Shown: piece by piece, positions 1 to 64,000 of the stretch
Layout of the letters: each line of letters opens with the position of its first letter
Position numbering within the stretch: position 1 is the first letter of the stretch
Source: Lutibacter oricola
GTDB taxonomy: Bacteria > Bacteroidota > Bacteroidia > Flavobacteriales > Flavobacteriaceae
Assembly (NCBI RefSeq): GCF_900106565.1
Contig: NZ_FNNJ01000001.1
Location: forward strand, 496,001-560,000
Length of the DNA: 64,000 bases
Direction of reading: 5' to 3'
The notes under the pieces: model-generated
Database searches by the model: none
Seen by the model: the letters and a program-made list of their open reading frames with translations, nothing else
Told to the model about the DNA's origin: nothing
Made by a program: the position numbers and the translations under genes

Positions 1-381
1 AGTTTAAAGAAAAATGAATACGGAAAATTATTAGCTGGTTTAAAAGAAAGTAAAGGACAATTGATAAAATTAAATAGTGTTTCAAAAATAAAAGCAGAAG
101 CTCTTTCAATTTTAAAAGATAAAGATTTATTGCCTAAGGTAAATGTTGAAGAATCTAACTCGCTGGAAACAAAAGGTTGTATTTGGAGAGTTGTTACTAA
201 TAAATCAGGAAATCAGGTGCTTTCAGTTGTTAACGTTGGAAAATCAAATGCTAGTTTAAAAATAACATTGAACGGAAGTTCAACTATTAATTGTAAAGAT
301 TTAATTAAAGGAATAAAAGTAAGTTCAACGCCAACATTAAAACCAAACGAGGTGTTTTTTGTTGAAGTAACTCAATTATAA
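1..381 (+). CDS. 3' end of a gene cut by the window edge; probable C-terminal beta-domain of a secreted glycoside hydrolase
   Basis: The reading frame is open from base 1, so this is the last 126 codons of a longer gene; the TTG at 61 is not a credible start. The visible part reads as a short beta-sandwich with alternating hydrophobic strands (WRVVTN, LSVVNVG, LKITLNG) and ends FFVEVTQL. Such small all-beta tails close many multidomain glycosidases, including GH42-like and agarase-like enzymes, but the catalytic part is missing and no family can be named. Only 5 bases separate it from the sulfatase at 387, so it is probably the upstream member of the same transcript. The function is inferred from fold impression and context. 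Confidence 0.55.
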   Translation, partial: SLKKNEYGKLLAGLKESKGQLIKLNSVSKIKAEALSILKDKDLLPKVNVEESNSLETKGCIWRVVTNKSGNQVLSVVNVGKSNASLKITLNGSSTINCKDLIKGIKVSSTPTLKPNEVFFVEVTQL

Positions 382-386
382 TACAT

Positions 387-1931
387 ATGAAAATGAATCG
401 ATTTAATTTTATAAGTTTAGTATTAGTACTAATTGTTTTTACAGCTTGTAAAACTTCAGAAGAAGCAAAAAAAGAAACTGTAAAAAAACCAAACATTGTT
501 TTTGTTTTGGTAGATGATTTGGGTTGGGCCGATGTTGGTTTTAATGGGTCAAAATATTTTGAAACACCAAATTTAGATGCTTTGGCTGAAAAAAGTTTAG
601 TGTTAAATAATGCATATATGTACCCAACGTGTTCACCAACTAGAACCGCAATTTTTACAGGGCAACAATCTTTTAGAACTGGAGTTTATACAGTGCCAGT
701 TTTAGAAAAAGGTACAGACCAAGAAAACATATTTTCGCGTTGGACAGTTGGTAAAGAACATCCAATTTACTCAGAACCTATGGCAGAAGTTGGGTATAAA
801 TCTATTCATTTAGGTAAATGGCATATTGTAGGTCCAAATCCAAAAGAAGAATTGAAAATGCAATTCCCAATCAAACAAAAATTAACGCAACCAGATCCTG
901 GAGTTTATGAGTGGGCTGAGGTTCATAAAACACCAGAAGTACAGCAATATTATCCAGAAGGAAGAGGATTTTTAAAAAATGTAGGAGGAACTTATAGAGG
1001 AGATCCTGCACTTGAAGTAAATGGTTATAAAAGTGTTGGTGGAGGTTATTGGGCGCCATTTAGCAATCCGTTTATAGAGCAAAAACCAACTGATAATTGG
1101 TTAACTGATAGATTAACAGATGATGCTATTGAGTTTATTGGAGAGCATAAAGAAGATCCGTTTTTAATAAATTTAAATTTTTATGCAGTTCATCGTCCAA
1201 TTAGAGCTAGAAGCGAAGAATTACTTCAAAAATACTTGTCAAAACCTGTTGATTCAGTTACAGGTCAAGGAGGCATAGGAGTAAATCAAAAAATTAAAGA
1301 AAAAATGGCAGGTTATGCTTCAATGGTAGAATCTGTAGATGAAAATATTGGGCGTGTAGTTGATTATTTAGATAAAAATGGACTTCGTGAAAATACTATA
1401 ATTATTGTGACTTCAGATAATGGTCAGAATGGTAACACAAGCTCCAACTATTTATTAAGAGGTTCAAAAGGTTATATTTATGAAGGAGGAATAAAAGTGC
1501 CAATGTTAATTAACTGGCCAAATAAAATTACTCCAAGACGAAGCGATGCAGCTGTAACTTGTTTAGATATTTTTCCAACATTAATGGATGTTGCTGGTAT
1601 TAATGATTGTAAAGGAACTTTAGATGGTAATTCGGTAACTGAAATTTTTGAAAAAGATAGTAAATTGTTTCAAGAGCGACCATTGTTTTGGCAAATTAAT
1701 AGCCAATGGAAACACGGTACATGTTCAGTAATTAGAAAAGGAAACCACAAACTAATTCAATGGCTTTCAACAGGTAAAATAGAACTTTATAATTTAAAAA
1801 CAGACGCTACTGAAAGTAATAATATTGCCGATGTAGAAACTGAAATCACAAAAAATATGTTAGCAGAATTGGTTGAGTGGAGAAAAGAGAATAAGGTTCC
1901 ATTACCACCAAATTCAGTATTAGATTTTTAA
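387..1931 (+). CDS. Lipoprotein sulfatase (S1 family), CSPTR active site
   Basis: Hydrolyses sulfate esters on an oligosaccharide. The N-terminus is a lipoprotein signal ending LIVFTA-C21, so the enzyme is probably anchored at a membrane. The metal-binding Asp pair lies in VDDLGWAD (about 43-44). The cysteine to be converted to formylglycine is Cys82 in CSPTRTAIFTG, followed by the GKWH block and the late SDNG metal motif. At 514 aa it is full length for the family. GWADVGFNG resembles the arylsulfatase A/B-like branch, but the sulfate position attacked cannot be read from sequence. It sits 5 bases after the truncated gene and 5 bases before the propeller hydrolase, which suggests co-translation with both. 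Confidence 0.93.
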   Translation: MKMNRFNFISLVLVLIVFTACKTSEEAKKETVKKPNIVFVLVDDLGWADVGFNGSKYFETPNLDALAEKSLVLNNAYMYPTCSPTRTAIFTGQQSFRTGVYTVPVLEKGTDQENIFSRWTVGKEHPIYSEPMAEVGYKSIHLGKWHIVGPNPKEELKMQFPIKQKLTQPDPGVYEWAEVHKTPEVQQYYPEGRGFLKNVGGTYRGDPALEVNGYKSVGGGYWAPFSNPFIEQKPTDNWLTDRLTDDAIEFIGEHKEDPFLINLNFYAVHRPIRARSEELLQKYLSKPVDSVTGQGGIGVNQKIKEKMAGYASMVESVDENIGRVVDYLDKNGLRENTIIIVTSDNGQNGNTSSNYLLRGSKGYIYEGGIKVPMLINWPNKITPRRSDAAVTCLDIFPTLMDVAGINDCKGTLDGNSVTEIFEKDSKLFQERPLFWQINSQWKHGTCSVIRKGNHKLIQWLSTGKIELYNLKTDATESNNIADVETEITKNMLAELVEWRKENKVPLPPNSVLDF

Positions 1932-1936
1932 GATGT

Positions 1937-3259
1937 ATGAAATTTAAGGCGCTTTTTGTAATTCTAATTACAACTTCTTGTTTGTGCCAAGCACAAACAG
2001 GAAAAAATGATTCTTTAGTGAATGGAGCCTCTTTTATCGATCGTTTTTTACCTATTGAAAGTAAAAATGTGGTTTCAAATGTTTGGGGCGCAAAAAATGT
2101 GATACCTAGAGATATTAACAATGGAATTGAAGATGCTGAATACTCTTATTGGGGAGGTAATATTGTACATGGTGACGATGGAAAAGAACACTTATTTGTA
2201 GCTCGATGGAGAGAGGATATTTCCAGACCAAATGGAAAAAGCGGTCATAATTTATGGTGGGCTTCAGAAGTTGTACATGCGGTAAGTAACAATCCACTAG
2301 GGCGTTATAAAGTAATTGACGTAATTGGTGCAGGTCATAATCCTGAGATTTACAGATTAAATGACGGAAGTTATATAATCGGTGTTATGGGTAATAAGGC
2401 TTATAAAGCACCTAATTTAAATGGGCCTTGGACACAGATTGAAACTATATTTAATTTCTTGGATAAAAAGCAAAACCCTACAAATAGAACGTATGTAGTT
2501 AGAAAAGATGGTAGTGTTTTAATGATGAATAAAGAGGGGTATTTGTTTGTGAGCGAAAATGCTAATGAACATTTTGTAGAACTAGATGCAGTTCCAGCAT
2601 TTAAGAGAAAAAAAGAAACGCATGAAGAAGACCCTGTTATTTGGAAAGATGAAGTACAATACAATTTAATTATGAATGATGCTTTTGGTAGAAAGGCATA
2701 TCATTTAACTTCAAAAGATGGTATTCATAATTGGACTTTTGAAGAAGGAATTGCTTACAATCCAGACATTTTAAAACATGTAGGTGGTTCTCTTGGAAAT
2801 TGGTGGAAATTAGAACGCCCTAAAATTAGAAAAGATAAATACGGAAGGGCAACACATATAAATTTTGCAGCTATTGATACTTTAAAAAATAACGATTTAG
2901 CTAATGATAATCATAGTTCTAAAAACATAGTACTTCCATTAAAAATTCAAAAAAGAGTATCAATTTTAAATAAAGAAAAAATTGATGATTCAACAGAAAA
3001 AATTGTACTGAAAATTATTTCTGAAAAAGGATTCAATGCAATTACAGATCTCAATTTAAACTCTTTAAAACTAGGGTCTTCTTTTGAAGTAAATAGAGGA
3101 AGAGGCTCTAATGTAATATTTTCAAGAATAATGGGGGAAGATTTGATAGTGGTTTTTGATGGGAAAAAAATAGGAATAACTGAGAAGGATTATAAATTAA
3201 AGTTATTAGGTAAAACAAAACAAGGTGAGGTTATTTTCGGTTATGCTAGATTACCATAA
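1937..3259 (+). CDS. Secreted beta-propeller glycoside hydrolase candidate (GH43/GH117-like)
   Basis: A 440-residue exported protein with signal peptide ending LCQAQ. Repeated blade-like segments suggest a five-bladed beta-propeller of the GH43/GH117 kind: GHNPEIYRLNDGSY, APNLNGPWT, YVVRKDGSVLMM, HEEDPVIWKDEVQY, LTSKDGIHNWTF and LERPKIRKDKYGRATH. Acidic residues in HEEDP (about 231-233) and Glu in LERPK are catalytic candidates by analogy only. In marine galactan loci such propellers can remove terminal 3,6-anhydrogalactose, which would fit here, but I cannot place this protein in a named family. A short C-terminal beta segment (after about residue 340) may be a separate domain. It lies between a sulfatase and a GH2 enzyme. 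Confidence 0.55.
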   Translation: MKFKALFVILITTSCLCQAQTGKNDSLVNGASFIDRFLPIESKNVVSNVWGAKNVIPRDINNGIEDAEYSYWGGNIVHGDDGKEHLFVARWREDISRPNGKSGHNLWWASEVVHAVSNNPLGRYKVIDVIGAGHNPEIYRLNDGSYIIGVMGNKAYKAPNLNGPWTQIETIFNFLDKKQNPTNRTYVVRKDGSVLMMNKEGYLFVSENANEHFVELDAVPAFKRKKETHEEDPVIWKDEVQYNLIMNDAFGRKAYHLTSKDGIHNWTFEEGIAYNPDILKHVGGSLGNWWKLERPKIRKDKYGRATHINFAAIDTLKNNDLANDNHSSKNIVLPLKIQKRVSILNKEKIDDSTEKIVLKIISEKGFNAITDLNLNSLKLGSSFEVNRGRGSNVIFSRIMGEDLIVVFDGKKIGITEKDYKLKLLGKTKQGEVIFGYARLP

Positions 3260-3313
3260 TTGAGATTTCTAGTTAAAGAAATACACCAAGACTTTATAAA
3301 AAAAATAAATTAG

Positions 3314-5941
3314 ATGAAACGAATTAAAAAATACTTTTGGGTATTAATTTTTATTTGCGGTACGTCAATTGCCCAACAAAAATTTTCAACAGCAGGTTTT
3401 TACGAAGTAGAAAACAGTCCACGAAAGGTTTTTAATTTTAATATTGGATGGCGTTTTTACAAAGGTGATGTTAAGGGTGCAGAAACAGTAGATTTTAACG
3501 ATTCGAATTGGGAAGCTGCAAATTTACCTCACGGATTAGAAATTTTGCCTGAAAATGCAAGTGGTGGTAGAAATTATCAAGGTAAGGCTTGGTATAGAAA
3601 AGAATTTACCGTTAATGAAAATTCAACTTCTTCAAAAACATTTTTATATTTTGAAGCTGTAATGGGCGCTGCTAAAGTGTGGGTAAATGGAGAATTAGTA
3701 GCCGAACATTATGGAGGTTATTTACCTTTTGCTGCCGATGTTTCAACAATATTAAAAAAAGGTAAGAATATTGTAGCAGTAATGGCAGATAATAGTGATA
3801 GTAAAATGTATCCTCCAGGTAAACATCAGGGCGGATTAGATTTTAGTTATTTAGGCGGAATTTACAGAGATACTTATTTAATTCAAACAAAGCCAATATA
3901 TATTACACTTACTGAGCTTAGTAAAACCGTTGCTGGCGGTGGTGTTTTTGTTGGAACTAAAGAAATAAATGGCAACAACGTTAAAATAGGAATTAGAACA
4001 GAGATTGCTAATAATTCGAATAAAACACAAACTATAATAGTTAAATCTGTTTTAGAAAATTTAGAATTTAAAGAAATTAAATCAACGCAACAATCGATTA
4101 GATTGCAAGCAGGAAAATCAAAACAATTATCAAAAGATTTAAAGGTAGAAAATGTTCATTTATGGCATCCAGATGATCCATATTTGCATTTTATTAGAAC
4201 AGATGTTATTGTAAACGGAAAAGTTGTAGATCAAACAAGAACTCGTTTTGGAATTCGATTGTTTGAAATGAAAGGAGCAGAAGGATTGTTTGTAAACAAT
4301 AAATATATAGGCAAAAAATTAGTTGGTGTAAATCGCCATCAAGATTATGCGTATGTTGGTAACGCTGTTCCAAATTCAAGTCATTATAGAGATGTAAAAC
4401 TATTGCGCGAAGGCGGTAGTCATATTATTAGAGTTGGTCATTACCCTCAAGACGATGCTTTTTATGATGCTTGTGATGAATTAGGAATGTTAACAACAAC
4501 AGCAAATCCGGGTTGGCACTTTTTTAATTTTAAAGAAAAAATATTTGAAGAACGCTTATATGAAGATTCACATAATTTAGTTCGAAAAGATAGAAACAGG
4601 CCTTCAATTTTATTGTGGGAAACCGCTATTAACGAAACACCTTCGCAGCCAGATCACGCAATGAATAATATGCATAAGGCTGCACATTCTGAATATCCTT
4701 TCCCGGGAATGTACACCGTAACCGATTGTGAAGAAGCTGAAAAAGGGGGATTGGATGTTTATTATCATGGACATTCAAAAACTGTAAATTCGTTTAACAG
4801 AGAATTTGGAGATGGTAATGAAGTAGACGATTGGTATTCGCAAAATTCAATAGTACGTGTAAAACGTGAATGGGGAGAAAAAGCAATGCTCGATCAATCT
4901 TTAAGACAAGCACATCAATTATCGCAAAGATTTAAAACAGATAAAGTTCGTATTGGTGGAGCTATGTGGGCAGGAATTGATCACCAAAGAGGTTACCATC
5001 CAGATCCTTTTTTAGGAGGACATTTAAATGTGTTGAGATTGCCTCGTTATACATACTATTTGTATAAAAGTCAAAATTCGGCAGATTATAAATTGAATGG
5101 TATTGAAACTGGTGCTATGATTTATAATACCAATGAACTAACACAATTATCAGGCAGCGATGTTATTATTTATAGTAATTGCGATGAAATAAAACTGACT
5201 TGGATGGGGAAAGATTATGGAATTCAGAAACCATCTACAGATCCAAAGTATGATGGTTTACCGCATCCTCCATTTGTGTTTAAAAATGTTTTTTACTTAG
5301 ATAAAATTCGCCATAGAAAAGGTGATCAAAAAGGAGCAATTAGATATATGATTTCTGAAGGTTTTATACAAGGAAAATCAGTTGTAAAAGATGTAAAAAC
5401 CTATGCTATGAGATCTGAAAAACTTCAGTTAAGTATAGCAGATGAAGGGTTGAAGTTAATGGCAGATGGATCTGATTTTGTTCCTGTTAGAGCTACTATT
5501 GTTGATTTAAATGGAGCAAAAAAAGTACTTGCTGAAGAGTATGTTTATTTTGAAGTTGAAGGTCCTGCAGAAGTTATTGGAGGAATTCAAAATATGGGTA
5601 ATCCTGCTAAATCTTCTTTTGGTATTGCAACAGCTTTAATAAGAGCTACTAATAAACCTGGAGTTATTAAGGTTCGCGCTTATGTAAAAGGACTAAAATC
5701 AGATGAAATTATTTTAGAATCAAAACCTTTAAAACAGAAAATGCTTTTTGATGAAAATTATGTTGCAAATTCTAAAAAAGTAGATAAAGATAAAGTAACA
5801 ATTGAGCAAGTTAAAGAAGAGAAATTACCTACAAATATTAAAAAACTTCAAGAAGAAGTTAAAATGTTAAAGCTGCAGTTGGTTGGTAAAGATCAACAAT
5901 TAATGGAGTTAAGAAGTAACCCAGAAGGAAATAAAAATTAA
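3314..5941 (+). CDS. GH2 beta-galactosidase-type glycosidase with C-terminal coiled coil
   Basis: Exported (signal ending SIAQQ) 875-residue GH2 enzyme for removing terminal beta-linked sugar, plausibly galactose. In order it has the jelly-roll sugar-binding domain (about 35-200, with AWYRKEF), an immunoglobulin-like domain (about 200-315) and the TIM barrel (about 320-615). GVNRHQD near 338 marks the barrel. The acid/base is Asn440-Glu441 in AINET and the probable nucleophile is Glu497 in NREFGD. The last 30 residues form a strong heptad pattern (IKKLQEEVKMLKLQL), unusual for GH2 and probably an oligomerisation helix. It is a paralogue of the GH2 at 40802, sharing the same N-terminal block and tail type. 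Only 4 bases precede the next gene. Confidence 0.92.
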   Translation: MKRIKKYFWVLIFICGTSIAQQKFSTAGFYEVENSPRKVFNFNIGWRFYKGDVKGAETVDFNDSNWEAANLPHGLEILPENASGGRNYQGKAWYRKEFTVNENSTSSKTFLYFEAVMGAAKVWVNGELVAEHYGGYLPFAADVSTILKKGKNIVAVMADNSDSKMYPPGKHQGGLDFSYLGGIYRDTYLIQTKPIYITLTELSKTVAGGGVFVGTKEINGNNVKIGIRTEIANNSNKTQTIIVKSVLENLEFKEIKSTQQSIRLQAGKSKQLSKDLKVENVHLWHPDDPYLHFIRTDVIVNGKVVDQTRTRFGIRLFEMKGAEGLFVNNKYIGKKLVGVNRHQDYAYVGNAVPNSSHYRDVKLLREGGSHIIRVGHYPQDDAFYDACDELGMLTTTANPGWHFFNFKEKIFEERLYEDSHNLVRKDRNRPSILLWETAINETPSQPDHAMNNMHKAAHSEYPFPGMYTVTDCEEAEKGGLDVYYHGHSKTVNSFNREFGDGNEVDDWYSQNSIVRVKREWGEKAMLDQSLRQAHQLSQRFKTDKVRIGGAMWAGIDHQRGYHPDPFLGGHLNVLRLPRYTYYLYKSQNSADYKLNGIETGAMIYNTNELTQLSGSDVIIYSNCDEIKLTWMGKDYGIQKPSTDPKYDGLPHPPFVFKNVFYLDKIRHRKGDQKGAIRYMISEGFIQGKSVVKDVKTYAMRSEKLQLSIADEGLKLMADGSDFVPVRATIVDLNGAKKVLAEEYVYFEVEGPAEVIGGIQNMGNPAKSSFGIATALIRATNKPGVIKVRAYVKGLKSDEIILESKPLKQKMLFDENYVANSKKVDKDKVTIEQVKEEKLPTNIKKLQEEVKMLKLQLVGKDQQLMELRSNPEGNKN

Positions 5942-5945
5942 ACAA

Positions 5946-8696
5946 ATGAGAAAAATAGCATGTTTTTTTGTACTGCTTTTTAGTTTACAAAGTATACTAG
6001 CATCAGGTGGAATTCAAAGTATTGAAACAGATTATACTATTATGAAAGTTAGAGTCATGAAGTATAATAACAACACAAAAATTATTGGAACTAGTTATGA
6101 AGGTACTGTAGTTTGTTACGATTATTCAGGAAAATTACAATGGAAAAATGAACTTTCGGGTTTTATGAACAATGATATTTATTGTGCAGATATTGATAAT
6201 GATGGTAAAGATGAAGTATTGGCTCCAAATGCCGATGGAACTTTATATTGTTTAGATGATAATGGTGAATTGTTATGGAAATTCAAGAAAAATTCTGCTC
6301 CAATATTAACTGCAACAATGGTAAGCAAAGGTAAAACCAACTATGTTGTTTGTGGTGGTTACGATAAAAACATTCATTATTTATCTACAAAGGGAGCGTT
6401 GTTAAAATCTATTCCGTCTGCTTCTTATAGTATTGAAAAAAAACATAAAAATCATGCAATAAACTATCTACGAAAAATTGAACAAAAAGGAAAAGATGTT
6501 TTAGTAGTTTTAAGTGCGTTTAATACAAATTACGATCAAGGTGTTCTTTATTATTTCAATCCGTTTGAAGACAAGCCTTACCAATCTTCAAAAATGAAAG
6601 GTAAAGGAGGAGGAGGTTCTTGTCCAGGAACTATGGCTATTAATGATATTATACCCAGAAATACAGAAATATTATTGGGTGGAAACGGATTGAATGCTTT
6701 ACAGGTATCCGTAGGTTCTGCTGAGCAATGTACCGCTGAAAAAATTCAATTCAAATTTAAAAATGCAAGAAAAGATATTGGAAAAGTAGGATACAGGTTG
6801 GCATCTGCTGAAGCGATTCCTTATAAAAGTAGTTTTAAATATTATGTATTATTTGGAAATAGAATGCATTTAGTTTCTCCTGAAAAAAATGGAGACCCAA
6901 CAGAAATTGTTGAAAGTAATTATGCTTTTAATGATATGTGTAAAGATGGAGAAAATGGAAAATTAATTTTAGGAAGTGTACAAAGTGGAGGAAGTTGTAT
7001 TCATATAATTGATTATACAAATAACTCTTGGAAAAAGGAGTTTCAAAAATTGGAGCCTTCTGGAAAAATGGCTAAGATTTTAGCAAACACTAAAGACTTC
7101 AGTAAAAAATTAAAAAAGTTTAAAATTCCTAAATGGGAAAACCATAAAGTTGCCGTAAAAGTATTGTCGTCTGGAATAAGTAGTCAAGAGGCTGCAGCTT
7201 TGCCTGGTAAAAACGTAAAAAACTTAATTAATATAGATGGTGTAAAAAAGTTATACCCACATGTTGAAAATTGGGATCGTTCAGGTATGGAAAATAAAGT
7301 TTCAAGAGAAACGCGCGATCATCGTAAAAAATATGATTTAACCAGTAGTGAGGCTTTGGCTAAATTTAAAAAAGGATTAGAAGTTGCACCTTCAGGAATT
7401 CAATATTGGCAAGGGCATGGTAGAGATGTTTATTTTTATTCTTTACCTACAGCTAAAAAAGTAATTGATGCAGCAGGCGATAAAATTGTAATTCCAATTT
7501 TGGCAGAATTAGGTGCTCATGATAAAGATGCAGAGTGGATGGCTGAAGATTTTATTTATCCATTGGCAACACATATGAAAGGAACCAATAGTTTTATTTC
7601 AGTAAGAAATAAATTTACGTTTTGGCAATCTGTGGTATATACACCAATGTGGAAACGACTTGTTTCTGGTGAATTTGCAGATTCTTTTGTTTCATCTATG
7701 GAAGAATCTAATAGCAAGGTAATGGATATGAGTATTTCCGGTAGAATAGGGCTTTGGGCTGCAGGTTCTATGAATCAATGGGGAACTCGTTTTACAAGAG
7801 ATAATCCGTGTTACGATAGGTTACGCCAATTATCATATCAAAAAGTACCAAATCATGCATTAAGAATGCTTGTGCATCAAATTGCGAGTGGTGCTTCTGT
7901 TGTGCACCACACAACAGTTAATATAGAGTATCAAAAAGTTTTATGGGATATGATTTCTACAGGTATTTTATATGTGCCAACAAGAAACGAAATTGTAAGT
8001 ATTAATCCTGTTCATTTAAGTATGTTAGATCCACACCCTTTATTTATTAAAGGTGAACAAGTAAAAGATGTAACGCTTTATGATGAAAAGTTTGAAAAAG
8101 AAAACCCTATGATTGTTGGACGTACACAAGGTGTTAATGCTGGTGGACCAGTTACAGAATGGGATTTTTCTAAATATGCAGCAGGAGTTAAAGAGCGTAG
8201 GTTAGAATTTTTACCAACTTATCCAAACGGATTGGTGTTAACTACGCCTCCAGTTGATAAAAATTCATTGAGAGGAACATTAGAAAGTCATTTAAATCCA
8301 ATTTATAAAAACATTACCAAAGAAATTTTTATGGATGGTAAAAATTACTATTCAGATAAAAATAAAACTACAACTTACAGCGCAGATACTTACTATACAA
8401 CCGTTAAAAAAGCCATTGAAGAAGGTGCTGAAAAATTACCTTTAACTGTTGAAGGTCGTGTTGCTTGGGTTACTGCCCAAACGGCTCCAAAACACTTACG
8501 ATTAACTTTGGTTGACGGTGGTTATGTAAACCCAAATGATAGAATTGCAACAATTAATTTTCATACAGCTAAAGTGAAAAAAATCACTAATTTATTAACA
8601 AATGAAGAGGTGAAATTCAATAAGGGTAATGCAAAAATTGCTGTGCCTTGTGGTTTGTTTGTGTTTTTAGATATTGAATTGAAAGAAGCGCTTTAA
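5946..8696 (+). CDS. GH150-like lambda-carrageenase candidate, copy 1
   Basis: A 916-residue exported protein (signal ending SILAS). Residues about 25-360 form a quinoprotein/FG-GAP-like beta-propeller with repeated blades: GTVVCYDYSGKLQWK, the calcium-type loop DIDNDGKDEV, and GTLYCLDDNGELLWK. The remainder is a large module with WQGHGRDVYFYSLP, FWQSVVYTPMWKRL and SGRIGLWAAGSM. A beta-propeller joined to an otherwise unmatched C-terminal module is the published layout of the Pseudoalteromonas carrageenovora lambda-carrageenase, founder of GH150 (about 940 aa), so this would be an endo-beta-1,4-galactanase on lambda-carrageenan. The family call rests on architecture, length and the GH110/GH82/sulfatase neighbourhood, not on an alignment. 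It is homologous to the protein at 12264. Confidence 0.6.
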   Translation: MRKIACFFVLLFSLQSILASGGIQSIETDYTIMKVRVMKYNNNTKIIGTSYEGTVVCYDYSGKLQWKNELSGFMNNDIYCADIDNDGKDEVLAPNADGTLYCLDDNGELLWKFKKNSAPILTATMVSKGKTNYVVCGGYDKNIHYLSTKGALLKSIPSASYSIEKKHKNHAINYLRKIEQKGKDVLVVLSAFNTNYDQGVLYYFNPFEDKPYQSSKMKGKGGGGSCPGTMAINDIIPRNTEILLGGNGLNALQVSVGSAEQCTAEKIQFKFKNARKDIGKVGYRLASAEAIPYKSSFKYYVLFGNRMHLVSPEKNGDPTEIVESNYAFNDMCKDGENGKLILGSVQSGGSCIHIIDYTNNSWKKEFQKLEPSGKMAKILANTKDFSKKLKKFKIPKWENHKVAVKVLSSGISSQEAAALPGKNVKNLINIDGVKKLYPHVENWDRSGMENKVSRETRDHRKKYDLTSSEALAKFKKGLEVAPSGIQYWQGHGRDVYFYSLPTAKKVIDAAGDKIVIPILAELGAHDKDAEWMAEDFIYPLATHMKGTNSFISVRNKFTFWQSVVYTPMWKRLVSGEFADSFVSSMEESNSKVMDMSISGRIGLWAAGSMNQWGTRFTRDNPCYDRLRQLSYQKVPNHALRMLVHQIASGASVVHHTTVNIEYQKVLWDMISTGILYVPTRNEIVSINPVHLSMLDPHPLFIKGEQVKDVTLYDEKFEKENPMIVGRTQGVNAGGPVTEWDFSKYAAGVKERRLEFLPTYPNGLVLTTPPVDKNSLRGTLESHLNPIYKNITKEIFMDGKNYYSDKNKTTTYSADTYYTTVKKAIEEGAEKLPLTVEGRVAWVTAQTAPKHLRLTLVDGGYVNPNDRIATINFHTAKVKKITNLLTNEEVKFNKGNAKIAVPCGLFVFLDIELKEAL

Positions 8697-8814
8697 GTAG
8701 CTTGCTTTACTCATAGAGACATAGTTTTAATTAAAAAAGACAATCGATAAACCATAAAAGACACAATAACGTTTAAAGTTTGCTTCCTTCGTAAAACATT
8801 ATTAATTCAAAAAG

Positions 8815-10284
8815 ATGAAAACAAAAATATTATACCTAATTACAGTGGGTTTCTTAATTGTAAACTCGAGTTGTAAAGCTCAAAAAAAATCAAAAAAATC
8901 AACTGAAAAACCTAATTTGGTTATTATTCATACAGATGAGCATAACTTTAGAACCTTAAGTTGTTATCAAAAAATAATGAGTGAAGACCAAGCATTTGTT
9001 TGGGGTAAAGGTAATAATGTGGATACACCAAATATTGATAAAATTGCAATGGAAGGAGCTATTTGCACAAGTTATTATGCGTCTTCTCCGGTGTGTACAC
9101 CATCAAGAGCATCTTTGGTAACAGGTTTGCATCCGCAGGTAACAGGAGCACCTAAAAACGGAATGCATATTCGTGAAGATATTCCAACATTTGCAACTAT
9201 TTTGAGAGACCAAGGTTATGCAACTTCATATGTTGGTAAATGGCATTTAGCAGGTCATGAAAAATATACATTTGGAATTAAATATAAAGCTGGTTTTGAA
9301 GATAACCGTTATATGATGCGTGGTGGACACGCGCCTTATTTTCATATTAAAAACGGAAAAATTAAAGGGATTAACGAAAAATTTGCTGCAAAATTACCAG
9401 AAAATGAAGTAATCCATTTAACAGATTATTTTACAGATAAAACCTTAGAAATTTTAGAGCGTGATAAAAACAAACCGTTTGCATTAATGCTTTCAATTCC
9501 TGATCCTCATACCCCAGATTATGCTAAACCTCCATACAATACTATGTATAATGATATGGATGTGAAAGCTCCAGAAACAATGGCTGCAAAATACACAGCA
9601 ATTAAGCCAAGTTGGGCAAAAGGAAATGAAAAGGATAAAAATGAAGGAAAGAAATTTAATAAAACTGCTTTAAAACAATATTTTGGTATGGTTAAACATA
9701 TTGATGATAGTGTTGGGCGAATTTTAAAGTTTTTAGAAGATAATAATTTGGTTGAAAACACCATTATTATTTTTACAGCCGATCACGGAGATATGTTTTT
9801 TGAACACAATCGTAGAAATAAAGGTGTGCCTTATGAGGCTTCAGCAAAAATTCCATTTGTAATTCGTTACCCTGAAAAAATTAAAGCAGGAAAGGTTATA
9901 AATACTGCATATACCAATGTAGATTTTGCACCAACTATTTTAAACATGATGGGTGTAAATTATTCGGCTAAGTTTCACGGTTTAGATACTTCCGCAGATT
10001 TTTTAAATGCTAAAAAAGAAATTACTGGTGATAGAATCACTTATTTTGCTAAAAATGGTGGATGGTGGGTTTCTGCTGTAAGTGATAGATATAAATTAGT
10101 GTTAGATAAAAAAGAAAAACCTTATTTATTCGATTTAGAAAAAGATCCAAATGAGTTAATTAACTTTTATAACAATTCAGAATACAAAGAAATTGCTTCA
10201 AAAATGCAAAAAGAATTATTTGCTCAAATGAAGAAATTTGAAGAGCCAGGTTTAAAAATGTCGAAACCATATATTCTTAAATAA
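8815..10284 (+). CDS. Lipoprotein sulfatase (S1), CTPSR active site
   Basis: A 489-residue sulfatase with lipobox VNSS-C20. The formylglycine cysteine is Cys94 in CTPSRASLVTG. The N-terminal metal site reads HTDEHN (Asp41-Glu42) instead of the usual Asp-Asp, and the late site is TADHGD. GKWHLAGHE supplies the conserved Lys and His. The order of motifs resembles the choline-sulfatase/N-sulfoglucosamine type more than arylsulfatase A. It follows the GH150-like gene after 118 bases with no recognisable gene between, and a terminator starts 28 bases after its stop, so it closes the first transcription unit. Substrate position is unknown. Confidence 0.92.
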   Translation: MKTKILYLITVGFLIVNSSCKAQKKSKKSTEKPNLVIIHTDEHNFRTLSCYQKIMSEDQAFVWGKGNNVDTPNIDKIAMEGAICTSYYASSPVCTPSRASLVTGLHPQVTGAPKNGMHIREDIPTFATILRDQGYATSYVGKWHLAGHEKYTFGIKYKAGFEDNRYMMRGGHAPYFHIKNGKIKGINEKFAAKLPENEVIHLTDYFTDKTLEILERDKNKPFALMLSIPDPHTPDYAKPPYNTMYNDMDVKAPETMAAKYTAIKPSWAKGNEKDKNEGKKFNKTALKQYFGMVKHIDDSVGRILKFLEDNNLVENTIIIFTADHGDMFFEHNRRNKGVPYEASAKIPFVIRYPEKIKAGKVINTAYTNVDFAPTILNMMGVNYSAKFHGLDTSADFLNAKKEITGDRITYFAKNGGWWVSAVSDRYKLVLDKKEKPYLFDLEKDPNELINFYNNSEYKEIASKMQKELFAQMKKFEEPGLKMSKPYILK

Positions 10285-10311
10285 AAAAGATTAATAATTG
10301 AGTTTAGTCTA

Positions 10312-10349
10312 GAAGAGCATCATCGTATAGGTGATGTTCTTCTTTTATT
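10312..10349 (+). terminator. Rho-independent terminator after the first unit
   Basis: A 12-bp stem pairs 10312-10323 with 10331-10342, with two G-U pairs and a 7-base loop, followed by TTTTATTT. It lies 28 bases after the sulfatase stop. Confidence 0.8.
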
Positions 10350-10503
10350 TAAAAGTTATCAATTAAGAATTAATTTTACAGGTATTAGAATAAAATGTGG
10401 TAGTAAAATCTAAAAAGCTGTTATAAATTGCAGATTAAATACTCCATTAAACTAATAGTGACATGTTTTTTACGTAGAACAACAAAACGAGTTTTAGGAG
10501 TGG

Positions 10504-10511
10504 TAATTTTG
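10504..10511 (+). promoter_or_regulatory. Possible Bacteroidetes -7 promoter box
   Basis: TAATTTTG matches the Bacteroidetes TAnnTTTG element 22 bases before the sulfatase start at 10534 and downstream of a terminator, so a promoter is expected in this gap. No convincing -33 TTTG lies at the normal spacing, so this is a weak call. Confidence 0.35.
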
Positions 10512-10533
10512 TTAGTATAATAAAAAATTCAAG

Positions 10534-12051
10534 ATGTATAAAAAATTCTATATTGTTATTGTAAGTTGTTTACTGCTGTCGTGTGGAAGTAGTAATGCAA
10601 AAAAAGAAACTGTTGAAAAAAAACCAAATATTTTATGGGTAATTGCTGAAGATCTTTCACCTTTTATGGGATGTTATGGAGATCCAATTAATACAGGTCA
10701 CACTCCTGTTTTTGATAAATTTGCGAGCGAAGGTGTACTTTTTAAAAGAGCCTATGCAACAGCTCCTGTTTGTTCAGCTGCAAGATCAGCATTTATTACT
10801 GGTAAAATGCAAACAACAACAGGTACTCATAACCATAGATCTAATAGGTTTACTGATGGAGAAATTGTTCCTGATGAATTAAATATTAATTTACCTAAAG
10901 GAATGAAAACTATTCCTGAATTAATGAAAGAAGCGGGTTATTTTACCTTTAATAGTGGTAAAGATGATTATAACTTTAATTATGACAGAAGGGCGTTATA
11001 CGATGTAGGTACAAAAGAGGATTATGTTGCAGGTATGAATGGCTGGCAAGGTAATATGGCTATTGATTATATGACGGTTAAAGATTATGTTTGGAATTCG
11101 AGGCCAGATAAAAATCAACCTTGGTTTGGGCAAGTTCAAATTATGGGTGGTAAAAAAGATGCTAAATATGTACGTAAAGGAGAAAAATTAGCAGTTAACG
11201 ATGTTCCGTTACCACCATATTTTCCAAATATTCCATCGCAACGTAAAGCTTGGACAGAGCATTACAATGCAAACAGAGGTTCTGATGTTACTTTTGAGCA
11301 CATTTTAACTCAATTAGAAGCGGATGGAGAATTGGAAAACACCATTATATTTTTCTTTTCAGATCACGGAAGCCCATCATCTTTACGTCATAAACAATTT
11401 TGTTATGAAGGTGGAATGCTAGTGCCTTTAATGATAAAAGGAAAAGCTTTAAAAGCTGGAACCGTAAGAAACGAACTAGTTTCTTTATTAGATATTTCTG
11501 CAACAACATTAGCAATGGGTGGAGCAAAAATGCCTGAATATTTAGATGGGCAAGATTTATTTGCTGAAGATTATAAAGAACCAAAGTATGTGGTTGGAGC
11601 AAGAGATCGTTGTGATTATACCATTGATAGAATTAGAACAGTTGTTTCAAAAGATTACAGATACATAAGAAATTTTTTTCCAGAAAGACCAATGATGCAA
11701 GCTGGTTATAGAGATTTAAAACCTATAGTAACAGATTTAAAGAAACTGCATAAAGAAGGAAAATTAACTCCTTATCAAGATAAGCATTGGTTTGGAATTA
11801 GACCTACTGAAGAATTCTACGATTTAAAAGCTGATCCACATCAAATGAATAATTTGGCAAATAATCCAAAATATGCTGATGCTTTTAATGCTCATAAAGC
11901 GTATTTAGAAAACTGGATGAAAGAAACAGATGATAAAGGTCAATATCCAGAAGCTTCTGCACAATTAAAAGCAACTTATGATATGTGGAAAGATCGTCCA
12001 CGTTTTAAAAATGCTAAAATAAACCCTGAATACGATCAGTTTAAAAAGTAG
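10534..12051 (+). CDS. Lipoprotein sulfatase (S1), CSAAR active site
   Basis: A 505-residue lipoprotein (LLLS-C17). The formylglycine cysteine is Cys80 in CSAARSAFITG, where the usual proline at +2 is alanine; this form is known to be accepted by sulfatase-maturating enzymes. The early metal site is AED (Glu39-Asp40) and the late one SDHGSPS. Motif spacing and the C-terminal block KLHKEGKLTP...EEFYDLKADP match the sulfatases at 39228 and 53662, so the three form one paralogous group. It is a single-gene transcript: terminators lie on both sides (10312 and 12074). Isolation from the operons may allow independent expression. Confidence 0.92.
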   Translation: MYKKFYIVIVSCLLLSCGSSNAKKETVEKKPNILWVIAEDLSPFMGCYGDPINTGHTPVFDKFASEGVLFKRAYATAPVCSAARSAFITGKMQTTTGTHNHRSNRFTDGEIVPDELNINLPKGMKTIPELMKEAGYFTFNSGKDDYNFNYDRRALYDVGTKEDYVAGMNGWQGNMAIDYMTVKDYVWNSRPDKNQPWFGQVQIMGGKKDAKYVRKGEKLAVNDVPLPPYFPNIPSQRKAWTEHYNANRGSDVTFEHILTQLEADGELENTIIFFFSDHGSPSSLRHKQFCYEGGMLVPLMIKGKALKAGTVRNELVSLLDISATTLAMGGAKMPEYLDGQDLFAEDYKEPKYVVGARDRCDYTIDRIRTVVSKDYRYIRNFFPERPMMQAGYRDLKPIVTDLKKLHKEGKLTPYQDKHWFGIRPTEEFYDLKADPHQMNNLANNPKYADAFNAHKAYLENWMKETDDKGQYPEASAQLKATYDMWKDRPRFKNAKINPEYDQFKK

Positions 12052-12073
12052 TATTTAGCAAATAATATTTAAT

Positions 12074-12108
12074 AAAAAAGGAGAAGCCAATTTGGTTTCT
12101 CCTTTTTT
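12074..12108. terminator. Strong, probably bidirectional terminator
   Basis: A-tract, GGAGAAgCCAA, near-zero loop, complementary TTGGTTTCTCC and T-tract: about 17 bp of pairing with one wobble. It starts 23 bases after the upstream stop codon and ends the single-gene unit. Confidence 0.88.
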
Positions 12109-12263
12109 TATTGCTGTATCCCAGTAAAAACGTATGTTTTAAATAAATGTATCTTTTAGTAAATGATAAAAATATACTTGTAACAACATTTTATGTACGC
12201 ACATATATAGTTAATATTTGTAAAAGTTAGAATTTTAAACTTGAATATGAAACCAAATATAAA

Positions 12264-14906
12264 ATGAGAAACAAATTAATAATTTTAGTAATTGTATTGT
12301 TTTCAATTAGTTGTGCAGCTCAAAATTTTTCAACAGATGGGAACGGTATTAGAAATAGTGTAATTGCCAATGTTAATGGAAAACAGGTAATATATCTTTC
12401 AGAATTAGACGGAGTCATTTCATCATATACTATTTCAGGAGAAAAATTATGGAGTGTTCCTTCAGAAAAAAAAGCTGTATTATTCGAAATAATTGCAGTT
12501 GATGTAGATAATGATGCTAATGAAGATGTAATTGCAGCTAGTGCAAATGGAACTATATATTGTTATGGAAGTAACGGTAAATTATTATGGAAATTTACTC
12601 CAGATGTAAAAGTACGATTTTCAGAAGTTGCTGTTGTTAACAATGGTAAACTTCAAATTTTTGTAGGAGGAAACAATTATAAATTGTATGAATTAGATAG
12701 TAAAGGAAAACTTGTTTCAACAACACCAATAAAAGGAGTTGTACGTAAAATTGAAGCAGGAAACTTTATGGATGTAAACAAACAATCGTTGTTTTTGTAT
12801 ACGTATAATCACGATAAATTTCGTTGGGAATTTATGGGCTTTTTAAATTCCGAAACTAAAGAGGTAATTAAAAGTGTTACTATTAATGATAAAAGATTAA
12901 ACGAACTAAGAAAAGCAATGGTTACTGATGTTTCAATTGCAGATATAAATGGAGATAATAAAGATGACGTTTTATTTTTTGGGGATGTATCATGGGTACC
13001 ATTGGTTTTAGCTGTTGATGGAGATTTTAATGTTATTACAAAGTTTAAAGGGTCAAGAAAAGAAGTGCAACGTTATGCACATGCTCAAGGAACATTTTTA
13101 GCCAAAAAACACGAAATAATGTTGCAATATGGCGGAATTTTATTTGTGTTAAATTCTAAAGGTGAATTAATAGGTAAGTCAGGAGAAAGATATGGCAAAA
13201 TGGTTTATAGCGATTTTGTGTTAGAACCTAAATCAAATCAGTTAATTGCTGCTGGCGAAGTTGACGGTGGAAATAGTGTTTATTTTTACAATTTGAATAA
13301 AAAAGATTGGTGGAAAAAAGCACAAAAAAGACAAGGTAGAATGCAAGAGGTTGCTGAAAATTTAGATAAATTATATGAGCAAACCTTGAACTTTAAATTA
13401 CCAAGTTATCAGAAAAAATCTGATAAAGAATGGGTAATGATTACTTCAAAAAAAATTGATAGCAAAGTTAAAAGGTTAAAAGGAGGTGATATAAAATTTG
13501 TTATTCAAAAAGCACCAAAAGAAGGAACAGATAGATCGCATTTAGTAGCAAAAATTGGAAAATCTGCATTAAAAAAAGATAAACGAGGTAACTATAAAAG
13601 TACTAGAGAGGAAATTGTTCAAATGGCAAGAGATTATGAAGCACAAGGACAACCTTTTACATTTTGGGCAGGTCACGGAAACGATCCTTTTTATATTCAA
13701 ATTGAAACCTTAGAAAAAATATTGGAAGTTGCTCCAAAAACTTGTTATGGCTTTGTGTATGCTGAAATGGATAAAGTAGATGATCCAAGAGTTATTCATT
13801 TTGTAAAGGAGTATATGCCTCGTTTGGCAAAAGCTATTAGAAAAAATAATAGAGCCAAATTATATTTTAGATATAAAAATATGTTTTGGGCAGCAACATC
13901 GCATTTACCATTGTGGAAAGAGATGTTTTTTTCTGGGAAATATAACGATATTTTAGCTCCAGCTTCAGAAGATACCAGTAATAGAATTCAAGATTTAAAC
14001 CTAGCAGGAAGAGTAGGAATGTTTTCTGGTGGTTATGTAAATGATTTTACAATGCGTTTAATAGACGATAATCCTACAAGTTGGAGACCGTTATCTCCAG
14101 GAGGGCAAAATTCTATTTCACCGTATTTAAGACAAGGTGTAGTTATGGCAGCTTATGGAGCGCGTTATGGAGTTGTTGCAAATAATAATTTTACCGAAGA
14201 TCCAGGGCTAAATATACTCTTTGCACTTATGAAATCTGGTGTGTTACCAGTGGTTGAAAAAGAAGATATTCAATCTATTGGTTCGTGGCATTTAATTAAA
14301 AATGTTGATGAGCATTTAATTCACTCGGTTGATACACATCATAATTTAAAGCAATATAAAAAGGACGATGATAATGCTGTTTTTTCAGTAGGACAAATGC
14401 ATTGGGCAGGAACAAGTGTACCTGAACACGATTTTTCAAATGCTGCTTTAGGAGTTGAATATCGTTGGTTAAATTATATGCCTATAATGCCTTATGGAAT
14501 GGTTCCAGTTGCACCTATTGAAAGCGATAAGCTTGTTACAAAACAGAACAAACCATATTTTGTATCAAATGCAAAAGTTGGGTTTGTAAACGGTAAAAAG
14601 GTTGAAGCAAATCAGTTTGGTTCAACAATAACAAAAACTGTTAAAGAAGGAGCTAAAAAGTTGCCAATTTTAGTTGAAGGAGCATCTTGGAGTGCTATAA
14701 AAATTGATAAAAACCATACAAGAATAATTTTGGTTGATCCTGGTTATATAAATCCTCAAAAAAGAGAAGTAGTTGTTAAATTTCAACATAGAAAACCAAA
14801 ATCTGCTATAGATATTTTAAGTAATGAAACTGTAGAAATTAAAAATAATACATCTAAAATTGTTGTGCCAGCTGGTTCAATTAGGTTTATTGATGTTGCT
14901 TATTAA
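12264..14906 (+). CDS. GH150-like lambda-carrageenase candidate, copy 2 (probable lipoprotein)
   Basis: An 880-residue homologue of the protein at 5946. The N-terminus MRNKLI...FSIS-C17 looks like a lipoprotein signal, so this copy is probably surface-anchored while copy 1 looks soluble. Propeller blades occupy about 25-350 (GTIYCYGSNGKLLWK, DVDNDANEDV, DINGDNKDDV), and the C-terminal module has FWAGHGNDPFY, FWAATSHLPLWKEMFF and AGRVGMFSGGYV, aligning with WQGHGRD, FWQSVVYTPMWKRL and SGRIGLWAAG of copy 1. The copies are clearly diverged, so different cut sites or chain lengths are possible. It opens the 12.3-24.1 kb unit, 15 bases before the GH82-like gene. The GH150 assignment is inferred. 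Confidence 0.6.
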   Translation: MRNKLIILVIVLFSISCAAQNFSTDGNGIRNSVIANVNGKQVIYLSELDGVISSYTISGEKLWSVPSEKKAVLFEIIAVDVDNDANEDVIAASANGTIYCYGSNGKLLWKFTPDVKVRFSEVAVVNNGKLQIFVGGNNYKLYELDSKGKLVSTTPIKGVVRKIEAGNFMDVNKQSLFLYTYNHDKFRWEFMGFLNSETKEVIKSVTINDKRLNELRKAMVTDVSIADINGDNKDDVLFFGDVSWVPLVLAVDGDFNVITKFKGSRKEVQRYAHAQGTFLAKKHEIMLQYGGILFVLNSKGELIGKSGERYGKMVYSDFVLEPKSNQLIAAGEVDGGNSVYFYNLNKKDWWKKAQKRQGRMQEVAENLDKLYEQTLNFKLPSYQKKSDKEWVMITSKKIDSKVKRLKGGDIKFVIQKAPKEGTDRSHLVAKIGKSALKKDKRGNYKSTREEIVQMARDYEAQGQPFTFWAGHGNDPFYIQIETLEKILEVAPKTCYGFVYAEMDKVDDPRVIHFVKEYMPRLAKAIRKNNRAKLYFRYKNMFWAATSHLPLWKEMFFSGKYNDILAPASEDTSNRIQDLNLAGRVGMFSGGYVNDFTMRLIDDNPTSWRPLSPGGQNSISPYLRQGVVMAAYGARYGVVANNNFTEDPGLNILFALMKSGVLPVVEKEDIQSIGSWHLIKNVDEHLIHSVDTHHNLKQYKKDDDNAVFSVGQMHWAGTSVPEHDFSNAALGVEYRWLNYMPIMPYGMVPVAPIESDKLVTKQNKPYFVSNAKVGFVNGKKVEANQFGSTITKTVKEGAKKLPILVEGASWSAIKIDKNHTRIILVDPGYINPQKREVVVKFQHRKPKSAIDILSNETVEIKNNTSKIVVPAGSIRFIDVAY

Positions 14907-14921
14907 TTAGATTTATTAAAA

Positions 14922-16295
14922 ATGAAAAAAATGAGTAAATTAATTAGAGGAATTGCAGGAATCAGTTTAACATTCTTTTTTGCAATAGCATCTTGTTCAT
15001 CTAATGAAACAGAGGATGTGAATTTAAATGAAGAAGAGCAGGTTGAAGAGGTTGAAGTGATTGAAGATGAAGAGGAAGTAGTGGAAGAAATTCCTAGGCT
15101 TTTAGATAATGAAAATCTTTTTTATACAGCTGTTTCAAATTCAAATTACAATAAAAATTTGGTTACAGACTATGGTGCGGATATTGTTTTTTCTACAGAT
15201 GATAGCGTTAAGTTACAAGAGGCCATAGATGATGTTTCTGCAAATGGTGGAGGAATTTTAACTATTCCTGAAGGGAATTTTTCTTTTGATGATATTCACT
15301 TAAAATCGAATGTTCATATTCAAATTGATGAAAACACAGTAATTCGTCCAACAGATAGAAATGATACTAAAAACTATTCCATTTTTCATTTAGGAATAAA
15401 AAACCAGTTACCAATTGAAAATATTTCAATTACTAGTATAAACGGAAACAGGTTTAAAGTAGATTTTACACAAGCTAATAACCCAAATGTACAAGTAGTT
15501 AATTGTAATAAAGTTACCAATTTTTTAATATCAGATATTATGGTTGATGATTTTTACACAAAGTTTTCGGTAGTAACTATGGGAGGTGATGATTATAATA
15601 ATTTATACCAATTTCCTGAAAACGGTATTGTAAAAAACATTCATGTTGAAAATGCACATTACGGTTATGGAACCGTACAAACCCAATCGGCAGCTAATAT
15701 TTTATTTAAAGATTTATCTGGTGTTGGTGGTGCAACGTTAAGATTAGAAACAGGTTTTACAGGGTTAAATAATTTACAAGTTGTTGGTGAACCAAGAGTT
15801 GGAGGTTTAGATAAAATTGTAGGTCGAAATATTTCTTGTACTAATGGAAATTCAGCAGTAATGGTATCTCCGCACGCAATGCATAATGGTGTGGTAGATA
15901 TTGAAGGTGTTACAGCAATAAGTGCTGGATTTGCAGTAAGAATTGAATCTGGATTTATTTCAAACAAATACGATCAAACTATAGGTTTAACTCAAGGAAC
16001 ATTCGAATTTGTTTATGTAAAAGATGTAAAAGCTACTTATGGAGAAAATGCGGAGTTAAAATCTAAGCATTTTGGTTGGTACCCAGCAGAAATTGCTGAT
16101 CCTTCTACTGAAAGTTCATATGACGATGCTATTACTATTGGACCATCTATAGCAGCAATTTTAGCAGATGCAAATTATACATGTACTGCTGGAGAACAAA
16201 CAGTTTATGTTCAAGAACCAATTGAAGCAACTGGTTTTTTATATCAAGAAGCAATTGTTCCTGAAGAGTTTATAAATACAGATTGTGAAAATTAA
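14922..16295 (+). CDS. GH82 iota-carrageenase homologue lacking the catalytic base
   Basis: A 457-residue lipoprotein (AIAS-C25) with an acidic tether (about 30-57) and then a right-handed beta-helix. It follows the Alteromonas fortis iota-carrageenase closely as I recall that sequence: LVTDYGAD for LVDDFGAN, HLKSNVHIQID for QMKSNVHIRVE, GYGTVQT for GYGLIQT, and IGPSIAAI for IGPSLAAV. The equivalents of Gln222, Glu245 (acid) and His281 are Gln253, Glu276 and His318. The equivalent of Asp247, the general base, is Gly278 (LRLETG against LRMETD). The protein could use another residue, have changed specificity, or bind carrageenan without cutting. It is also shorter than the 491-residue reference and lacks much of the region after the SGFV block. 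Family membership is firm; activity is not. Confidence 0.85.
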   Translation: MKKMSKLIRGIAGISLTFFFAIASCSSNETEDVNLNEEEQVEEVEVIEDEEEVVEEIPRLLDNENLFYTAVSNSNYNKNLVTDYGADIVFSTDDSVKLQEAIDDVSANGGGILTIPEGNFSFDDIHLKSNVHIQIDENTVIRPTDRNDTKNYSIFHLGIKNQLPIENISITSINGNRFKVDFTQANNPNVQVVNCNKVTNFLISDIMVDDFYTKFSVVTMGGDDYNNLYQFPENGIVKNIHVENAHYGYGTVQTQSAANILFKDLSGVGGATLRLETGFTGLNNLQVVGEPRVGGLDKIVGRNISCTNGNSAVMVSPHAMHNGVVDIEGVTAISAGFAVRIESGFISNKYDQTIGLTQGTFEFVYVKDVKATYGENAELKSKHFGWYPAEIADPSTESSYDDAITIGPSIAAILADANYTCTAGEQTVYVQEPIEATGFLYQEAIVPEEFINTDCEN

Positions 16296-16316
16296 AATAA
16301 TATCATTAATAATTTT

Positions 16317-17801
16317 ATGAATAATTTTAAAGCACTTATATCAAGTATACTATTTGTCTTATTAGTTTTTTCAATTCAAGCTCAAGAACAACCAAATGTT
16401 GTGGTTATAATGGCCGATGATATTGGCTTGGGTGATATAAATTTTTATCACAAGCAAAGAACAGGAAATAACGGAGTGGTGCCTACACCTAATTTAGATG
16501 AATTAGCACAAGCAGGAATGCGATTTTCAGATGCGCATTCACCAGCTTCTTTATGTGCGCCAACTCGTTTTTCTATGTTAACAGGCAATTATTCATACAG
16601 AAATCAACGACCTTATGGAGTTTGGAGTCCGAATGCAGATGCTTTAATTGATTCTAATAATTTTATGACCATTGCACGAATTGCTAAAAAAGGAGGTTAT
16701 AATACAGCTTTCTTCGGAAAATGGGGTTTAGGAGGTTCTTGGAAACCAAAAACAAAAGTAAATTGGGAGAAGGAAAATGCAGGTGCATTAACGTATGGTT
16801 TCGATTACGCAGTAGAATTACCAGAAGGTATTCAGAATAAGCCTTACGCTTTTTATGAAAATCAAGTTTGGATGAAGTTAAAAGAAGATTCTGTTTTAAA
16901 AGAATTAGATGCTGATCAAACTGGGTATTCAACTTCAAAAAAACATAAAACACGTGGAGGAATTGGAGATTCTAATTGGGATCCAAAACAAGCAGGACCA
17001 ATTTTAGTTGGTAAAGCAGTTGATTATATTAAAAATCAGGCTAAAACTAAAAAGCCTTTTTATATGTATTACTGTAGTCAAGCTGTACATATTCCACATG
17101 AACCACCTGCTGAATTTAACGGTAAAAAAATAAAAGGAGCTACACCTGGTAAACATGGAGATATGATTTATGAACTCGATATTCAAGTTGGTTTAATTGT
17201 AAAAACTTTAAAGAATGCTGGTTTGTATGATAATACGTTGTTAGTATTTACATCAGATAATGGAGGACTTTCTTTTGATAAAGATATGAAGGCTGCAGGG
17301 CACGAAACTAGTAATGGATTAAATGGTAGTAAAGGTTCAATTAATGAAGGTGGACATCGAGTTCCTTTCTTTGCTGTTTGGCCAGATAAAATTAAACAAA
17401 ATACGGTTTCAAATGTGTCAATTGTTGGGCAAGATATGGTTGCTACAATTGCAGCTTTGTCTAATCAGAAATTAGATAAAACCAAAGTTTTTGATTCTGC
17501 CAATTTATTGCCAGTATTTAAAGGTGAAACTAGTAAGCCAGTTCATAAATATTTAATGCATCAGTCTAAAGGAGGTCCATTTTATGCAATTAGAGAAGGA
17601 AAATGGAAACTGATAATTAAAGGTGAAAAACCAGGTGTATTAGAAAATTTAAAACCTATAGCATTATTCAATTTAGATGAAAACTTGGCTGAAGATGAGA
17701 AAGGGAATTTAATAAACAAGCCTGCATATGCTGAAAGAATAACGCAGATGTTTGAAACTTATGTTAATGTACGAGTTAGTAGAAAAACAACTGTATTTTA
17801 A
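16317..17801 (+). CDS. Periplasmic or secreted sulfatase (S1), CAPTR active site
   Basis: A 494-residue arylsulfatase-type enzyme with a type I signal ending SIQAQ. It carries Asp34-Asp35 in MADDIGLGD, Cys80 in CAPTRFSMLTG, FGKWGLGGSW (Gly replaces the usual His after GKW), and SDNGGLSF. DIGLGDINFY and NEGGHRVPF resemble arylsulfatase A-like enzymes that attack sulfated galactose. It sits between the GH82-like gene (21 bases) and the next sulfatase (7 bases) in an operon of one GH150-like, one GH82-like and five sulfatases. Confidence 0.93.
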   Translation: MNNFKALISSILFVLLVFSIQAQEQPNVVVIMADDIGLGDINFYHKQRTGNNGVVPTPNLDELAQAGMRFSDAHSPASLCAPTRFSMLTGNYSYRNQRPYGVWSPNADALIDSNNFMTIARIAKKGGYNTAFFGKWGLGGSWKPKTKVNWEKENAGALTYGFDYAVELPEGIQNKPYAFYENQVWMKLKEDSVLKELDADQTGYSTSKKHKTRGGIGDSNWDPKQAGPILVGKAVDYIKNQAKTKKPFYMYYCSQAVHIPHEPPAEFNGKKIKGATPGKHGDMIYELDIQVGLIVKTLKNAGLYDNTLLVFTSDNGGLSFDKDMKAAGHETSNGLNGSKGSINEGGHRVPFFAVWPDKIKQNTVSNVSIVGQDMVATIAALSNQKLDKTKVFDSANLLPVFKGETSKPVHKYLMHQSKGGPFYAIREGKWKLIIKGEKPGVLENLKPIALFNLDENLAEDEKGNLINKPAYAERITQMFETYVNVRVSRKTTVF

Positions 17802-17808
17802 TAGCTAA

Positions 17809-19287
17809 ATGTTTGAACACATGAGAGTATTTATTAATTTATGTTTTATTGCTTTTTCTATATTGAATTTGCAGGCTCAAAATTTAAAAGGTTCTAGACC
17901 AAATATTGTTTTTGTAATGACTGATGATCAGGGATTGCTTTTAGAATCTATAGGCCATCCCATTGTAAAAACACCCAACCTGGATAAGTTTGCAGAAAAT
18001 TCTATACGCTTTACAAACTTTTATGTAAGTCCAAATTGTGCACCAACACGTGCAGCCATTATGAGTGGTGTTCACGAGTTTAGAGCAGCAGTTACGGCTA
18101 CTCATAACGAGCAAGAACGTATGGCTTTAGATTTAACAACTTTTCCTGAATTACTTCAAAAAGAAGGATATGAAACAGGTATTTTTGGAAAGTGGCATCT
18201 TGGAGATTTAGAAGCTCATTTACCTAAAAATAGAGGTTTTTCAGAGGTTTTAATGCACGGAGCTGGAGGAATTGGTCAGCGAGAAAGAGGTGTTAAAATT
18301 ACTAGTTATGCAGATTTCCCTCCAAATCAAGGTGAAAGAAAAAATGCTAAATATTTTAATCCTGTTTTATTACATAACAATACTATTGTGCAGACGGAAG
18401 GGTATTGTACCGATATTTTTTTCAATGCTGCTTTGGCTTGGATAAAAGAACAGAATACTAAAGAAAAACCATTTTTTGCGTACATTTCTACAAATGCTCC
18501 GCATTCACCATTAATTGCTAAGCCAGAAGATTTAAAGAGAATGAAGGATAGAGGAGTTGAAAAACCGTATCCTCGATTAGCTATGATTGAAAATATTGAT
18601 GACAATTTTGGTGTACTTATGCGTAAATTAAAGCAATGGAATATGTTAGATAACACTCTTGTTATATTTACTTCAGATAATGGAGCTCCAGGTTCTGATC
18701 CAAATTTTATTCAAGGTCATAAAACAGGTAAAGGTACACCTTATGAAGGTGGAGTTCACGTACCTGCATTTTGGTATTGGAAGGGGAAACTGAAAGAAAA
18801 TGTAAAAATTAATGCGCTTACTGCTCATGTAGATTTATATAAAACTTTTTGTGAACTAACAGGAGCAGATACTTCCAAAGTAAAACAAGAATTAGAAGGG
18901 AGAAGTTTAATTCCGTTGCTAGAAAACTCTAATAAAGCAACTTGGAATCCTCGCGTATTGCATACTCATAGAGGTAATTTAGGACCAGACCCAAGAAAAT
19001 CAGCTAATAAAATGTGGTCGGTTCGAACTGATCGTTGGAGATTGGTTGGCAAAGAACTATATGATATTAAAAAGGATCCGTACGAGCAAAAAGATGTTGC
19101 GTTAGATTATCCAGAAGTTGTAACAAAACTTTCAAAAAAACACTTTGATTGGTATGAATCAATGATTCCATATATGATTAATCAAAATAATGTATGGACA
19201 GATTCTAAAGCGCCTTTTGAAAAGCTTTATGAAACTCAAAAAGCTGAAAGAGGTATACCTAAATGGACACCTGCTAGTATTGATTAA
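17809..19287 (+). CDS. Secreted sulfatase (S1), CAPTR active site, GAGGIGQ type
   Basis: A 492-residue enzyme. The start may be Met1 (17809) or Met5 (17821); the second gives a cleaner signal peptide (MRVFINLCF...LQAQ). Metal site TDDQG (39-40), formylglycine Cys77 in CAPTRAAIMSG, IFGKWHLGD and TSDNGAPG are all present. The block HGAGGIGQ after NRGF is shared with the larger sulfatase at 50104, so the two are paralogues and this one lacks the C-terminal extension of the other. Eleven bases separate it from the next gene. Confidence 0.92.
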   Translation: MFEHMRVFINLCFIAFSILNLQAQNLKGSRPNIVFVMTDDQGLLLESIGHPIVKTPNLDKFAENSIRFTNFYVSPNCAPTRAAIMSGVHEFRAAVTATHNEQERMALDLTTFPELLQKEGYETGIFGKWHLGDLEAHLPKNRGFSEVLMHGAGGIGQRERGVKITSYADFPPNQGERKNAKYFNPVLLHNNTIVQTEGYCTDIFFNAALAWIKEQNTKEKPFFAYISTNAPHSPLIAKPEDLKRMKDRGVEKPYPRLAMIENIDDNFGVLMRKLKQWNMLDNTLVIFTSDNGAPGSDPNFIQGHKTGKGTPYEGGVHVPAFWYWKGKLKENVKINALTAHVDLYKTFCELTGADTSKVKQELEGRSLIPLLENSNKATWNPRVLHTHRGNLGPDPRKSANKMWSVRTDRWRLVGKELYDIKKDPYEQKDVALDYPEVVTKLSKKHFDWYESMIPYMINQNNVWTDSKAPFEKLYETQKAERGIPKWTPASID

Positions 19288-19298
19288 ATAAGTTAGAT

Positions 19299-20801
19299 AT
19301 GAAATTTAAAGAAATCATAATTGTAGTTTGTTTTTTATTGAAACTCACTTTGATAACTGGGCAAGAACGTCCAAATATCATTTTTCTTTTTTCAGATGAT
19401 CAAACCATTAATACTGTAGGAGCATACGGAAATAAAGAAATTATTACTCCCAATTTAGATAAATTGGCAAATAAAGGAGTAATGTTTACAAACCATTATA
19501 ACACTACTTCAATTTGTATGGCAAGCAGAGTAAGTGTACTAACTGGTTTATATGAGTATAGACACGGAACAAATTTTGGTCACGGAGATTTAGATCGTAA
19601 ATTATTTGATGAATCCTACCCAGTTAAATTAAAAAAAGCAGGATATTATACAGGGTTTGTAGGTAAAATGGGTTTTAATATTAAAGGACAAAATTTTATT
19701 CAATTTGATAATGATTTTGATGAATTTGCTGGCGGCCCTGGGCAAACATCTTATGAAACATCTAAAAACAAGAAATTAGTTAAGTATGCTAATAAATACC
19801 CACATGCAACAAGAGCAAATGGAGCTTGGTCTAAAAATTTTATAAAAAATGCAACTAAAACAGGAAAGCCTTTTTGCTTAAGTGTTAGTTTTAAAGCGCC
19901 CCATAGACCGGTTTCACCAGACCCAATAGATTTGAAAAAATATGAGTCTATTAAAACATTTTCAAAACCTATTAATTTTGGGGTTGAAAATGGAGAGCAC
20001 TTATCTAAACAATCGCACACATCTAGGGCAGCTAACCAATATCGCTATTGGATAACAGATTATAACAAATCAATTAGAGAGTATTATGCGCTAATTACAG
20101 GAGTTGATGCGGCTGTTGGTATGATATTAGAAACACTTAAAGAAGAAGGTTTAGATAAAAATACTATTGTTATTTTTACTTCAGACAATGGTTACAATTG
20201 TGGAGCTCACGGTTTTGCAGGTAAAGTATTGCCATATGAAGAAGGTTCAAAATCCCCTTTAATAATTTACGACCCACGCTTACCTAAAAAACACCAAGGT
20301 AAGGTTAGTAATGCCTTAACTGGAAATATTGATATAGCAGCAACCATTTTTGATATTTCAGGATTACCAGTTTCTAAAAATATGGATGGAAAAAGTTTAA
20401 TTCCATTGTTGAAAAAGCCAACTTCAAAAGTTCGTGAATTTTTACCATTATTTAATTTTTGGGGAGTATCTGAAGCACATTCAATGGCTGTAGTAACTCC
20501 AGAATTGAAATATGTTTATTGGAATTCAGGAAATAATAACATGAAATCGACTGAAGAGTTATTCAATTTAGAGAAAGATCCTTTTGAAATGAAAAATATT
20601 GCAAATGAAGATGTTGAGTCTTTAAATAAAATGAAAAGTTATTATTCAAAAGAATTAAAACTTTTAGAGAATAAGCTTATAAAAGGAAATGGTTATGAGA
20701 ATTTTCCAACAATATTTAATCCAAATATTTCTTGGGAAGAGAAACGTGATTTAGTTAAAAGTTTTAGTTCTAAAAAAAAGAAAAAAACAGCTAAAAACTA
20801 A
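19299..20801 (+). CDS. Secreted sulfatase (S1), CMASR active site
   Basis: A 500-residue enzyme with an N-terminal signal ending around LITGQ. It has SDDQT (33-34) and formylglycine Cys73 in CMASRVSVLTG, with Ala at +2 instead of Pro. FVGKMGFN replaces the usual GKWH, and SDNGYNCGAHGF is the late metal motif. GGPGQTSY, YPHATRANGAWS and the NTTSICMAS region are almost duplicated in the sulfatase at 48502, so they are a clear paralogous pair. The tail is very lysine-rich (SSKKKKKTAKN), as in that paralogue. Only 4 bases separate it from the next sulfatase. Confidence 0.92.
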   Translation: MKFKEIIIVVCFLLKLTLITGQERPNIIFLFSDDQTINTVGAYGNKEIITPNLDKLANKGVMFTNHYNTTSICMASRVSVLTGLYEYRHGTNFGHGDLDRKLFDESYPVKLKKAGYYTGFVGKMGFNIKGQNFIQFDNDFDEFAGGPGQTSYETSKNKKLVKYANKYPHATRANGAWSKNFIKNATKTGKPFCLSVSFKAPHRPVSPDPIDLKKYESIKTFSKPINFGVENGEHLSKQSHTSRAANQYRYWITDYNKSIREYYALITGVDAAVGMILETLKEEGLDKNTIVIFTSDNGYNCGAHGFAGKVLPYEEGSKSPLIIYDPRLPKKHQGKVSNALTGNIDIAATIFDISGLPVSKNMDGKSLIPLLKKPTSKVREFLPLFNFWGVSEAHSMAVVTPELKYVYWNSGNNNMKSTEELFNLEKDPFEMKNIANEDVESLNKMKSYYSKELKLLENKLIKGNGYENFPTIFNPNISWEEKRDLVKSFSSKKKKKTAKN

Positions 20802-20805
20802 TTTA

Positions 20806-22320
20806 ATGAGAATTAAATATAGAATGAAAAAACAATATTTTAATAAACTTTGTTTAGTAGTATTTACAGTATTTGTAGCTGGTAATTTTAATAGTATAAA
20901 TGCTCAATCTAAAAAGCCAAATTTTATCTTAATAATGGCCGATGATTTAGGTTATGGAGATACTGGTTTTAACGGAAATAAAATAATTAAAACTCCAAAT
21001 TTAGATGCATTGGCAGGTGAGGGAATGTTGTTAACTCATTTTTATTCTGGTAATTCTGTATGTTCTCCAACTAGAGCAACCCTGCTTACAGGAAGACATC
21101 ACGATCGTATGGGCATTTACACAGCCAATAAAGGTCATTTACCAAAACAAGAAATTACAATTGCAAAATTATTGAAATCAAAAGGGTATACAACCGGGCA
21201 TTTTGGAAAATGGCATTTAGGAACCTTAAGTAAAACGGTATCATCTAAAGGAGCTTCTAGAAAGCCAGCATTAAATTTTGCACCACCTTGGTTACGAGAT
21301 TATGATGTTTCTTTTGTTACAGAATCAGCAGTTACAACCTGGAATCCAGGAATAGGAGTTAGAGCAAAAAACAATCCGTTTTATGAAAATGGAGAGGCTT
21401 TAAAAGGTGAAGGAAATGTAAGTTTAATGGGAGGAGCAGCTAGAGTTGTTGTAGATAGAGTAATACCTTTTATTGAAAAGGCTGTGGATGATAATAATCC
21501 ATTTTTATCGGTTATTTGGTTTCACGCGCCACATAAAGATATTGAAGCAGGTCCAAAATATTTAAAAATGTATAAAGAGCATAAAGAAGCTGCGCATTTT
21601 TATGGGTGTATAACGGAATTAGATGAACAAGTTGGAAGGATTGTGGAAACTTTAAAGAAAACAGGGCAGCTAAATAATTCAATTATATTTTTCTGTTCAG
21701 ATAATGGACCAGAAGGAAGAAAACCATCAGGAAGAGTAGCCGGAACTACAAATGGATTAAGAGGAAGAAAGCGTTCTTTATACGATGGTGGGGTTAGAGT
21801 TCCTGCGTTTGCAGTTTGGCCAGGTGTAATCAAAAAAGGTACAACATCAAATGCAGTTTTATCAACCTTAGACTACCTTCCTACGATTAAAAATATAGTG
21901 AATTATAAAATGCCTGATAATCGCCCTATTGATGGACAGGATATTTTGCCAATTCTTAAAGGCGAAACTAATGAGCGAACTAAGTCTATAGTATTTCGTT
22001 ATGGTGCAGGAACAACTTCAATTGTAAAAGGAAATTTAAAATATTTATTACCAAGTAAAGAGTTGTATAATATATCAAAAGATTATTCCGAAGAAAATAA
22101 TTTAGTTTTTCAAATGCCTAAAAAAGCTCTACAACTGGAAAAAGAGTTATTAGATACGTTTAAAAGTATTGAAAAAAGTCATTCGGGGCTAGATTATAAT
22201 GATTCAAGTTTTAAGCCTGTTGAAAAATGGGAACCAGTAATATTAGATTTAAATTGGATTAATTCTAGAGGTGGAAAGTTGAAAAATAAATCAAATAAAA
22301 ACAAGACCAATAAAAATTAA
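20806..22320 (+). CDS. Secreted sulfatase (S1), CSPTR active site
   Basis: A 504-residue enzyme. The start at 20806 gives MRIKYR ahead of a second Met (20824), which begins a better signal peptide (MKKQYF...SINAQ), so the true start is probably 20824. From the first Met the formylglycine residue is Cys86 in CSPTRATLLTG. MADDLGYGDTGF, HFGKWHLGT, FHAPH and SDNGPEG are conserved, giving an arylsulfatase-like layout. The C-terminus is lysine- and asparagine-rich. It is the fourth consecutive sulfatase of this unit. Confidence 0.92.
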   Translation: MRIKYRMKKQYFNKLCLVVFTVFVAGNFNSINAQSKKPNFILIMADDLGYGDTGFNGNKIIKTPNLDALAGEGMLLTHFYSGNSVCSPTRATLLTGRHHDRMGIYTANKGHLPKQEITIAKLLKSKGYTTGHFGKWHLGTLSKTVSSKGASRKPALNFAPPWLRDYDVSFVTESAVTTWNPGIGVRAKNNPFYENGEALKGEGNVSLMGGAARVVVDRVIPFIEKAVDDNNPFLSVIWFHAPHKDIEAGPKYLKMYKEHKEAAHFYGCITELDEQVGRIVETLKKTGQLNNSIIFFCSDNGPEGRKPSGRVAGTTNGLRGRKRSLYDGGVRVPAFAVWPGVIKKGTTSNAVLSTLDYLPTIKNIVNYKMPDNRPIDGQDILPILKGETNERTKSIVFRYGAGTTSIVKGNLKYLLPSKELYNISKDYSEENNLVFQMPKKALQLEKELLDTFKSIEKSHSGLDYNDSSFKPVEKWEPVILDLNWINSRGGKLKNKSNKNKTNKN

Positions 22321-22327
22321 TATCATC

Positions 22328-24040
22328 ATGAAAAATAATTTATCCATAAAAAAAACCTCTAATTTTTTCTTAATATTTATTTGTGCCGTTTGTGGTCTAG
22401 TTTCTTGTAAATCAAATGAGAAAAATCAAGTTGTAAAAAAGCCGAATATTTTGTTCGTAATGTCCGACGATCATACATCTCAAGCAATTGGAGCTTATGG
22501 AAGTAGGTTGGCAAAATTAAACCCAACTCCAACTATTGATGCCCTTGCTACTGAAGGAGTTGTAATGACTAATGCTTCTTGCCAAAATGCTATTTGTACA
22601 CCAAGTAGAGCTTCTATTATGACAGGGCAAAGTAGCGCCGTTAATGGTTGTCCTACATTAGCAGAACACCTTCCAAAGGATAAACAATATTTAGCCTTAG
22701 AAATGAAAAAAGCGGGCTATCAAACTGCCGTTATTGGGAAATGGCATTTACATGAACTTCCTGAAACATTTGATTATTACAAAGTGTTGCCTGGACAAGG
22801 AGCATATTTTAATCCTGTGTTTTATGATATTGATGGTAAAGAGAGTATTAAATGGAGAAAATATACCATTGAAAAAGGTTCAAGAATGAAAGGACATTCT
22901 TCCGACTGTATTGCAGATTCCGCACTTGAATGGTTTCAAGAAAAAAGAAATCCAAACGAACCTTTCTTTTTAAAACTTCATTTTAAGGCGCCACACGATT
23001 TATTTGATTACGCACCTAGATATGAAACTTATTTAGCCGATGTTGATATTCCAGAACCTGCAAATATGCGAGATAGAAAAAAGAATGGTTCTATTGCAAC
23101 AAGAGGTTATAATAATGAATTAGAACAATATATTGGAACTTCAATTGGAAAAAGAAACCCTAGAAGAAACTATACAAATTCTGGAGCTTGGTCTAAAAAG
23201 TTAGATTTTTCTAAAAGCGATGCTGAAATACATGGAGATGCTTACCAAGGTTATATGAAAGCTTATTTACGTTGTGTAAAAGGAGTTGATGATAATTTAA
23301 AAAGAGTGATAGATTATTTAAAAGAAAATGATTTGTATGATAATACAGTAATTATTTATACTGGTGATCAAGGATTTTATTTAGGAGAACATGATTATAT
23401 GGATAAAAGATGGGCTTATGAAGAGTCTATGAAAATGCCATTTATTGTTCGTTATCCTAAAACTATTAAACCAGGTGAAATTGATGCAATAGTTGAAAAT
23501 ATAGATTATGCACCTACAATGCTAGATTTTGCAGGAGTTGCAACACCTAACTATATGCATGGTAAAAGTTTTAAGTCAATTTTAGAAACAGGAAAAGAAT
23601 CTGAAAATTCAAAAAAAGCAGCTTATTACCATTATTGGATGCATATGGCAAGTCATGACAATCCAGGGCATATTGCCATTAGAACTAAACAATATAAGTT
23701 AATTCAGTTCTATGGAACTAAAATGAACGAAGATAAACCACAAACACCTCCAGGTTGGGAGTTTTATGATTTAAAAAATGACCCTTCTGAAGATAATAAT
23801 ATATATGATAATCCGGTTTACAAGACTGTAATTTCAGATTTTAAAAAGCAGTTGAAACAACTTAGAAAAGAGTATGGAGAGGACAATCCTAAATTTCCTT
23901 TTAATAAAGTAATTGATGAATATTGGGATTATGATGATGCTGCAAAACAGAAAGCTATAAAAATATCACATGAATATTTAAAAACAGTGCAGTCTAATAT
24001 ATATGTGAATAACCCAGAAAAAAAGAATAGAAAACATTAA
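22328..24040 (+). CDS. Lipoprotein sulfatase (S1), CTPSR active site, large form
   Basis: A 570-residue lipoprotein (GLVS-C27). MSDDHTSQAIGAYG carries the Asp pair. The formylglycine residue is Cys90 in CTPSRASIMTGQ, then VIGKWHLHE, FKAPHD and TGDQGFYLGEHDY. This last block is typical of the choline-sulfatase/iduronate-sulfatase side of the family. A region of about 60 extra residues (about 230-300), rich in Arg, Asn and Tyr, precedes the late metal motif and could shape a deeper substrate pocket. It is the last gene of the unit; a strong terminator begins 31 bases downstream. Confidence 0.92.
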   Translation: MKNNLSIKKTSNFFLIFICAVCGLVSCKSNEKNQVVKKPNILFVMSDDHTSQAIGAYGSRLAKLNPTPTIDALATEGVVMTNASCQNAICTPSRASIMTGQSSAVNGCPTLAEHLPKDKQYLALEMKKAGYQTAVIGKWHLHELPETFDYYKVLPGQGAYFNPVFYDIDGKESIKWRKYTIEKGSRMKGHSSDCIADSALEWFQEKRNPNEPFFLKLHFKAPHDLFDYAPRYETYLADVDIPEPANMRDRKKNGSIATRGYNNELEQYIGTSIGKRNPRRNYTNSGAWSKKLDFSKSDAEIHGDAYQGYMKAYLRCVKGVDDNLKRVIDYLKENDLYDNTVIIYTGDQGFYLGEHDYMDKRWAYEESMKMPFIVRYPKTIKPGEIDAIVENIDYAPTMLDFAGVATPNYMHGKSFKSILETGKESENSKKAAYYHYWMHMASHDNPGHIAIRTKQYKLIQFYGTKMNEDKPQTPPGWEFYDLKNDPSEDNNIYDNPVYKTVISDFKKQLKQLRKEYGEDNPKFPFNKVIDEYWDYDDAAKQKAIKISHEYLKTVQSNIYVNNPEKKNRKH

Positions 24041-24071
24041 TTAAATATTGAGTTTTATTTTGATTGATTGT

Positions 24072-24113
24072 GAAAAGACCTTGTTTGTTGTTATTCAAGG
24101 TCTTTTCTTTTTT
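24072..24113 (+). terminator. Strong rho-independent terminator
   Basis: A perfect 12-bp stem (GAAAAGACCTTG, 24072-24083, with 24096-24107) and a 12-base loop are followed by six T. It ends the 12.3-24.1 kb unit. A 61-codon open frame crossing it is not a gene. Confidence 0.92.
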
Positions 24114-24225
24114 GTATTTCTTGGTAAACCAATTTATATACACATAGCTACAATTCATTTACCAATTCATACACATTTTTATATTAGTTGTAGATATTTG
24201 TTAAGTAAACTTAAAATAGTTCGAA

Positions 24226-25620
24226 ATGATTAAAAGAATAATAACTGCGCTAGTTTTATTAAACGGAATTTTTATGTACGCTCAGCAACAACCAAACGTA
24301 TTGTTAATTATGGTTGATGATATGAATGATTGGGTTGGAGCTTTTGGAGGACATCCACAAGCAATTACTCCAAATATGGATAAATTAGCTAAAAAGAGTA
24401 CAGTGTTTAAAAACGCATATTGTTCAGCGGCATTATGTAACCCTTCTAGAACAAGTATGCTTACCGGTTATCAGCCATTTAGAACTGGAGTTTATGGTAA
24501 TAAAGAAGTTTTTAGAGAAATGGAAGGTTTTGAAAATACTGTTACATTACCTCAGTACTTTGCACAAAACGGTTATAAAACTGTGGCTTCAGGAAAAATA
24601 TTTCATAGCCCAAGAGGTACAGCAAAAGAGCCAAAAGAAGGAAGTGATCCGGGTTCATTTCAAATAGAAAATAAAGTAGGATTAGGAACTCCATATCCAG
24701 AAAAAAGATTTACGCACGGAATAGATTTTAAAAGAGCTGGTGTAAAAGGTAGTAAAACAAGATCATTTGATTGGGGAGCAGTTAACGTTGCTGATGAAAA
24801 AACAAACGATTGGAAAACGGCAGATTATACTGTTAAATTTCTTGAAAAAGAACACGATAAGCCATTCTTTTTAGCCTGCGGAATTTTTAGACCACATTTA
24901 CCTTTATATGCTCCTAAAAAATATTTCGATTTATTTAATGAGGAAGAAATTCAGCTTCCAAAAGTGTTGGAAAACGATTTAAAAGATGTTGGAAGAGTTG
25001 GAAAAAATTGGGCAGGAGAAAGATTACATGCTGAAATTTTAAGAAACAATAAATGGAAATCAGCCGTAAAAGGTTATTTGGCAAGTTTAGCTTTTGCAGA
25101 TGCTTGTGTTGGTCATGTGTTAGATAATTTAGAAAAAAGCAATTACAAAGAAAATACAATTGTTGTTTTAATGGGAGATCACGGTTGGCATTTAGGCGAA
25201 AAAGAACATTGGTCTAAGCAAACATTATGGGAAGAATCTGCAAAAACACCATTAATTATTTTCGATCCAAGAAATGGTAAAAGTGGAGTAAGTTTAAGAA
25301 CAGTTTCATTAATAGATGTGTACCCAACATTAATTGATTTATGCGATTTGCCAAAGAAGAAAGACTTAGATGGGAACAGTTTTGAGCATTTAGTTGAAAA
25401 TCCAAAAGGTAAGTGGAATCATTCAGCTTTAACAACAAAAGGCTTAGGAAACCACACGTTAAGAGATGAAAACTATAGATACATTGTTTATACCGATGGT
25501 TTTGAGGAACTATACAATGAAAAAAAGGATCCAATGGAATGGAATAATATAGCCAAGGATCCAAAAAATAAAGAGATTCTAAAAAAGTTTAGAAAAGAAT
25601 TGAAAGAACTGGTTAAATAA
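24226..25620 (+). CDS. Secreted sulfatase (S1), CNPSR active site, iduronate-sulfatase-like
   Basis: A 464-residue enzyme with a type I signal (IFMYAQ). VDDMNDWVGAFGGHPQAITPN and ALCNPSRTSMLTG (formylglycine Cys71) are the hallmarks of the iduronate-2-sulfatase-like branch, often grouped as S1_7. LMGDHGWHLGEKEHWSKQ supports this. Its nearest relative in the window is the sulfatase at 26507. The stop codon overlaps the start of the esterase gene (TAATG), so these are probably translationally coupled. It follows a terminator, so a promoter is expected between 24115 and 24225; I could not identify one. Confidence 0.93.
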   Translation: MIKRIITALVLLNGIFMYAQQQPNVLLIMVDDMNDWVGAFGGHPQAITPNMDKLAKKSTVFKNAYCSAALCNPSRTSMLTGYQPFRTGVYGNKEVFREMEGFENTVTLPQYFAQNGYKTVASGKIFHSPRGTAKEPKEGSDPGSFQIENKVGLGTPYPEKRFTHGIDFKRAGVKGSKTRSFDWGAVNVADEKTNDWKTADYTVKFLEKEHDKPFFLACGIFRPHLPLYAPKKYFDLFNEEEIQLPKVLENDLKDVGRVGKNWAGERLHAEILRNNKWKSAVKGYLASLAFADACVGHVLDNLEKSNYKENTIVVLMGDHGWHLGEKEHWSKQTLWEESAKTPLIIFDPRNGKSGVSLRTVSLIDVYPTLIDLCDLPKKKDLDGNSFEHLVENPKGKWNHSALTTKGLGNHTLRDENYRYIVYTDGFEELYNEKKDPMEWNNIAKDPKNKEILKKFRKELKELVK

Positions 25621-26507
25621 TGATGCTTAAAAAAATAGTTTTTGCAATTGCACTACTTTTCAGTATTACAAGTTGCGCTCAAAAAAAAGACGTACATATT
25701 ATTTTGTTGGCAGGGCAAAGTAATATGGCTGGTCACGGAAATTACGAAACCTTAGATGCATCTTTAAAAAAACGATTAGAAAAAGTTGCTGATAGAGTTT
25801 TGTTAAGCACTTCCGATAATCCGAAAATAGCTCCTAGACCATTATCATATTATACAACTGAAATTGAAAAATATAATTTCAATAAACATTTTGGGCCTGA
25901 ATTATTTATTGGTTTAACATTAGCTGAAGCAAATCCAAAGCAAGAATATTTATTAATAAAAAAAGCAGTTGGAGGAACGTCATTGTATGGAGCGTGGAGC
26001 ACAGATTGGTCTGCCGAAAAAAATGAATTAGCAGAACGCGGTGTTCGTAAAAAACTAAAATTGTACAACGCACATCTTCAAAATATTAATGCCAATTTAA
26101 CACGGTTAAAAAAGGAAGGCAAAACTTATAAAATAATTGGTTTAGCTTGGATGCAGGGCGAAAGCGATACCAACAAAGAAATTACAGCTTCAAGCTACCA
26201 AAAAAATCTTCAGCAATTAATAAATGGTTATAGAAAACAGTTAAAAATTGAAAGTTTACCATTTGTTATAGGTCAAGTAAATCCGTTACCAAGAAAGTTT
26301 AAAAAAGGACCTGGTTTGGTAAGAAATGGAATGGAAGAAGTAGCAAGGTTAGATAACAAAGTTGAAATTGTAAAAACCGAACTTTCTTTAATAAAAAAAT
26401 GGAATGATTTTCCTAAACATTCTGATAATTTACATTACAACACAGAAGGACAAAAACGATTAGGAACAGCTTTTGCAAATAAACTAATAGCACTAAATAA
26501 AAAATAA
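25620..26507 (+). CDS. Lipoprotein SGNH carbohydrate esterase (sialate O-acetylesterase-like)
   Basis: A 295-residue lipoprotein (SITS-C19) with the SGNH layout: LLAGQSNMAGHG holds nucleophile Ser34, KAVGGTSL carries the Gly block, WMQGESD (about 178-183) the third block, and DNLHYN supplies Asp269 and His272. Members of this group (sialate O-acetylesterase/CE6-like) remove O-acetyl groups from sugars. Both gene borders are one-base TAATG overlaps with flanking sulfatases, a tight link suggesting that deacylation and desulfation act on the same oligosaccharide. The acyl group is inferred. An alternative start three bases inside (25623) would change little. Confidence 0.88.
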   Translation: MMLKKIVFAIALLFSITSCAQKKDVHIILLAGQSNMAGHGNYETLDASLKKRLEKVADRVLLSTSDNPKIAPRPLSYYTTEIEKYNFNKHFGPELFIGLTLAEANPKQEYLLIKKAVGGTSLYGAWSTDWSAEKNELAERGVRKKLKLYNAHLQNINANLTRLKKEGKTYKIIGLAWMQGESDTNKEITASSYQKNLQQLINGYRKQLKIESLPFVIGQVNPLPRKFKKGPGLVRNGMEEVARLDNKVEIVKTELSLIKKWNDFPKHSDNLHYNTEGQKRLGTAFANKLIALNKK

Positions 26508-28012
26508 TGAAGAAATTAATTCTTTTAGCAATGCTAACACTTGGAATATTTCAAGTTTCAGCACAAAAACAACCAAATGTAGTTTTTATAGCCATTGATG
26601 ATATAAACGATTGGGTTGGACCTTTAGATGGAAACAAACAAGCTATTACTCCCAATATGGATAAGTTTACCAATGAAGGAGCAATGGTGTTTAAAAATGC
26701 AGTTTGTGCAGCGCCTATTTGTGGACCATCACGTTCTGCAATTCTTTCTGGTTTTATGCCAAATAGAAGCGGTGTATACGGAAATGCTCAGAATATGATT
26801 TATTCTGAATTGGTTAAAAAGAATGCAACACTTCCAGAATATTTTTCAAAAAATGGTTATCATACAATGGCTAACGGGAAAATTTTTCATAAACACGGAG
26901 CTGAATTTGGAACCGATTTTGGTCATTGGGCTTGGGATGAATTTGCGCGTGCTCGTAGATATGAAAAAGATCCTGTGAACAAAAAAAAGTACACAGCTTC
27001 TAAAGCAGGAATTATTAATGGAGTTAAAAACCCTGAGTTTAAAAGCAAGAAAAGTAAATTAAGCTGGGGCCCAACTACCGATTCTTTTGAAGAAACTGTA
27101 GATTATAAAGTTGCCGAATGGGCAACAAAACAATTACAAAAAGATTTTGATAAGCCATTTTTTATGGGAGTTGGTTTTATAAAACCACACTTACCTTGGG
27201 TTGTTCCTCAAGAATTTTTTGATATGTATGATGTTAATAAAATTGAAGCGCCAATTGTTCCTGAAAATGATTTGGATGATATTTTAAAACCAAATGGGCA
27301 AAAAGCATTTCAACCTTCAGGTGAATATAAATGGATTAAAAAACATGGTTTAGAAAAAGAAGCAACAAGAGCTTATTTGGCAAATATTTCATATGTAGAT
27401 GCTTGTTTAGGTGTTGTAATGGATGCATTAGAAAAAAGCGGACATGCAGACAATACTATTGTTGTTATTTGGGGAGATCACGGTTGGCATTTAGGTGAAA
27501 AACAACGTTATCTTAAAAATACTACATGGTTAGAAGCTGTTAAAACTCCGTTGTTTGTGCGACTTCCTGGAATGAAAAAAGCTGAGGTAGTTGATCAAAA
27601 CGTTAGCTTAATTGATTTATACCCAACATTAGTTTCATTGTGTGGATTGCCTGAAAAAAATAACTTAGATGGACATGATTTTTCTAAAATATTGAAAAAA
27701 TCAAATTCAAAATGGGAGCACCCAGGAGTTACTATCACAGCTAGTGGAACTTCAGTGTTAAAAGGAAAATGGCATTATTTGTTAGGTTTAAACGGAACAG
27801 AACAATTGTACAATATTGAAAATGACCCTATGGAATGGGAAAATTTAATTTCAAATGCTAAATACAGATCTATTGCAGATGAATTAAAAAAATCAGTGCC
27901 TAAAAAGCGTCAAACACCAAGTAAAATTCATTTCGATAAAATGAAAAACTATGTTGATGTTGATGCAGATCCTTCAATTAAAAAAACAAGAAACTTAGAT
28001 AAATTAAACTAA
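26507..28012 (+). CDS. Secreted sulfatase (S1), CGPSR active site, iduronate-sulfatase-like
   Basis: A 501-residue enzyme with a type I signal (FQVSAQ). IDDINDWVGPLDGNKQAITPN and PICGPSRSAILSG (formylglycine Cys72) place it beside the sulfatase at 24226. WGDHGWHLGEKQRY is the late metal block. It is about 37 residues longer than its paralogue, with a charged C-terminal tail. Its start codon overlaps the esterase stop. The two paralogues flanking an esterase look like a duplication followed by specialisation on two sulfate positions, which is inference. Confidence 0.93.
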   Translation: MKKLILLAMLTLGIFQVSAQKQPNVVFIAIDDINDWVGPLDGNKQAITPNMDKFTNEGAMVFKNAVCAAPICGPSRSAILSGFMPNRSGVYGNAQNMIYSELVKKNATLPEYFSKNGYHTMANGKIFHKHGAEFGTDFGHWAWDEFARARRYEKDPVNKKKYTASKAGIINGVKNPEFKSKKSKLSWGPTTDSFEETVDYKVAEWATKQLQKDFDKPFFMGVGFIKPHLPWVVPQEFFDMYDVNKIEAPIVPENDLDDILKPNGQKAFQPSGEYKWIKKHGLEKEATRAYLANISYVDACLGVVMDALEKSGHADNTIVVIWGDHGWHLGEKQRYLKNTTWLEAVKTPLFVRLPGMKKAEVVDQNVSLIDLYPTLVSLCGLPEKNNLDGHDFSKILKKSNSKWEHPGVTITASGTSVLKGKWHYLLGLNGTEQLYNIENDPMEWENLISNAKYRSIADELKKSVPKKRQTPSKIHFDKMKNYVDVDADPSIKKTRNLDKLN

Positions 28013-28022
28013 CAACATAATT

Positions 28023-29489
28023 ATGAGTAATAGAAGAAGTTTTATAAAAAAAGCGGGGTTAGGAATTGCCGGTGTTGGTTTAATAGGTTGTGGAAATTCA
28101 CCAATAAATGTTGAAAAATCTGAGGATGGTTATACTTCTGGAACCGTTGTCAAAGGAGATAGAGCTATTGATAAAGTTGCATTAAAAGTAACAACTCCAT
28201 TGTTTTTGCCTTATCACAGTTTATCAACTGTAGCAGAAAAGGGAGGTGGTGCACATTATTATAAAAGTGAATCTTTTGAACATAATCCATTTACAATACC
28301 AGCTTCAGGAATGTCGGGTTCTCCGGTAATTGTTGATGCTAAAGGTAAGTTTGTTGGTTTTATGACTTCTTTTGGGTTTGAAAATTCAACCTTTAGTTTT
28401 GATGGTGTTGAAACATTAACAATTTCTGTTTCTGAAGGTCAAGAATTATTTATTGATGAAAAAGAAAACGGAGACGAAGCTTGGATGCAATACAATTCAA
28501 TTATGATGAAGAGATTGAATTTTAAACCTTACACTTCAATTCCAAAATTTTGGGGAGATGTTGAGTATTGTACTTGGGTTGAGCAGAAAATTCAGTCTAA
28601 AGTAAGAAGAGGGCATTTCAATTTATTAACACACGATTTTGTTGAGACTTATTTAGATAAAATAATTGATTACGGTTATCCGAAAGGGAAAATGACATTA
28701 GATCACGGATGGGGACAATTTCCTGATGGAAGCATAAATTCTGGATTTGGAACTTGGCACGTAGATCCTAAAAAGTTTCCAAATTTTAGAAAAACAATGG
28801 ATATGATTCAAAATAAAGGGTTTACTCCTGGTTTGTGGATTGCTTTTCCTAAAATTCACCATGCAAGTTCTATTGCTCAAAAATATCCTGATATGTTGGG
28901 TAATTGGAAAGCTAGCGGAAAAATAAATAAAGAAAAAGATGAACGCTGGTTAAATCCTAAAGCAGATATTTTTGAATATGCTTCCGAAGTAATTAATAGA
29001 TTTTACTCAATTGGTGTGCGAAAATTCAAAATAGACATGTCTTACAATACGAAATCTGATATGTTACACATTCATAAAGAGTTATACCGAGCAGCTAAAT
29101 TGATAGATCCAACAATTGAAATGGAATTTCATGTTCCAGACATATTTTTTACAAAATTTACCGATGTAACTAGAACAAATGATGTTTGGTTAAATGATAA
29201 ATATGATTGGCCAGCACGTGTAAAAACCCATTATGAAGTTGCTTTTAGATCTTCACCTGGAAGAGCAATTAATTTAGATCATATAGGAGGGAATGATACT
29301 TCTGAAAAGGCATTAACCGAAAAGAATTATTTAAAACATTTAGAGATGTATAAAGGTAAAACAGGTTATCCTTTGGTTTCTGTGTTACCACATCATATAA
29401 GTCAAAAATGTGTAGATGAAACAGGAGATTACTTATGGGATTATGCCAAAGGAGAACGAAAAATAATTTCAGAATTTTATAAAAAATAA
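28023..29489 (+). CDS. Tat-exported lipoprotein GH31/GH36-like glycosidase
   Basis: A 488-residue protein. The N-terminus has a twin-arginine signal (SNRRSFIKKAG) followed by a lipobox (GLIG-C23), so it is probably exported folded and then lipidated. A beta-sandwich (about 45-165) is followed by a TIM barrel with EYCTWVEQK, LDHGWGQFPDG, GFTPGLWIAFPK and KFKIDMSYN. The aspartate of FKID (Asp338) is the likely nucleophile by analogy with GH31/GH36 enzymes, and an Asp in LDHIGGND is a candidate acid/base. These families commonly act on alpha-galactosides or alpha-glucosides; an alpha-galactosidase role fits the locus but is inferred. It is the last gene before the repeat element at 29498. Confidence 0.7.
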   Translation: MSNRRSFIKKAGLGIAGVGLIGCGNSPINVEKSEDGYTSGTVVKGDRAIDKVALKVTTPLFLPYHSLSTVAEKGGGAHYYKSESFEHNPFTIPASGMSGSPVIVDAKGKFVGFMTSFGFENSTFSFDGVETLTISVSEGQELFIDEKENGDEAWMQYNSIMMKRLNFKPYTSIPKFWGDVEYCTWVEQKIQSKVRRGHFNLLTHDFVETYLDKIIDYGYPKGKMTLDHGWGQFPDGSINSGFGTWHVDPKKFPNFRKTMDMIQNKGFTPGLWIAFPKIHHASSIAQKYPDMLGNWKASGKINKEKDERWLNPKADIFEYASEVINRFYSIGVRKFKIDMSYNTKSDMLHIHKELYRAAKLIDPTIEMEFHVPDIFFTKFTDVTRTNDVWLNDKYDWPARVKTHYEVAFRSSPGRAINLDHIGGNDTSEKALTEKNYLKHLEMYKGKTGYPLVSVLPHHISQKCVDETGDYLWDYAKGERKIISEFYKK

Positions 29490-29497
29490 ATGTCTTT

Positions 29498-29613
29498 TGT
29501 CATTCTGAATCTTTCGACTGCCGCTTAAGACAGGCTAAAGTGAAGAATCTCATGCTGCCGTAGGCAATTGAAATTTGAAATTGACTGTCATTCCTGACTT
29601 CGCAGGAATGACA
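29498..29613. repeat. Palindromic REP-like repeat element
   Basis: The element opens with TTGTCATTCTGAA (29498-29510) and ends with GGAATGACAA, an outer inverted repeat. Its right end is a perfect 11-bp hairpin, TGTCATTCCTG (29586-29596) and CAGGAATGACA (29603-29613), with a 6-base loop. Short non-coding elements with GTCATTC termini are scattered in many Flavobacteriia. It may also stop transcription after the GH31/36-like gene, although there is no T-tract. Confidence 0.7.
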
Positions 29614-29652
29614 AATAGATAATAAAAAAGAAAATCAAAAAAACAATTAAGA

Positions 29653-31107
29653 ATGTTTCAGAATAAAAGAATAGCTCAATTTTTAACGGTTGCACTGTTA
29701 CTTGTATCAAGTTTTTTAGGTCAAAGTCAAAATAATAAATCTAAACCAAACATAATATACATTTTGGCCGATGATTTAGGCTATGGAGATTTAAGTTGTT
29801 ACGGACAAGTAAATTTTCAAACCCCAAACATTGATAAGTTAGCTGATAATGGAATGAAATTTACACAACATTACAGTGGCTCTACTGTTTGTGCTCCTTC
29901 TCGTTCTTCGTTAATGACTGGTCAACATACAGGTCACACACCAATTAGAGGAAACAAAGAGTTAAAAAATAGAGAAGGGCAAACACCAATGCCGGCGAGT
30001 TCTTATACTATTGCTGAAATGTTAAAAGAAGCTGGTTATACAACAGGTGCTTTTGGTAAATGGGGATTGGGTTTTATTGGTTCTGAAGGCGATGCTATAA
30101 ATCAAGGTTTTGATGAGTTTTATGGCTACAATTGCCAACGAATGGCACATAGATATTATCCACCTTACTTATGGAAAAATGATGAAAAAGTTATTTTAGA
30201 AGGAAACGATTGGACAAACACAATAACCTATGCTCCAGATAAAATTCAAGATGCAACGTTAGAATTTATTGAAGACAATAAAGACGAACCATTTTTTGCT
30301 TATGTACCAATTGTTTTGCCTCACGCAGAATTAATTTCACCACAAGATTCAATTTTAAAAAAGTATCAAGGTAAATTTAAAGAGGTTCCATATACGCAGC
30401 CTTATGCTTCAGATTATGGCCCAGATATTCAAAAAAATAAGTATTGTACTCAAAAAGAGCCAAAAGCAGTATTTGCTTCTATGATTGATAGAACCGATGT
30501 ATATGTTGGTCAAATTATGGATAAAGTAAAAGAGTTAGGTATTGAAGACAATACCATTATAATTTTTACAAGTGATAATGGTCCGCACGCTGCTGGTGGT
30601 GCAAATCCAGAATATTTTAATAGTGCAGGTGGTTTAAAAGGAATGAAAAGAGATTTATATGAAGGTGGTGTTAGAGCGCCTTTTATTGTTTCTTGGCCAA
30701 CAAAGGTAAAAGCAGGAACTGTTTCAAATCATGTTTCTGCATTTTGGGATATGATGCCAACATTTGCAGAAATAGTTGGTGTAGAAAAACCTTCAACTAC
30801 CGATGGAATTTCATTGCTACCAAGTTTATTGCAGAAGCCAGATCAGAAGCAACACGAATATTTGTATTGGGAGTTTAACCATAAAGGTGGAAAACAAGCA
30901 GTAAGAAAAGGAGATTGGAAAGGAGTTGTTTATAATGTGCTTAAAAATAAAAAAGCAAAAATTGAATTGTACAATTTGGCTGAAGATCCTTCAGAAAGCA
31001 ACAATATAGCTGATAAACATCCAGAAATTTTAGCTGAAATTGCCCAAATTATGAAAACTGCTCACGTAGAATCTGAATTGTTTCCATTTAAGTTAAAGCA
31101 AAAGTAG
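29653..31107 (+). CDS. Secreted sulfatase (S1), CAPSR active site
   Basis: A 484-residue enzyme with a type I signal (FLGQSQ). ADDLGYGDLSCYG carries the Asp pair (40-41), with formylglycine Cys80 in CAPSRSSLMTGQHTGHTPIRGN. This last string is typical of arylsulfatase A-like enzymes of marine and gut Bacteroidetes. FGKWGLGF and TSDNGPHAAGG complete the site. It ends one base before the GH2 gene at 31109, so the two are tightly coupled, which suggests that desulfation precedes release of the galactose by that GH2. Confidence 0.94.
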   Translation: MFQNKRIAQFLTVALLLVSSFLGQSQNNKSKPNIIYILADDLGYGDLSCYGQVNFQTPNIDKLADNGMKFTQHYSGSTVCAPSRSSLMTGQHTGHTPIRGNKELKNREGQTPMPASSYTIAEMLKEAGYTTGAFGKWGLGFIGSEGDAINQGFDEFYGYNCQRMAHRYYPPYLWKNDEKVILEGNDWTNTITYAPDKIQDATLEFIEDNKDEPFFAYVPIVLPHAELISPQDSILKKYQGKFKEVPYTQPYASDYGPDIQKNKYCTQKEPKAVFASMIDRTDVYVGQIMDKVKELGIEDNTIIIFTSDNGPHAAGGANPEYFNSAGGLKGMKRDLYEGGVRAPFIVSWPTKVKAGTVSNHVSAFWDMMPTFAEIVGVEKPSTTDGISLLPSLLQKPDQKQHEYLYWEFNHKGGKQAVRKGDWKGVVYNVLKNKKAKIELYNLAEDPSESNNIADKHPEILAEIAQIMKTAHVESELFPFKLKQK

Positions 31108-31108
31108 T

Positions 31109-34100
31109 ATGAAGGTTAAAATAAGTGTTTTTCTAGTGCTGTTTTCAATGTCGTTGGCTGCACAACAGCGGTTAAATTTTGATAAAGATTGGAAATTTAT
31201 TCAACAAGATGTAAAAGGAGCTGAACAAGTAAATTGGAATGATAGTTCTTGGAGAACGTTAGATGTGCCACACGATTGGAGTATTGAAGGAGAGTATAGT
31301 GAAGAAAACCCAATGGGCGGACAATGTGGTTATTTACCTGCCGGATTTGGTTGGTACCGTAAAACCATTGATGTTCCAAAAGAATGGAAAGGAAAACACG
31401 TAGAAATTTCGTTTGATGGAGTTTTTATGAATAGCACCGTTTGGGCTAATGGTAGAGAATTAGGAACGCGACCTTATGGTTGGATTTCTTTTAATTATGA
31501 TATTACTGAAGAAGTAACTAATTCAAACAAAATAACATTTGCAGTTCGTGTAGATAATAACAAACAACCAGCGGCTCGTTGGTATACAGGTAGCGGAATT
31601 TATGCTCATACGTGGATTGAAGTTAAAAACAATATTCACATTCCAAAAGATGGAATTTTCATTAAAACAAAGGGAAATAAAGTTACTATCGAAACTGAAT
31701 TGAATAGCAAATTTTCAAAAGCTAAAAAAGTACAATTAGCTACTTCAATTATAAATAATGAAGGTAAAGTTGTTGCTAAAACTTCAAAAAAAGTAAAACT
31801 TCAAAATAAAGATATTTTAACGCAAGAATTAGAAATTGACAATCCTAAATTATGGTCTGTTGAAGCTCCCGATTTGTATATGGTTTTAAGTGAAGTTAAA
31901 GTTGGAAAAACGGTTCTTCATACTGAAAAAACAAAATTTGGAGTTCGAGATATTGAGTGGAAGGTTGAAACAGGAATGTGGCTAAACGGAAAAAATGTAA
32001 AGTTGCAAGGTGTTTGTAATCATCAAGATGCAGGAGCTTTGGGAGCGGCAGTTCCAGATAGAATTCTTCGTTTTAGAATAAAGCAATTAAAAGATATGGG
32101 GGTGAATGCCATAAGAACTTCTCACAATCCACAAACACCAATTTTTTACGACTTATGCGATGAGTTGGGTATGATGGTAATGGACGAAATTTTTGATGGC
32201 TGGTTAAAAAAAGCAGCCAACGATTATGGAGCACATAGCTTTAATGAATGGTGGAAACGCGATGTTACCGATTGGATTAAAAGAGATAGAAATCACCCTT
32301 CAATTATAATTTATAGTGTAGGTAACGAAACACACGGAGAAATTGGGAAGGATTTAGTTGAAACTTGTCATAAATTAGACAATACGCGTTTGGTAACTTC
32401 TGGACATTCAAGCTCGGAATATATGGATGTTTATGGAGTAAACGGTCACAGTGAAAAAATGGGCTTTTTTGATGAATTGGATGAAAAAGGACCATTTTTT
32501 ATTGGTACAGAAAATACGCATACTTGGCAAGTACGAGGATTTTACAGAACAAAAACGTGGTTTAGAGATGGATTTCCAAGTAAAAAACAAAGACCATATC
32601 CACTGCCAGATTTAACTGAAAAAGAAGTGTTTTCACACGATTGGACTACCAATTTAAACAGGCAAAATCCTAAGCAAATATTTAATTCTAGTTATGATAA
32701 TGCAATGGTCCGAGTTTCATCAAGATTAAATATTGAGCAGTTAAGAGACATTCCGAAATATGCAGGTTCTTTTCGTTGGACGGGTTACGATTATATTGGT
32801 GAAGCAAGTTATGTTCACGGTGGTTGGCCATTTAAATCGTTTATGGGTGGAGCAATAGATATAGCTAATTTTGAAAAAGATTTGTTCTATTTATACCAAA
32901 GTCAGTGGACAACAAAACCAATGGTGCATATTTTACCGCATTGGACACATCCAAAAGTTGAGTTGGGAACCAATATTCCGGTTTGGGTATATTCAAATTG
33001 CGATAAAGTTGAATTATTTTTTAATGGAACTTCATTAGGGAAACAAAAACCAGGTTTAGCTTGGGATAAAATGCAATGCCAATGGATGATACCGTGGAAA
33101 CCAGGAGAATTAAAAGCTGTTGGTTATAAAAATGGAAAAGCTGTTTCAGAAAAAATAATTAGAACTGCCAATGCTCCTTCAAAAATAAAATTAACTGTAG
33201 ATGGTGAGCCTTTAAATTCAAAAGGAAAAGATATTGTTCAGGTTAGAGTTACAACTACTGATAAGGATGGAGAAATGTATCCTTATGGCGAAAATAGAAC
33301 ATATTTTAAAGTGCTAGGAGCAGGAAAAATTAAAGCCTTAGATAATGGAAGCCCAGTTGATGTTGAAAAACATTTTGAAGCTGAAAACCGAATTGCTTTT
33401 TATGGTTTAACTCGTGCTTATATTGAATCTTTTGAAGGTAATGAGCCGGTAACTTTATTGGCAAGTTGTATTTTGGGTGAAAAGAAACAAATAACATCAA
33501 ACAAAGTTAGTATAGATACACAATTACTGGCTTTAAGAGGAAAACTTCCAAAGACTAAAATTGAAGTTTTTTATACTGTTGATGGTTCAACTCCAACAAT
33601 AAAATCAAAAAAATATAGTCAATCGTTTTCAGTTGAATTAGGAACTACGGTAAAAGCGCTGGTTGTTTTAAACGGAAAAGAAGTTCAGCAATTAGAAGAA
33701 AAGTTTGCTAAAATAGAAGGTTTTGTTTGGAATGAAATTCAGAATGAATATATAATTGCAGGAGAACAAGCCGAAGATGCAAAATTAATGGATGCTCAAA
33801 TTTCAAAAAAAGGAGCAAAATTCAACGGAAAAGGGTTTGTAAAATTTGACAAAAAAATAGGAGCTTCTATTGAATGGTATCAAGAAAACGATGGTGGTGC
33901 TGGCGAGGCGGATTTATACATTCGTTATAGCAGCAAAGTTGATGGTAAAGGAGGAACTTACATTAAAGTAATTGTTAATGATGAGGTTGTAAATGATAAA
34001 TTGTTTTTAAGAAATACAAGAAATCAAGGAGGTAGATGGAACAAAGCAAAACAGTCTATTCAATTAAAAAGAGGAGCAAATACGGTAAAGTTAGTTTCTG

Positions 34101-34144
34101 TTGGTAATTCAGGTGTTTATATTGATGAGATCCTTATAAATTAA
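31109..34144 (+). CDS. Large GH2 beta-galactosidase with C-terminal CBM-like domain
   Basis: A 1011-residue exported enzyme (signal ending SLAAQ). It has the sugar-binding jelly roll (about 22-175, with VPHDWSIEG and FGWYRK), an immunoglobulin-like domain (about 180-282) and a TIM barrel (about 283-600). GVCNHQDAG marks the barrel, Asn406-Glu407 in VGNETHG is the acid/base, and Glu468 in GTENTH is the probable nucleophile. Further beta domains follow, including a chitobiase-like segment (FYTVDGSTPTI, about 815-845) and a terminal CBM6/35-like sandwich (about 885-1011). It belongs to a different GH2 branch from the two coiled-coil GH2 enzymes in this window. Likely role: exo-beta-galactosidase on desulfated chains. 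Confidence 0.93.
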   Translation: MKVKISVFLVLFSMSLAAQQRLNFDKDWKFIQQDVKGAEQVNWNDSSWRTLDVPHDWSIEGEYSEENPMGGQCGYLPAGFGWYRKTIDVPKEWKGKHVEISFDGVFMNSTVWANGRELGTRPYGWISFNYDITEEVTNSNKITFAVRVDNNKQPAARWYTGSGIYAHTWIEVKNNIHIPKDGIFIKTKGNKVTIETELNSKFSKAKKVQLATSIINNEGKVVAKTSKKVKLQNKDILTQELEIDNPKLWSVEAPDLYMVLSEVKVGKTVLHTEKTKFGVRDIEWKVETGMWLNGKNVKLQGVCNHQDAGALGAAVPDRILRFRIKQLKDMGVNAIRTSHNPQTPIFYDLCDELGMMVMDEIFDGWLKKAANDYGAHSFNEWWKRDVTDWIKRDRNHPSIIIYSVGNETHGEIGKDLVETCHKLDNTRLVTSGHSSSEYMDVYGVNGHSEKMGFFDELDEKGPFFIGTENTHTWQVRGFYRTKTWFRDGFPSKKQRPYPLPDLTEKEVFSHDWTTNLNRQNPKQIFNSSYDNAMVRVSSRLNIEQLRDIPKYAGSFRWTGYDYIGEASYVHGGWPFKSFMGGAIDIANFEKDLFYLYQSQWTTKPMVHILPHWTHPKVELGTNIPVWVYSNCDKVELFFNGTSLGKQKPGLAWDKMQCQWMIPWKPGELKAVGYKNGKAVSEKIIRTANAPSKIKLTVDGEPLNSKGKDIVQVRVTTTDKDGEMYPYGENRTYFKVLGAGKIKALDNGSPVDVEKHFEAENRIAFYGLTRAYIESFEGNEPVTLLASCILGEKKQITSNKVSIDTQLLALRGKLPKTKIEVFYTVDGSTPTIKSKKYSQSFSVELGTTVKALVVLNGKEVQQLEEKFAKIEGFVWNEIQNEYIIAGEQAEDAKLMDAQISKKGAKFNGKGFVKFDKKIGASIEWYQENDGGAGEADLYIRYSSKVDGKGGTYIKVIVNDEVVNDKLFLRNTRNQGGRWNKAKQSIQLKRGANTVKLVSVGNSGVYIDEILIN

Positions 34145-34165
34145 AATAAACTTAATTTTTATCAA

Positions 34166-35731
34166 ATGAAAAACAATATAATTTTATTAGGAGTTTTTAT
34201 GTTCTCTGCATTTTTTATGAATGCTCAACAAAGCATTAAAAAGCCAAACATTATTTACATACTTGCAGATGATATGGGCCCAGGAGATGTAAAGGCGTAT
34301 AATAAAGATTCTAAAATTTCAACTCCAAATATAGATCGCTTAGCCAAAGAAGGTGTTAAATTTATGGATGCTCATACGAGTTCTGGTGTTTGTACACCTA
34401 CTCGTTATGGAATTTTAACAGGTCAATATTCTTGGAGAACTTCAACGTTAAAAAAAGGAGTATTAGGCGGGCATAGTAAGCATTTAATTAATGTTGAAAG
34501 AGAAACCGTTGCAAGTATGTTGAAAAAACAAGGATATAAAACTGCTTGTGTTGGAAAATGGCACTTAGGTATGGATTGGAAACTGATAAATCCAACTACA
34601 TCGTCAAGGGTAAAACCGAACAATGTAGAGATGAATGTTCCAATTAAAAACGGGCCTAATGCAAATGGTTTTGATTATTATTTTGGAATTTCTGCATCGT
34701 TAAATATGAACCCACATGTGTTTATTGAAAACGATAAAGCACTAGGAACTTTTGAATATTTAAAAGATCAAGAAGCCTTAAAAAACAGAGGTTATATTGG
34801 AGCAAAACCAGGTTGGTCTGCTAAAGAGTTTGAGCAAGATGAAGTGTTGTCAACATTTACTAAAAAAACATGTGATTGGATCAAAGAGAACTCAAACGAA
34901 CCATTTTTTGTGTATATGCCTTTAAATGCACCACATTCACCAATTGTTCCTAGTAAAGATTTTATAGGTAAAAGTGGTTTAAACGATCACGGAGATTTTT
35001 GTATGGAAACTGATTGGGCAGTTGGAGAAATTCTAAAAACATTGGATGAACAAGGAATTGCAGATAATACTATTGTAATATTTACTGCAGATAATGGAAC
35101 TTCGCCTAAAGCAGGTTTTCCTGTTATGGCAAAAAAAGGGCATCATTCTAGTTGGGTTTATAGAGGAATGAAAGGTACAAACTGGGAAGGTGGACATAGA
35201 GTTCCTTTTGTAGTGCGTTGGCCTAATAAGGTTGAAAAAAATCAAGTTTCAAACCAGTTAATTTGCACAACAGATTTAATGGCTACTTGTGCTGAAGTTT
35301 TAAATATTAATTTAAATGATAATGAAGGTGAAGATAGTGTAAGTTTTTTGCCTGCTTTAAAAGATAAAACGATTCCAGTCTTAAAAGATAGAGCTGTAAT
35401 TCATCATTCAGATGTTGGAATCTTTTCTGTTCGTTATGGAAAATGGAAATTAATGTTTGATAATTATGGAGGTTCAAAAAGAGGAGATCCTAGAAAAGAT
35501 GAACCAATACAAAACACTGCCGAGTTACTATTGTTTGATATGGGAAATGACGCTGTTGAAAATGTAAATTTAGCTTCAAAATACCCAGAAATTGTTGAAA
35601 AATTAAAAAAGAAATTGGCTCAAGTTATAAAAGATGGTCGTAGTACTTCTGGAAAAAAACAACCAACAGATCTAAATGATGCAACGGTTAAATGGCCACA
35701 AGTTAAAGTAGTAAAAGAGTATTTGTTCTAG
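34166..35731 (+). CDS. Secreted sulfatase (S1), CTPTR active site
   Basis: A 521-residue enzyme with a type I signal (FFMNAQ). ADDMGPGDVKAYN, formylglycine Cys76 in CTPTRYGILTGQYSWR, CVGKWHLGMDW, NAPHSP and TADNGTSPKAGF follow the arylsulfatase A plan. The YGILTGQYSWR string is typical of enzymes acting on sulfated galactose or N-acetylgalactosamine in known branches; the actual position here is unknown. It follows the GH2 gene by 21 bases, and a 128-base gap then separates it from the GH110 gene. Confidence 0.94.
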   Translation: MKNNIILLGVFMFSAFFMNAQQSIKKPNIIYILADDMGPGDVKAYNKDSKISTPNIDRLAKEGVKFMDAHTSSGVCTPTRYGILTGQYSWRTSTLKKGVLGGHSKHLINVERETVASMLKKQGYKTACVGKWHLGMDWKLINPTTSSRVKPNNVEMNVPIKNGPNANGFDYYFGISASLNMNPHVFIENDKALGTFEYLKDQEALKNRGYIGAKPGWSAKEFEQDEVLSTFTKKTCDWIKENSNEPFFVYMPLNAPHSPIVPSKDFIGKSGLNDHGDFCMETDWAVGEILKTLDEQGIADNTIVIFTADNGTSPKAGFPVMAKKGHHSSWVYRGMKGTNWEGGHRVPFVVRWPNKVEKNQVSNQLICTTDLMATCAEVLNINLNDNEGEDSVSFLPALKDKTIPVLKDRAVIHHSDVGIFSVRYGKWKLMFDNYGGSKRGDPRKDEPIQNTAELLLFDMGNDAVENVNLASKYPEIVEKLKKKLAQVIKDGRSTSGKKQPTDLNDATVKWPQVKVVKEYLF

Positions 35732-35859
35732 TATTTTAACTGTTTGCAACGTTATTCTTTACACATACATACGTATTTTGAATTAAGGAATACATTATCC
35801 TAAAATATGATAACGATATTGCAGGTGTAATTATAGAAGAAAATTAAAAGACTAATTAA

Positions 35860-37677
35860 ATGAAATTATTGAAAATTGTAGTAATCCTTTTTTTAAGCGT
35901 TGTGTATACTTCGAACGCTCAAAAAATTAATGTTGCCGATTACGGAATTGAGCCAGGAAAAGATGTAACCTTAGAGGTGAATCAATTAATAGAATCTTTA
36001 AAAGGAAAGAAAGATGTAACCTTGTTTTTTCCAAAAGGACAATATGAGTTTTATCCTGAAAATGCTATTGAAATGTATCGTGCAGTTACAAACCACGATA
36101 ACAGTTTAAAACGATTGGCAATTCCAATTTTTAACTTTGAAAATTTCACCTTAGATGGTAATGGATCAACGTTTATGTTTCATGGTAAAATTTGTCCTAT
36201 TACTGTTAAAGGATCTACAAATACGGTGTTGAAAAACTTTACTATAGATTGGGAACATTCTTTTGTAAATGAAATGAAAGTTATAGAGAACAATGTTGAA
36301 GAAAATTCTTTTGTTGCTGAAATAAATTCAGGGAAATTTGATTTTAGAGTTGAAAACAATCAAATTTTATTTCAACACTATGATTGGGAAGATGTAATAG
36401 GGCAAAATATAGCATTTGACCCAAAAACAAAAGCTCCAATTTGGCAAACAAGAAATTATGCCTTAAATGGTAAGGGAAAAGCAAAAGTTGTAAAACTAGA
36501 TAATGTAAAAGCAAAATTCACAAATATTACAAAAGTAACACCGCCAGTAGGTACAGTTTTCGCAACGTATGGGCCAAGTCCAGGTGGAAACAGATTTGCA
36601 CAAGCAATTCATTTAGATCAATCTAAAGATAATTTTATCGAAAATGTTACGGTATTTGCAGCAGGAGGTATGGGTGTTATTGCTGAACGTTGTGAAAATA
36701 TTACGTTAAATAAATTTATAGTCACTTCAAGAAGCGATAGAAACTTTGCAACAAGAGCAGATGCAACTCATTTTTTAGGATGTAAAGGTTTAATTAAAGT
36801 TGAAAATTGCTTGTTAGAACATATGATGGATGATGGAATTAATGTACACGGCGCCTATATAAAAGTTGAAAAGTATTTAGGTGAAAAAACATTTTTATGT
36901 GAAATAAGTCATAAACAGCAATGGGGATTGGTTTTTGCTGAACCTGGAGACAAAATAATGTTAACTTCAAGAGAAACGGTATTGCCAATTTATGAAACTA
37001 CTGTTACAAAGGCTAAAATATTAAATGAAAAACGAGTTTTAATTACAGTTTCAGATGTGCCTGCTAAAATGCCAACGGGTCCACTTTCTTTTGAAAATAT
37101 TACTTGGAATCCAGATTTAATTATGCGAAATAATACCATTAGAGATAACCGAGCTAGAGCAGCTTTAATTACTACTAAAGGAAATGTATTGATAGAAAAC
37201 AATTTCTTTTCTTCACAAATGCACGGTATTTTAATTGAAGGTGATAATAAAGCTTGGTACGAGTCTGGTGGAGTTAGAGATATTACAATAATAAACAATA
37301 CGTTTGATAATATAGGATATGGTTCAGGAGAACATTACCCATTATTTGCTGCGCCGTTATTTTTACCAAATCAGCATATTGGGGCAGAAAAATACCACCA
37401 TAATATTACTTTTTCAAACAATAAAATTAAAAGTTATAATGGATTGCTAGTCCACGCTTTTAACGTAATAGGGCTAAAAGTTGAAGGTAATGAAGTTGAA
37501 CTAAGTACTAAATACCCAACAGGTTCAAAATTGCCAACAGTTTCTTTAGATTATTGTGAAAACGTTTCAATTCAGAAAAATGAATTTCGCAATTTTTCAT
37601 GGCCTTTAAAGGTTGAGAAGTCAGAAAATTCAACAAGTATTGTAGTTAAAAAGAACAAAGGGCTTTCAAAAAAGTAA
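35860..37677 (+). CDS. GH110 alpha-1,3-galactosidase
   Basis: A 605-residue exported right-handed beta-helix enzyme (signal YTSNAQ), exactly the length of Bacteroides GH110 proteins. Family marks are INVADYGIEPGKDVT, NFTLDGNGSTFMFHG, TIDWEHSF, TRADATHF (Asp301) and HMMDDGINVHG (Asp324, Asp325). These three aspartates have the spacing expected of the catalytic group. GH110 removes terminal alpha-1,3-linked galactose by inversion, and marine members have been proposed to act on lambda-carrageenan fragments. It starts after a 128-base gap (a possible promoter region without a clear box) and is followed 14 bases later by a GH29 gene. Confidence 0.9.
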   Translation: MKLLKIVVILFLSVVYTSNAQKINVADYGIEPGKDVTLEVNQLIESLKGKKDVTLFFPKGQYEFYPENAIEMYRAVTNHDNSLKRLAIPIFNFENFTLDGNGSTFMFHGKICPITVKGSTNTVLKNFTIDWEHSFVNEMKVIENNVEENSFVAEINSGKFDFRVENNQILFQHYDWEDVIGQNIAFDPKTKAPIWQTRNYALNGKGKAKVVKLDNVKAKFTNITKVTPPVGTVFATYGPSPGGNRFAQAIHLDQSKDNFIENVTVFAAGGMGVIAERCENITLNKFIVTSRSDRNFATRADATHFLGCKGLIKVENCLLEHMMDDGINVHGAYIKVEKYLGEKTFLCEISHKQQWGLVFAEPGDKIMLTSRETVLPIYETTVTKAKILNEKRVLITVSDVPAKMPTGPLSFENITWNPDLIMRNNTIRDNRARAALITTKGNVLIENNFFSSQMHGILIEGDNKAWYESGGVRDITIINNTFDNIGYGSGEHYPLFAAPLFLPNQHIGAEKYHHNITFSNNKIKSYNGLLVHAFNVIGLKVEGNEVELSTKYPTGSKLPTVSLDYCENVSIQKNEFRNFSWPLKVEKSENSTSIVVKKNKGLSKK

Positions 37678-37691
37678 ACCACATATAAAAA

Positions 37692-39200
37692 ATGAAAAAG
37701 TTTTTAGCATTGGCAATTATTGCTGTTGTAGGATTTAATTCTTGCGCAGAAAAAAAGGAACAAAAAAAAGAAGTAGAAACAGCGTTTAGGTATCAAGAAG
37801 ATTGGGAATCTATTAGAAGTGGCTACAAAGTTCCAGAATGGTTTAAAGATGCTAAGTTTGGAATATTTTTACATTGGGGTCCATATGCTGTACCTGCCTA
37901 TAGTAGTGAAAAATATCCAAAAGGAATTTATCAAAAAAGTTGGAATAAAGGAGGAATGAATCCTTGGTCGCATCACAGAGAACACCACGGAGACCCTTCA
38001 GTATTTGGGTATAAAGATTTAATTCCAAAGTTTAAAGCTGAAAATTTTGATGCTAAAGAATGGGCTTCTTTATTTAAAAAATCTGGAGCGCGTTATGTTG
38101 TTCCTGTTGCTGAACATCATGATGGGTTTGCTATGTATAAATCTAACGTAACACGTTGGAATGTTGTAAATATGGGGCCTAAAAAAGATGTAATGCAAAT
38201 GTTGTCAGATGCTTGTAAAACGGAAGGAATGAAATTTGGAGTTTCTTCACATTTTGCTTTAAACCGTCAGTATTACAATCACGCTGACCCAAGTTGGGAT
38301 GTAAATGATCCTCAATATCAAGATTTATATTGGAAAAAAATTGAAAGAAATTCATTGCCATCTAAAGAGTTTTTAGATTTATGGTGGAACAGAACAACGG
38401 ATATTATAGATAATTATGAGCCAGATTTATTATGGTTCGATTTCGGTTTAGACAAACCAGGTTTTGAACCAATGCATAAAAAAATACTTGCATACTATTA
38501 TAACAAAGGGTTAGATTGGGATAAAGGTGTTGTTTTTCAAGATAAAAATATGAAGGGTAAATCTTTTCCGGAAGATTTAATTACGTTAGATATTGAACGT
38601 GGTAGAATGGATGGAATTTATAAATATCCTTGGCAAACAGATACTTCAATTGGAAAAATTTCTTGGGGTTATATTAAAGATGAAGAATATAAAACATCTA
38701 ATTATTTGTTAGATGAATTGATCGATATTGTTAGTAAAAACGGATGTTTATTATTGAATATTGGACCAAAAGCTGACGGGACAATACCTGATGAAGCAAA
38801 AACCATTTTAGAAGAAATGGGAAGTTGGTTAACAGTTAATGATGAAGCCATTTTTAACACACGCCCTTGGAAAATATTTGGTGAAGGACCAACAAAAGTG
38901 AGTAAAGGTCATCATTCAGAAAAAAACAATAAAGAGTCTGGTTTTGAAGACATTCGTTTCACCACAAAAGGAGATATTTTATATGCAACTTCTTTGGGTT
39001 GGCCAAAAGATGGCGTTTTCACAATAAAATCTTTAGCTAAAGGGAATGAATATGAAACTAGAGAAATAGCTTCTATAAAATTTATTAGTGGAAACAATAA
39101 AATAGATTGGAAACAATTGGAAAAAGGGCTTCAAATAAAGGTTGAAGGAGAACAACCTTGTGAGGCTGCTTTTGCTTTTAAAATTGAATTCAAAAAATAG
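37692..39200 (+). CDS. Lipoprotein GH29 alpha-L-fucosidase/alpha-L-galactosidase-type enzyme
   Basis: A 502-residue lipoprotein (GFNS-C18). GH29 marks are FKDAKFGIFLHWGPY, AEHHDGFAMY, SRW-like VTRW, and LLWFDFGLD with probable nucleophile Asp250. The barrel continues to LLLNIGPKADGTIP, then a beta-sandwich domain (about 400-502). GH29 enzymes retain configuration and release alpha-L-fucose, and some marine relatives in porphyran loci release alpha-L-galactose. In a galactan locus the latter is plausible but unproven. It lies between GH110 and a sulfatase with short gaps. The GH29 at 52046 is a distinct paralogue. Confidence 0.9.
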   Translation: MKKFLALAIIAVVGFNSCAEKKEQKKEVETAFRYQEDWESIRSGYKVPEWFKDAKFGIFLHWGPYAVPAYSSEKYPKGIYQKSWNKGGMNPWSHHREHHGDPSVFGYKDLIPKFKAENFDAKEWASLFKKSGARYVVPVAEHHDGFAMYKSNVTRWNVVNMGPKKDVMQMLSDACKTEGMKFGVSSHFALNRQYYNHADPSWDVNDPQYQDLYWKKIERNSLPSKEFLDLWWNRTTDIIDNYEPDLLWFDFGLDKPGFEPMHKKILAYYYNKGLDWDKGVVFQDKNMKGKSFPEDLITLDIERGRMDGIYKYPWQTDTSIGKISWGYIKDEEYKTSNYLLDELIDIVSKNGCLLLNIGPKADGTIPDEAKTILEEMGSWLTVNDEAIFNTRPWKIFGEGPTKVSKGHHSEKNNKESGFEDIRFTTKGDILYATSLGWPKDGVFTIKSLAKGNEYETREIASIKFISGNNKIDWKQLEKGLQIKVEGEQPCEAAFAFKIEFKK

Positions 39201-39227
39201 TTTTTCATTTAAAAAACGTTAAAAACG

Positions 39228-40787
39228 ATGCATTATAAGTTCTCAAAACTAATTGTAATTGCGTGTTTATTTGCTTTTGTAACTGCTAAAGCACAAGACA
39301 AAAGGCCAAATATTTTATGGATAACAATAGAAGATTGGTCACCAGATTTATCTTGTTACGGAACCAAAGGAATTTCGACTCCAAATGTTGATAAATTAGC
39401 TTCCGAAGGAATTTTATATAAAAAAGCATTTACTACTTCGCCAGTTTGTTCAACATCACGTTCAGCTATGATGACTGGGTTTTATCAAAACTATATTGGC
39501 GCAAATCAACATAGAGAACATAACAAACAACCATTACCTTATGGCATAAAACCAATACCTCATATTATGAAAGAGGCTGGTTATTTTACTGCCTTAATGA
39601 GTTGGAAAACGGACTGTAATTTTATTCCTAATAAAAGAAATGAGTTGTTTGAAGGTGAAGACTGGAAAGAACGCAAACCTGGGCAACCATTTTTTGCAAG
39701 AATTACTTTTGGAGGAACACACCGTTCTTGGAATCGTGATCCTCAAAACCCTATTGCAACTTCAGACATTGAGTTACCGCCATATTATGCCGATACGGAG
39801 TTTAACCGCAGAGATTGGGCAAATGGTTTAGAGCAAATGCAATTGGTAGATCGTGAAATTGGAGCTTTGTTAAAACGTTTAGAAGATGAAGGTTTGGCTG
39901 AAAATACCATTGTGTTTTTTATTGGAGATCACGGACGTTGTCATATACGTGGTAAACAATTTTTGTATGATGGCGGAATTCAAATACCAATGATTATGCG
40001 TTGGCCAGGAAAGGTAAAGCCAAATGCTGTAAGCGATAATATGGTAATGTCTATTGATATTTGTGCAACAATTTTAGAAGCTGCAGGAGTTAAAGAACCA
40101 GTTGCTTTACACGGTAAAAGTTTGTTTAGTAATGCTGTAAAAAATAGAAAATATGTGTTTGCAGCGCGTGATAAAATGGATGAAACTCATGATGCAATGC
40201 GTGCAATTAGATCAAAAGATTATAAATTAATTTTAAATTTAATGCCTGAGCGTCCGTATTTGCAATACAATAAATACAAAGAAGGCGCATATCCAATGTT
40301 GGCGGAGATGAATATTTTAAATATGAAAGGAAAACTAACGCCTGCACAAGCAGCTTTATTTGCTTCAACAAAACCAGAAATTGAATTGTTTGATTTGCAA
40401 AAAGATCCTTTTGAAATTAATAATGTTGCTGATAACCCAAAATACGCTTCAGTTAAAAAAGAATTATTGGCTGAATTAGAAAATTGGAGAACAAATGTAA
40501 TTAAAGATAAAGGTGTTACTAACGAGTTTAGAGGAGCAACTGTTTTTCCTGAAGAATGCCCAAATACTACGGTAGATGAGTGGGTGAAAACAAATGCTGA
40601 AAATTATGATTTTAATGTTGTTGGTTGGCCAAAATGGTTTCCAACAAGAGATTTGGAAGCTTGGGAAGTTGCGCGTAAAAAATGGGAACCGTATGTAATG
40701 CGTAAGGCAGATGAAAAAGTGTTAAGACCATTTATTACCATTCCTTCAGAAAAAGAATTAAGAAAAAGAGCATCTAAAAAACATTGA
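39228..40787 (+). CDS. Secreted sulfatase (S1) with unusual CSTSR active site
   Basis: A 519-residue enzyme with a type I signal (VTAKAQ). The formylglycine candidate is Cys74 in SPVCSTSRSAMMTG, where the residue at +2 is Thr, outside the usual C-x-P/A-x-R signature. The early metal site is IEDWSPD (Glu-Asp rather than Asp-Asp) and the late site is GDHGRCHIRG. It pairs with the sulfatases at 10534 and 53662 by the NILW(I/V)(T/A)xED opening and the xMPERP...KGKLTPAQ block. Conversion to formylglycine is probable but less certain than for its neighbours. It ends 14 bases before the next GH2 start. Confidence 0.9.
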   Translation: MHYKFSKLIVIACLFAFVTAKAQDKRPNILWITIEDWSPDLSCYGTKGISTPNVDKLASEGILYKKAFTTSPVCSTSRSAMMTGFYQNYIGANQHREHNKQPLPYGIKPIPHIMKEAGYFTALMSWKTDCNFIPNKRNELFEGEDWKERKPGQPFFARITFGGTHRSWNRDPQNPIATSDIELPPYYADTEFNRRDWANGLEQMQLVDREIGALLKRLEDEGLAENTIVFFIGDHGRCHIRGKQFLYDGGIQIPMIMRWPGKVKPNAVSDNMVMSIDICATILEAAGVKEPVALHGKSLFSNAVKNRKYVFAARDKMDETHDAMRAIRSKDYKLILNLMPERPYLQYNKYKEGAYPMLAEMNILNMKGKLTPAQAALFASTKPEIELFDLQKDPFEINNVADNPKYASVKKELLAELENWRTNVIKDKGVTNEFRGATVFPEECPNTTVDEWVKTNAENYDFNVVGWPKWFPTRDLEAWEVARKKWEPYVMRKADEKVLRPFITIPSEKELRKRASKKH

Positions 40788-40801
40788 TAAAACCCAGTCA
40801 A

Positions 40802-43507
40802 ATGAACTTTAATTTATTTAAATATTTTTGTTGTCTAGCAGTAGTATTAGTTTCATTTCAACCAGTTTCTTCACAAGAAGAACCAGAGTTTTCAAAAGCT
40901 GGTTTTTGGGAAGTAGAAAATAGCGGAAGAACTGTTTACAATTTCAATTTAGGCTGGCGTTTTTATTTAGGTGAAAATGAACAAGCTTTTCAGCAAAATT
41001 TTGATGATTCAAGTTGGGATATTGTAAACTGTCCAAACGGATTGGAATACAATTCCAGTGAAGTTAGCGGAAGTGTAAATTACCAAGGTGTTGCTTGGTA
41101 TAGAAAACATTTTACACCTTCTTCAACTTCAAAAAATAAAATTGTTAAGCTTCATTTTGAAGCTGTAATGGGAAAATGTAAAGTTTGGTTGAATGGTGAA
41201 TTATTAGGCGAGCATTATGGAGGTTATTTACCTTTTGAAATTGACTTAACTAACAAGCTGAATTTTGAAAAAGACAATGTAGTGGTTGTTATGGCTGATA
41301 ATAGCGATGATCCATTATATCCACCAGGAAAACCACAAACAAGATTAGATTTTTCTTATTTTGGAGGAATTTATCGTGATGTTTGGATGGTTGAAACAGG
41401 AACAGTTTATGTAACCAACCCAAATGCTGTTGATAAAGTTGCAGGAGGTGGGATTTTTACACATATTGAATCCATTTCAGAGAATAAATCTGTAGTTTCT
41501 GCAAGTATTGAAATTCAAAATGATGGATTGAAAAGCAATAAAATAAAAGCAGATTTAATTTTAATAGATTCTGAAGGTGAAGTTGTTTCAAAAGCTTTAA
41601 AAAAAGTAACAATTAAAGCCAATAAATCAACAAAAATAAAACACACTTTTTCTGTTGAAAACCCTAAACTATGGTCGCCTTGGTCTCCAGATCTTTATAG
41701 ATTAGAAGTTATTTTAAAAGATGATAAAGGAACCAGATTAGATGGAGTTGCTTCAAGAATTGGAATTAGAAAAATAGAATTTAAAGGTAAGGATGGATTT
41801 TACCTTAACAATAAACCATATCCTGGAAAATTAATTGGTGTAAACCGCCATCAAGATCACGGTTATGTTGGAAATGCGATTCCAAATAACGGACAATGGC
41901 GAGATGCTAAAATATTTAAAGAAGGTGGTTCAGACATAATTAGAGCCGCACATTATCCGGCAGATCCTGCATTTATGGATGCTTGTGATGAATTAGGGTT
42001 GTTTTATATTGAAGCAACACCTGGTTGGCAATTTTGGAACGAAGAAAATCCAATTTTTGAAAAACGAGTGTACCAAGATATTCGAAATATGGTACGAAGA
42101 GATCGAAATTATGCTTCTGTAATAATGTGGGAGCCCATTTTAAACGAATCTCGTTATCCATCCTATTTTGCTGAAAAAGCGCACAATGTAGTTCACGAGG
42201 AATATCCAATGCAAGGAGCTTATACAGTTTGTGATAAAAAAGCAGACGGACAAGAACATTTTGATGTAGTATATGCTCACGATTATAATGTAGATTTTTT
42301 AACAGAAAAACGTTGTACGTTTACACGTGAATTTGGTGATAATGTAGACGATTTTAACTCTCAAAATTCACCAAGTAGAGTAGCGAGAGCTTGGGGAGAA
42401 CAGCCACAAATTGTACAAGCACAATATTATGCCGATGTAGATTATGTACATACAACATTAGAATCTTTACACGCAATGCCAGCGCAACATGTTGGTGGTA
42501 CGCTTTGGGCTGGTTTTGATCATCAAAGAGGGTATCATTGCGATCCGTTTTATGGTGGTTTAGCAGATGTTTTTCGTCAGCCAAAATATTCGTATCAACT
42601 GTTTAAAAGTCAGCGAGATATTTCAGAAAACAATGAGCCATTTATTTTTGTTGCGCACGAAATGACTCCGTTTTCTGGAGCAGATGTTAGCGTGTATACA
42701 AATTGTGATGAAGTTCGACTAACTTTGCACCAAGGATTAGCAGTATATCAGAAAAAGGCACATAAAACAGAAACAGAATTAAAACTGATTAAAAGAGGGC
42801 AGCCTAAATTAAGAATTATTAAACCAATCAAAAAGATTCCGCACCCTATTGTAACATTTGAAAACGTGTTCGATTTTATGGATACAAAGTATTTGCATAG
42901 AGGCGGAGGGAAAAGTAAATCAAGTATTTTAGTTGAAGGATTAATGGATGGGAAAGTTGTAGTTTCTGAAAGAAAAGTAGCTGCTAAAAAACCAACAAGA
43001 TTACAATTAAAGGTGCAGAATAGTGGATTGCCTTTAATTGCAAATGGATCAGATTTTGTGCTAGTTGTGGCTTCAATGATAGATCAAGATGGTGTTGTAA
43101 AACATTTGAATGAAAATACCGTGAAATTTGAAGTAGAAGGAGAAGGTGCAATTATTGGAGATGCATCAATTTCAGCAAATCCAAAAAGATTAGATTGGGG
43201 AACTGCTCCATTATTGGTAAGATCAACTAATAAATCTGGAAAAATTAAAATTAAAGCTTCATTATTGAATGAAGGAAAAAGCACACCGTTATCTGGTGAG
43301 TTGATTATAGAAAGTGTTCCTTCAGAAAACAAATTCTTATTTACAGAAGTTGGTTCAGAAAAAACAAAAACAACCACAATTAAATCACAAACAGAATTAT
43401 CGATTGAAAGTTTAATGAAACAGAATAAAGAACTTCAAAAAAAACTAATCGATTTAAAATTAAAACAAGAAGAAAAAGAGCAAATTGAGTTTGATGAAAA
43501 TCATTAA
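40802..43507 (+). CDS. GH2 beta-galactosidase-type glycosidase with C-terminal coiled coil, second copy
   Basis: A 901-residue exported enzyme. I start it at the ATG at 40802, which begins a proper signal (MNFNLFKYF...PVSSQ); a TTG six codons upstream overlaps the previous stop and is less likely. It parallels the GH2 at 3314: AGFWEVENSGR for AGFYEVENSPR, RLDFSYFGGIY for GLDFSYLGGIY, and GVNRHQDHGYVGNA for GVNRHQDYAYVGNA. The acid/base is Asn448-Glu449 in ILNES and the probable nucleophile is Glu510 in TREFGD. The tail is again a heptad helix (IESLMKQNKELQKKLIDLKL). Two homologous coiled-coil GH2 enzymes could form homo- or hetero-oligomers. Confidence 0.92.
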   Translation: MNFNLFKYFCCLAVVLVSFQPVSSQEEPEFSKAGFWEVENSGRTVYNFNLGWRFYLGENEQAFQQNFDDSSWDIVNCPNGLEYNSSEVSGSVNYQGVAWYRKHFTPSSTSKNKIVKLHFEAVMGKCKVWLNGELLGEHYGGYLPFEIDLTNKLNFEKDNVVVVMADNSDDPLYPPGKPQTRLDFSYFGGIYRDVWMVETGTVYVTNPNAVDKVAGGGIFTHIESISENKSVVSASIEIQNDGLKSNKIKADLILIDSEGEVVSKALKKVTIKANKSTKIKHTFSVENPKLWSPWSPDLYRLEVILKDDKGTRLDGVASRIGIRKIEFKGKDGFYLNNKPYPGKLIGVNRHQDHGYVGNAIPNNGQWRDAKIFKEGGSDIIRAAHYPADPAFMDACDELGLFYIEATPGWQFWNEENPIFEKRVYQDIRNMVRRDRNYASVIMWEPILNESRYPSYFAEKAHNVVHEEYPMQGAYTVCDKKADGQEHFDVVYAHDYNVDFLTEKRCTFTREFGDNVDDFNSQNSPSRVARAWGEQPQIVQAQYYADVDYVHTTLESLHAMPAQHVGGTLWAGFDHQRGYHCDPFYGGLADVFRQPKYSYQLFKSQRDISENNEPFIFVAHEMTPFSGADVSVYTNCDEVRLTLHQGLAVYQKKAHKTETELKLIKRGQPKLRIIKPIKKIPHPIVTFENVFDFMDTKYLHRGGGKSKSSILVEGLMDGKVVVSERKVAAKKPTRLQLKVQNSGLPLIANGSDFVLVVASMIDQDGVVKHLNENTVKFEVEGEGAIIGDASISANPKRLDWGTAPLLVRSTNKSGKIKIKASLLNEGKSTPLSGELIIESVPSENKFLFTEVGSEKTKTTTIKSQTELSIESLMKQNKELQKKLIDLKLKQEEKEQIEFDENH

Positions 43508-43741
43508 TTTTTTGTGAAAAATAGTTTTAGTTTTAAGGACTGTTATTTAACTATAAATTTAGTATTAGTTGTTATAGCAGGCGTTTAGACGTGTTTGTTA
43601 AGTTTTTGTAAGGTGTTTGTTCTGGGTTTAGTTCATTAAAAAATCGATATTTGAACTGACAGGTACAATCAATTTACTTATGCATTCAATTGTTATATCT
43701 TAATTGATGATTTTTATATCATTCGAAAAATAAACCTAAAA

Positions 43742-45670
43742 ATGAAACGTAGAAACTTTTTTAAAACAGGAGCAAAAGGAGCATTAGCGGCAGGATTATT
43801 TCCAATTATGGGAGATATTACTGCACAAACTTCAAGTAGTTCAGATAAAAGATTATTTAATTGGAATGAAGGTGTAGAAGGAATTAAAGGAGATCCAGTT
43901 AGAAGAAAAACATTAAATGTAGATGTTGCTGTAATTGGTGGTGGAATGTCTGGTATTTCTGCAGCTGTTTCTGCCGCTAGAAATGGAGCGAAAGTTGTTT
44001 TGGTACAAGACAGGCCTGTTTTAGGTGGTAACGCATCTAGTGAAATGAGGGTTACGGTTAATGGTGTTCAAAGTTTAAGTAATAAACACAAAGTTGAACG
44101 TGAAACAGGTATTGTTGAAGAACTTTTAATCGAGAATTGGCATTACAATCCACAAGAGTCTTATCCAGTTTGGGATCACGTTTTGTATAACTACGTGGTT
44201 CGTGAAAAGAATTTAACATTGTTATTAAACACTTCGGCAATAAGTGTTGAAATGAATGATGATAAAATAAAGTCTGTTGTTTGTAGACAATTAACAACTG
44301 AAACAGATTTTACCATAAACGCAGCTATGTTTTGCGATTGTTCTGGAGACGGATTTATGGCTGCTTCAGCAGGAGCTGAATTTAGAATGGGACGTGAAGG
44401 AAAAGCCGAATTTAACGAGAAATATGCTCCAGACGAACCAGATGGTTGGGTAATGGGAGATTGTTTTATGATGATAACCAAAGATATGGGAAAACCTGTA
44501 CCTTTTTATCCTCCAGAATATGCCATTCCGTTTGATGCTGAAACCGCTTTTAAAGACAAACACAGAAAAGTGAAGCAAGTAAAAGAAGGTTTTTGGTGGG
44601 TTGAATTAAGTAGCGATGTTGATATTATTGGTGAGAGAGATGAAATTCGTCATAGATTAATGGCTCATTTTTATGGAGTTTGGGATCATATTAAAAATTC
44701 AGGTAATTTCCCTGAAGCAGAAAATATTGCGTTAGATTGGATTGGTTCTATTCCAGGACGTAGAGAATCTCGCAGATTTATGGGGGATTACATTTTAAAA
44801 GAAGGTGATTTATTGGGGAACACTCAATTTGATGATGCAATTGCCTTTGGAGGTTGGAGTTTAGACGAACATTGTCCAGGAGGTATTGAAAACTTAAAAG
44901 AACCAGCAAGTTATTTTCATTCAAGATTTAAAGAAGTGTATCAAGTGCCTTTTAGATGTTTATATTCTAAAAATATTTCAAATTTATTGTTTGCCGGAAG
45001 AAATGTAAGCGTTACGCATATGGCGTTGTCTTCAACAAGAATTATCGGTACTTGCTCTATGATGGGACAAGCTGCAGGAACTGCTGCGGCAATGTGTGCT
45101 GAAAAAGGTGTAAATCCAAGAGGATTATATCAAAATAATATGAATGAATTGCAAGAGCAATTATTGCGTGATGATTCTTATTTTCCTAATCGACCAGCAA
45201 ATGATCCAAAAGATAAAGCTAAAAAAGTAGCAACTATTTTTGCTTCTTCAACAGCATCTGGAGATGCTAAATTATTGCTAGATGGTGTGTCGCGTGATGA
45301 GATTGAGAAAATTCACCATTGGCAATCTGAAGGTTTAAATGAAGAGTTACAATTAGAATGGAATAAGCCTCAAAAATTAACAAGCGTTGAAATGAAGTTT
45401 GATACAAACTTGCAACGTAAAATGATGATGCATAAAAATCCAGCTAAAAACAAAGGACAAGTTATTGGAATTCCACCTGAATTAATTAAAAATTTAAGTG
45501 TTGAAGCTAGAGTTAAAGGAGATTGGGTTGAAGTTGGAAAGGTAGATTATAATAAAACACGATTGGTAAAAGTTAATTTCAATGAAGTTAAAACTACCGC
45601 AGTACGTGTTAAATTAAAAGATACTCACGGAGCAGAAAGTATAAAAATGTTTGAAATACGTTGTTACTAA
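43742..45670 (+). CDS. Tat-exported FAD-dependent oxidoreductase
   Basis: A 642-residue protein with a twin-arginine signal (MKRRNFFKTGAKGAL...TAQ), consistent with export carrying bound cofactor. The dinucleotide-binding motif is VDVAVIGGGMSGISAA (GGGMSG, 66-71), followed by the acidic strand end VVLVQD and GGNASSEMR, typical of the FAD_oxidored group. Conserved later blocks are CDCSGDGFMAASAGA, SIPGRRESRRFMGDY, LFAGRNVSVTHMALSSTR and GQAAGTAAAMC. The last 140 residues look like a discoidin/CBM-type beta-sandwich (VRVKLKDTHG...KMFEIRCY). Members occur in polysaccharide loci; sugar oxidation is a reasonable guess, but the substrate is unknown. Only 7 bases separate it from the flavin-motif gene. 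Confidence 0.85.
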   Translation: MKRRNFFKTGAKGALAAGLFPIMGDITAQTSSSSDKRLFNWNEGVEGIKGDPVRRKTLNVDVAVIGGGMSGISAAVSAARNGAKVVLVQDRPVLGGNASSEMRVTVNGVQSLSNKHKVERETGIVEELLIENWHYNPQESYPVWDHVLYNYVVREKNLTLLLNTSAISVEMNDDKIKSVVCRQLTTETDFTINAAMFCDCSGDGFMAASAGAEFRMGREGKAEFNEKYAPDEPDGWVMGDCFMMITKDMGKPVPFYPPEYAIPFDAETAFKDKHRKVKQVKEGFWWVELSSDVDIIGERDEIRHRLMAHFYGVWDHIKNSGNFPEAENIALDWIGSIPGRRESRRFMGDYILKEGDLLGNTQFDDAIAFGGWSLDEHCPGGIENLKEPASYFHSRFKEVYQVPFRCLYSKNISNLLFAGRNVSVTHMALSSTRIIGTCSMMGQAAGTAAAMCAEKGVNPRGLYQNNMNELQEQLLRDDSYFPNRPANDPKDKAKKVATIFASSTASGDAKLLLDGVSRDEIEKIHHWQSEGLNEELQLEWNKPQKLTSVEMKFDTNLQRKMMMHKNPAKNKGQVIGIPPELIKNLSVEARVKGDWVEVGKVDYNKTRLVKVNFNEVKTTAVRVKLKDTHGAESIKMFEIRCY

Positions 45671-45677
45671 TTAATAT

Positions 45678-46811
45678 ATGAATTTCAATAAAATTCTTAT
45701 AGTGCTATTCTTTCCAGTTTGGGTGTTTTTCCAAAGTGGAGAGAGTAGTTATTCTTCAGAATTTAAAAAAATAGAACACGAAATAACGGTAGCTCATCCA
45801 GGAAATGAGGATAACGGATTGGAGCAATCGACACTTGTTGAGGTTAGAAATAAAAAAGGAATGGCGGTTGAATTCTATATGAATGTAGAATCTGTTATTT
45901 GTGTAAAAAGTGTTTGTAAAGTTGTGCCTGTTCGTATTTTTTGGAACAATCTTGGTGAATATCAAAAGTATGAGTTAGATAAAGGTGTAACATTAGAAAA
46001 GTACGAAGCTGATCTTTTTGAAAAGCAAGATTATGTAAAATTACATAGCATACTTTCAAATTTAGATTCGCCATTTAAAAATGTAAGAATTGATGAAATT
46101 TTAACTGTTGCAGATGAAACGCATAATGATGTTGATGCGGTTTCTGGTGCCACAGCATTGGAGTTAGATGAAGAAGATACAGTGCCTGGCGCTGCTTTAA
46201 CTTGTTTTACACTTTGGCATTGGGCACACGGTGATATTGAAACTATTATTAGAAATTTTACAGGTAAATCATTAAAAAAACAAGTTTTTAAAAACTATTT
46301 AACTTCAATAAAAGAGAATGAACAATTGTTTGCAATTGAGCAATTGTTAGAAACAAAAAACTACAAAAAGAACCTTGTTGATGCGGTTATTAACGAAACT
46401 TCAAAAAATGATAATTTATTAAGAAGTACTTTCAAATATATTAACAACGCTTCTGATAAAAAATACTTTCAGGCTATTGAAAAACTGTTTTTAAAAGGAA
46501 ATGAAAAACAAAAAATAATAGCTTTAAATTCTCTTTTAAATAGCAAAAGAAGTGTTTCTTCAAAATATTTAGATGGTTTAAGTAAAGAGGTTTTATCATT
46601 AAAAACATACCAAGAAATTTCTATTTTTTTGAGATTAATGAAAGCTAAAAATTCTAATTCTCAAGAAGTAATAAAACATACCATTCCATTATTAGACAAA
46701 GATTTATTAATTGCCAGAAGTGTTTATTGGTTTTTAAAAGATAAAAATTTATCCGATAAACAACAAAAAAAACTAGCTGTGTTTTATTCTAAAAACAAGA
46801 ATCAACTATAA
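45678..46811 (+). CDS. Exported protein with FMN-binding-like DAVSGAT motif and helical repeats
   Basis: A 377-residue protein with an N-terminal hydrophobic segment (IVLFFPVWVFF). I do not recognise a named family. Residues 153-159 read DAVSGAT, which fits the D-x-x-S/T-G-A-T/S motif where FMN is attached through a phosphoester bond to threonine (Thr159), as in NqrC-type domains. VPGAALTCFTLWHWAHG follows. Two cysteines (75 and 80) lie upstream. Residues about 200-377 are a run of helical pairs resembling HEAT-type repeats. Between a FAD oxidoreductase and a transporter, an electron-transfer or assembly role is possible. A covalent flavin would need ApbE, which is not in the window. Confidence 0.6.
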   Translation: MNFNKILIVLFFPVWVFFQSGESSYSSEFKKIEHEITVAHPGNEDNGLEQSTLVEVRNKKGMAVEFYMNVESVICVKSVCKVVPVRIFWNNLGEYQKYELDKGVTLEKYEADLFEKQDYVKLHSILSNLDSPFKNVRIDEILTVADETHNDVDAVSGATALELDEEDTVPGAALTCFTLWHWAHGDIETIIRNFTGKSLKKQVFKNYLTSIKENEQLFAIEQLLETKNYKKNLVDAVINETSKNDNLLRSTFKYINNASDKKYFQAIEKLFLKGNEKQKIIALNSLLNSKRSVSSKYLDGLSKEVLSLKTYQEISIFLRLMKAKNSNSQEVIKHTIPLLDKDLLIARSVYWFLKDKNLSDKQQKKLAVFYSKNKNQL

Positions 46812-46828
46812 ACTAAACTAACTGAATT

Positions 46829-48253
46829 ATGATTACTTTTTTAATTTGTATAGGAGTGCTAATTGCAGGCTATTTTATATATGGAACCTATGTAGAACGT
46901 AAATTTGAAATAGATATAAACAGAAAAACTCCAGCAATTACTAAAGAAGATGGAGTAGATTATGTGCCATTAAAACTTCGAAAAATATTTTTAATTCAAT
47001 TTTTAAACATTGCAGGGCTAGGACCAATATTTGGAGCCATAGCTGGAGCACTTTGGGGACCAGTTGCTTTTATTTGGATTGTTTTTGGGTGCATTTTTGC
47101 AGGTTCAGTACACGATTATTTTTCAGGAATGTTGTCAATTAGACACGATGGTGAAAGTATTCCAGAAATTGTAGGTACCTATTTAGGAAATGGAGTTAAA
47201 CATTTTATGCGAATTTTTGCAGTAGTATTACTTATTTTAGTTGGAGTGGTTTTTGTTAAAGGCCCGGCAACAATTTTACAAGAACTAACAGGGGTAAGTG
47301 TAACCATTTTAGTAGCAGTTATTTTTGTTTACTATTTATTAGCTACAATGATACCTATTGATAAATTGATAGGTAAAATATATCCAATTTTTGGATTATC
47401 ATTATTAATAATGGCAGTTGGGTTATTTATTGCTGTAATGTTTCAAGGTTATACAATTCCCGAATTAACTCCAGAGAATTTAATTAATATGCATAGCAAT
47501 CCAGATAAATATCCAATATTTCCAATGTTGTTTATTACCATTGCTTGTGGTGCAATTTCTGGGTTTCACGCAACACAATCCCCATTAATGGCGCGTTGTA
47601 TTTCGAACGAGGCTCATGGTAAAAAAATATTTTTTGGAGCAATGATTACAGAAGGTATTGTAGCTTTAATTTGGGCGGCTGTTGCAATGGCATTTTTTGG
47701 AGGCGTTAGAGAGTTAGGCGCAACAATGGCAGAAGAAGGTCATAATGCGGCTTGGGCTGTAAACATTATTTGTAACACAATGCTTGGTAAAATAGGCGGA
47801 ATTTTAGCAATTTTTGGAGTGGTTGCAGCTCCAATTACTTCAGGAGATACAGCTTTTAGAAGTGCGCGTTTAACTATTGCAGATTCTTTTAATATCAATC
47901 AAGGTAGTTTAGTAAAAAGATTAATGGTTACCATTCCTATATTTTTAATAGGTTTAGCATTAACTCAAATCAACTTTGCTATTATTTGGAGGTATTTTGG
48001 ATGGTCTAATCAAATGTTAGCAACCATTGTACTTTGGGCAGCAGCAGTATATATGAAAACTCAAGGTAAAAAAGCCTGGTTTATTTTAATTCCTGCAGCT
48101 TTTATGACTGCAGTAGTAACCACTTATATATTGGTTGCTCCAGAAGGATTTCAATTAAATTATACGTTGTCATATTCAGTAGGAATACTAGTTTCATTAG
48201 TGTTAGCTGCTTGGTTTGTATTTTCAAAAGTTGACATAGAAAAGCACAAGTAA
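46829..48253 (+). CDS. CstA-family carbon starvation transporter, short form
   Basis: A 474-residue inner-membrane protein with about 12-13 hydrophobic segments. The opening GYFIYGTYVERKF, FLNIAGLGPIFGAIAGALWGP, GSVHDYFSGMLSIRHDGES and ISGFHATQSPLMARC are hallmarks of the CstA family. Characterised members import peptides or pyruvate during starvation. At 474 aa it is the short form, against about 700 for E. coli CstA. It is the only transporter in 55 kb of polysaccharide genes and lies 17 bases after the flavin-motif gene. Uptake of a product of this locus (for example a sugar acid) is speculative. Confidence 0.9.
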   Translation: MITFLICIGVLIAGYFIYGTYVERKFEIDINRKTPAITKEDGVDYVPLKLRKIFLIQFLNIAGLGPIFGAIAGALWGPVAFIWIVFGCIFAGSVHDYFSGMLSIRHDGESIPEIVGTYLGNGVKHFMRIFAVVLLILVGVVFVKGPATILQELTGVSVTILVAVIFVYYLLATMIPIDKLIGKIYPIFGLSLLIMAVGLFIAVMFQGYTIPELTPENLINMHSNPDKYPIFPMLFITIACGAISGFHATQSPLMARCISNEAHGKKIFFGAMITEGIVALIWAAVAMAFFGGVRELGATMAEEGHNAAWAVNIICNTMLGKIGGILAIFGVVAAPITSGDTAFRSARLTIADSFNINQGSLVKRLMVTIPIFLIGLALTQINFAIIWRYFGWSNQMLATIVLWAAAVYMKTQGKKAWFILIPAAFMTAVVTTYILVAPEGFQLNYTLSYSVGILVSLVLAAWFVFSKVDIEKHK

Positions 48254-48283
48254 AATATGGCTTTATAAGTATACAAACTATAT

Positions 48284-48306
48284 ACTTTAACTGTTTTTGT
48301 TAAAGT
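48284..48306 (+). terminator. Hairpin after the transporter gene
   Basis: A perfect 8-bp stem (ACTTTAAC with GTTAAAGT) and a 7-base loop lie 31 bases after the stop. No immediate T-tract follows, so it may be a weak terminator or attenuator. Confidence 0.35.
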
Positions 48307-48454
48307 GTGTAAATGCTTTTTATTCTGGTTTTCAGCGGTTTATAATCTTTTTTTCTAAAGCTTAAAAAATAGTTAATTATAGTTTAAGTAAATTTTAAAA
48401 AACATATCTACTATAAACAAAATCATATGTTTATTTCAGTGATAAGCTTATTTC

Positions 48455-48462
48455 TAACTTTG
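48455..48462 (+). promoter_or_regulatory. Possible Bacteroidetes -7 promoter box
   Basis: TAACTTTG matches TAnnTTTG 40 bases upstream of the sulfatase at 48502, inside a 248-base gap after the transporter gene. The -33 element is not clear. Confidence 0.4.
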
Positions 48463-48501
48463 TTTTACTAAAGTGTAGGATATTAATTATTGAAATAAAT
48501 T

Positions 48502-50094
48502 ATGAAAAATTTAAAGTTTTTAATCGCCATAGGTTTAATCTCATTGGTTTCTTGTGCTCAAAAAGAGAAAGAAGAAAAACAAGATGAGCGTCCAAATATC
48601 ATTTTTTTATTATCTGATGATCAAACTAGCATAGCTACTGGTTGCTACGGAAACGATCAAGTAGTTACTCCAAATATGGATAATTTAGCTGCAGACGGAA
48701 TTCTATTTGCAAACCATTACAACACTACTTCAATTTGCATGGCAAGTAGAGCTAGTATTATGACAGGTATGTATGAGTATAAAACAGGTTGTAATTTTAT
48801 GCACGGATCGTTACGTAAAGAGAAATTTCAAAAATCGTATCCAGTAATTTTAAGGCAAGCAGGTTATTTTACAGGTTTTGCGGGTAAATTTGGGTTTCCA
48901 GTTTCTGATGAAGAGGGTTGGGATGATAAAAATATGAAAGTAATTCCTGCAGATGAATTTGATATGTGGGGTGGTGGTCCAGGACAAACTCAATATGCAA
49001 CAGCAAAAAATCCTTCAATAGCAAAGTACGCTAAAGAATATCCGCATAGTACAAGAGCATATGGTGCTTGGGCAAATGATTTTATTTCTGAAGCAAAAAA
49101 GTCTGGTAAACCATTTTGTATGTCTATTAGCTTTAAAGCACCTCATTTACCATTTACACCAGATAAGTATTTCGATTATGTGTATGAAAATAAGAAGTAC
49201 AAAAAACCAGCTAATTATGGTGCAGAAAATGCTCAGCATTTATCACCACAAGCAAAATCTGGGCGTCAATACAATAGTTATAATTTTTGGCGAGATTCCG
49301 AAGAAAACTATCAAGAAGCAATTTCAAAATACAATCAGTTAATTCACGGAGTTGATTATGTGTTAGGAATGATTCGTAAATCGTTAAAAGAACAAGGTGT
49401 TGATAAAAATACTATTATAATTTTTACCAGCGACAACGGTTATAGCTGTGGAGCACATAATTTTGGAGGTAAAGTATTGCCTTATGAAGAAGCTTCGAAA
49501 TCACCTTTAATTATTTACGACCCAAGAGTGCCTAAAAATAAAAGAGGTCAAAAACGTGAAATTGTTACTGCAAATATAGATATGGCACCAACAATTTTAA
49601 CCTATGCAGGTGTTAATATTCCTGAAAATATGGATGGTGAAAACTTGATTCCATTAATTAATAAATCAAAAGGAATCAACCGTGAAACAGTTGCTTTAAC
49701 AAATATGTGGGGTAATGATGAAATTCAAGCAATGTCGGTAGTTTCAAAAGATTGGAAATATATTTATTGGCAATACGCAAACGAAAAAATGCAACCTGTT
49801 GAAGAACTTTTTAATATTGGGAATGATCGTTTAGAAATGAATAATGTCGCTAATAATTCAACTTATAATAAGCAACTGAATAGAATGAGAAAGCTATATG
49901 ATAAGCAATTACAACATATAGAAAGTAGTGCTTTGAATTATAACGATTATAAGAAATACGGAATTCTATTTGATAGAAGTGCCAAAGCTTCAGATAAAAA
50001 AGAATACCTAACAGGAGATTACCAAGAAGTATTAAGGTTGCAAAAAATTATGCAAGCCGAAAAGAGAAAAGCAAGTAAGAAAAAAAAGAAATAA
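48502..50094 (+). CDS. Lipoprotein sulfatase (S1), CMASR active site
   Basis: A 530-residue lipoprotein (SLVS-C18). LSDDQTSIATGCYG, formylglycine Cys79 in CMASRASIMTG, FAGKFGFP in place of GKWH, and SDNGYSCGAHNF mirror the sulfatase at 19299. GGGPGQTQY and YPHSTRAYGAW match that paralogue almost residue for residue, although this copy is lipid-anchored and 30 residues longer. The tail is lysine-rich (KRKASKKKKK). It opens the last unit of the locus, behind a possible promoter at 48455. Lipid versus soluble versions may place the same activity in two compartments. Confidence 0.93.
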   Translation: MKNLKFLIAIGLISLVSCAQKEKEEKQDERPNIIFLLSDDQTSIATGCYGNDQVVTPNMDNLAADGILFANHYNTTSICMASRASIMTGMYEYKTGCNFMHGSLRKEKFQKSYPVILRQAGYFTGFAGKFGFPVSDEEGWDDKNMKVIPADEFDMWGGGPGQTQYATAKNPSIAKYAKEYPHSTRAYGAWANDFISEAKKSGKPFCMSISFKAPHLPFTPDKYFDYVYENKKYKKPANYGAENAQHLSPQAKSGRQYNSYNFWRDSEENYQEAISKYNQLIHGVDYVLGMIRKSLKEQGVDKNTIIIFTSDNGYSCGAHNFGGKVLPYEEASKSPLIIYDPRVPKNKRGQKREIVTANIDMAPTILTYAGVNIPENMDGENLIPLINKSKGINRETVALTNMWGNDEIQAMSVVSKDWKYIYWQYANEKMQPVEELFNIGNDRLEMNNVANNSTYNKQLNRMRKLYDKQLQHIESSALNYNDYKKYGILFDRSAKASDKKEYLTGDYQEVLRLQKIMQAEKRKASKKKKK

Positions 50095-50103
50095 GAAAAT
50101 ACG

Positions 50104-51915
50104 ATGAAAAATAAATTTATTTATACAGTTTTCCTTTTGGTTTCAATAGTTTGCTTTAAGTTGAAAGCACAACAGCGACCAAAACAGCCGAATGTAATTT
50201 TTATTCTTACTGATGATCAAGGTTACGGAGATATAGCTGCACACGGCAATAAAGTAATAAAAACACCAAATTTAGACAACCTTCATAATCAATCAGTTCG
50301 ATTAACAAATTACCATACAGGTCCAACTTGCGCTCCAAGTCGTTCTGGTTTAATGAGTGGTGCTTATGGAAACAGGGCAGGTGTTTGGCATACTATAGGA
50401 GGCTGTAGTATTTTACGTGAAAAGTTTGTTGCAATGCCACAGGTTTTTAAAGAAAACGGGTATGCAACTGGTATGTTTGGAAAATGGCATTTAGGAGATG
50501 CATATCCTTATTTACCGGAAGACAGAGGTTTTGATGAAACAGTATATCATGGAGCTGGAGGAATTGGGCAAACGCCAGATTATTGGTTAAACGATTATTT
50601 TGATGATACTTATTTTAGAAATGGAACACCCGAAAAATTTAAAGGGTACTGTACGGATGTGTTTTTTGAAGAAGCAATTAAGTTTATTGAAAAGAAAAAG
50701 GATCAGCCATTTTTTGCATATATATCTACAAATGCACCGCACGGACCATTGAATCTTCCTAAAGATTATTACGATTTATATAAAAATGAAAAATCTATTA
50801 CCGATGCTCAAAAAGCATTTTATGGAATGATTACCAATATTGATGATAATATTGGAATTTTAGAAAAAAAATTAAAGCAATTAGGTATTCAAGATGATAC
50901 TATTTTAATTTTTATGACTGATAATGGTACAGCAACTGGGCATACTGTTATAAAAGGTGAAACTTATGGTTTTAATGCCGGTATGCGAGGTCATAAAGCG
51001 TCTCAATACGATGGTGGACATCGAGTGCCATTTTTTATTCGTTGGAATAATGGAGGTGTAAATGGAGGTGTTGATATTCGAAATATTACTATGAATTATG
51101 ATGTTTTGCCCACTTTAATAGATTTATGCTCGTTGTCTAAAATTGATGGGCCTGCATTTGATGGAGTAAGCTTAAAACCATTGCTAACTAAAGAAGTTAA
51201 TTCTTGGCCACATAGATATACATTTACCGATAGCAATAAAAAACAACACCCAAAAAAATGGTATAAATCTGCTGTTATGGATGATGATTGGCGTTTAATT
51301 GATGGAAAAGAATTGTATAATATTAAGAATGATGTAGGTCAAAAAATAAATGTTGCAAAAAAGTTTCCTAAGAAGTTTGAAGAAATGAAAACAGCTTATG
51401 AAAAATGGTGGAAGTATGTTTCGCAAGATTTTGGACGTTATGAAGCCTATAAAATTGGAGTTTCTCATATAAAAGAAACTACGCTTACTAATCACGATTT
51501 ACATTCTGAATCTCCACTTGCTTGGAATCAGTCATATATACGTGATCCATATTACAAGAAAAAACCAGCAATACCACAAGGTTATTGGATGATTGATGTT
51601 CAACAACGAGGAGAGTATGAAATTGAATTAAGAAGATGGCCAAAAGAAGCCAACTTAGCTATGAATGCAACAGTTCCTCAGCAAGGAATTAGAACAAAAT
51701 GGACAGATATTCGTCCTGTGGGAATTCAGCTTAATTTTAAAAAAGCAACTCTAAAAATAGAAGGAATATTACAAGAGCAAGAGGTTGATATGTCTAAAAA
51801 ATCTGTGAAGTTTAAAGCTTTTCTATCTAAAGGAAGGCAGCAAATGCAAGCATATTTTACCAATGATAAAAATGAGGATTTAGCTTCTTTTTACCTATAT
51901 ATCACAAAAAAGTAG
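50104..51915 (+). CDS. Secreted sulfatase (S1) with C-terminal beta-domain, CAPSR active site
   Basis: A 603-residue enzyme with a type I signal ending KLKAQ. TDDQGYGDIAAHG, formylglycine Cys76 in CAPSRSGLMSG, MFGKWHLGD, HGAGGIGQTPDYW and TDNGTATGH follow the sulfatase at 17809. After the catalytic fold comes an extra domain (about 495-603) starting GYWMIDVQQRGEYEIELRRW and made of alternating strands, possibly a carbohydrate-binding or dimerisation sandwich. It is 9 bases downstream of the previous sulfatase. Substrate position is unknown. Confidence 0.92.
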   Translation: MKNKFIYTVFLLVSIVCFKLKAQQRPKQPNVIFILTDDQGYGDIAAHGNKVIKTPNLDNLHNQSVRLTNYHTGPTCAPSRSGLMSGAYGNRAGVWHTIGGCSILREKFVAMPQVFKENGYATGMFGKWHLGDAYPYLPEDRGFDETVYHGAGGIGQTPDYWLNDYFDDTYFRNGTPEKFKGYCTDVFFEEAIKFIEKKKDQPFFAYISTNAPHGPLNLPKDYYDLYKNEKSITDAQKAFYGMITNIDDNIGILEKKLKQLGIQDDTILIFMTDNGTATGHTVIKGETYGFNAGMRGHKASQYDGGHRVPFFIRWNNGGVNGGVDIRNITMNYDVLPTLIDLCSLSKIDGPAFDGVSLKPLLTKEVNSWPHRYTFTDSNKKQHPKKWYKSAVMDDDWRLIDGKELYNIKNDVGQKINVAKKFPKKFEEMKTAYEKWWKYVSQDFGRYEAYKIGVSHIKETTLTNHDLHSESPLAWNQSYIRDPYYKKKPAIPQGYWMIDVQQRGEYEIELRRWPKEANLAMNATVPQQGIRTKWTDIRPVGIQLNFKKATLKIEGILQEQEVDMSKKSVKFKAFLSKGRQQMQAYFTNDKNEDLASFYLYITKK

Positions 51916-52045
51916 TTAAAAAACCATTTGTTACTTGTTTTACAACAATAGTGGTTATATATCCACTTAAGATTTTATTATTTAGCAGTCTGAAAAATAG
52001 ATGTTAAAAAGCAGTTAAATGCTTGATTATTAATAGTAAATAAAA

Positions 52046-53629
52046 ATGAAAAATTCAAAAATAAAAGATATGCAATTTAGTTTTCTTAGGAAACTTGTTT
52101 TAATGGTAGTAGTTGTTAGTATTGTAGGTGTTACAAATACTAAAGCTCAAGAAAAATTTAAGAAAAATTGGGAGTCATTGAGTAAAGTTAATGAGCAACC
52201 AGAATGGTTTAGAGATGCAAAATTTGGAATTTATGCCCATTGGGGCCCAGTCTCAAATGCATTTGTTGGTGCAGATCCTGATACTTGGTATGCAGGATGG
52301 CACGGAATGAAAATGTATGTTGATGGTAAAAAAGTTCCTACTAAAAATGGTAAGCCAACAACTAATTATATTCATCATAAAAAGAAGTATGGAGATCCTA
52401 AAAGACATGGATATACTGAAATAATTGAGGAGTTTAAACCAACTGGTTTTGATGCAAAAGTTTGGGCAGAATTATTTGAAGCATCAGGAGCTAAGTTTGC
52501 TGGACCAGTAGCAATGCACCATGATAATTTTGCAATGTGGGATGCAAAATCTACGCGTTGGAATTCTATGAATTACGGAGGAATTGACCCTTCAGCAGCT
52601 TTGAAAAAAGAAATTGAAGCTAGAGGAATGAAATTTATGGGATCTTTTCACCATGCATTTACTTGGCAATATTTTGCACCAGCTCATAAATATGGAGGTG
52701 TAAACCCAAAAGATTATGATTTATATACAAATCCACATAGTTTAGATTCTGAAACGCCAGATAAAGATTTTTATGATCAATGGTGGGCTAAATTGAAAGA
52801 GTTTATCGATGTATATGAGCCAGATGTAATTTGGTTTGACTGGTGGTTAGAAAATATGACAGATGAATGTAGACAAGAATTTTTAGCATATTATTATAAT
52901 AAAGGAATTGAGTGGAATAAAGATGTAGTGGTATGTTATAAAGAAAGTACTTTTCCAGAAGAAACTGCAATTAAAGATTACGAAAGAGGGCGTCCAAATC
53001 AACCAAAAGAACAAGTTTGGTTAACGGATACTTCACCAGGTCAATGGTTTTACCGTCCGGGAGCTAAGTTTAAAACACCTAACGAATTAATTGATATTTT
53101 AATTGATATTGTTGCTAAAAATGGATCAATGTTATTAAATGTGCCACCAAACCCAGATGGTTCAATTCCAGAAGAAATGGCTTCTTTATTAAAAGAAATG
53201 GGAGCTTGGTTAAAAATAAATGGAGATGCTATTTTTAAAACAAGACCTTGGACAGTTTTTGGTGAAGGACCAACTCGTTTACCAGAAGGAGGGCATAAAA
53301 TAGAAAAACTTAAAATTGAGTATAAAAACTCTGATATACGTTACACAAAAAAATCTGATAAAGAGTTTTATGCCATTGTAATGGATGCTCCAAAAGGCGA
53401 AACAATTTTAAAAACATTAAGTACTGATATTGGTGTATTAAATTCAAAAATTTTAAATATTGAATTATTAGGTAGCAATGAGAAAATTTCTTGGGAAAGA
53501 GATAGTAGAGGATTGGTTATAAAAGCACCAAAATCTGTACCTTCGCAATATGCACATGCGTATAAAATTACATTAGAAGGATATACTGAAAATAATATTG
53601 GTGGGGATGTTGATACGCATGTAGACTAA
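52046..53629 (+). CDS. Secreted GH29 alpha-L-fucosidase/alpha-L-galactosidase-type enzyme, second copy
   Basis: A 527-residue enzyme. A start at Met9 (52070, MQFSFLRKL) gives a tidier signal peptide ending NTKAQ. GH29 marks are FRDAKFGIYAHWGPVS, AMHHDNFAMW, TRWNSMN, and VIWFDWWLEN with probable nucleophile Asp265, then MLLNVPPNPDGSIP and a C-terminal beta-domain. Against the copy at 37692 it has an insertion near 85-110 (MKMYVDGKKVPTKNGK) and no lipobox. A 130-base gap precedes it, with no gene or clear signal. It lies between two sulfatases, implying a sulfated L-sugar substrate; that is inference. Confidence 0.9.
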   Translation: MKNSKIKDMQFSFLRKLVLMVVVVSIVGVTNTKAQEKFKKNWESLSKVNEQPEWFRDAKFGIYAHWGPVSNAFVGADPDTWYAGWHGMKMYVDGKKVPTKNGKPTTNYIHHKKKYGDPKRHGYTEIIEEFKPTGFDAKVWAELFEASGAKFAGPVAMHHDNFAMWDAKSTRWNSMNYGGIDPSAALKKEIEARGMKFMGSFHHAFTWQYFAPAHKYGGVNPKDYDLYTNPHSLDSETPDKDFYDQWWAKLKEFIDVYEPDVIWFDWWLENMTDECRQEFLAYYYNKGIEWNKDVVVCYKESTFPEETAIKDYERGRPNQPKEQVWLTDTSPGQWFYRPGAKFKTPNELIDILIDIVAKNGSMLLNVPPNPDGSIPEEMASLLKEMGAWLKINGDAIFKTRPWTVFGEGPTRLPEGGHKIEKLKIEYKNSDIRYTKKSDKEFYAIVMDAPKGETILKTLSTDIGVLNSKILNIELLGSNEKISWERDSRGLVIKAPKSVPSQYAHAYKITLEGYTENNIGGDVDTHVD

Positions 53630-53661
53630 ATAGAGTTTATACACAAAATCAATAAAACAAT

Positions 53662-55527
53662 ATGAAATTTAAATTATCACTAGTAATTTGTTTAATTGCA
53701 TTGCAAGTTTTTACAGCTTGTAGTCAAAAAACGAAACCTGTTGAGGTTGAACGTCCTAATATTGTTTGGATTGTATCAGAAGACAATTCAAAACATTATT
53801 TAAAAATGTTTGATGAACATGGTGCTACCGCTCCAAATATTGAAAGTTTGGCCGCAGATGGATTAACGTATACACATGCATTTTCCAATGCTGCTGTATG
53901 TAGTGCTGCAAGGTCAACTTTGATTTCTGCATCTTATGGTCCTCGTTTAGCAACTCATTATCATAGAAAAATGGAACAAGTTCCATTGCCTGAAGGTGTT
54001 GAAATGTTTCCTGCTTATTTAAAAAGAGCTGGTTATCATACAACAAACAATGCGAAAGAAGATTACAATTTATTCAAAGCAGATAATGTTTGGGATATGT
54101 CTTCAAAAAAAGCTACTTGGAGAGATCGCAAAGAAGGTCAACCTTTTTATCACGTATTTAATATTGGAACAACTCACGAAAGTAGATTGCATTTTACTAG
54201 AGAGGATATGAAAAAAGGAACAAAAACGGATGTAAATTCTGTTTTTGTACAACCAAATCATCCACAAACAGAGTTGTTTAAATTTACAAATGCATATTAC
54301 CACGACAAAATTCAGCAAATGGATACTGAAGTTGGTGAGGTAATTGCAAAGTTAAAAGAAGACGGCTTGTACGATAGTACATTTATATTTTATTATGGAG
54401 ATCACGGTGGTGTGTTACCTGGAAGTAAAGGTTATATTAATGAAATGGGAGTTCATGTGCCATTAGTAGTTCATATTCCTTCAAAGTATAAGCATTTAGT
54501 TGATGAAACTCCAGGAACGAAAGTTGATGGTTTTGTAAGTTTTATTGATTTTGGTGCAACTGTTTTAAATTTAGCAGGCGTTGAGTTACCTAAAGGAATA
54601 GATGGGAAACCATTTTTAGGAAAAGGAGTTTCTGGAAAAGAAGTTGCAAAGCGCGATGAGACATTTAGTTATGCCGATCGTTTTGATGAAAAGTACGATA
54701 TGGTTCGTGCGGTAAGAAAAGGTAAATTCAAATATACTAGAAATTTTCAACCATTTAATTTTAATGGTTTAATGAATAACTACCGTTACAAGCAATTAGC
54801 TTACCAAGAGTGGTTAGAATTGTATGAAGCAGGTAAATTGAATGAAATTCAATCACAGTTTTTTGAGCCAAAACATGCTGAAGAATTGTATGATGTTGAA
54901 GCTGATCCATTTGAAACAAATAATTTAGCAGATAAACCAGAGTATATTGAAACCGTTAAAGAATTAAGAGCTAATTTAAATAATAGAATGAAGTCTATGC
55001 CAGATTTATCTGTCTATCCAGAATTTTATTTAAAGAAAGTAGCATTTTCTAATCCGGTTGAATTTGGTCAGCAACACAAAAAAGATATTGAGGCATATCT
55101 TGAAGTAGCTAATTTAAATATTTTAAAGTTTGAAGATGCTAAAGTTAAAATCGATGAAAACTTAAAATCAGATGATGCTTGGAAACGTTACTGGGCATTA
55201 AATACTTGTAGTAGTTTTGGTAAAGAAGCTAATGAGTTTGTTAGTGTTGCTAAAGAAATTGCAAAATCAGATTCAGTGTTAATTAATAAAGTTAAAGCAG
55301 CAGAGTTTTTAGGTTTAGTAGGTAAACAAAATCCTGTTAATGTTATGACAAAAGCATTGTATGATACAAAAGATGGTGCTGAGGCTGTATTAATGTTAAA
55401 CTCTATTGTATTAATGAAGGATGGAGCTCACAAGTACAAATTCAACATTAAACAAGATAAAATTAATAAAATAACACTTGAAGAACCATTAGTATTAAGA
55501 AGGTTGGAGTATATTAATAAGAAATAA
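53662..55527 (+). CDS. Lipoprotein sulfatase (S1) with HEAT-like tail, CSAAR active site
   Basis: A 621-residue lipoprotein (VFTA-C20). The early metal site is SEDNSKH (Glu40-Asp41) and the formylglycine residue is Cys80 in CSAARSTLISAS, where the usual Thr/Ser-Gly that ends the motif is missing. GDHGGVLPGSKGY is the late metal site. It groups with the sulfatases at 10534 and 39228 but carries about 145 extra residues (about 475-621), predicted all-helical and HEAT-like (KRYWALNTCSSFG, KVKAAEFLGLVGK, AEAVLMLNSIVLM). It is the last gene of the locus; a 16-bp terminator starts 20 bases after the stop. Confidence 0.92.
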   Translation: MKFKLSLVICLIALQVFTACSQKTKPVEVERPNIVWIVSEDNSKHYLKMFDEHGATAPNIESLAADGLTYTHAFSNAAVCSAARSTLISASYGPRLATHYHRKMEQVPLPEGVEMFPAYLKRAGYHTTNNAKEDYNLFKADNVWDMSSKKATWRDRKEGQPFYHVFNIGTTHESRLHFTREDMKKGTKTDVNSVFVQPNHPQTELFKFTNAYYHDKIQQMDTEVGEVIAKLKEDGLYDSTFIFYYGDHGGVLPGSKGYINEMGVHVPLVVHIPSKYKHLVDETPGTKVDGFVSFIDFGATVLNLAGVELPKGIDGKPFLGKGVSGKEVAKRDETFSYADRFDEKYDMVRAVRKGKFKYTRNFQPFNFNGLMNNYRYKQLAYQEWLELYEAGKLNEIQSQFFEPKHAEELYDVEADPFETNNLADKPEYIETVKELRANLNNRMKSMPDLSVYPEFYLKKVAFSNPVEFGQQHKKDIEAYLEVANLNILKFEDAKVKIDENLKSDDAWKRYWALNTCSSFGKEANEFVSVAKEIAKSDSVLINKVKAAEFLGLVGKQNPVNVMTKALYDTKDGAEAVLMLNSIVLMKDGAHKYKFNIKQDKINKITLEEPLVLRRLEYINKK

Positions 55528-55547
55528 AAATAATGTTCTAAATATTC

Positions 55548-55596
55548 AAAAAGAGTTTGTATTGAAGTAATTTAATACAAACTCTTTTTATTTTAT
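55548..55596. terminator. Very strong terminator ending the polysaccharide locus
   Basis: A perfect 16-bp stem (55548-55563 with 55574-55589) with a 10-base loop has A and T tracts on both sides, so it can work for both strands. It also insulates the Lrp gene transcribed toward it. The rest of the gap to 55781 is AT-rich and shows no gene. Confidence 0.93.
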
Positions 55597-55781
55597 AGGT
55601 TTAATTTTTTTTTTACGTATCCTTTGTTATTAAAGTAATATTAATAGATTTTTAGTAGTTGTATTATTTGATTTATACGAAAATACTAAGATAAAGACTT
55701 TCATTATAATTTTTCAATTAAAGGAAATAGCATAACTTTTATAATATTGTAATAAATGCGATAAGAAAATATTTAAATTTT

Positions 55782-56270
55782 CTATAAAGAGTCCTCTTTA
55801 AGAGAACTTAAGTCCAAATTTGTAGTGTTTTTACCTTTTTTGATTGCAATATAACTATGCACGTTACCAATTTCAGAAATTAAGGATAATTTAGTTTGTA
55901 CAAAAGTTTCATAAGCATCTATATCTTCTAAAACAATTTTAACTAGAAAATCAAAATTTCCGGATACTTGATAGCATTCAGTAACTTCATTAAAACTATT
56001 CACTTGTTTTAAAAAATTTTGAAGATAACTTCTCGTGTGTCCTTTTAATTTTACTCCAATAAAAATGGTTTGTTTAAGGCCTATTTTCCGTTCATTTAAT
56101 AGTGCTACGTACTTATCAATATAACCTTCTTTTTCTAATTTTTTTATTCGTTCAAAAACAGGAGTTGGAGATAAGTTTAGTTTCTTAGCTAGTTTTTTTG
56201 TGGTAATTCTACAATCTGTTTGTAAAATTTCTAATATTTTTAAATCTGTTTTGTCCAGTTTTGCTTTCAT
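55782..56270 (-). CDS. Lrp/AsnC-family transcriptional regulator
   Basis: A 162-residue regulator. Residues 1-60 form the AsnC-type helix-turn-helix (LDKTDLKILEILQTDCRITTKKLAKKLNLS...VFERIKKLEKEGYIDKY). Residues about 70-145 form the ligand-sensing RAM domain (VTECYQVSGNFDFLVKIVLEDI). It is transcribed away from the phenylalanine/tyrosine operon, with 174 bases between the two starts, the classic arrangement for a regulator of the adjacent pathway. Sensing an aromatic amino acid is inferred from position. It is typical in length. Confidence 0.93.
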   Translation of the reverse strand: MKAKLDKTDLKILEILQTDCRITTKKLAKKLNLSPTPVFERIKKLEKEGYIDKYVALLNERKIGLKQTIFIGVKLKGHTRSYLQNFLKQVNSFNEVTECYQVSGNFDFLVKIVLEDIDAYETFVQTKLSLISEIGNVHSYIAIKKGKNTTNLDLSSLKEDSL

Positions 56271-56322
56271 AAAGATATTTATTTGGCTAAAGATATAAAG
56301 ATTAAAATTAAATAGTTAAAAA

Positions 56323-56435
56323 CACTATAAATAACTTTTTTTGTAGTGGAAAACACTTAATTAGGTAGTTTGATTAGATTTAAAAAACAAATTAGCTTCT
56401 TGTAGTGTTATATTTGGTTTACGCTACTTACACTA
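56323..56435. promoter_or_regulatory. Lrp-type operator candidates and operon promoter
   Basis: Four CACTA/TAGTG half-sites occur in the divergent gap: CACTA 56323, TAGTG 56344, TAGTG 56403 and CACTA 56431. The two TAGTG copies sit in a repeated TTGTAGTG. TATATTTG (56409-56416) matches the TAnnTTTG promoter box 28 bases before the aminotransferase start, between two half-sites. Control by the divergent Lrp-type regulator is inferred. Confidence 0.4.
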
Positions 56436-56444
56436 AAAAACTAA

Positions 56445-57566
56445 ATGAAAACCGAATCTAAAACATTAAAATCTCTTTTTAAGTCCTATTTAACTGTAAA
56501 GGATAGTTACAAAGGAGGAAAAGGAGTAATTAAAAAAGAAGGTCAAAAAACATATAAATTATCTTCTAATGAAAATCCTTTGGGCACATCATCATTAGCA
56601 ATTAATGCAATTAAAGAAGCAACAAAAGATTTGCATTTATATCCAGATACAACTGATTTTCGTTTGCGTGAAGCTTTGGAAGTTTATTACAATAGAGAAT
56701 TAACTAAAGACCAATTTATTTGCGCTGCAAGTGGTTCGGAAATAATAGATTTAACAATTAGAGCCTTTGTAAAAGAAGGTGATGAAGTAATAGTCTCAAC
56801 TCCTTGTTTTGTGCCTTACAAAATGTTTTCACGCTGGTCTGGAGCAAACGTTATTGATGTTCCATTATTAGAAAACAATTATAGCTTAAATATTGAAGGA
56901 ATATTAAACGTAGTTACCGAAAAAACGAGAATTGTATTTCTAACAAGTCCAAATAATCCAACGGGCTCATATATTTCTAAAGAAATTTTTGAAAGTTTAA
57001 TGGTGCAATTACCGACTAATATTGTAGTTGTTTTTGATGAGGTTTATTGGCATTTTGCTGAAGCAGAAGATTACACTACGGCACAATCATATATTTCTAG
57101 GTTTGTAAACCTAATTGCAATCAATAGTTTTTCAAAAACATATGGTTTGGCTTCGGTAAGAGTTGGCTATGCGTATATGAATGAAGAAGTAGCAGCTTAT
57201 TTACGTCAAATTTGTAAGCCTTTTTTAATTACAAAGCTGTCTTTAGAAGGTGCAATTGCATCATTAAAAGATGAAGTTTTTATTCAAAAAACGGTTGAAA
57301 CAATTCATTCAGAAAAGAAATTTTTAAAAGAAGAATTTAATAAGTTAGGAATTCAATTTTACCCAACACAAGCTAACTTTTACTTAATAACACCACCAAT
57401 TCCATCGAATGAATTTGTGCAGTTTTTAGCTGAAGAAGGGATAGCAGTAAGGCCGGTAGATAATTTTGGGGCAACAGGGAAAGTTAGAATTACAATTGGA
57501 ATACGAGAAGCAAATATAGCTTTGATTAAAGCATTAAATAAGTTGAAATTAATTTCACTTAATTAA
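56445..57566 (+). CDS. PLP-dependent class I/II aminotransferase (aromatic amino acid type)
   Basis: A 373-residue cytoplasmic aminotransferase of the histidinol-phosphate-aminotransferase-like group. KLSSNENPLG, SPNNPTGSYIS, FDEVYWHF (Asp198, binds the pyridine nitrogen) and NSFSKTYGLASVRVG (Lys231, Schiff base) are present. As first gene of a tyrosine-degradation operon it most likely converts tyrosine to 4-hydroxyphenylpyruvate, the substrate of the dioxygenase two genes downstream. A histidine-biosynthesis role is unlikely because no his genes are nearby. Confidence 0.88.
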   Translation: MKTESKTLKSLFKSYLTVKDSYKGGKGVIKKEGQKTYKLSSNENPLGTSSLAINAIKEATKDLHLYPDTTDFRLREALEVYYNRELTKDQFICAASGSEIIDLTIRAFVKEGDEVIVSTPCFVPYKMFSRWSGANVIDVPLLENNYSLNIEGILNVVTEKTRIVFLTSPNNPTGSYISKEIFESLMVQLPTNIVVVFDEVYWHFAEAEDYTTAQSYISRFVNLIAINSFSKTYGLASVRVGYAYMNEEVAAYLRQICKPFLITKLSLEGAIASLKDEVFIQKTVETIHSEKKFLKEEFNKLGIQFYPTQANFYLITPPIPSNEFVQFLAEEGIAVRPVDNFGATGKVRITIGIREANIALIKALNKLKLISLN

Positions 57567-57603
57567 TTGCTTATAGAAAATACTAAACTAAAAAAATCAC
57601 ATA

Positions 57604-58764
57604 ATGGCACGTTATCACACTTTAGGGAGCATTCCTAGAAAGCGTCATACTACCTTTGAAAAAACTGAAGGAGGTTTATACCAAGAAGAACTTTTTGGTA
57701 CTGCTGGTTTTTCAGGAATATCATCGCTTTTATACCATATTTATCCGCCAACAGTTGTAAATGAAGTTAAAGATTTAGGTTCGGTTGCACCAAAAATTGG
57801 GATAGAAAAAAATATGAAAGCATTGAGCTTTAAAGGTTTTTCAATTCAATCGGAAGAAGACTTTTTGGAGAGCAGAAAAACATTGTTTGTAAATAACGAT
57901 TTACACATTGGTTTGGCTGCTCCCAAAGGTTTTTCAAAAACGTATTTTTATAAAAATGCCGATGCCGATGAAATGTTATTTATTCATAAAGGTTCAGGAA
58001 AATTAAATACTTGTCACGGTTCAATTTCTTTTAAATATGGAGATTATGTAATTATTCCCAAGGGAATTATTTATCAGATTGAATTTGATTCAGAAGATAA
58101 TAGAATTTTATATGTAGAATCTTTTGAGCCAATTTTTACACCAAAAAGATATCGAAATAATTTCGGGCAATTATTAGAACATTCACCATTTTGTGAGCGC
58201 GATTTTAGATTGCCTGAAAACTTAAAAACTCTTGATTTAAAAGGTGATTTTAAGGTGAAGGTAAAAAAGCAAGGAAATATGTGGGAATACACCTATGGAA
58301 ATCATCCTTTTGATGTGGTTGGCTGGGACGGATTTCATTATCCGTTTGCATTTTCAATTCACGATTTTGAACCAATAACAGGAAGAATTCATCAACCGCC
58401 ACCAGTTCATCAAACTTGGGAGTCGGCAGGTTTTGTGGTGTGTAGTTTTGTACCTAGAATGTACGATTATCACCCAAAATCTATTCCTGCACCGTACCAC
58501 CATTCAAACATAGATTCTGATGAATTGTTGTATTACGTTGATGGTGATTTTATGAGTAGAAACAACATTGAAAAAGGACAATTAACATTGCATCCAGGTG
58601 GAATTCCACACGGACCGCATCCAGGAGCTATTGAAAGAAGTGTCGGTAAGAAATTTACAGAAGAATTAGCGGTAATGATAGATCCTTTTAGACCATTATC
58701 TATTACTGAAAAAGCATTAAAACTACAAGTCGAAGATTATTATAAATCTTGGAAAACAAACTAA
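57604..58764 (+). CDS. hmgA: Homogentisate 1,2-dioxygenase
   Basis: A 386-residue non-haem iron enzyme that opens the ring of homogentisate to maleylacetoacetate. The cupin core has DADEMLFIHKGSGKL, and GRIHQPPPVHQTWESAGFVVCSFVPR precedes the metal site. Probable iron ligands are His300 (PYHHSN), Glu307 (SDELLYY) and His336 (GIPHGPHPG). It is shorter than the roughly 440-residue human and Pseudomonas enzymes, as is usual in Bacteroidetes. It lies 37 bases after the aminotransferase and 10 before the HPPD gene. I see no signal peptide. Confidence 0.93.
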   Translation: MARYHTLGSIPRKRHTTFEKTEGGLYQEELFGTAGFSGISSLLYHIYPPTVVNEVKDLGSVAPKIGIEKNMKALSFKGFSIQSEEDFLESRKTLFVNNDLHIGLAAPKGFSKTYFYKNADADEMLFIHKGSGKLNTCHGSISFKYGDYVIIPKGIIYQIEFDSEDNRILYVESFEPIFTPKRYRNNFGQLLEHSPFCERDFRLPENLKTLDLKGDFKVKVKKQGNMWEYTYGNHPFDVVGWDGFHYPFAFSIHDFEPITGRIHQPPPVHQTWESAGFVVCSFVPRMYDYHPKSIPAPYHHSNIDSDELLYYVDGDFMSRNNIEKGQLTLHPGGIPHGPHPGAIERSVGKKFTEELAVMIDPFRPLSITEKALKLQVEDYYKSWKTN

Positions 58765-58774
58765 AAAAATAAAA

Positions 58775-59941
58775 ATGTCAGCAGAAATTAAAAATTTAAA
58801 AGATTTACAAAATACAGAATACTCGCTAAAGAAATTGTTCTCTGATGCAGAAGATTTTCTTCCATTATTAGGAACAGATTATGTAGAATTATACGTAGGT
58901 AACGCCAAGCAATCGGCAAATTATTATAAAACAGCTTTTGGTTTTCAATCTGAAGCTTACGCAGGATTAGAAACTGGTATGAAAGACCGAGTTTCGTATG
59001 TGTTAAAGCAAGATAAAATTCGTTTGGTTTTAACAACTTCATTAGAAGAAGGTGGCGAAATAAATGAGCATATAGACAAGCACGGAGATGGTGTAAAAGT
59101 AGTCGCTCTTTGGGTTGAAGATGCAACAAAATCTTGGGAAGAAACCACTAAAAGAGGTGCAAAATCATATATGGAACCTACACGAGAAGACGATGGTGAA
59201 AATGGTTATGTAGTTCGTTCTGGAATTCATACATACGGAGACACCGTTCACGTTTTTGTGGAAAGAAAAAACTATAAAGGTGTGTTTTTACCAAATTATA
59301 AAAAATGGGAATCTCATTACAATCCAAAGCCAGTAGGTTTAAAATTTATTGATCATATGGTTGGTAATGTTGGCTGGGATGAAATGAATAAATGGTGCGA
59401 GTTTTATGCAAAAGTAATGGGGTTTGCGCAAATAATTTCATTTGATGATAAAGATATTTCAACAGATTTTACAGCTTTAATGAGTAAAGTAATGTCTAAC
59501 GGAAATGGGCGAATTAAATTCCCTATAAATGAACCTGCAGAAGGGAAGAAGAAATCTCAAATTGAAGAGTATATAGATTTTTATAACGGACCAGGAGTTC
59601 AGCATATTGCAGTAGCAACTAATGATATTGTTTCAACAGTTTCAGCAATGAGAGATAGAGGTGTTGAGTTTTTATATGTTCCTGAAAATTATTACGATGA
59701 TTTGTTAGAGCGTGTTGGAGAAATTGATGAGGATATTGAGGTTTTAAAAAAACACGGTATCTTGATAGACCGAGACGATGAAGGTTATTTACTGCAATTG
59801 TTTACAAAACCTGTGGTAGACAGACCAACAATGTTTTTTGAAATTATTCAAAGAAAAGGCGCACAATCTTTTGGAAAAGGAAACTTTAAAGCATTGTTTG
59901 AAGCTATTGAAAGAGAACAAGAAAATAGAGGGACACTTTAA
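58775..59941 (+). CDS. hppD: 4-Hydroxyphenylpyruvate dioxygenase
   Basis: A 388-residue iron enzyme converting 4-hydroxyphenylpyruvate to homogentisate. Two vicinal-oxygen-chelate halves are visible. The ligand triad is His194 (FIDHMVGNV), His277 (PGVQHIAVATND) and Glu356 (FFEIIQRKG). LLQLFTKPVVDRPTMF is the conserved C-terminal segment. It is full length. Gene order (dioxygenase for the product before the one for the substrate) and 10-base gaps on both sides indicate one transcript. Confidence 0.96.
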   Translation: MSAEIKNLKDLQNTEYSLKKLFSDAEDFLPLLGTDYVELYVGNAKQSANYYKTAFGFQSEAYAGLETGMKDRVSYVLKQDKIRLVLTTSLEEGGEINEHIDKHGDGVKVVALWVEDATKSWEETTKRGAKSYMEPTREDDGENGYVVRSGIHTYGDTVHVFVERKNYKGVFLPNYKKWESHYNPKPVGLKFIDHMVGNVGWDEMNKWCEFYAKVMGFAQIISFDDKDISTDFTALMSKVMSNGNGRIKFPINEPAEGKKKSQIEEYIDFYNGPGVQHIAVATNDIVSTVSAMRDRGVEFLYVPENYYDDLLERVGEIDEDIEVLKKHGILIDRDDEGYLLQLFTKPVVDRPTMFFEIIQRKGAQSFGKGNFKALFEAIEREQENRGTL

Positions 59942-59951
59942 AAAATAGGTA

Positions 59952-61697
59952 GTGAATTCTAAAAATAAAATAGAATTAAATAGCGTAACAAAAAGGTTGC
60001 CAAAGCATTTGCTTAAATTCATTGTAAAGCAACCTTATGAGGAATATACAGCTCAAAATCAAGCTGTGTGGCGCTATGTTATGCGATTGAATATTGATTA
60101 CCTAAAAAATACAGCACACAGTTATTATTTAGATGGAATTGAAAAAACAGGAATTTCCATAGATAGCATTCCTAAAATGGAAGGAATGAACAGAATTTTG
60201 AAAGAAATTGGCTGGGCAGCAGTTGCGGTTGATGGATTTATTCCTCCAAATGCTTTTATGGAATTTCAGGCGTACAATGTGTTGGTAATCGCATCGGATA
60301 TTAGAACATTGGAACATATTGAGTATACGCCGGCACCAGATATTATTCACGAAGCGGCTGGGCACGCACCAATAATTGCAAACCCTGAATATGCTGAATA
60401 TTTAAGACGTTTTGGAGAGATTGGAAGCAAAGCAATTTCGTCTGATAAAGATTATGAAATGTACGAGGCTGTTAGGCATTTATCAATTATAAAAGAAGAT
60501 CCAAATACTTCAGAAAATGAAATTGAAAAAGCTACTGAAGTAGTTAATAATCTTCAAAATAATATGGGTGAATTGTCTGAAATGGCTCAAATTAGAAATT
60601 TGCATTGGTGGACAGTTGAGTATGGATTAATTGGAGAGCTAGAAAATCCAAAAATATACGGAGCTGGTTTGCTTTCTTCAATTGGAGAGAGTAAATCTTG
60701 TTTAAAAGAAGCGGTTAAAAAGATTCCATATTCTATGAAAGCTGCGCAACAAAATTTTGATATTACTAAACCACAACCTCAATTATTTGTAACTCCAAAT
60801 TTTGCGCATTTAAGTTATGTTTTGGAGAAGTTTGCAAACACAATGGCGGTTAGAAAAGGCGGTTTAAAAGGAATTCAGAAGTTGATTGCTTCAAAAAATA
60901 TTGGAACTATTGAGTTAAGTACTGGATTACAAATTTCAGGAGTTTTTACCAATGTAATTAGTAATGAAAATAAACCAATTTATATTCAAACTACTGGAGA
61001 AACAGCATTAGCTTCTAGAGATAAAGAGCTAATTGGCCACGGTGTAAATTATCATAAAGAAGGTTTTGGAAGTCCTATTGGAAAGTTGGAAGGAATTAAC
61101 TTGGCAATTGAAGATATGTCGCCAAAAGATTTGGAGGTGTATGGAATTTACGAAGGTTTAAATACTGAATTATTTTTTGAAGGAGGAGTTAAAGTGTGTG
61201 GACAAATAATTACAGGAGTTAGAGATTTACAAGGAAAAATAATGCTGATTTCTTTTAAAAATTGTATGGTTACTTATGGCGATGAAGTTCTTTTCAAGCC
61301 AGAATGGGGAATTTATGATATGGCGGTAGGTAAAGATGTTGTTTCCGCTTTTTCTGGACCTGCTTCAAGTGAATCTTTTGAAGATATTTACGAAGTTCCT
61401 TCAGAAAAAACACACAAAATTACATATTCCGAAAAAGAGTTGAAGCTGCATTCTTATTACAATGAAATAAGAAAAATGAGAGAAACCGAAAAAATAGAGT
61501 TAGCTAGAATTGAAATTATTTTTAATGAAGTTGTAACTAATTTTAATAATGAATGGTTGTTGTTTTTAGAAATGTACGAGCTAACTTATAAAAATGAAGG
61601 CAGTTTTTCAGAAGTTGTTTTAAAACAATTAGAAGAGTTAAAGCAAGAAAATAAATACAAGAAATTAATTGAAGATGGTATAAATCTGCTGTCTTAA
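59952..61697 (+). CDS. phhA: Phenylalanine 4-monooxygenase (aromatic amino acid hydroxylase), extended form
   Basis: A 581-residue pterin-dependent hydroxylase making tyrosine from phenylalanine. It starts with GTG: an in-frame TAG lies six bases upstream and the next ATG would remove conserved sequence. Iron ligands are His133 and His138 in IIHEAAGHAP and Glu223 in WWTVEYGL. The last spacing is about 85 residues against about 40 in short bacterial and mammalian enzymes, because of a charged helical insertion (about 155-210). After the catalytic domain (to about 320) come some 260 residues of unclear function with beta-rich and then helical parts. It is neighboured by HPPD and fumarylacetoacetase. 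Confidence 0.9.
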   Translation: MNSKNKIELNSVTKRLPKHLLKFIVKQPYEEYTAQNQAVWRYVMRLNIDYLKNTAHSYYLDGIEKTGISIDSIPKMEGMNRILKEIGWAAVAVDGFIPPNAFMEFQAYNVLVIASDIRTLEHIEYTPAPDIIHEAAGHAPIIANPEYAEYLRRFGEIGSKAISSDKDYEMYEAVRHLSIIKEDPNTSENEIEKATEVVNNLQNNMGELSEMAQIRNLHWWTVEYGLIGELENPKIYGAGLLSSIGESKSCLKEAVKKIPYSMKAAQQNFDITKPQPQLFVTPNFAHLSYVLEKFANTMAVRKGGLKGIQKLIASKNIGTIELSTGLQISGVFTNVISNENKPIYIQTTGETALASRDKELIGHGVNYHKEGFGSPIGKLEGINLAIEDMSPKDLEVYGIYEGLNTELFFEGGVKVCGQIITGVRDLQGKIMLISFKNCMVTYGDEVLFKPEWGIYDMAVGKDVVSAFSGPASSESFEDIYEVPSEKTHKITYSEKELKLHSYYNEIRKMRETEKIELARIEIIFNEVVTNFNNEWLLFLEMYELTYKNEGSFSEVVLKQLEELKQENKYKKLIEDGINLLS

Positions 61698-61712
61698 AAA
61701 GAAAAAAATACA

Positions 61713-62948
61713 ATGAAAACGTGGTTTAAAATATCTGATAATTCAGATTTTACGATATATAATATTCCATTTGGAATTTTTTCAACTCCAACTTCAAAAA
61801 AGAGAATTGGAATTGCAATTGGTGAGTCTATTTTAGATCTAGCAGTTGCTTATGATTTAGGAATTTTTAAAAGATTAAATTTTCCAAAATCGGTTTTTGA
61901 AGCTAATTTTTTAAATGATTTTATTTCATTAGGAAAATCTATTACCAATAAAGTTAGAATAATTATTCAAGAAGAATTATGTAACGAGAATTCTGTTTTA
62001 AAAACATCAAAAGAAGCTTTTATTCTTCAAAATGAAGCCGAAATGCATTTGCCAGTTCAAGTTGGTGATTATACCGATTTTTATTCGAGTATAGAGCACG
62101 CCACAAATGTTGGAATGATGTTTAGAGATCCTGAAAATGCCTTGTTACCAAACTGGAAACACATTCCTGTTGGCTATCACGGTAGAGCTTCGTCAATTAT
62201 GGTGAGCGGAAAAAATATTCACAGGCCAAAAGGGCAAGTTTTAAAACCAAGTGAAACTTTACCAGTTTTTGAACCATCTACAAGAGTGGATTTTGAATTG
62301 GAAATGGGTTTTATAATTGGTGGGCAAACTGAAGTTGGAGATTCAATTTCAACAAAAAAAGCAGAAGATTATATTTTTGGAAAAGTGTTGTTTAATGATT
62401 GGTCTGCAAGAGATATTCAAAAATGGGAATACGTTCCATTAGGACCTTTTTTAGCAAAGAATTTTGCTTCTTCAATTTCGCCTTGGGTGGTAACACTAGA
62501 AGCTTTGGAGCCTTTTAGAATTGCTGGTCCAGAGCAAACCCCAAAAGTTTTACCACATTTAGAATACAATGGCTTTAAAAATTTTGATATCAATTTAGAA
62601 GTGTCTATTACTCCAAATAATACAGATGAAACTATTGTTAGCAAGTCGAATTTTAAATATATGTATTGGAATATGTCGCAACAATTAGCGCATCATACAA
62701 GTAATGGCTGCAATGTTAATGTTGGCGATATGTTGGCTTCTGGAACTATAAGTGGAAAGAGTAAAGATAGTTACGGTTCTATGTTAGAGTTGTCTTGGGC
62801 AGGTAAAAATCCAGTAAAATTGAACAATGGAGAAGAACGTAAATTTATAGAAGATTATGATACTGTAATTATGCGTGGCTATTGTAAAAAAGATGAAATA
62901 AGAGTTGGTTTTGGTGAAGTAAAAGCTCAAATATTACCTTCAAAATAA
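61713..62948 (+). CDS. fahA: Fumarylacetoacetase
   Basis: A 411-residue enzyme splitting fumarylacetoacetate into fumarate and acetoacetate, the last step of tyrosine breakdown. The N-terminal SH3-like domain includes FGIFSTPTSKKRIGIAIGE. The catalytic domain has DYTDFYSSIEHATNVG, VGYHGRASSI, FELEMGFIIG (calcium-binding acids) and NDWSARDIQKWEYVPLGPF. Length and motifs match eukaryote-type and bacterial FAH. The preceding maleylacetoacetate isomerase is not in this operon. It lies 15 bases after phhA and 5 before the flavin-reductase gene. Confidence 0.95.
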   Translation: MKTWFKISDNSDFTIYNIPFGIFSTPTSKKRIGIAIGESILDLAVAYDLGIFKRLNFPKSVFEANFLNDFISLGKSITNKVRIIIQEELCNENSVLKTSKEAFILQNEAEMHLPVQVGDYTDFYSSIEHATNVGMMFRDPENALLPNWKHIPVGYHGRASSIMVSGKNIHRPKGQVLKPSETLPVFEPSTRVDFELEMGFIIGGQTEVGDSISTKKAEDYIFGKVLFNDWSARDIQKWEYVPLGPFLAKNFASSISPWVVTLEALEPFRIAGPEQTPKVLPHLEYNGFKNFDINLEVSITPNNTDETIVSKSNFKYMYWNMSQQLAHHTSNGCNVNVGDMLASGTISGKSKDSYGSMLELSWAGKNPVKLNNGEERKFIEDYDTVIMRGYCKKDEIRVGFGEVKAQILPSK

Positions 62949-62953
62949 ATATT

Positions 62954-63847
62954 ATGAAACAAGTTACTTCCATAGATCCAAATTCAATTTCTACTAAAGA
63001 ATTACACAGTATTTTATTAACGGCAATTGCACCTAGACCAATTGCATTTGCAAGTACTATAAATATAAAAGGTGAAGTAAATTTAAGTCCGTTTAGTTTT
63101 TTTAACGTGTTTAGTTCTAATCCTCCAACGTTAATTTTTTCACCAGCACGTAGAGTTAGAGATAACACTACAAAGCATACTTTACAAAATGTTGAGGCGG
63201 TAAAAGAGGTTGTGATTAACATTGTAAATTACCCAATTGTTGAGCAAATGTCTTTAACAAGTACTGAGTATGAAGAAGGCGTTAACGAGTTTAAAAAAGC
63301 CGGATTAACAGAAGGGAATTCAGTAAAAGTGAAACCGCCAAGAGTTCTAGAATCACCAGTTTCGTTTGAGTGTAAGGTTGATAATATTATTTCTTTAGGA
63401 AATGAAGGAGGAGCAGGGAATTTGGTGATTTGTAAAGTAGTTTACATTCATATAAATAATGAATATTTAGACGAAGAGAACAATTTAGATACTAAAAAGC
63501 TGGATTTAGTTGCTAGACTTGGCGGAAGTTGGTATACAAGAATTACGGAAGAATCTTTGTTTGAAATACCGAAGCCAATTTCAACAAAAGGTATTGGTGT
63601 TGATAGTTTACCAAAACATATTTTTAAAACCGATATTTTGTCTGGAAACAATATTGGAAGATTAGGGAATTTTGAAAAAGTTCCTTCAGAAGAGGAAATT
63701 GAAAAATTTAAGAGTTTACCAGAAATAGCTGAAATGTTAATTGGTTTAGATGAAGATGAAAAGATGGAACTTATTCATAAAAAGGTAAAACTAAACTTGA
63801 AAAATGGAGATGTAAAAATGGCAATAAAATTGCTTTTTAGTTTATAA
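62954..63847 (+). CDS. Flavin-reductase-like FMN-binding split-barrel protein
   Basis: A 297-residue cytoplasmic protein. Residues about 10-205 form the flavin-reductase-like split barrel: LTAIAPRPIAFASTI, LSPFSFFNVFSSNPPTLIF, then VNIVNYPIVEQM and LESPVSFECKV, typical of FMN-binding reductases. About 90 residues of mostly helical C-terminus follow. Five bases after fahA, it is evidently co-transcribed. It may supply reduced flavin or act on a pathway intermediate; its role in tyrosine breakdown is not established from sequence. Possible alternative: a pterin- or quinone-type reductase supporting the hydroxylase. Confidence 0.8.
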   Translation: MKQVTSIDPNSISTKELHSILLTAIAPRPIAFASTINIKGEVNLSPFSFFNVFSSNPPTLIFSPARRVRDNTTKHTLQNVEAVKEVVINIVNYPIVEQMSLTSTEYEEGVNEFKKAGLTEGNSVKVKPPRVLESPVSFECKVDNIISLGNEGGAGNLVICKVVYIHINNEYLDEENNLDTKKLDLVARLGGSWYTRITEESLFEIPKPISTKGIGVDSLPKHIFKTDILSGNNIGRLGNFEKVPSEEEIEKFKSLPEIAEMLIGLDEDEKMELIHKKVKLNLKNGDVKMAIKLLFSL

Positions 63848-63880
63848 GAAGTAATTTTATTAAATTTTAAGAGATTTACC

Positions 63881-64000
63881 CTAATGAATATTTATGCTTT
63901 TAATCTTATTATTTTTTAGGTTAAACGCAACGTAGTTTCGTAAGAGGACAACTTTAGAAGAGTTTTCTCTAAACAATTTTAATTTACTTCTTAGCAGTTT
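63881..64000 (-). CDS. Possible 3' end of a convergent gene cut by the window edge
   Basis: The minus strand is open from base 64000 for 39 codons to a TAG at 63881, while its other two frames stop within five codons. The translation is basic and ends NKIKSINIH. The length is near what chance allows in AT-rich DNA, so this is tentative; no family is recognisable. Confidence 0.25.
   Translation of the reverse strand, partial: KLLRSKLKLFRENSSKVVLLRNYVAFNLKNNKIKSINIH

Follow-up and report, generated by a model that had tools for sequence, protein, structure and literature searches.

A large sulfatase-rich locus of Lutibacter oricola very probably encodes the enzyme arm of lambda-family carrageenan utilization

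Results

Extent and general reading of the locus

Lambda-carrageenan is a heavily sulfated red-algal polymer, among the most sulfated natural polymers. We analyzed a stretch of 64,000 nucleotides from Lutibacter oricola (the window), and consider it very likely that the locus it belongs to provides this Lutibacter-genus bacterium with the enzyme arm of a system for using lambda-family carrageenan. This reading is based on gene content, homology, active-site residues and synteny, from which we also infer what the enzymes do, where they are located, how the locus is induced and on what the extra enzymes act. A first-pass annotation had proposed lambda-carrageenan degradation, and candidates for each activity of the cascade solved in Pseudoalteromonas were indeed supported by sequence, tree and active-site residues, with weak matches for the GH2 and the second GH110.

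The locus comprises 45 same-strand genes over 83 kb, with a median gap of 19 bases. It starts at contig position 468519 (window -27481), 27.5 kb to the left of the window, in such a way that the left window edge falls inside it and is no boundary. The one-directional layout described earlier was confirmed, as all 31 open reading frames of at least 150 aa between window positions 387 and 55527 are on the + strand, and so are all locus features located below by window coordinates. The first gene, at -27481, encodes a hybrid two-component regulator, and the upstream part also holds three GH150 proteins, a second GH110, a 17th sulfatase and a GH167-like enzyme. The gene for the latter (GH167/GH42-like, 766 aa in all) starts at -1919 and enters the window with its 3' end (1..381); the protein is 40% identical over 783 aa to RS20090 of P. 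carrageenovora and keeps both catalytic Glu residues. The claim of a complete or near-complete pathway does not hold for the window: upstream of it are the regulator, one GH110, one sulfatase and three of the five GH150, and another contig carries SusC/SusD. Candidates for all cascade activities are within the locus.

No GH127 was found in the locus, its profile matching only outside, and no GH16 appeared in the Pfam results for the locus proteins. Both absences fit the lambda reading, as they would be expected for a polymer that lacks anhydro-galactose.

GH150 proteins and the GH82 homologue

Five GH150 proteins are encoded in the locus, two of them in the window, and the CGLA propeller, middle and C-terminal domains scored above the Pfam cut-offs in all five. 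This agrees with the GH150 layout assigned earlier to the two window proteins, for which failure of the GH150 profiles had been named as one result that would speak against the proposal. The protein of lineage A4 (5946..8696; CGLA_M 459 bits, propeller 374, C-terminal 111) is 40% identical to P. carrageenovora GH150A and falls in its own five-member clade, and that of lineage B (12264..14906; 206, 75 and 70 bits, respectively) is 52% identical to GH150B of the same species. Four of the locus GH150 match the P. carrageenovora plasmid GH150A at 40-51%, and in the tree the five represent five separate lineages. Around 80 columns were invariant among eight GH150 (both Pseudoalteromonas types, one Flammeovirga and the five of the locus), to be read as shared residues and not as a defined catalytic set. 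From these data, the locus GH150s are predicted to be endo-lambda-carrageenases.

The adjacent gene (14922..16295) encodes the GH82 homologue already proposed, with the iota-carrageenases of PDB 1h80 and 3lmw as matches (E 6e-55). Five residues emphasized for the -1/+1 subsites of GH82 (Gln, Glu, His, Arg and Tyr) are retained in it; in an alignment of 32 homologues, which includes P. carrageenovora RS20130, taken as its GH82 by gene order, the first four are present in every row, the Tyr in 31 and a GYG motif in 30. Asp247, a proposed catalytic candidate in A. fortis GH82, is replaced by Gly in the locus homologue and is Asp in none of the 32 aligned rows.

Sulfatases

The 16 S1 sulfatases announced for the window were all recovered, 14 by single-protein Pfam scan and two (19299..20801 and 20806..22320) by a genome-wide PF00884 search, giving 17 for the whole locus. 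A CxxxR-type active-site motif was detected by pattern in 15 of the 16; 53662 reads CSAAR. In the tree, the S1_8 and S1_15 clades are supported with 100/100 and 100/99, and 12 of the 17 sulfatases fall outside both.

Three S1_8-type candidates were assigned. The S1_8B-like protein (10534..12051; 44% to RS20350; best PDB match 9bbd S1_8B, E 2e-112; tree 100/98) is a predicted exo 2-O-sulfatase on alpha-linked G2,6S, the S1_8A-like one (39228..40787; 40% to RS20500; within the S1_8 clade) a predicted G2S monosaccharide 2-O-sulfatase, and the S1_8C-like one (53662..55527; 47% over 615 aa to RS20330; tree 100/100) a predicted 2-O-sulfatase on beta-linked G2S. The S1_15 clade, which has four rows including P. 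carrageenovora S1_15A/B, contains a putative 6-O-sulfatase (34166..35731), placed there by the tree and with 9bas S1_15A as best PDB match (E 5e-78), and a long-branch member (16317..17801).

Among the others, the protein at 387..1931 (PF00884) shows a lipoprotein-type signal by pattern only and clusters in the tree with C15_11094, close to the RS20105/RS20155 pair; that at 8815..10284 has homologues in 13 of 51 named GH150 loci, which extend just 10 kb to each side; that at 24226..25620 is 95-98% identical to its counterparts in two Lutibacter relatives; and C15_30928 is the sister of that at 29653..31107. The product of 48502..50094 pairs with that of 19299 in the tree. The remaining Pfam-detected sulfatases are at 17809..19287, 22328..24040, 26507..28012 and 50104..51915.

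Other glycoside hydrolases and esterase

Pfam also bore out the earlier calls of one GH110, three GH2, two GH29 and an esterase, the latter of the SASA family (25620..26507; PF03629). GH2a and GH2c are at 3314..5941 and 40784..43507, and GH2b (31109..34144), with 35% over 832 aa to RS20355, is the best in-locus counterpart of the cascade GH2; stronger matches (49-52%) are found elsewhere on the contig, that of 52% at window 78782. The upstream GH110 (-8911) is 58% identical to GH110A and has R460 and T498 as in that enzyme. The window GH110 (35860..37677) carries Glu as GH110B at the R460/E480 column, and is a weak match to it, with 29% identity, Glu480 present and Asp518 not kept. These residues (Arg460/Thr498 of GH110A, Glu480/Asp518 of GH110B) are those named for the 6-sulfate pocket in PMC12549532.

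GH29a (37692..39200) matched PDB 7snk and 7ljj with 429 and 427 bits, the next molecule scoring 272; both entries, 7snk being named a fucosidase, correspond to the BpGH29 exo-alpha-L-galactosidase of the porphyran pathway in excerpts of PMC12316285. GH29a is therefore predicted to be an alpha-L-galactosidase. It is 94-97% identical to its counterparts in the two relatives, and is the one compared with PDB among 14 PF01120 matches in the genome. GH29b (52046..53629) is 39-40% identical to GH29a, and a third GH29 lies directly left of the regulator, outside the locus. The gene at 28023..29489 had been called GH31/36-like; an alpha-galactosidase-like nature was retained, weakly, with a Melibiase score of 30 bits against a cut-off of 27, and a six-sequence profile reached E 5e-5 with alpha-galactosidases of solved structure and E 1e-3 with one of family GH31.

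Genes added to the earlier inventory

Four further genes had been missed. The product of 43742..45670 is an FAD-dependent oxidoreductase (PF12831, 308 bits) with a twin-arginine-like N-terminus, found in 7 of the 51 GH150 loci. The next one (45678..46811) may be an FMN-binding redox protein with a helical-repeat tail: it shows a conserved DxDAxSGAT-type motif, a match to the FMN domain 8p2b at E 0.034 and a helical-repeat model with pLDDT 81. The third (46829..48253) is a short-form CstA-family transporter (Pfam 199 bits), scoring 110 bits with the NCBIfam pyruvate/proton symporter CstA, far under the cut-off of 1188; it occurs in 4 of 38 same-genus genomes, three times inside loci of the present type, and is tied to GH150 loci in five genera. 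For 1937..3259, Pfam and NCBIfam scans gave no family; a low-confidence model (pLDDT 66) matches beta-propellers including sialidases, GH43, GH62 and GH117, so it is possibly beta-propeller GH-like.

Transport genes and relatives

No SusC was found among the scanned locus genes and no SusD between 440 and 730 kb of the contig, in or near the locus, so a SusC/SusD pair inside the locus, as a PUL in the strict sense has, is lacking. A PUL with SusC/SusD sits on a separate contig (C15) of the same genome, and the two form one uninterrupted stretch in two close relatives, L. citreus and Lutibacter sp. 4-1427. Many of the locus genes are also found near GH150 genes of further Flavobacteriaceae. Several on the right-hand side, such as GH29b, 19299, 26507, 50104, GH2b and the S1_8C-like 53662, gave no best hit within the 10-kb flanks of the 51 loci.

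Discussion

Our best reading is that this kind of system was already known but is greatly expanded in L. oricola. According to PMC12549532 and PMC6262041, the lambda-CarPUL of Pseudoalteromonas distincta U2A and PUL 8 and 9 of P. carrageenovora share with it GH150A/B, GH110, S1_8A/B/C-like and S1_15-like sulfatases and, by a weak match, GH2. However, they have two GH150 and five sulfatases, compared with five and 17 in L. oricola, whose locus adds GH82, GH167-like, GH29, SASA esterases, T9SS-tailed proteins and the CstA/FAD/FMN-like trio, and whose regulator is of Bacteroidota type and its importer the SusC/SusD of the partner PUL. The GH150 PUL of Flavobacteriaceae bacterium S85 likewise combines GH150, GH2 and GH110, though with two GH150 by its description in part of PMC6262041. 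The kappa/iota-carrageenan regulon of Zobellia galactanivorans, which also belongs to a marine flavobacterium and includes several sulfatases, uses GH16, GH82, GH127/GH129 and S1_7/17/19 (excerpts of PMC6923384), whereas the Lutibacter locus has neither GH16 nor GH127. The porphyran PUL of Bacteroides plebeius provides the nearest enzyme to GH29a, but its GH16 porphyranase has no equivalent in the locus Pfam results (PMC12316285, in part).

In the proposed pathway, the hybrid two-component sensor would turn the operon on, and the five GH150, perhaps with the GH82 homologue, would cleave the beta-1,4 bonds of the polymer, the oligosaccharides entering via the SusC/SusD of contig C15. The S1_8B-type sulfatase would take off the terminal 2-sulfate, and alpha-galactose would be released by the GH110A-type enzyme, which keeps the 6-sulfate pocket residues, or by an S1_15 sulfatase followed by the other GH110. 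The S1_8C-type sulfatase and a GH2 would release beta-galactose, and the S1_8A and S1_15 types would clear monosaccharide sulfates to galactose. Hybrid stretches and natural substituents would be handled by the additional sulfatases, the esterases, the GH167-like and GH29 proteins and others.

Lambda-carrageenan alone is not enough to explain the locus, given the 12 sulfatases outside S1_8/S1_15 and the GH29, GH82 and GH167-like enzymes, families not in the solved lambda pathway (PMC12549532). It is conceivable, though somewhat unlikely, that the main substrate is a galactan of mixed or D/L-hybrid type, meaning a carrageenan that contains L-galactose or iota-type stretches, D/L-hybrids being described in part of PMC7511586, and that pure lambda-carrageenan is minor. 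Those same sulfatases, the exo-alpha-L-galactosidase nearest to GH29a, the residues retained by the GH82 homologue and the two catalytic Glu of the GH167-like enzyme favor it, and the hybrid part of the first-pass proposal gains some independent support from GH29a, perhaps also from CstA. By contrast, the five GH150 with a set of lambda-type S1_8/S1_15/GH110 parts, the lack of GH16 and GH127 and the tentative specificity of GH29, with one of 14 PF01120 matches compared with PDB, argue against it. Fucoidan, or another fucose-rich sulfated polymer, is a highly improbable substrate. The many sulfatases and the GH29 set (two in the locus, one left of the regulator, 14 genome-wide) could suggest it, but counterparts of the GH150, GH110 and S1_8 proteins act on lambda-carrageenan (PMC12549532), both best PDB molecules of GH29a are an L-galactosidase, and the contig has, at 569-612 kb, a separate cluster of the type associated with fucose polymers, with GH141-like, GH29 and sulfatase genes and its own HTCS.

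We also regard as quite unlikely that two or more unrelated loci lie side by side, with the carrageenan system limited to the left half, up to GH150B. GH29b, 17809, 19299, 20806, 48502, 50104 and the S1_8C-like gene had no best hit in the fetched part of the two relatives, where the FAD-45678-CstA trio is located elsewhere, as such a division would have it. Nevertheless, the right half holds the S1_8A-, S1_8C- and S1_15-like genes and a GH110, the run of GH2b, S1_15-like, GH110, GH29a, S1_8A-like and GH2c is kept in order and strand in both relatives, and the 45 genes are spaced by a median gap of 19 bases.

Within the preferred lambda-family reading, the extra enzymes suggest a natural, more decorated lambda-carrageenan as food, and pyruvated or D/L-hybrid carrageenan may be the natural substrate. 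A more detailed version is speculative and on balance doubtful: the locus would be built for native, pyruvated (pi-type), D/L-hybrid lambda-family carrageenan, with CstA importing pyruvate from 4,6-ketals, GH29a removing L-galactose, the FAD oxidoreductase and the FMN-binding-like protein providing a redox step, and each GH150 lineage cutting a differently substituted stretch. No such redox step was found in the carrageenan literature examined.

Locus-linked growth on lambda-carrageenan is quite rare and so far mostly of Pseudoalteromonas (PMC12549532). The locus would represent a far larger flavobacterial version of the lambda-carrageenan system, in which 12 sulfatases and several enzymes of open role gain a bounded set of candidate substrates, making testable the question of what natural lambda-family galactans carry beyond commercial lambda-carrageenan.

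Extent and gene content of the locus

The genome of Lutibacter oricola (G000; 4.12 Mb, 57 contigs, 99.6% complete) contains the window at G000:C51:496001-560000, and genes are named here by their start in the window, negative numbers lying upstream of it. The genes listed in the first-pass annotation, including the 16 S1 sulfatases that it claimed, were all found in the window by ORF calls, Pfam scans, a PF00884 genome search and comparison with the PDB. Pfam scans of the upstream genes showed, moreover, that the locus extends leftward beyond the window edge. The whole locus consists of 45 genes, called mechanically as ORFs and all on the forward strand, that occupy 83,009 bases from contig position 468519 to window position 55527, with a median gap of 19 bases and 96% of coding sequence, and it adds up to 17 S1 sulfatases, five GH150 and two GH110. 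The Pfam scans took in the 31 window genes up to 55527, apart from two sulfatases found with PF00884, and the upstream genes except the sulfatase at contig position 485492 (13 of 14). The PF00884 search gave 84 matches in the genome, two of which are pieces of gene 39228, so the genome total is 83 S1 sulfatases.

The upstream part begins with a hybrid two-component regulator (contig 468519), and holds, always on the forward strand, a GH150 gene (472748), two further GH150 genes (479695 and 482501), the S1 sulfatase found with PF00884 (485492), a GH110 gene (487089, window -8911) and a GH42/GH167-like gene (494081-496381). Two SASA-family esterases, a ThuA gene and a DUF1080 gene (3-keto-disaccharide hydrolase family) lie between the last two, and three T9SS-tailed secreted proteins of unassigned function, possibly carbohydrate-binding proteins, are encoded between GH150 genes (window -20316 to -16500; L013:7684-11508). 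The ThuA and DUF1080 genes may hint at 3-keto-sugar chemistry.

Immediately to the left of the regulator there is a GH29 of 766 aa (window -30666; G000:C51:465334-467634), around 33% identical to GH29a, the GH29 at 37692. To the right (window 55782-63847), where three of seven genes were scanned, a minus-strand Lrp/AsnC regulator was found, together with genes for an aminotransferase and an aromatic amino acid hydroxylase. Further sulfatase-rich clusters are present on the same contig (G000:C51:569514-702000, window 73514 to about 206000; loci L005 and L015-L019), in which 11 genes of the 560-702 kb region were scanned with Pfam. One of them carries a GH141-like gene, a GH29, a LacZ-type GH2 and its own HTCS, and another combines one GH127-like and one GH167-like gene with a GH16, to which blastp adds a second. 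Window and downstream clusters together make about 200 kb of glycan genes. Of the three T9SS-tailed proteins upstream, the one of 445 aa is matched at 17-37% by proteins encoded close to GH150 in many loci, and the one of 368 aa has a stretch in common with a GH167-like protein of the same genome and a GH82 homologue of the uncultured Lutibacter sp. isolate 4-1427.

Correspondence with the lambda-carrageenan cascade

The enzyme chain reported for lambda-carrageenan in Pseudoalteromonas distincta U2A runs through GH150A/B, S1_8B, GH110A, S1_15B, GH110B, S1_8C, GH2, S1_15A and S1_8A (PMC12549532). Its proteins were represented by related plasmid genes of P. carrageenovora, used as the blastp reference, and by PDB names. 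The names were transferred through the GH110 residues and, where it fitted, the position of the catalytic cysteine (C92, C84, C94); those of S1_8A and S1_8C rest on protein length relative to PDB chains and on the tree, their cysteine numbers (80 and 93 here) not fitting the ones in the paper (82 and 68; PMC12549532). In this comparison, GH150A has its counterpart in four locus genes at 40-51%, GH150B in 12264 at 52% and GH110A in the gene at -8911 at 58%, and sulfatase counterparts were detected for S1_8B (10534, 44%), S1_8C (53662, 47%) and S1_8A (39228, 40%). In a tree of 29 sulfatases, with subfamilies assigned by homology to reference proteins, the S1_8 clade (support 100/100) takes in three locus proteins and the S1_15 clade (100/99) takes in 34166 and 16317; the remaining 12 of the 17 locus sulfatases lie outside both. 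The GH110 at -8911 keeps Arg460 and Thr498, which form part of the 6-sulfate pocket in GH110A, and in the one at 35860 the first pocket position is Glu, as in GH110B, but the Asp518 of that enzyme is lacking. Fucoidan as the substrate, an alternative raised by the GH29 genes and the number of sulfatases, was placed last among the rivals.

In 15 of 51 loci, from 13 genomes and including Planctomycetota and Pontiella, the best match of the GH82 homologue lies no more than 10 kb from a GH150. In an alignment of 32 rows, the GH82 homologue retains the residues to which catalysis (Gln, Glu, His) and substrate binding (Arg, Tyr) have been assigned in GH82 (PMC3669377). For the A. fortis enzyme, Glu245 and Asp247 are given (PMC4919138). 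Asp247 is absent from 32 of 32 aligned rows, RS20130 of P. carrageenovora included, which was equated by gene order with the GH82 of that species (PCAR9_p0028), and inactivity of the homologue through the loss of Asp247 was rejected because RS20130 likewise lacks it. The GH167-like enzyme retains both catalytic Glu, and neocarrabiose is the product released by GH167 (PMC6923384). GH29a, the GH29 of this genome that was compared with the PDB, matches 7snk and 7ljj/7lnp at 425-429 bits, the next entry reaching 272 bits; both 7snk and 7ljj represent the exo-alpha-L-galactosidase BpGH29 (PMC12316285), a match suggestive of such an activity. The 1937 protein gave a low-confidence propeller model, with matches to propeller hydrolases and sialidases.

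Lineages and distribution of GH150

Within the family, 14 of 397 genomes gave a PF25290 match in a search that scored at most four candidates per genome, and its copy numbers are therefore minimum values; within the genus, 5 of 38 genomes gave one. The genomes G446 and G447 have only two GH150 matches each. A scan of the collection yielded 51 GH150 loci, some of them in Planctomycetota, Kiritimatiellota and Pseudoalteromonas. The nearest GH150 record (93%) belongs to Lutibacter sp. 4-1427, which has four of the five GH150 lineages and lacks A4, that of the 5946 gene. In a FastTree analysis of 85 GH150 sequences, in which 20 of 82 inner branches were weak and the program warned of long branches meeting between A4 and lineage B (12264), the five locus proteins fell in five separate clades. 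As each clade has members from other genomes, the five are not recent copies, and recent duplication was rejected as their origin. That the divergent 12264 represents a new family was also rejected, given its 52% identity to P. carrageenovora GH150B, whose U2A counterpart is reported as active on lambda-carrageenan (PMC12549532).

L. citreus carries a sixth GH150-type gene apart from its main locus (G425:C2:46127-47095), scoring like lineage B; the same-genus genome G425 has its CstA and GH150 at positions identical to those in L. citreus 1KV19 (G398). In Pontiella sulfatireligans (Kiritimatiellota; L092 6-15700) a 16 kb stretch holds four genes of GH150 type, of which one is truncated at the edge of the locus, in the same region as a GH82 homologue of 1031 aa. 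An open frame of 1087 aa at G246:C6:178048-178779 (L033, L084), with weak CGLA_M matches only (38 and 27 bits), is possibly a distant GH150 relative.

CstA and redox genes

CstA-family matches were detected in 21 of 27 genomes with GH150 loci, in 20 of them in the short form, which is located about 32 kb or less from a GH150 in 9 of these 20 (5 of 11 genera; the further candidate of G412 is left out of the count) and not so in the other 11. Within the genus, CstA is present in 4 of 38 genomes, three times in GH150 loci and once in a genome without GH150 (G444, 78% complete), a co-occurrence with a one-sided Fisher p of 0.0045, uncorrected for kinship; against this tie, G446 and G447 carry GH150 without CstA. 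The locus CstA (46829) scores 110 bits with the NCBIfam CstA model, named as a pyruvate/proton symporter, whose cut-off is 1188. Some Gigartinaceae lambda-carrageenans are reported to have 6-13% of pyruvated galactose units (PMC7511586). No pyruvate-ketal hydrolase could be recognised among the locus genes; one enzyme described as releasing pyruvylated galactose is a GH1 (PMC6090015), and the Pfam results of the locus include no GH1.

The FAD oxidoreductase (43742) adjoins 45678 in all eight distinct homologues of 45678 listed, with one partner short or cut by the stretch end in two of these pairs. The 45678 protein carries a DxDAxSGAT-type motif, a kind known from covalent-FMN domains, and its profile matches an FMN domain at E 0.034. 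The structure model gave no support for such a domain, as Foldseek found nothing at E ≤ 0.001, only low-TM helical repeats, and as model confidence is low in the stretch with the SGAT motif. FMN binding by 45678 is an idea based on the motif plus one weak profile match. In the P. carrageenovora plasmid, two carrageenan regions have a multiheme c-type cytochrome gene next to sulfatases (RS20495 and RS20150; L041, L043). Redox genes recur in carrageenan loci, as plasmid cytochromes there and as a FAD/FMN-like pair here.

Importer genes and relation to known loci

No SusD was found in the 440-730 kb region of the contig, and no SusC among the locus genes scanned with Pfam. The third GH110 of the genome is on contig C15, inside a PUL at C15:11094-32370. 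Besides SusC and SusD, that PUL comprises a GH82 homologue, two GH2-like genes and four sulfatases, of which one is S1_8A-like. The window-type loci of Lutibacter sp. 4-1427 and L. citreus continue directly, on the same strand, into a C15-type PUL, in runs of about 105 kb and at least 118 kb, respectively, the fetched stretch of L. citreus ending there. Both joined runs include a GH2 nearest to w156665, which is 49% identical to the cascade GH2. In five more Flavobacteriaceae (G323, G383, G168, G084, G334), the best matches of C15 genes share a fetched stretch with GH150, the synteny tables holding best blastp matches only. An assembly gap as the reason for the missing SusC/SusD was rejected, since the C15 PUL lies 11 kb inside its contig with other genes on both sides, and other genes follow the locus on C51.

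GH150 PULs in flavobacteria were noted earlier, as in S85 (PMC6262041), and in a limited collection of literature on Lutibacter and carrageenan, or on Flavobacteriaceae GH150 lambda-carrageenase, no earlier description of this locus was found. Because relatives join the locus to the C15 PUL and five further Flavobacteriaceae pair C15 genes with GH150, the locus and the C15 PUL of this genome are probably a single system in split form.
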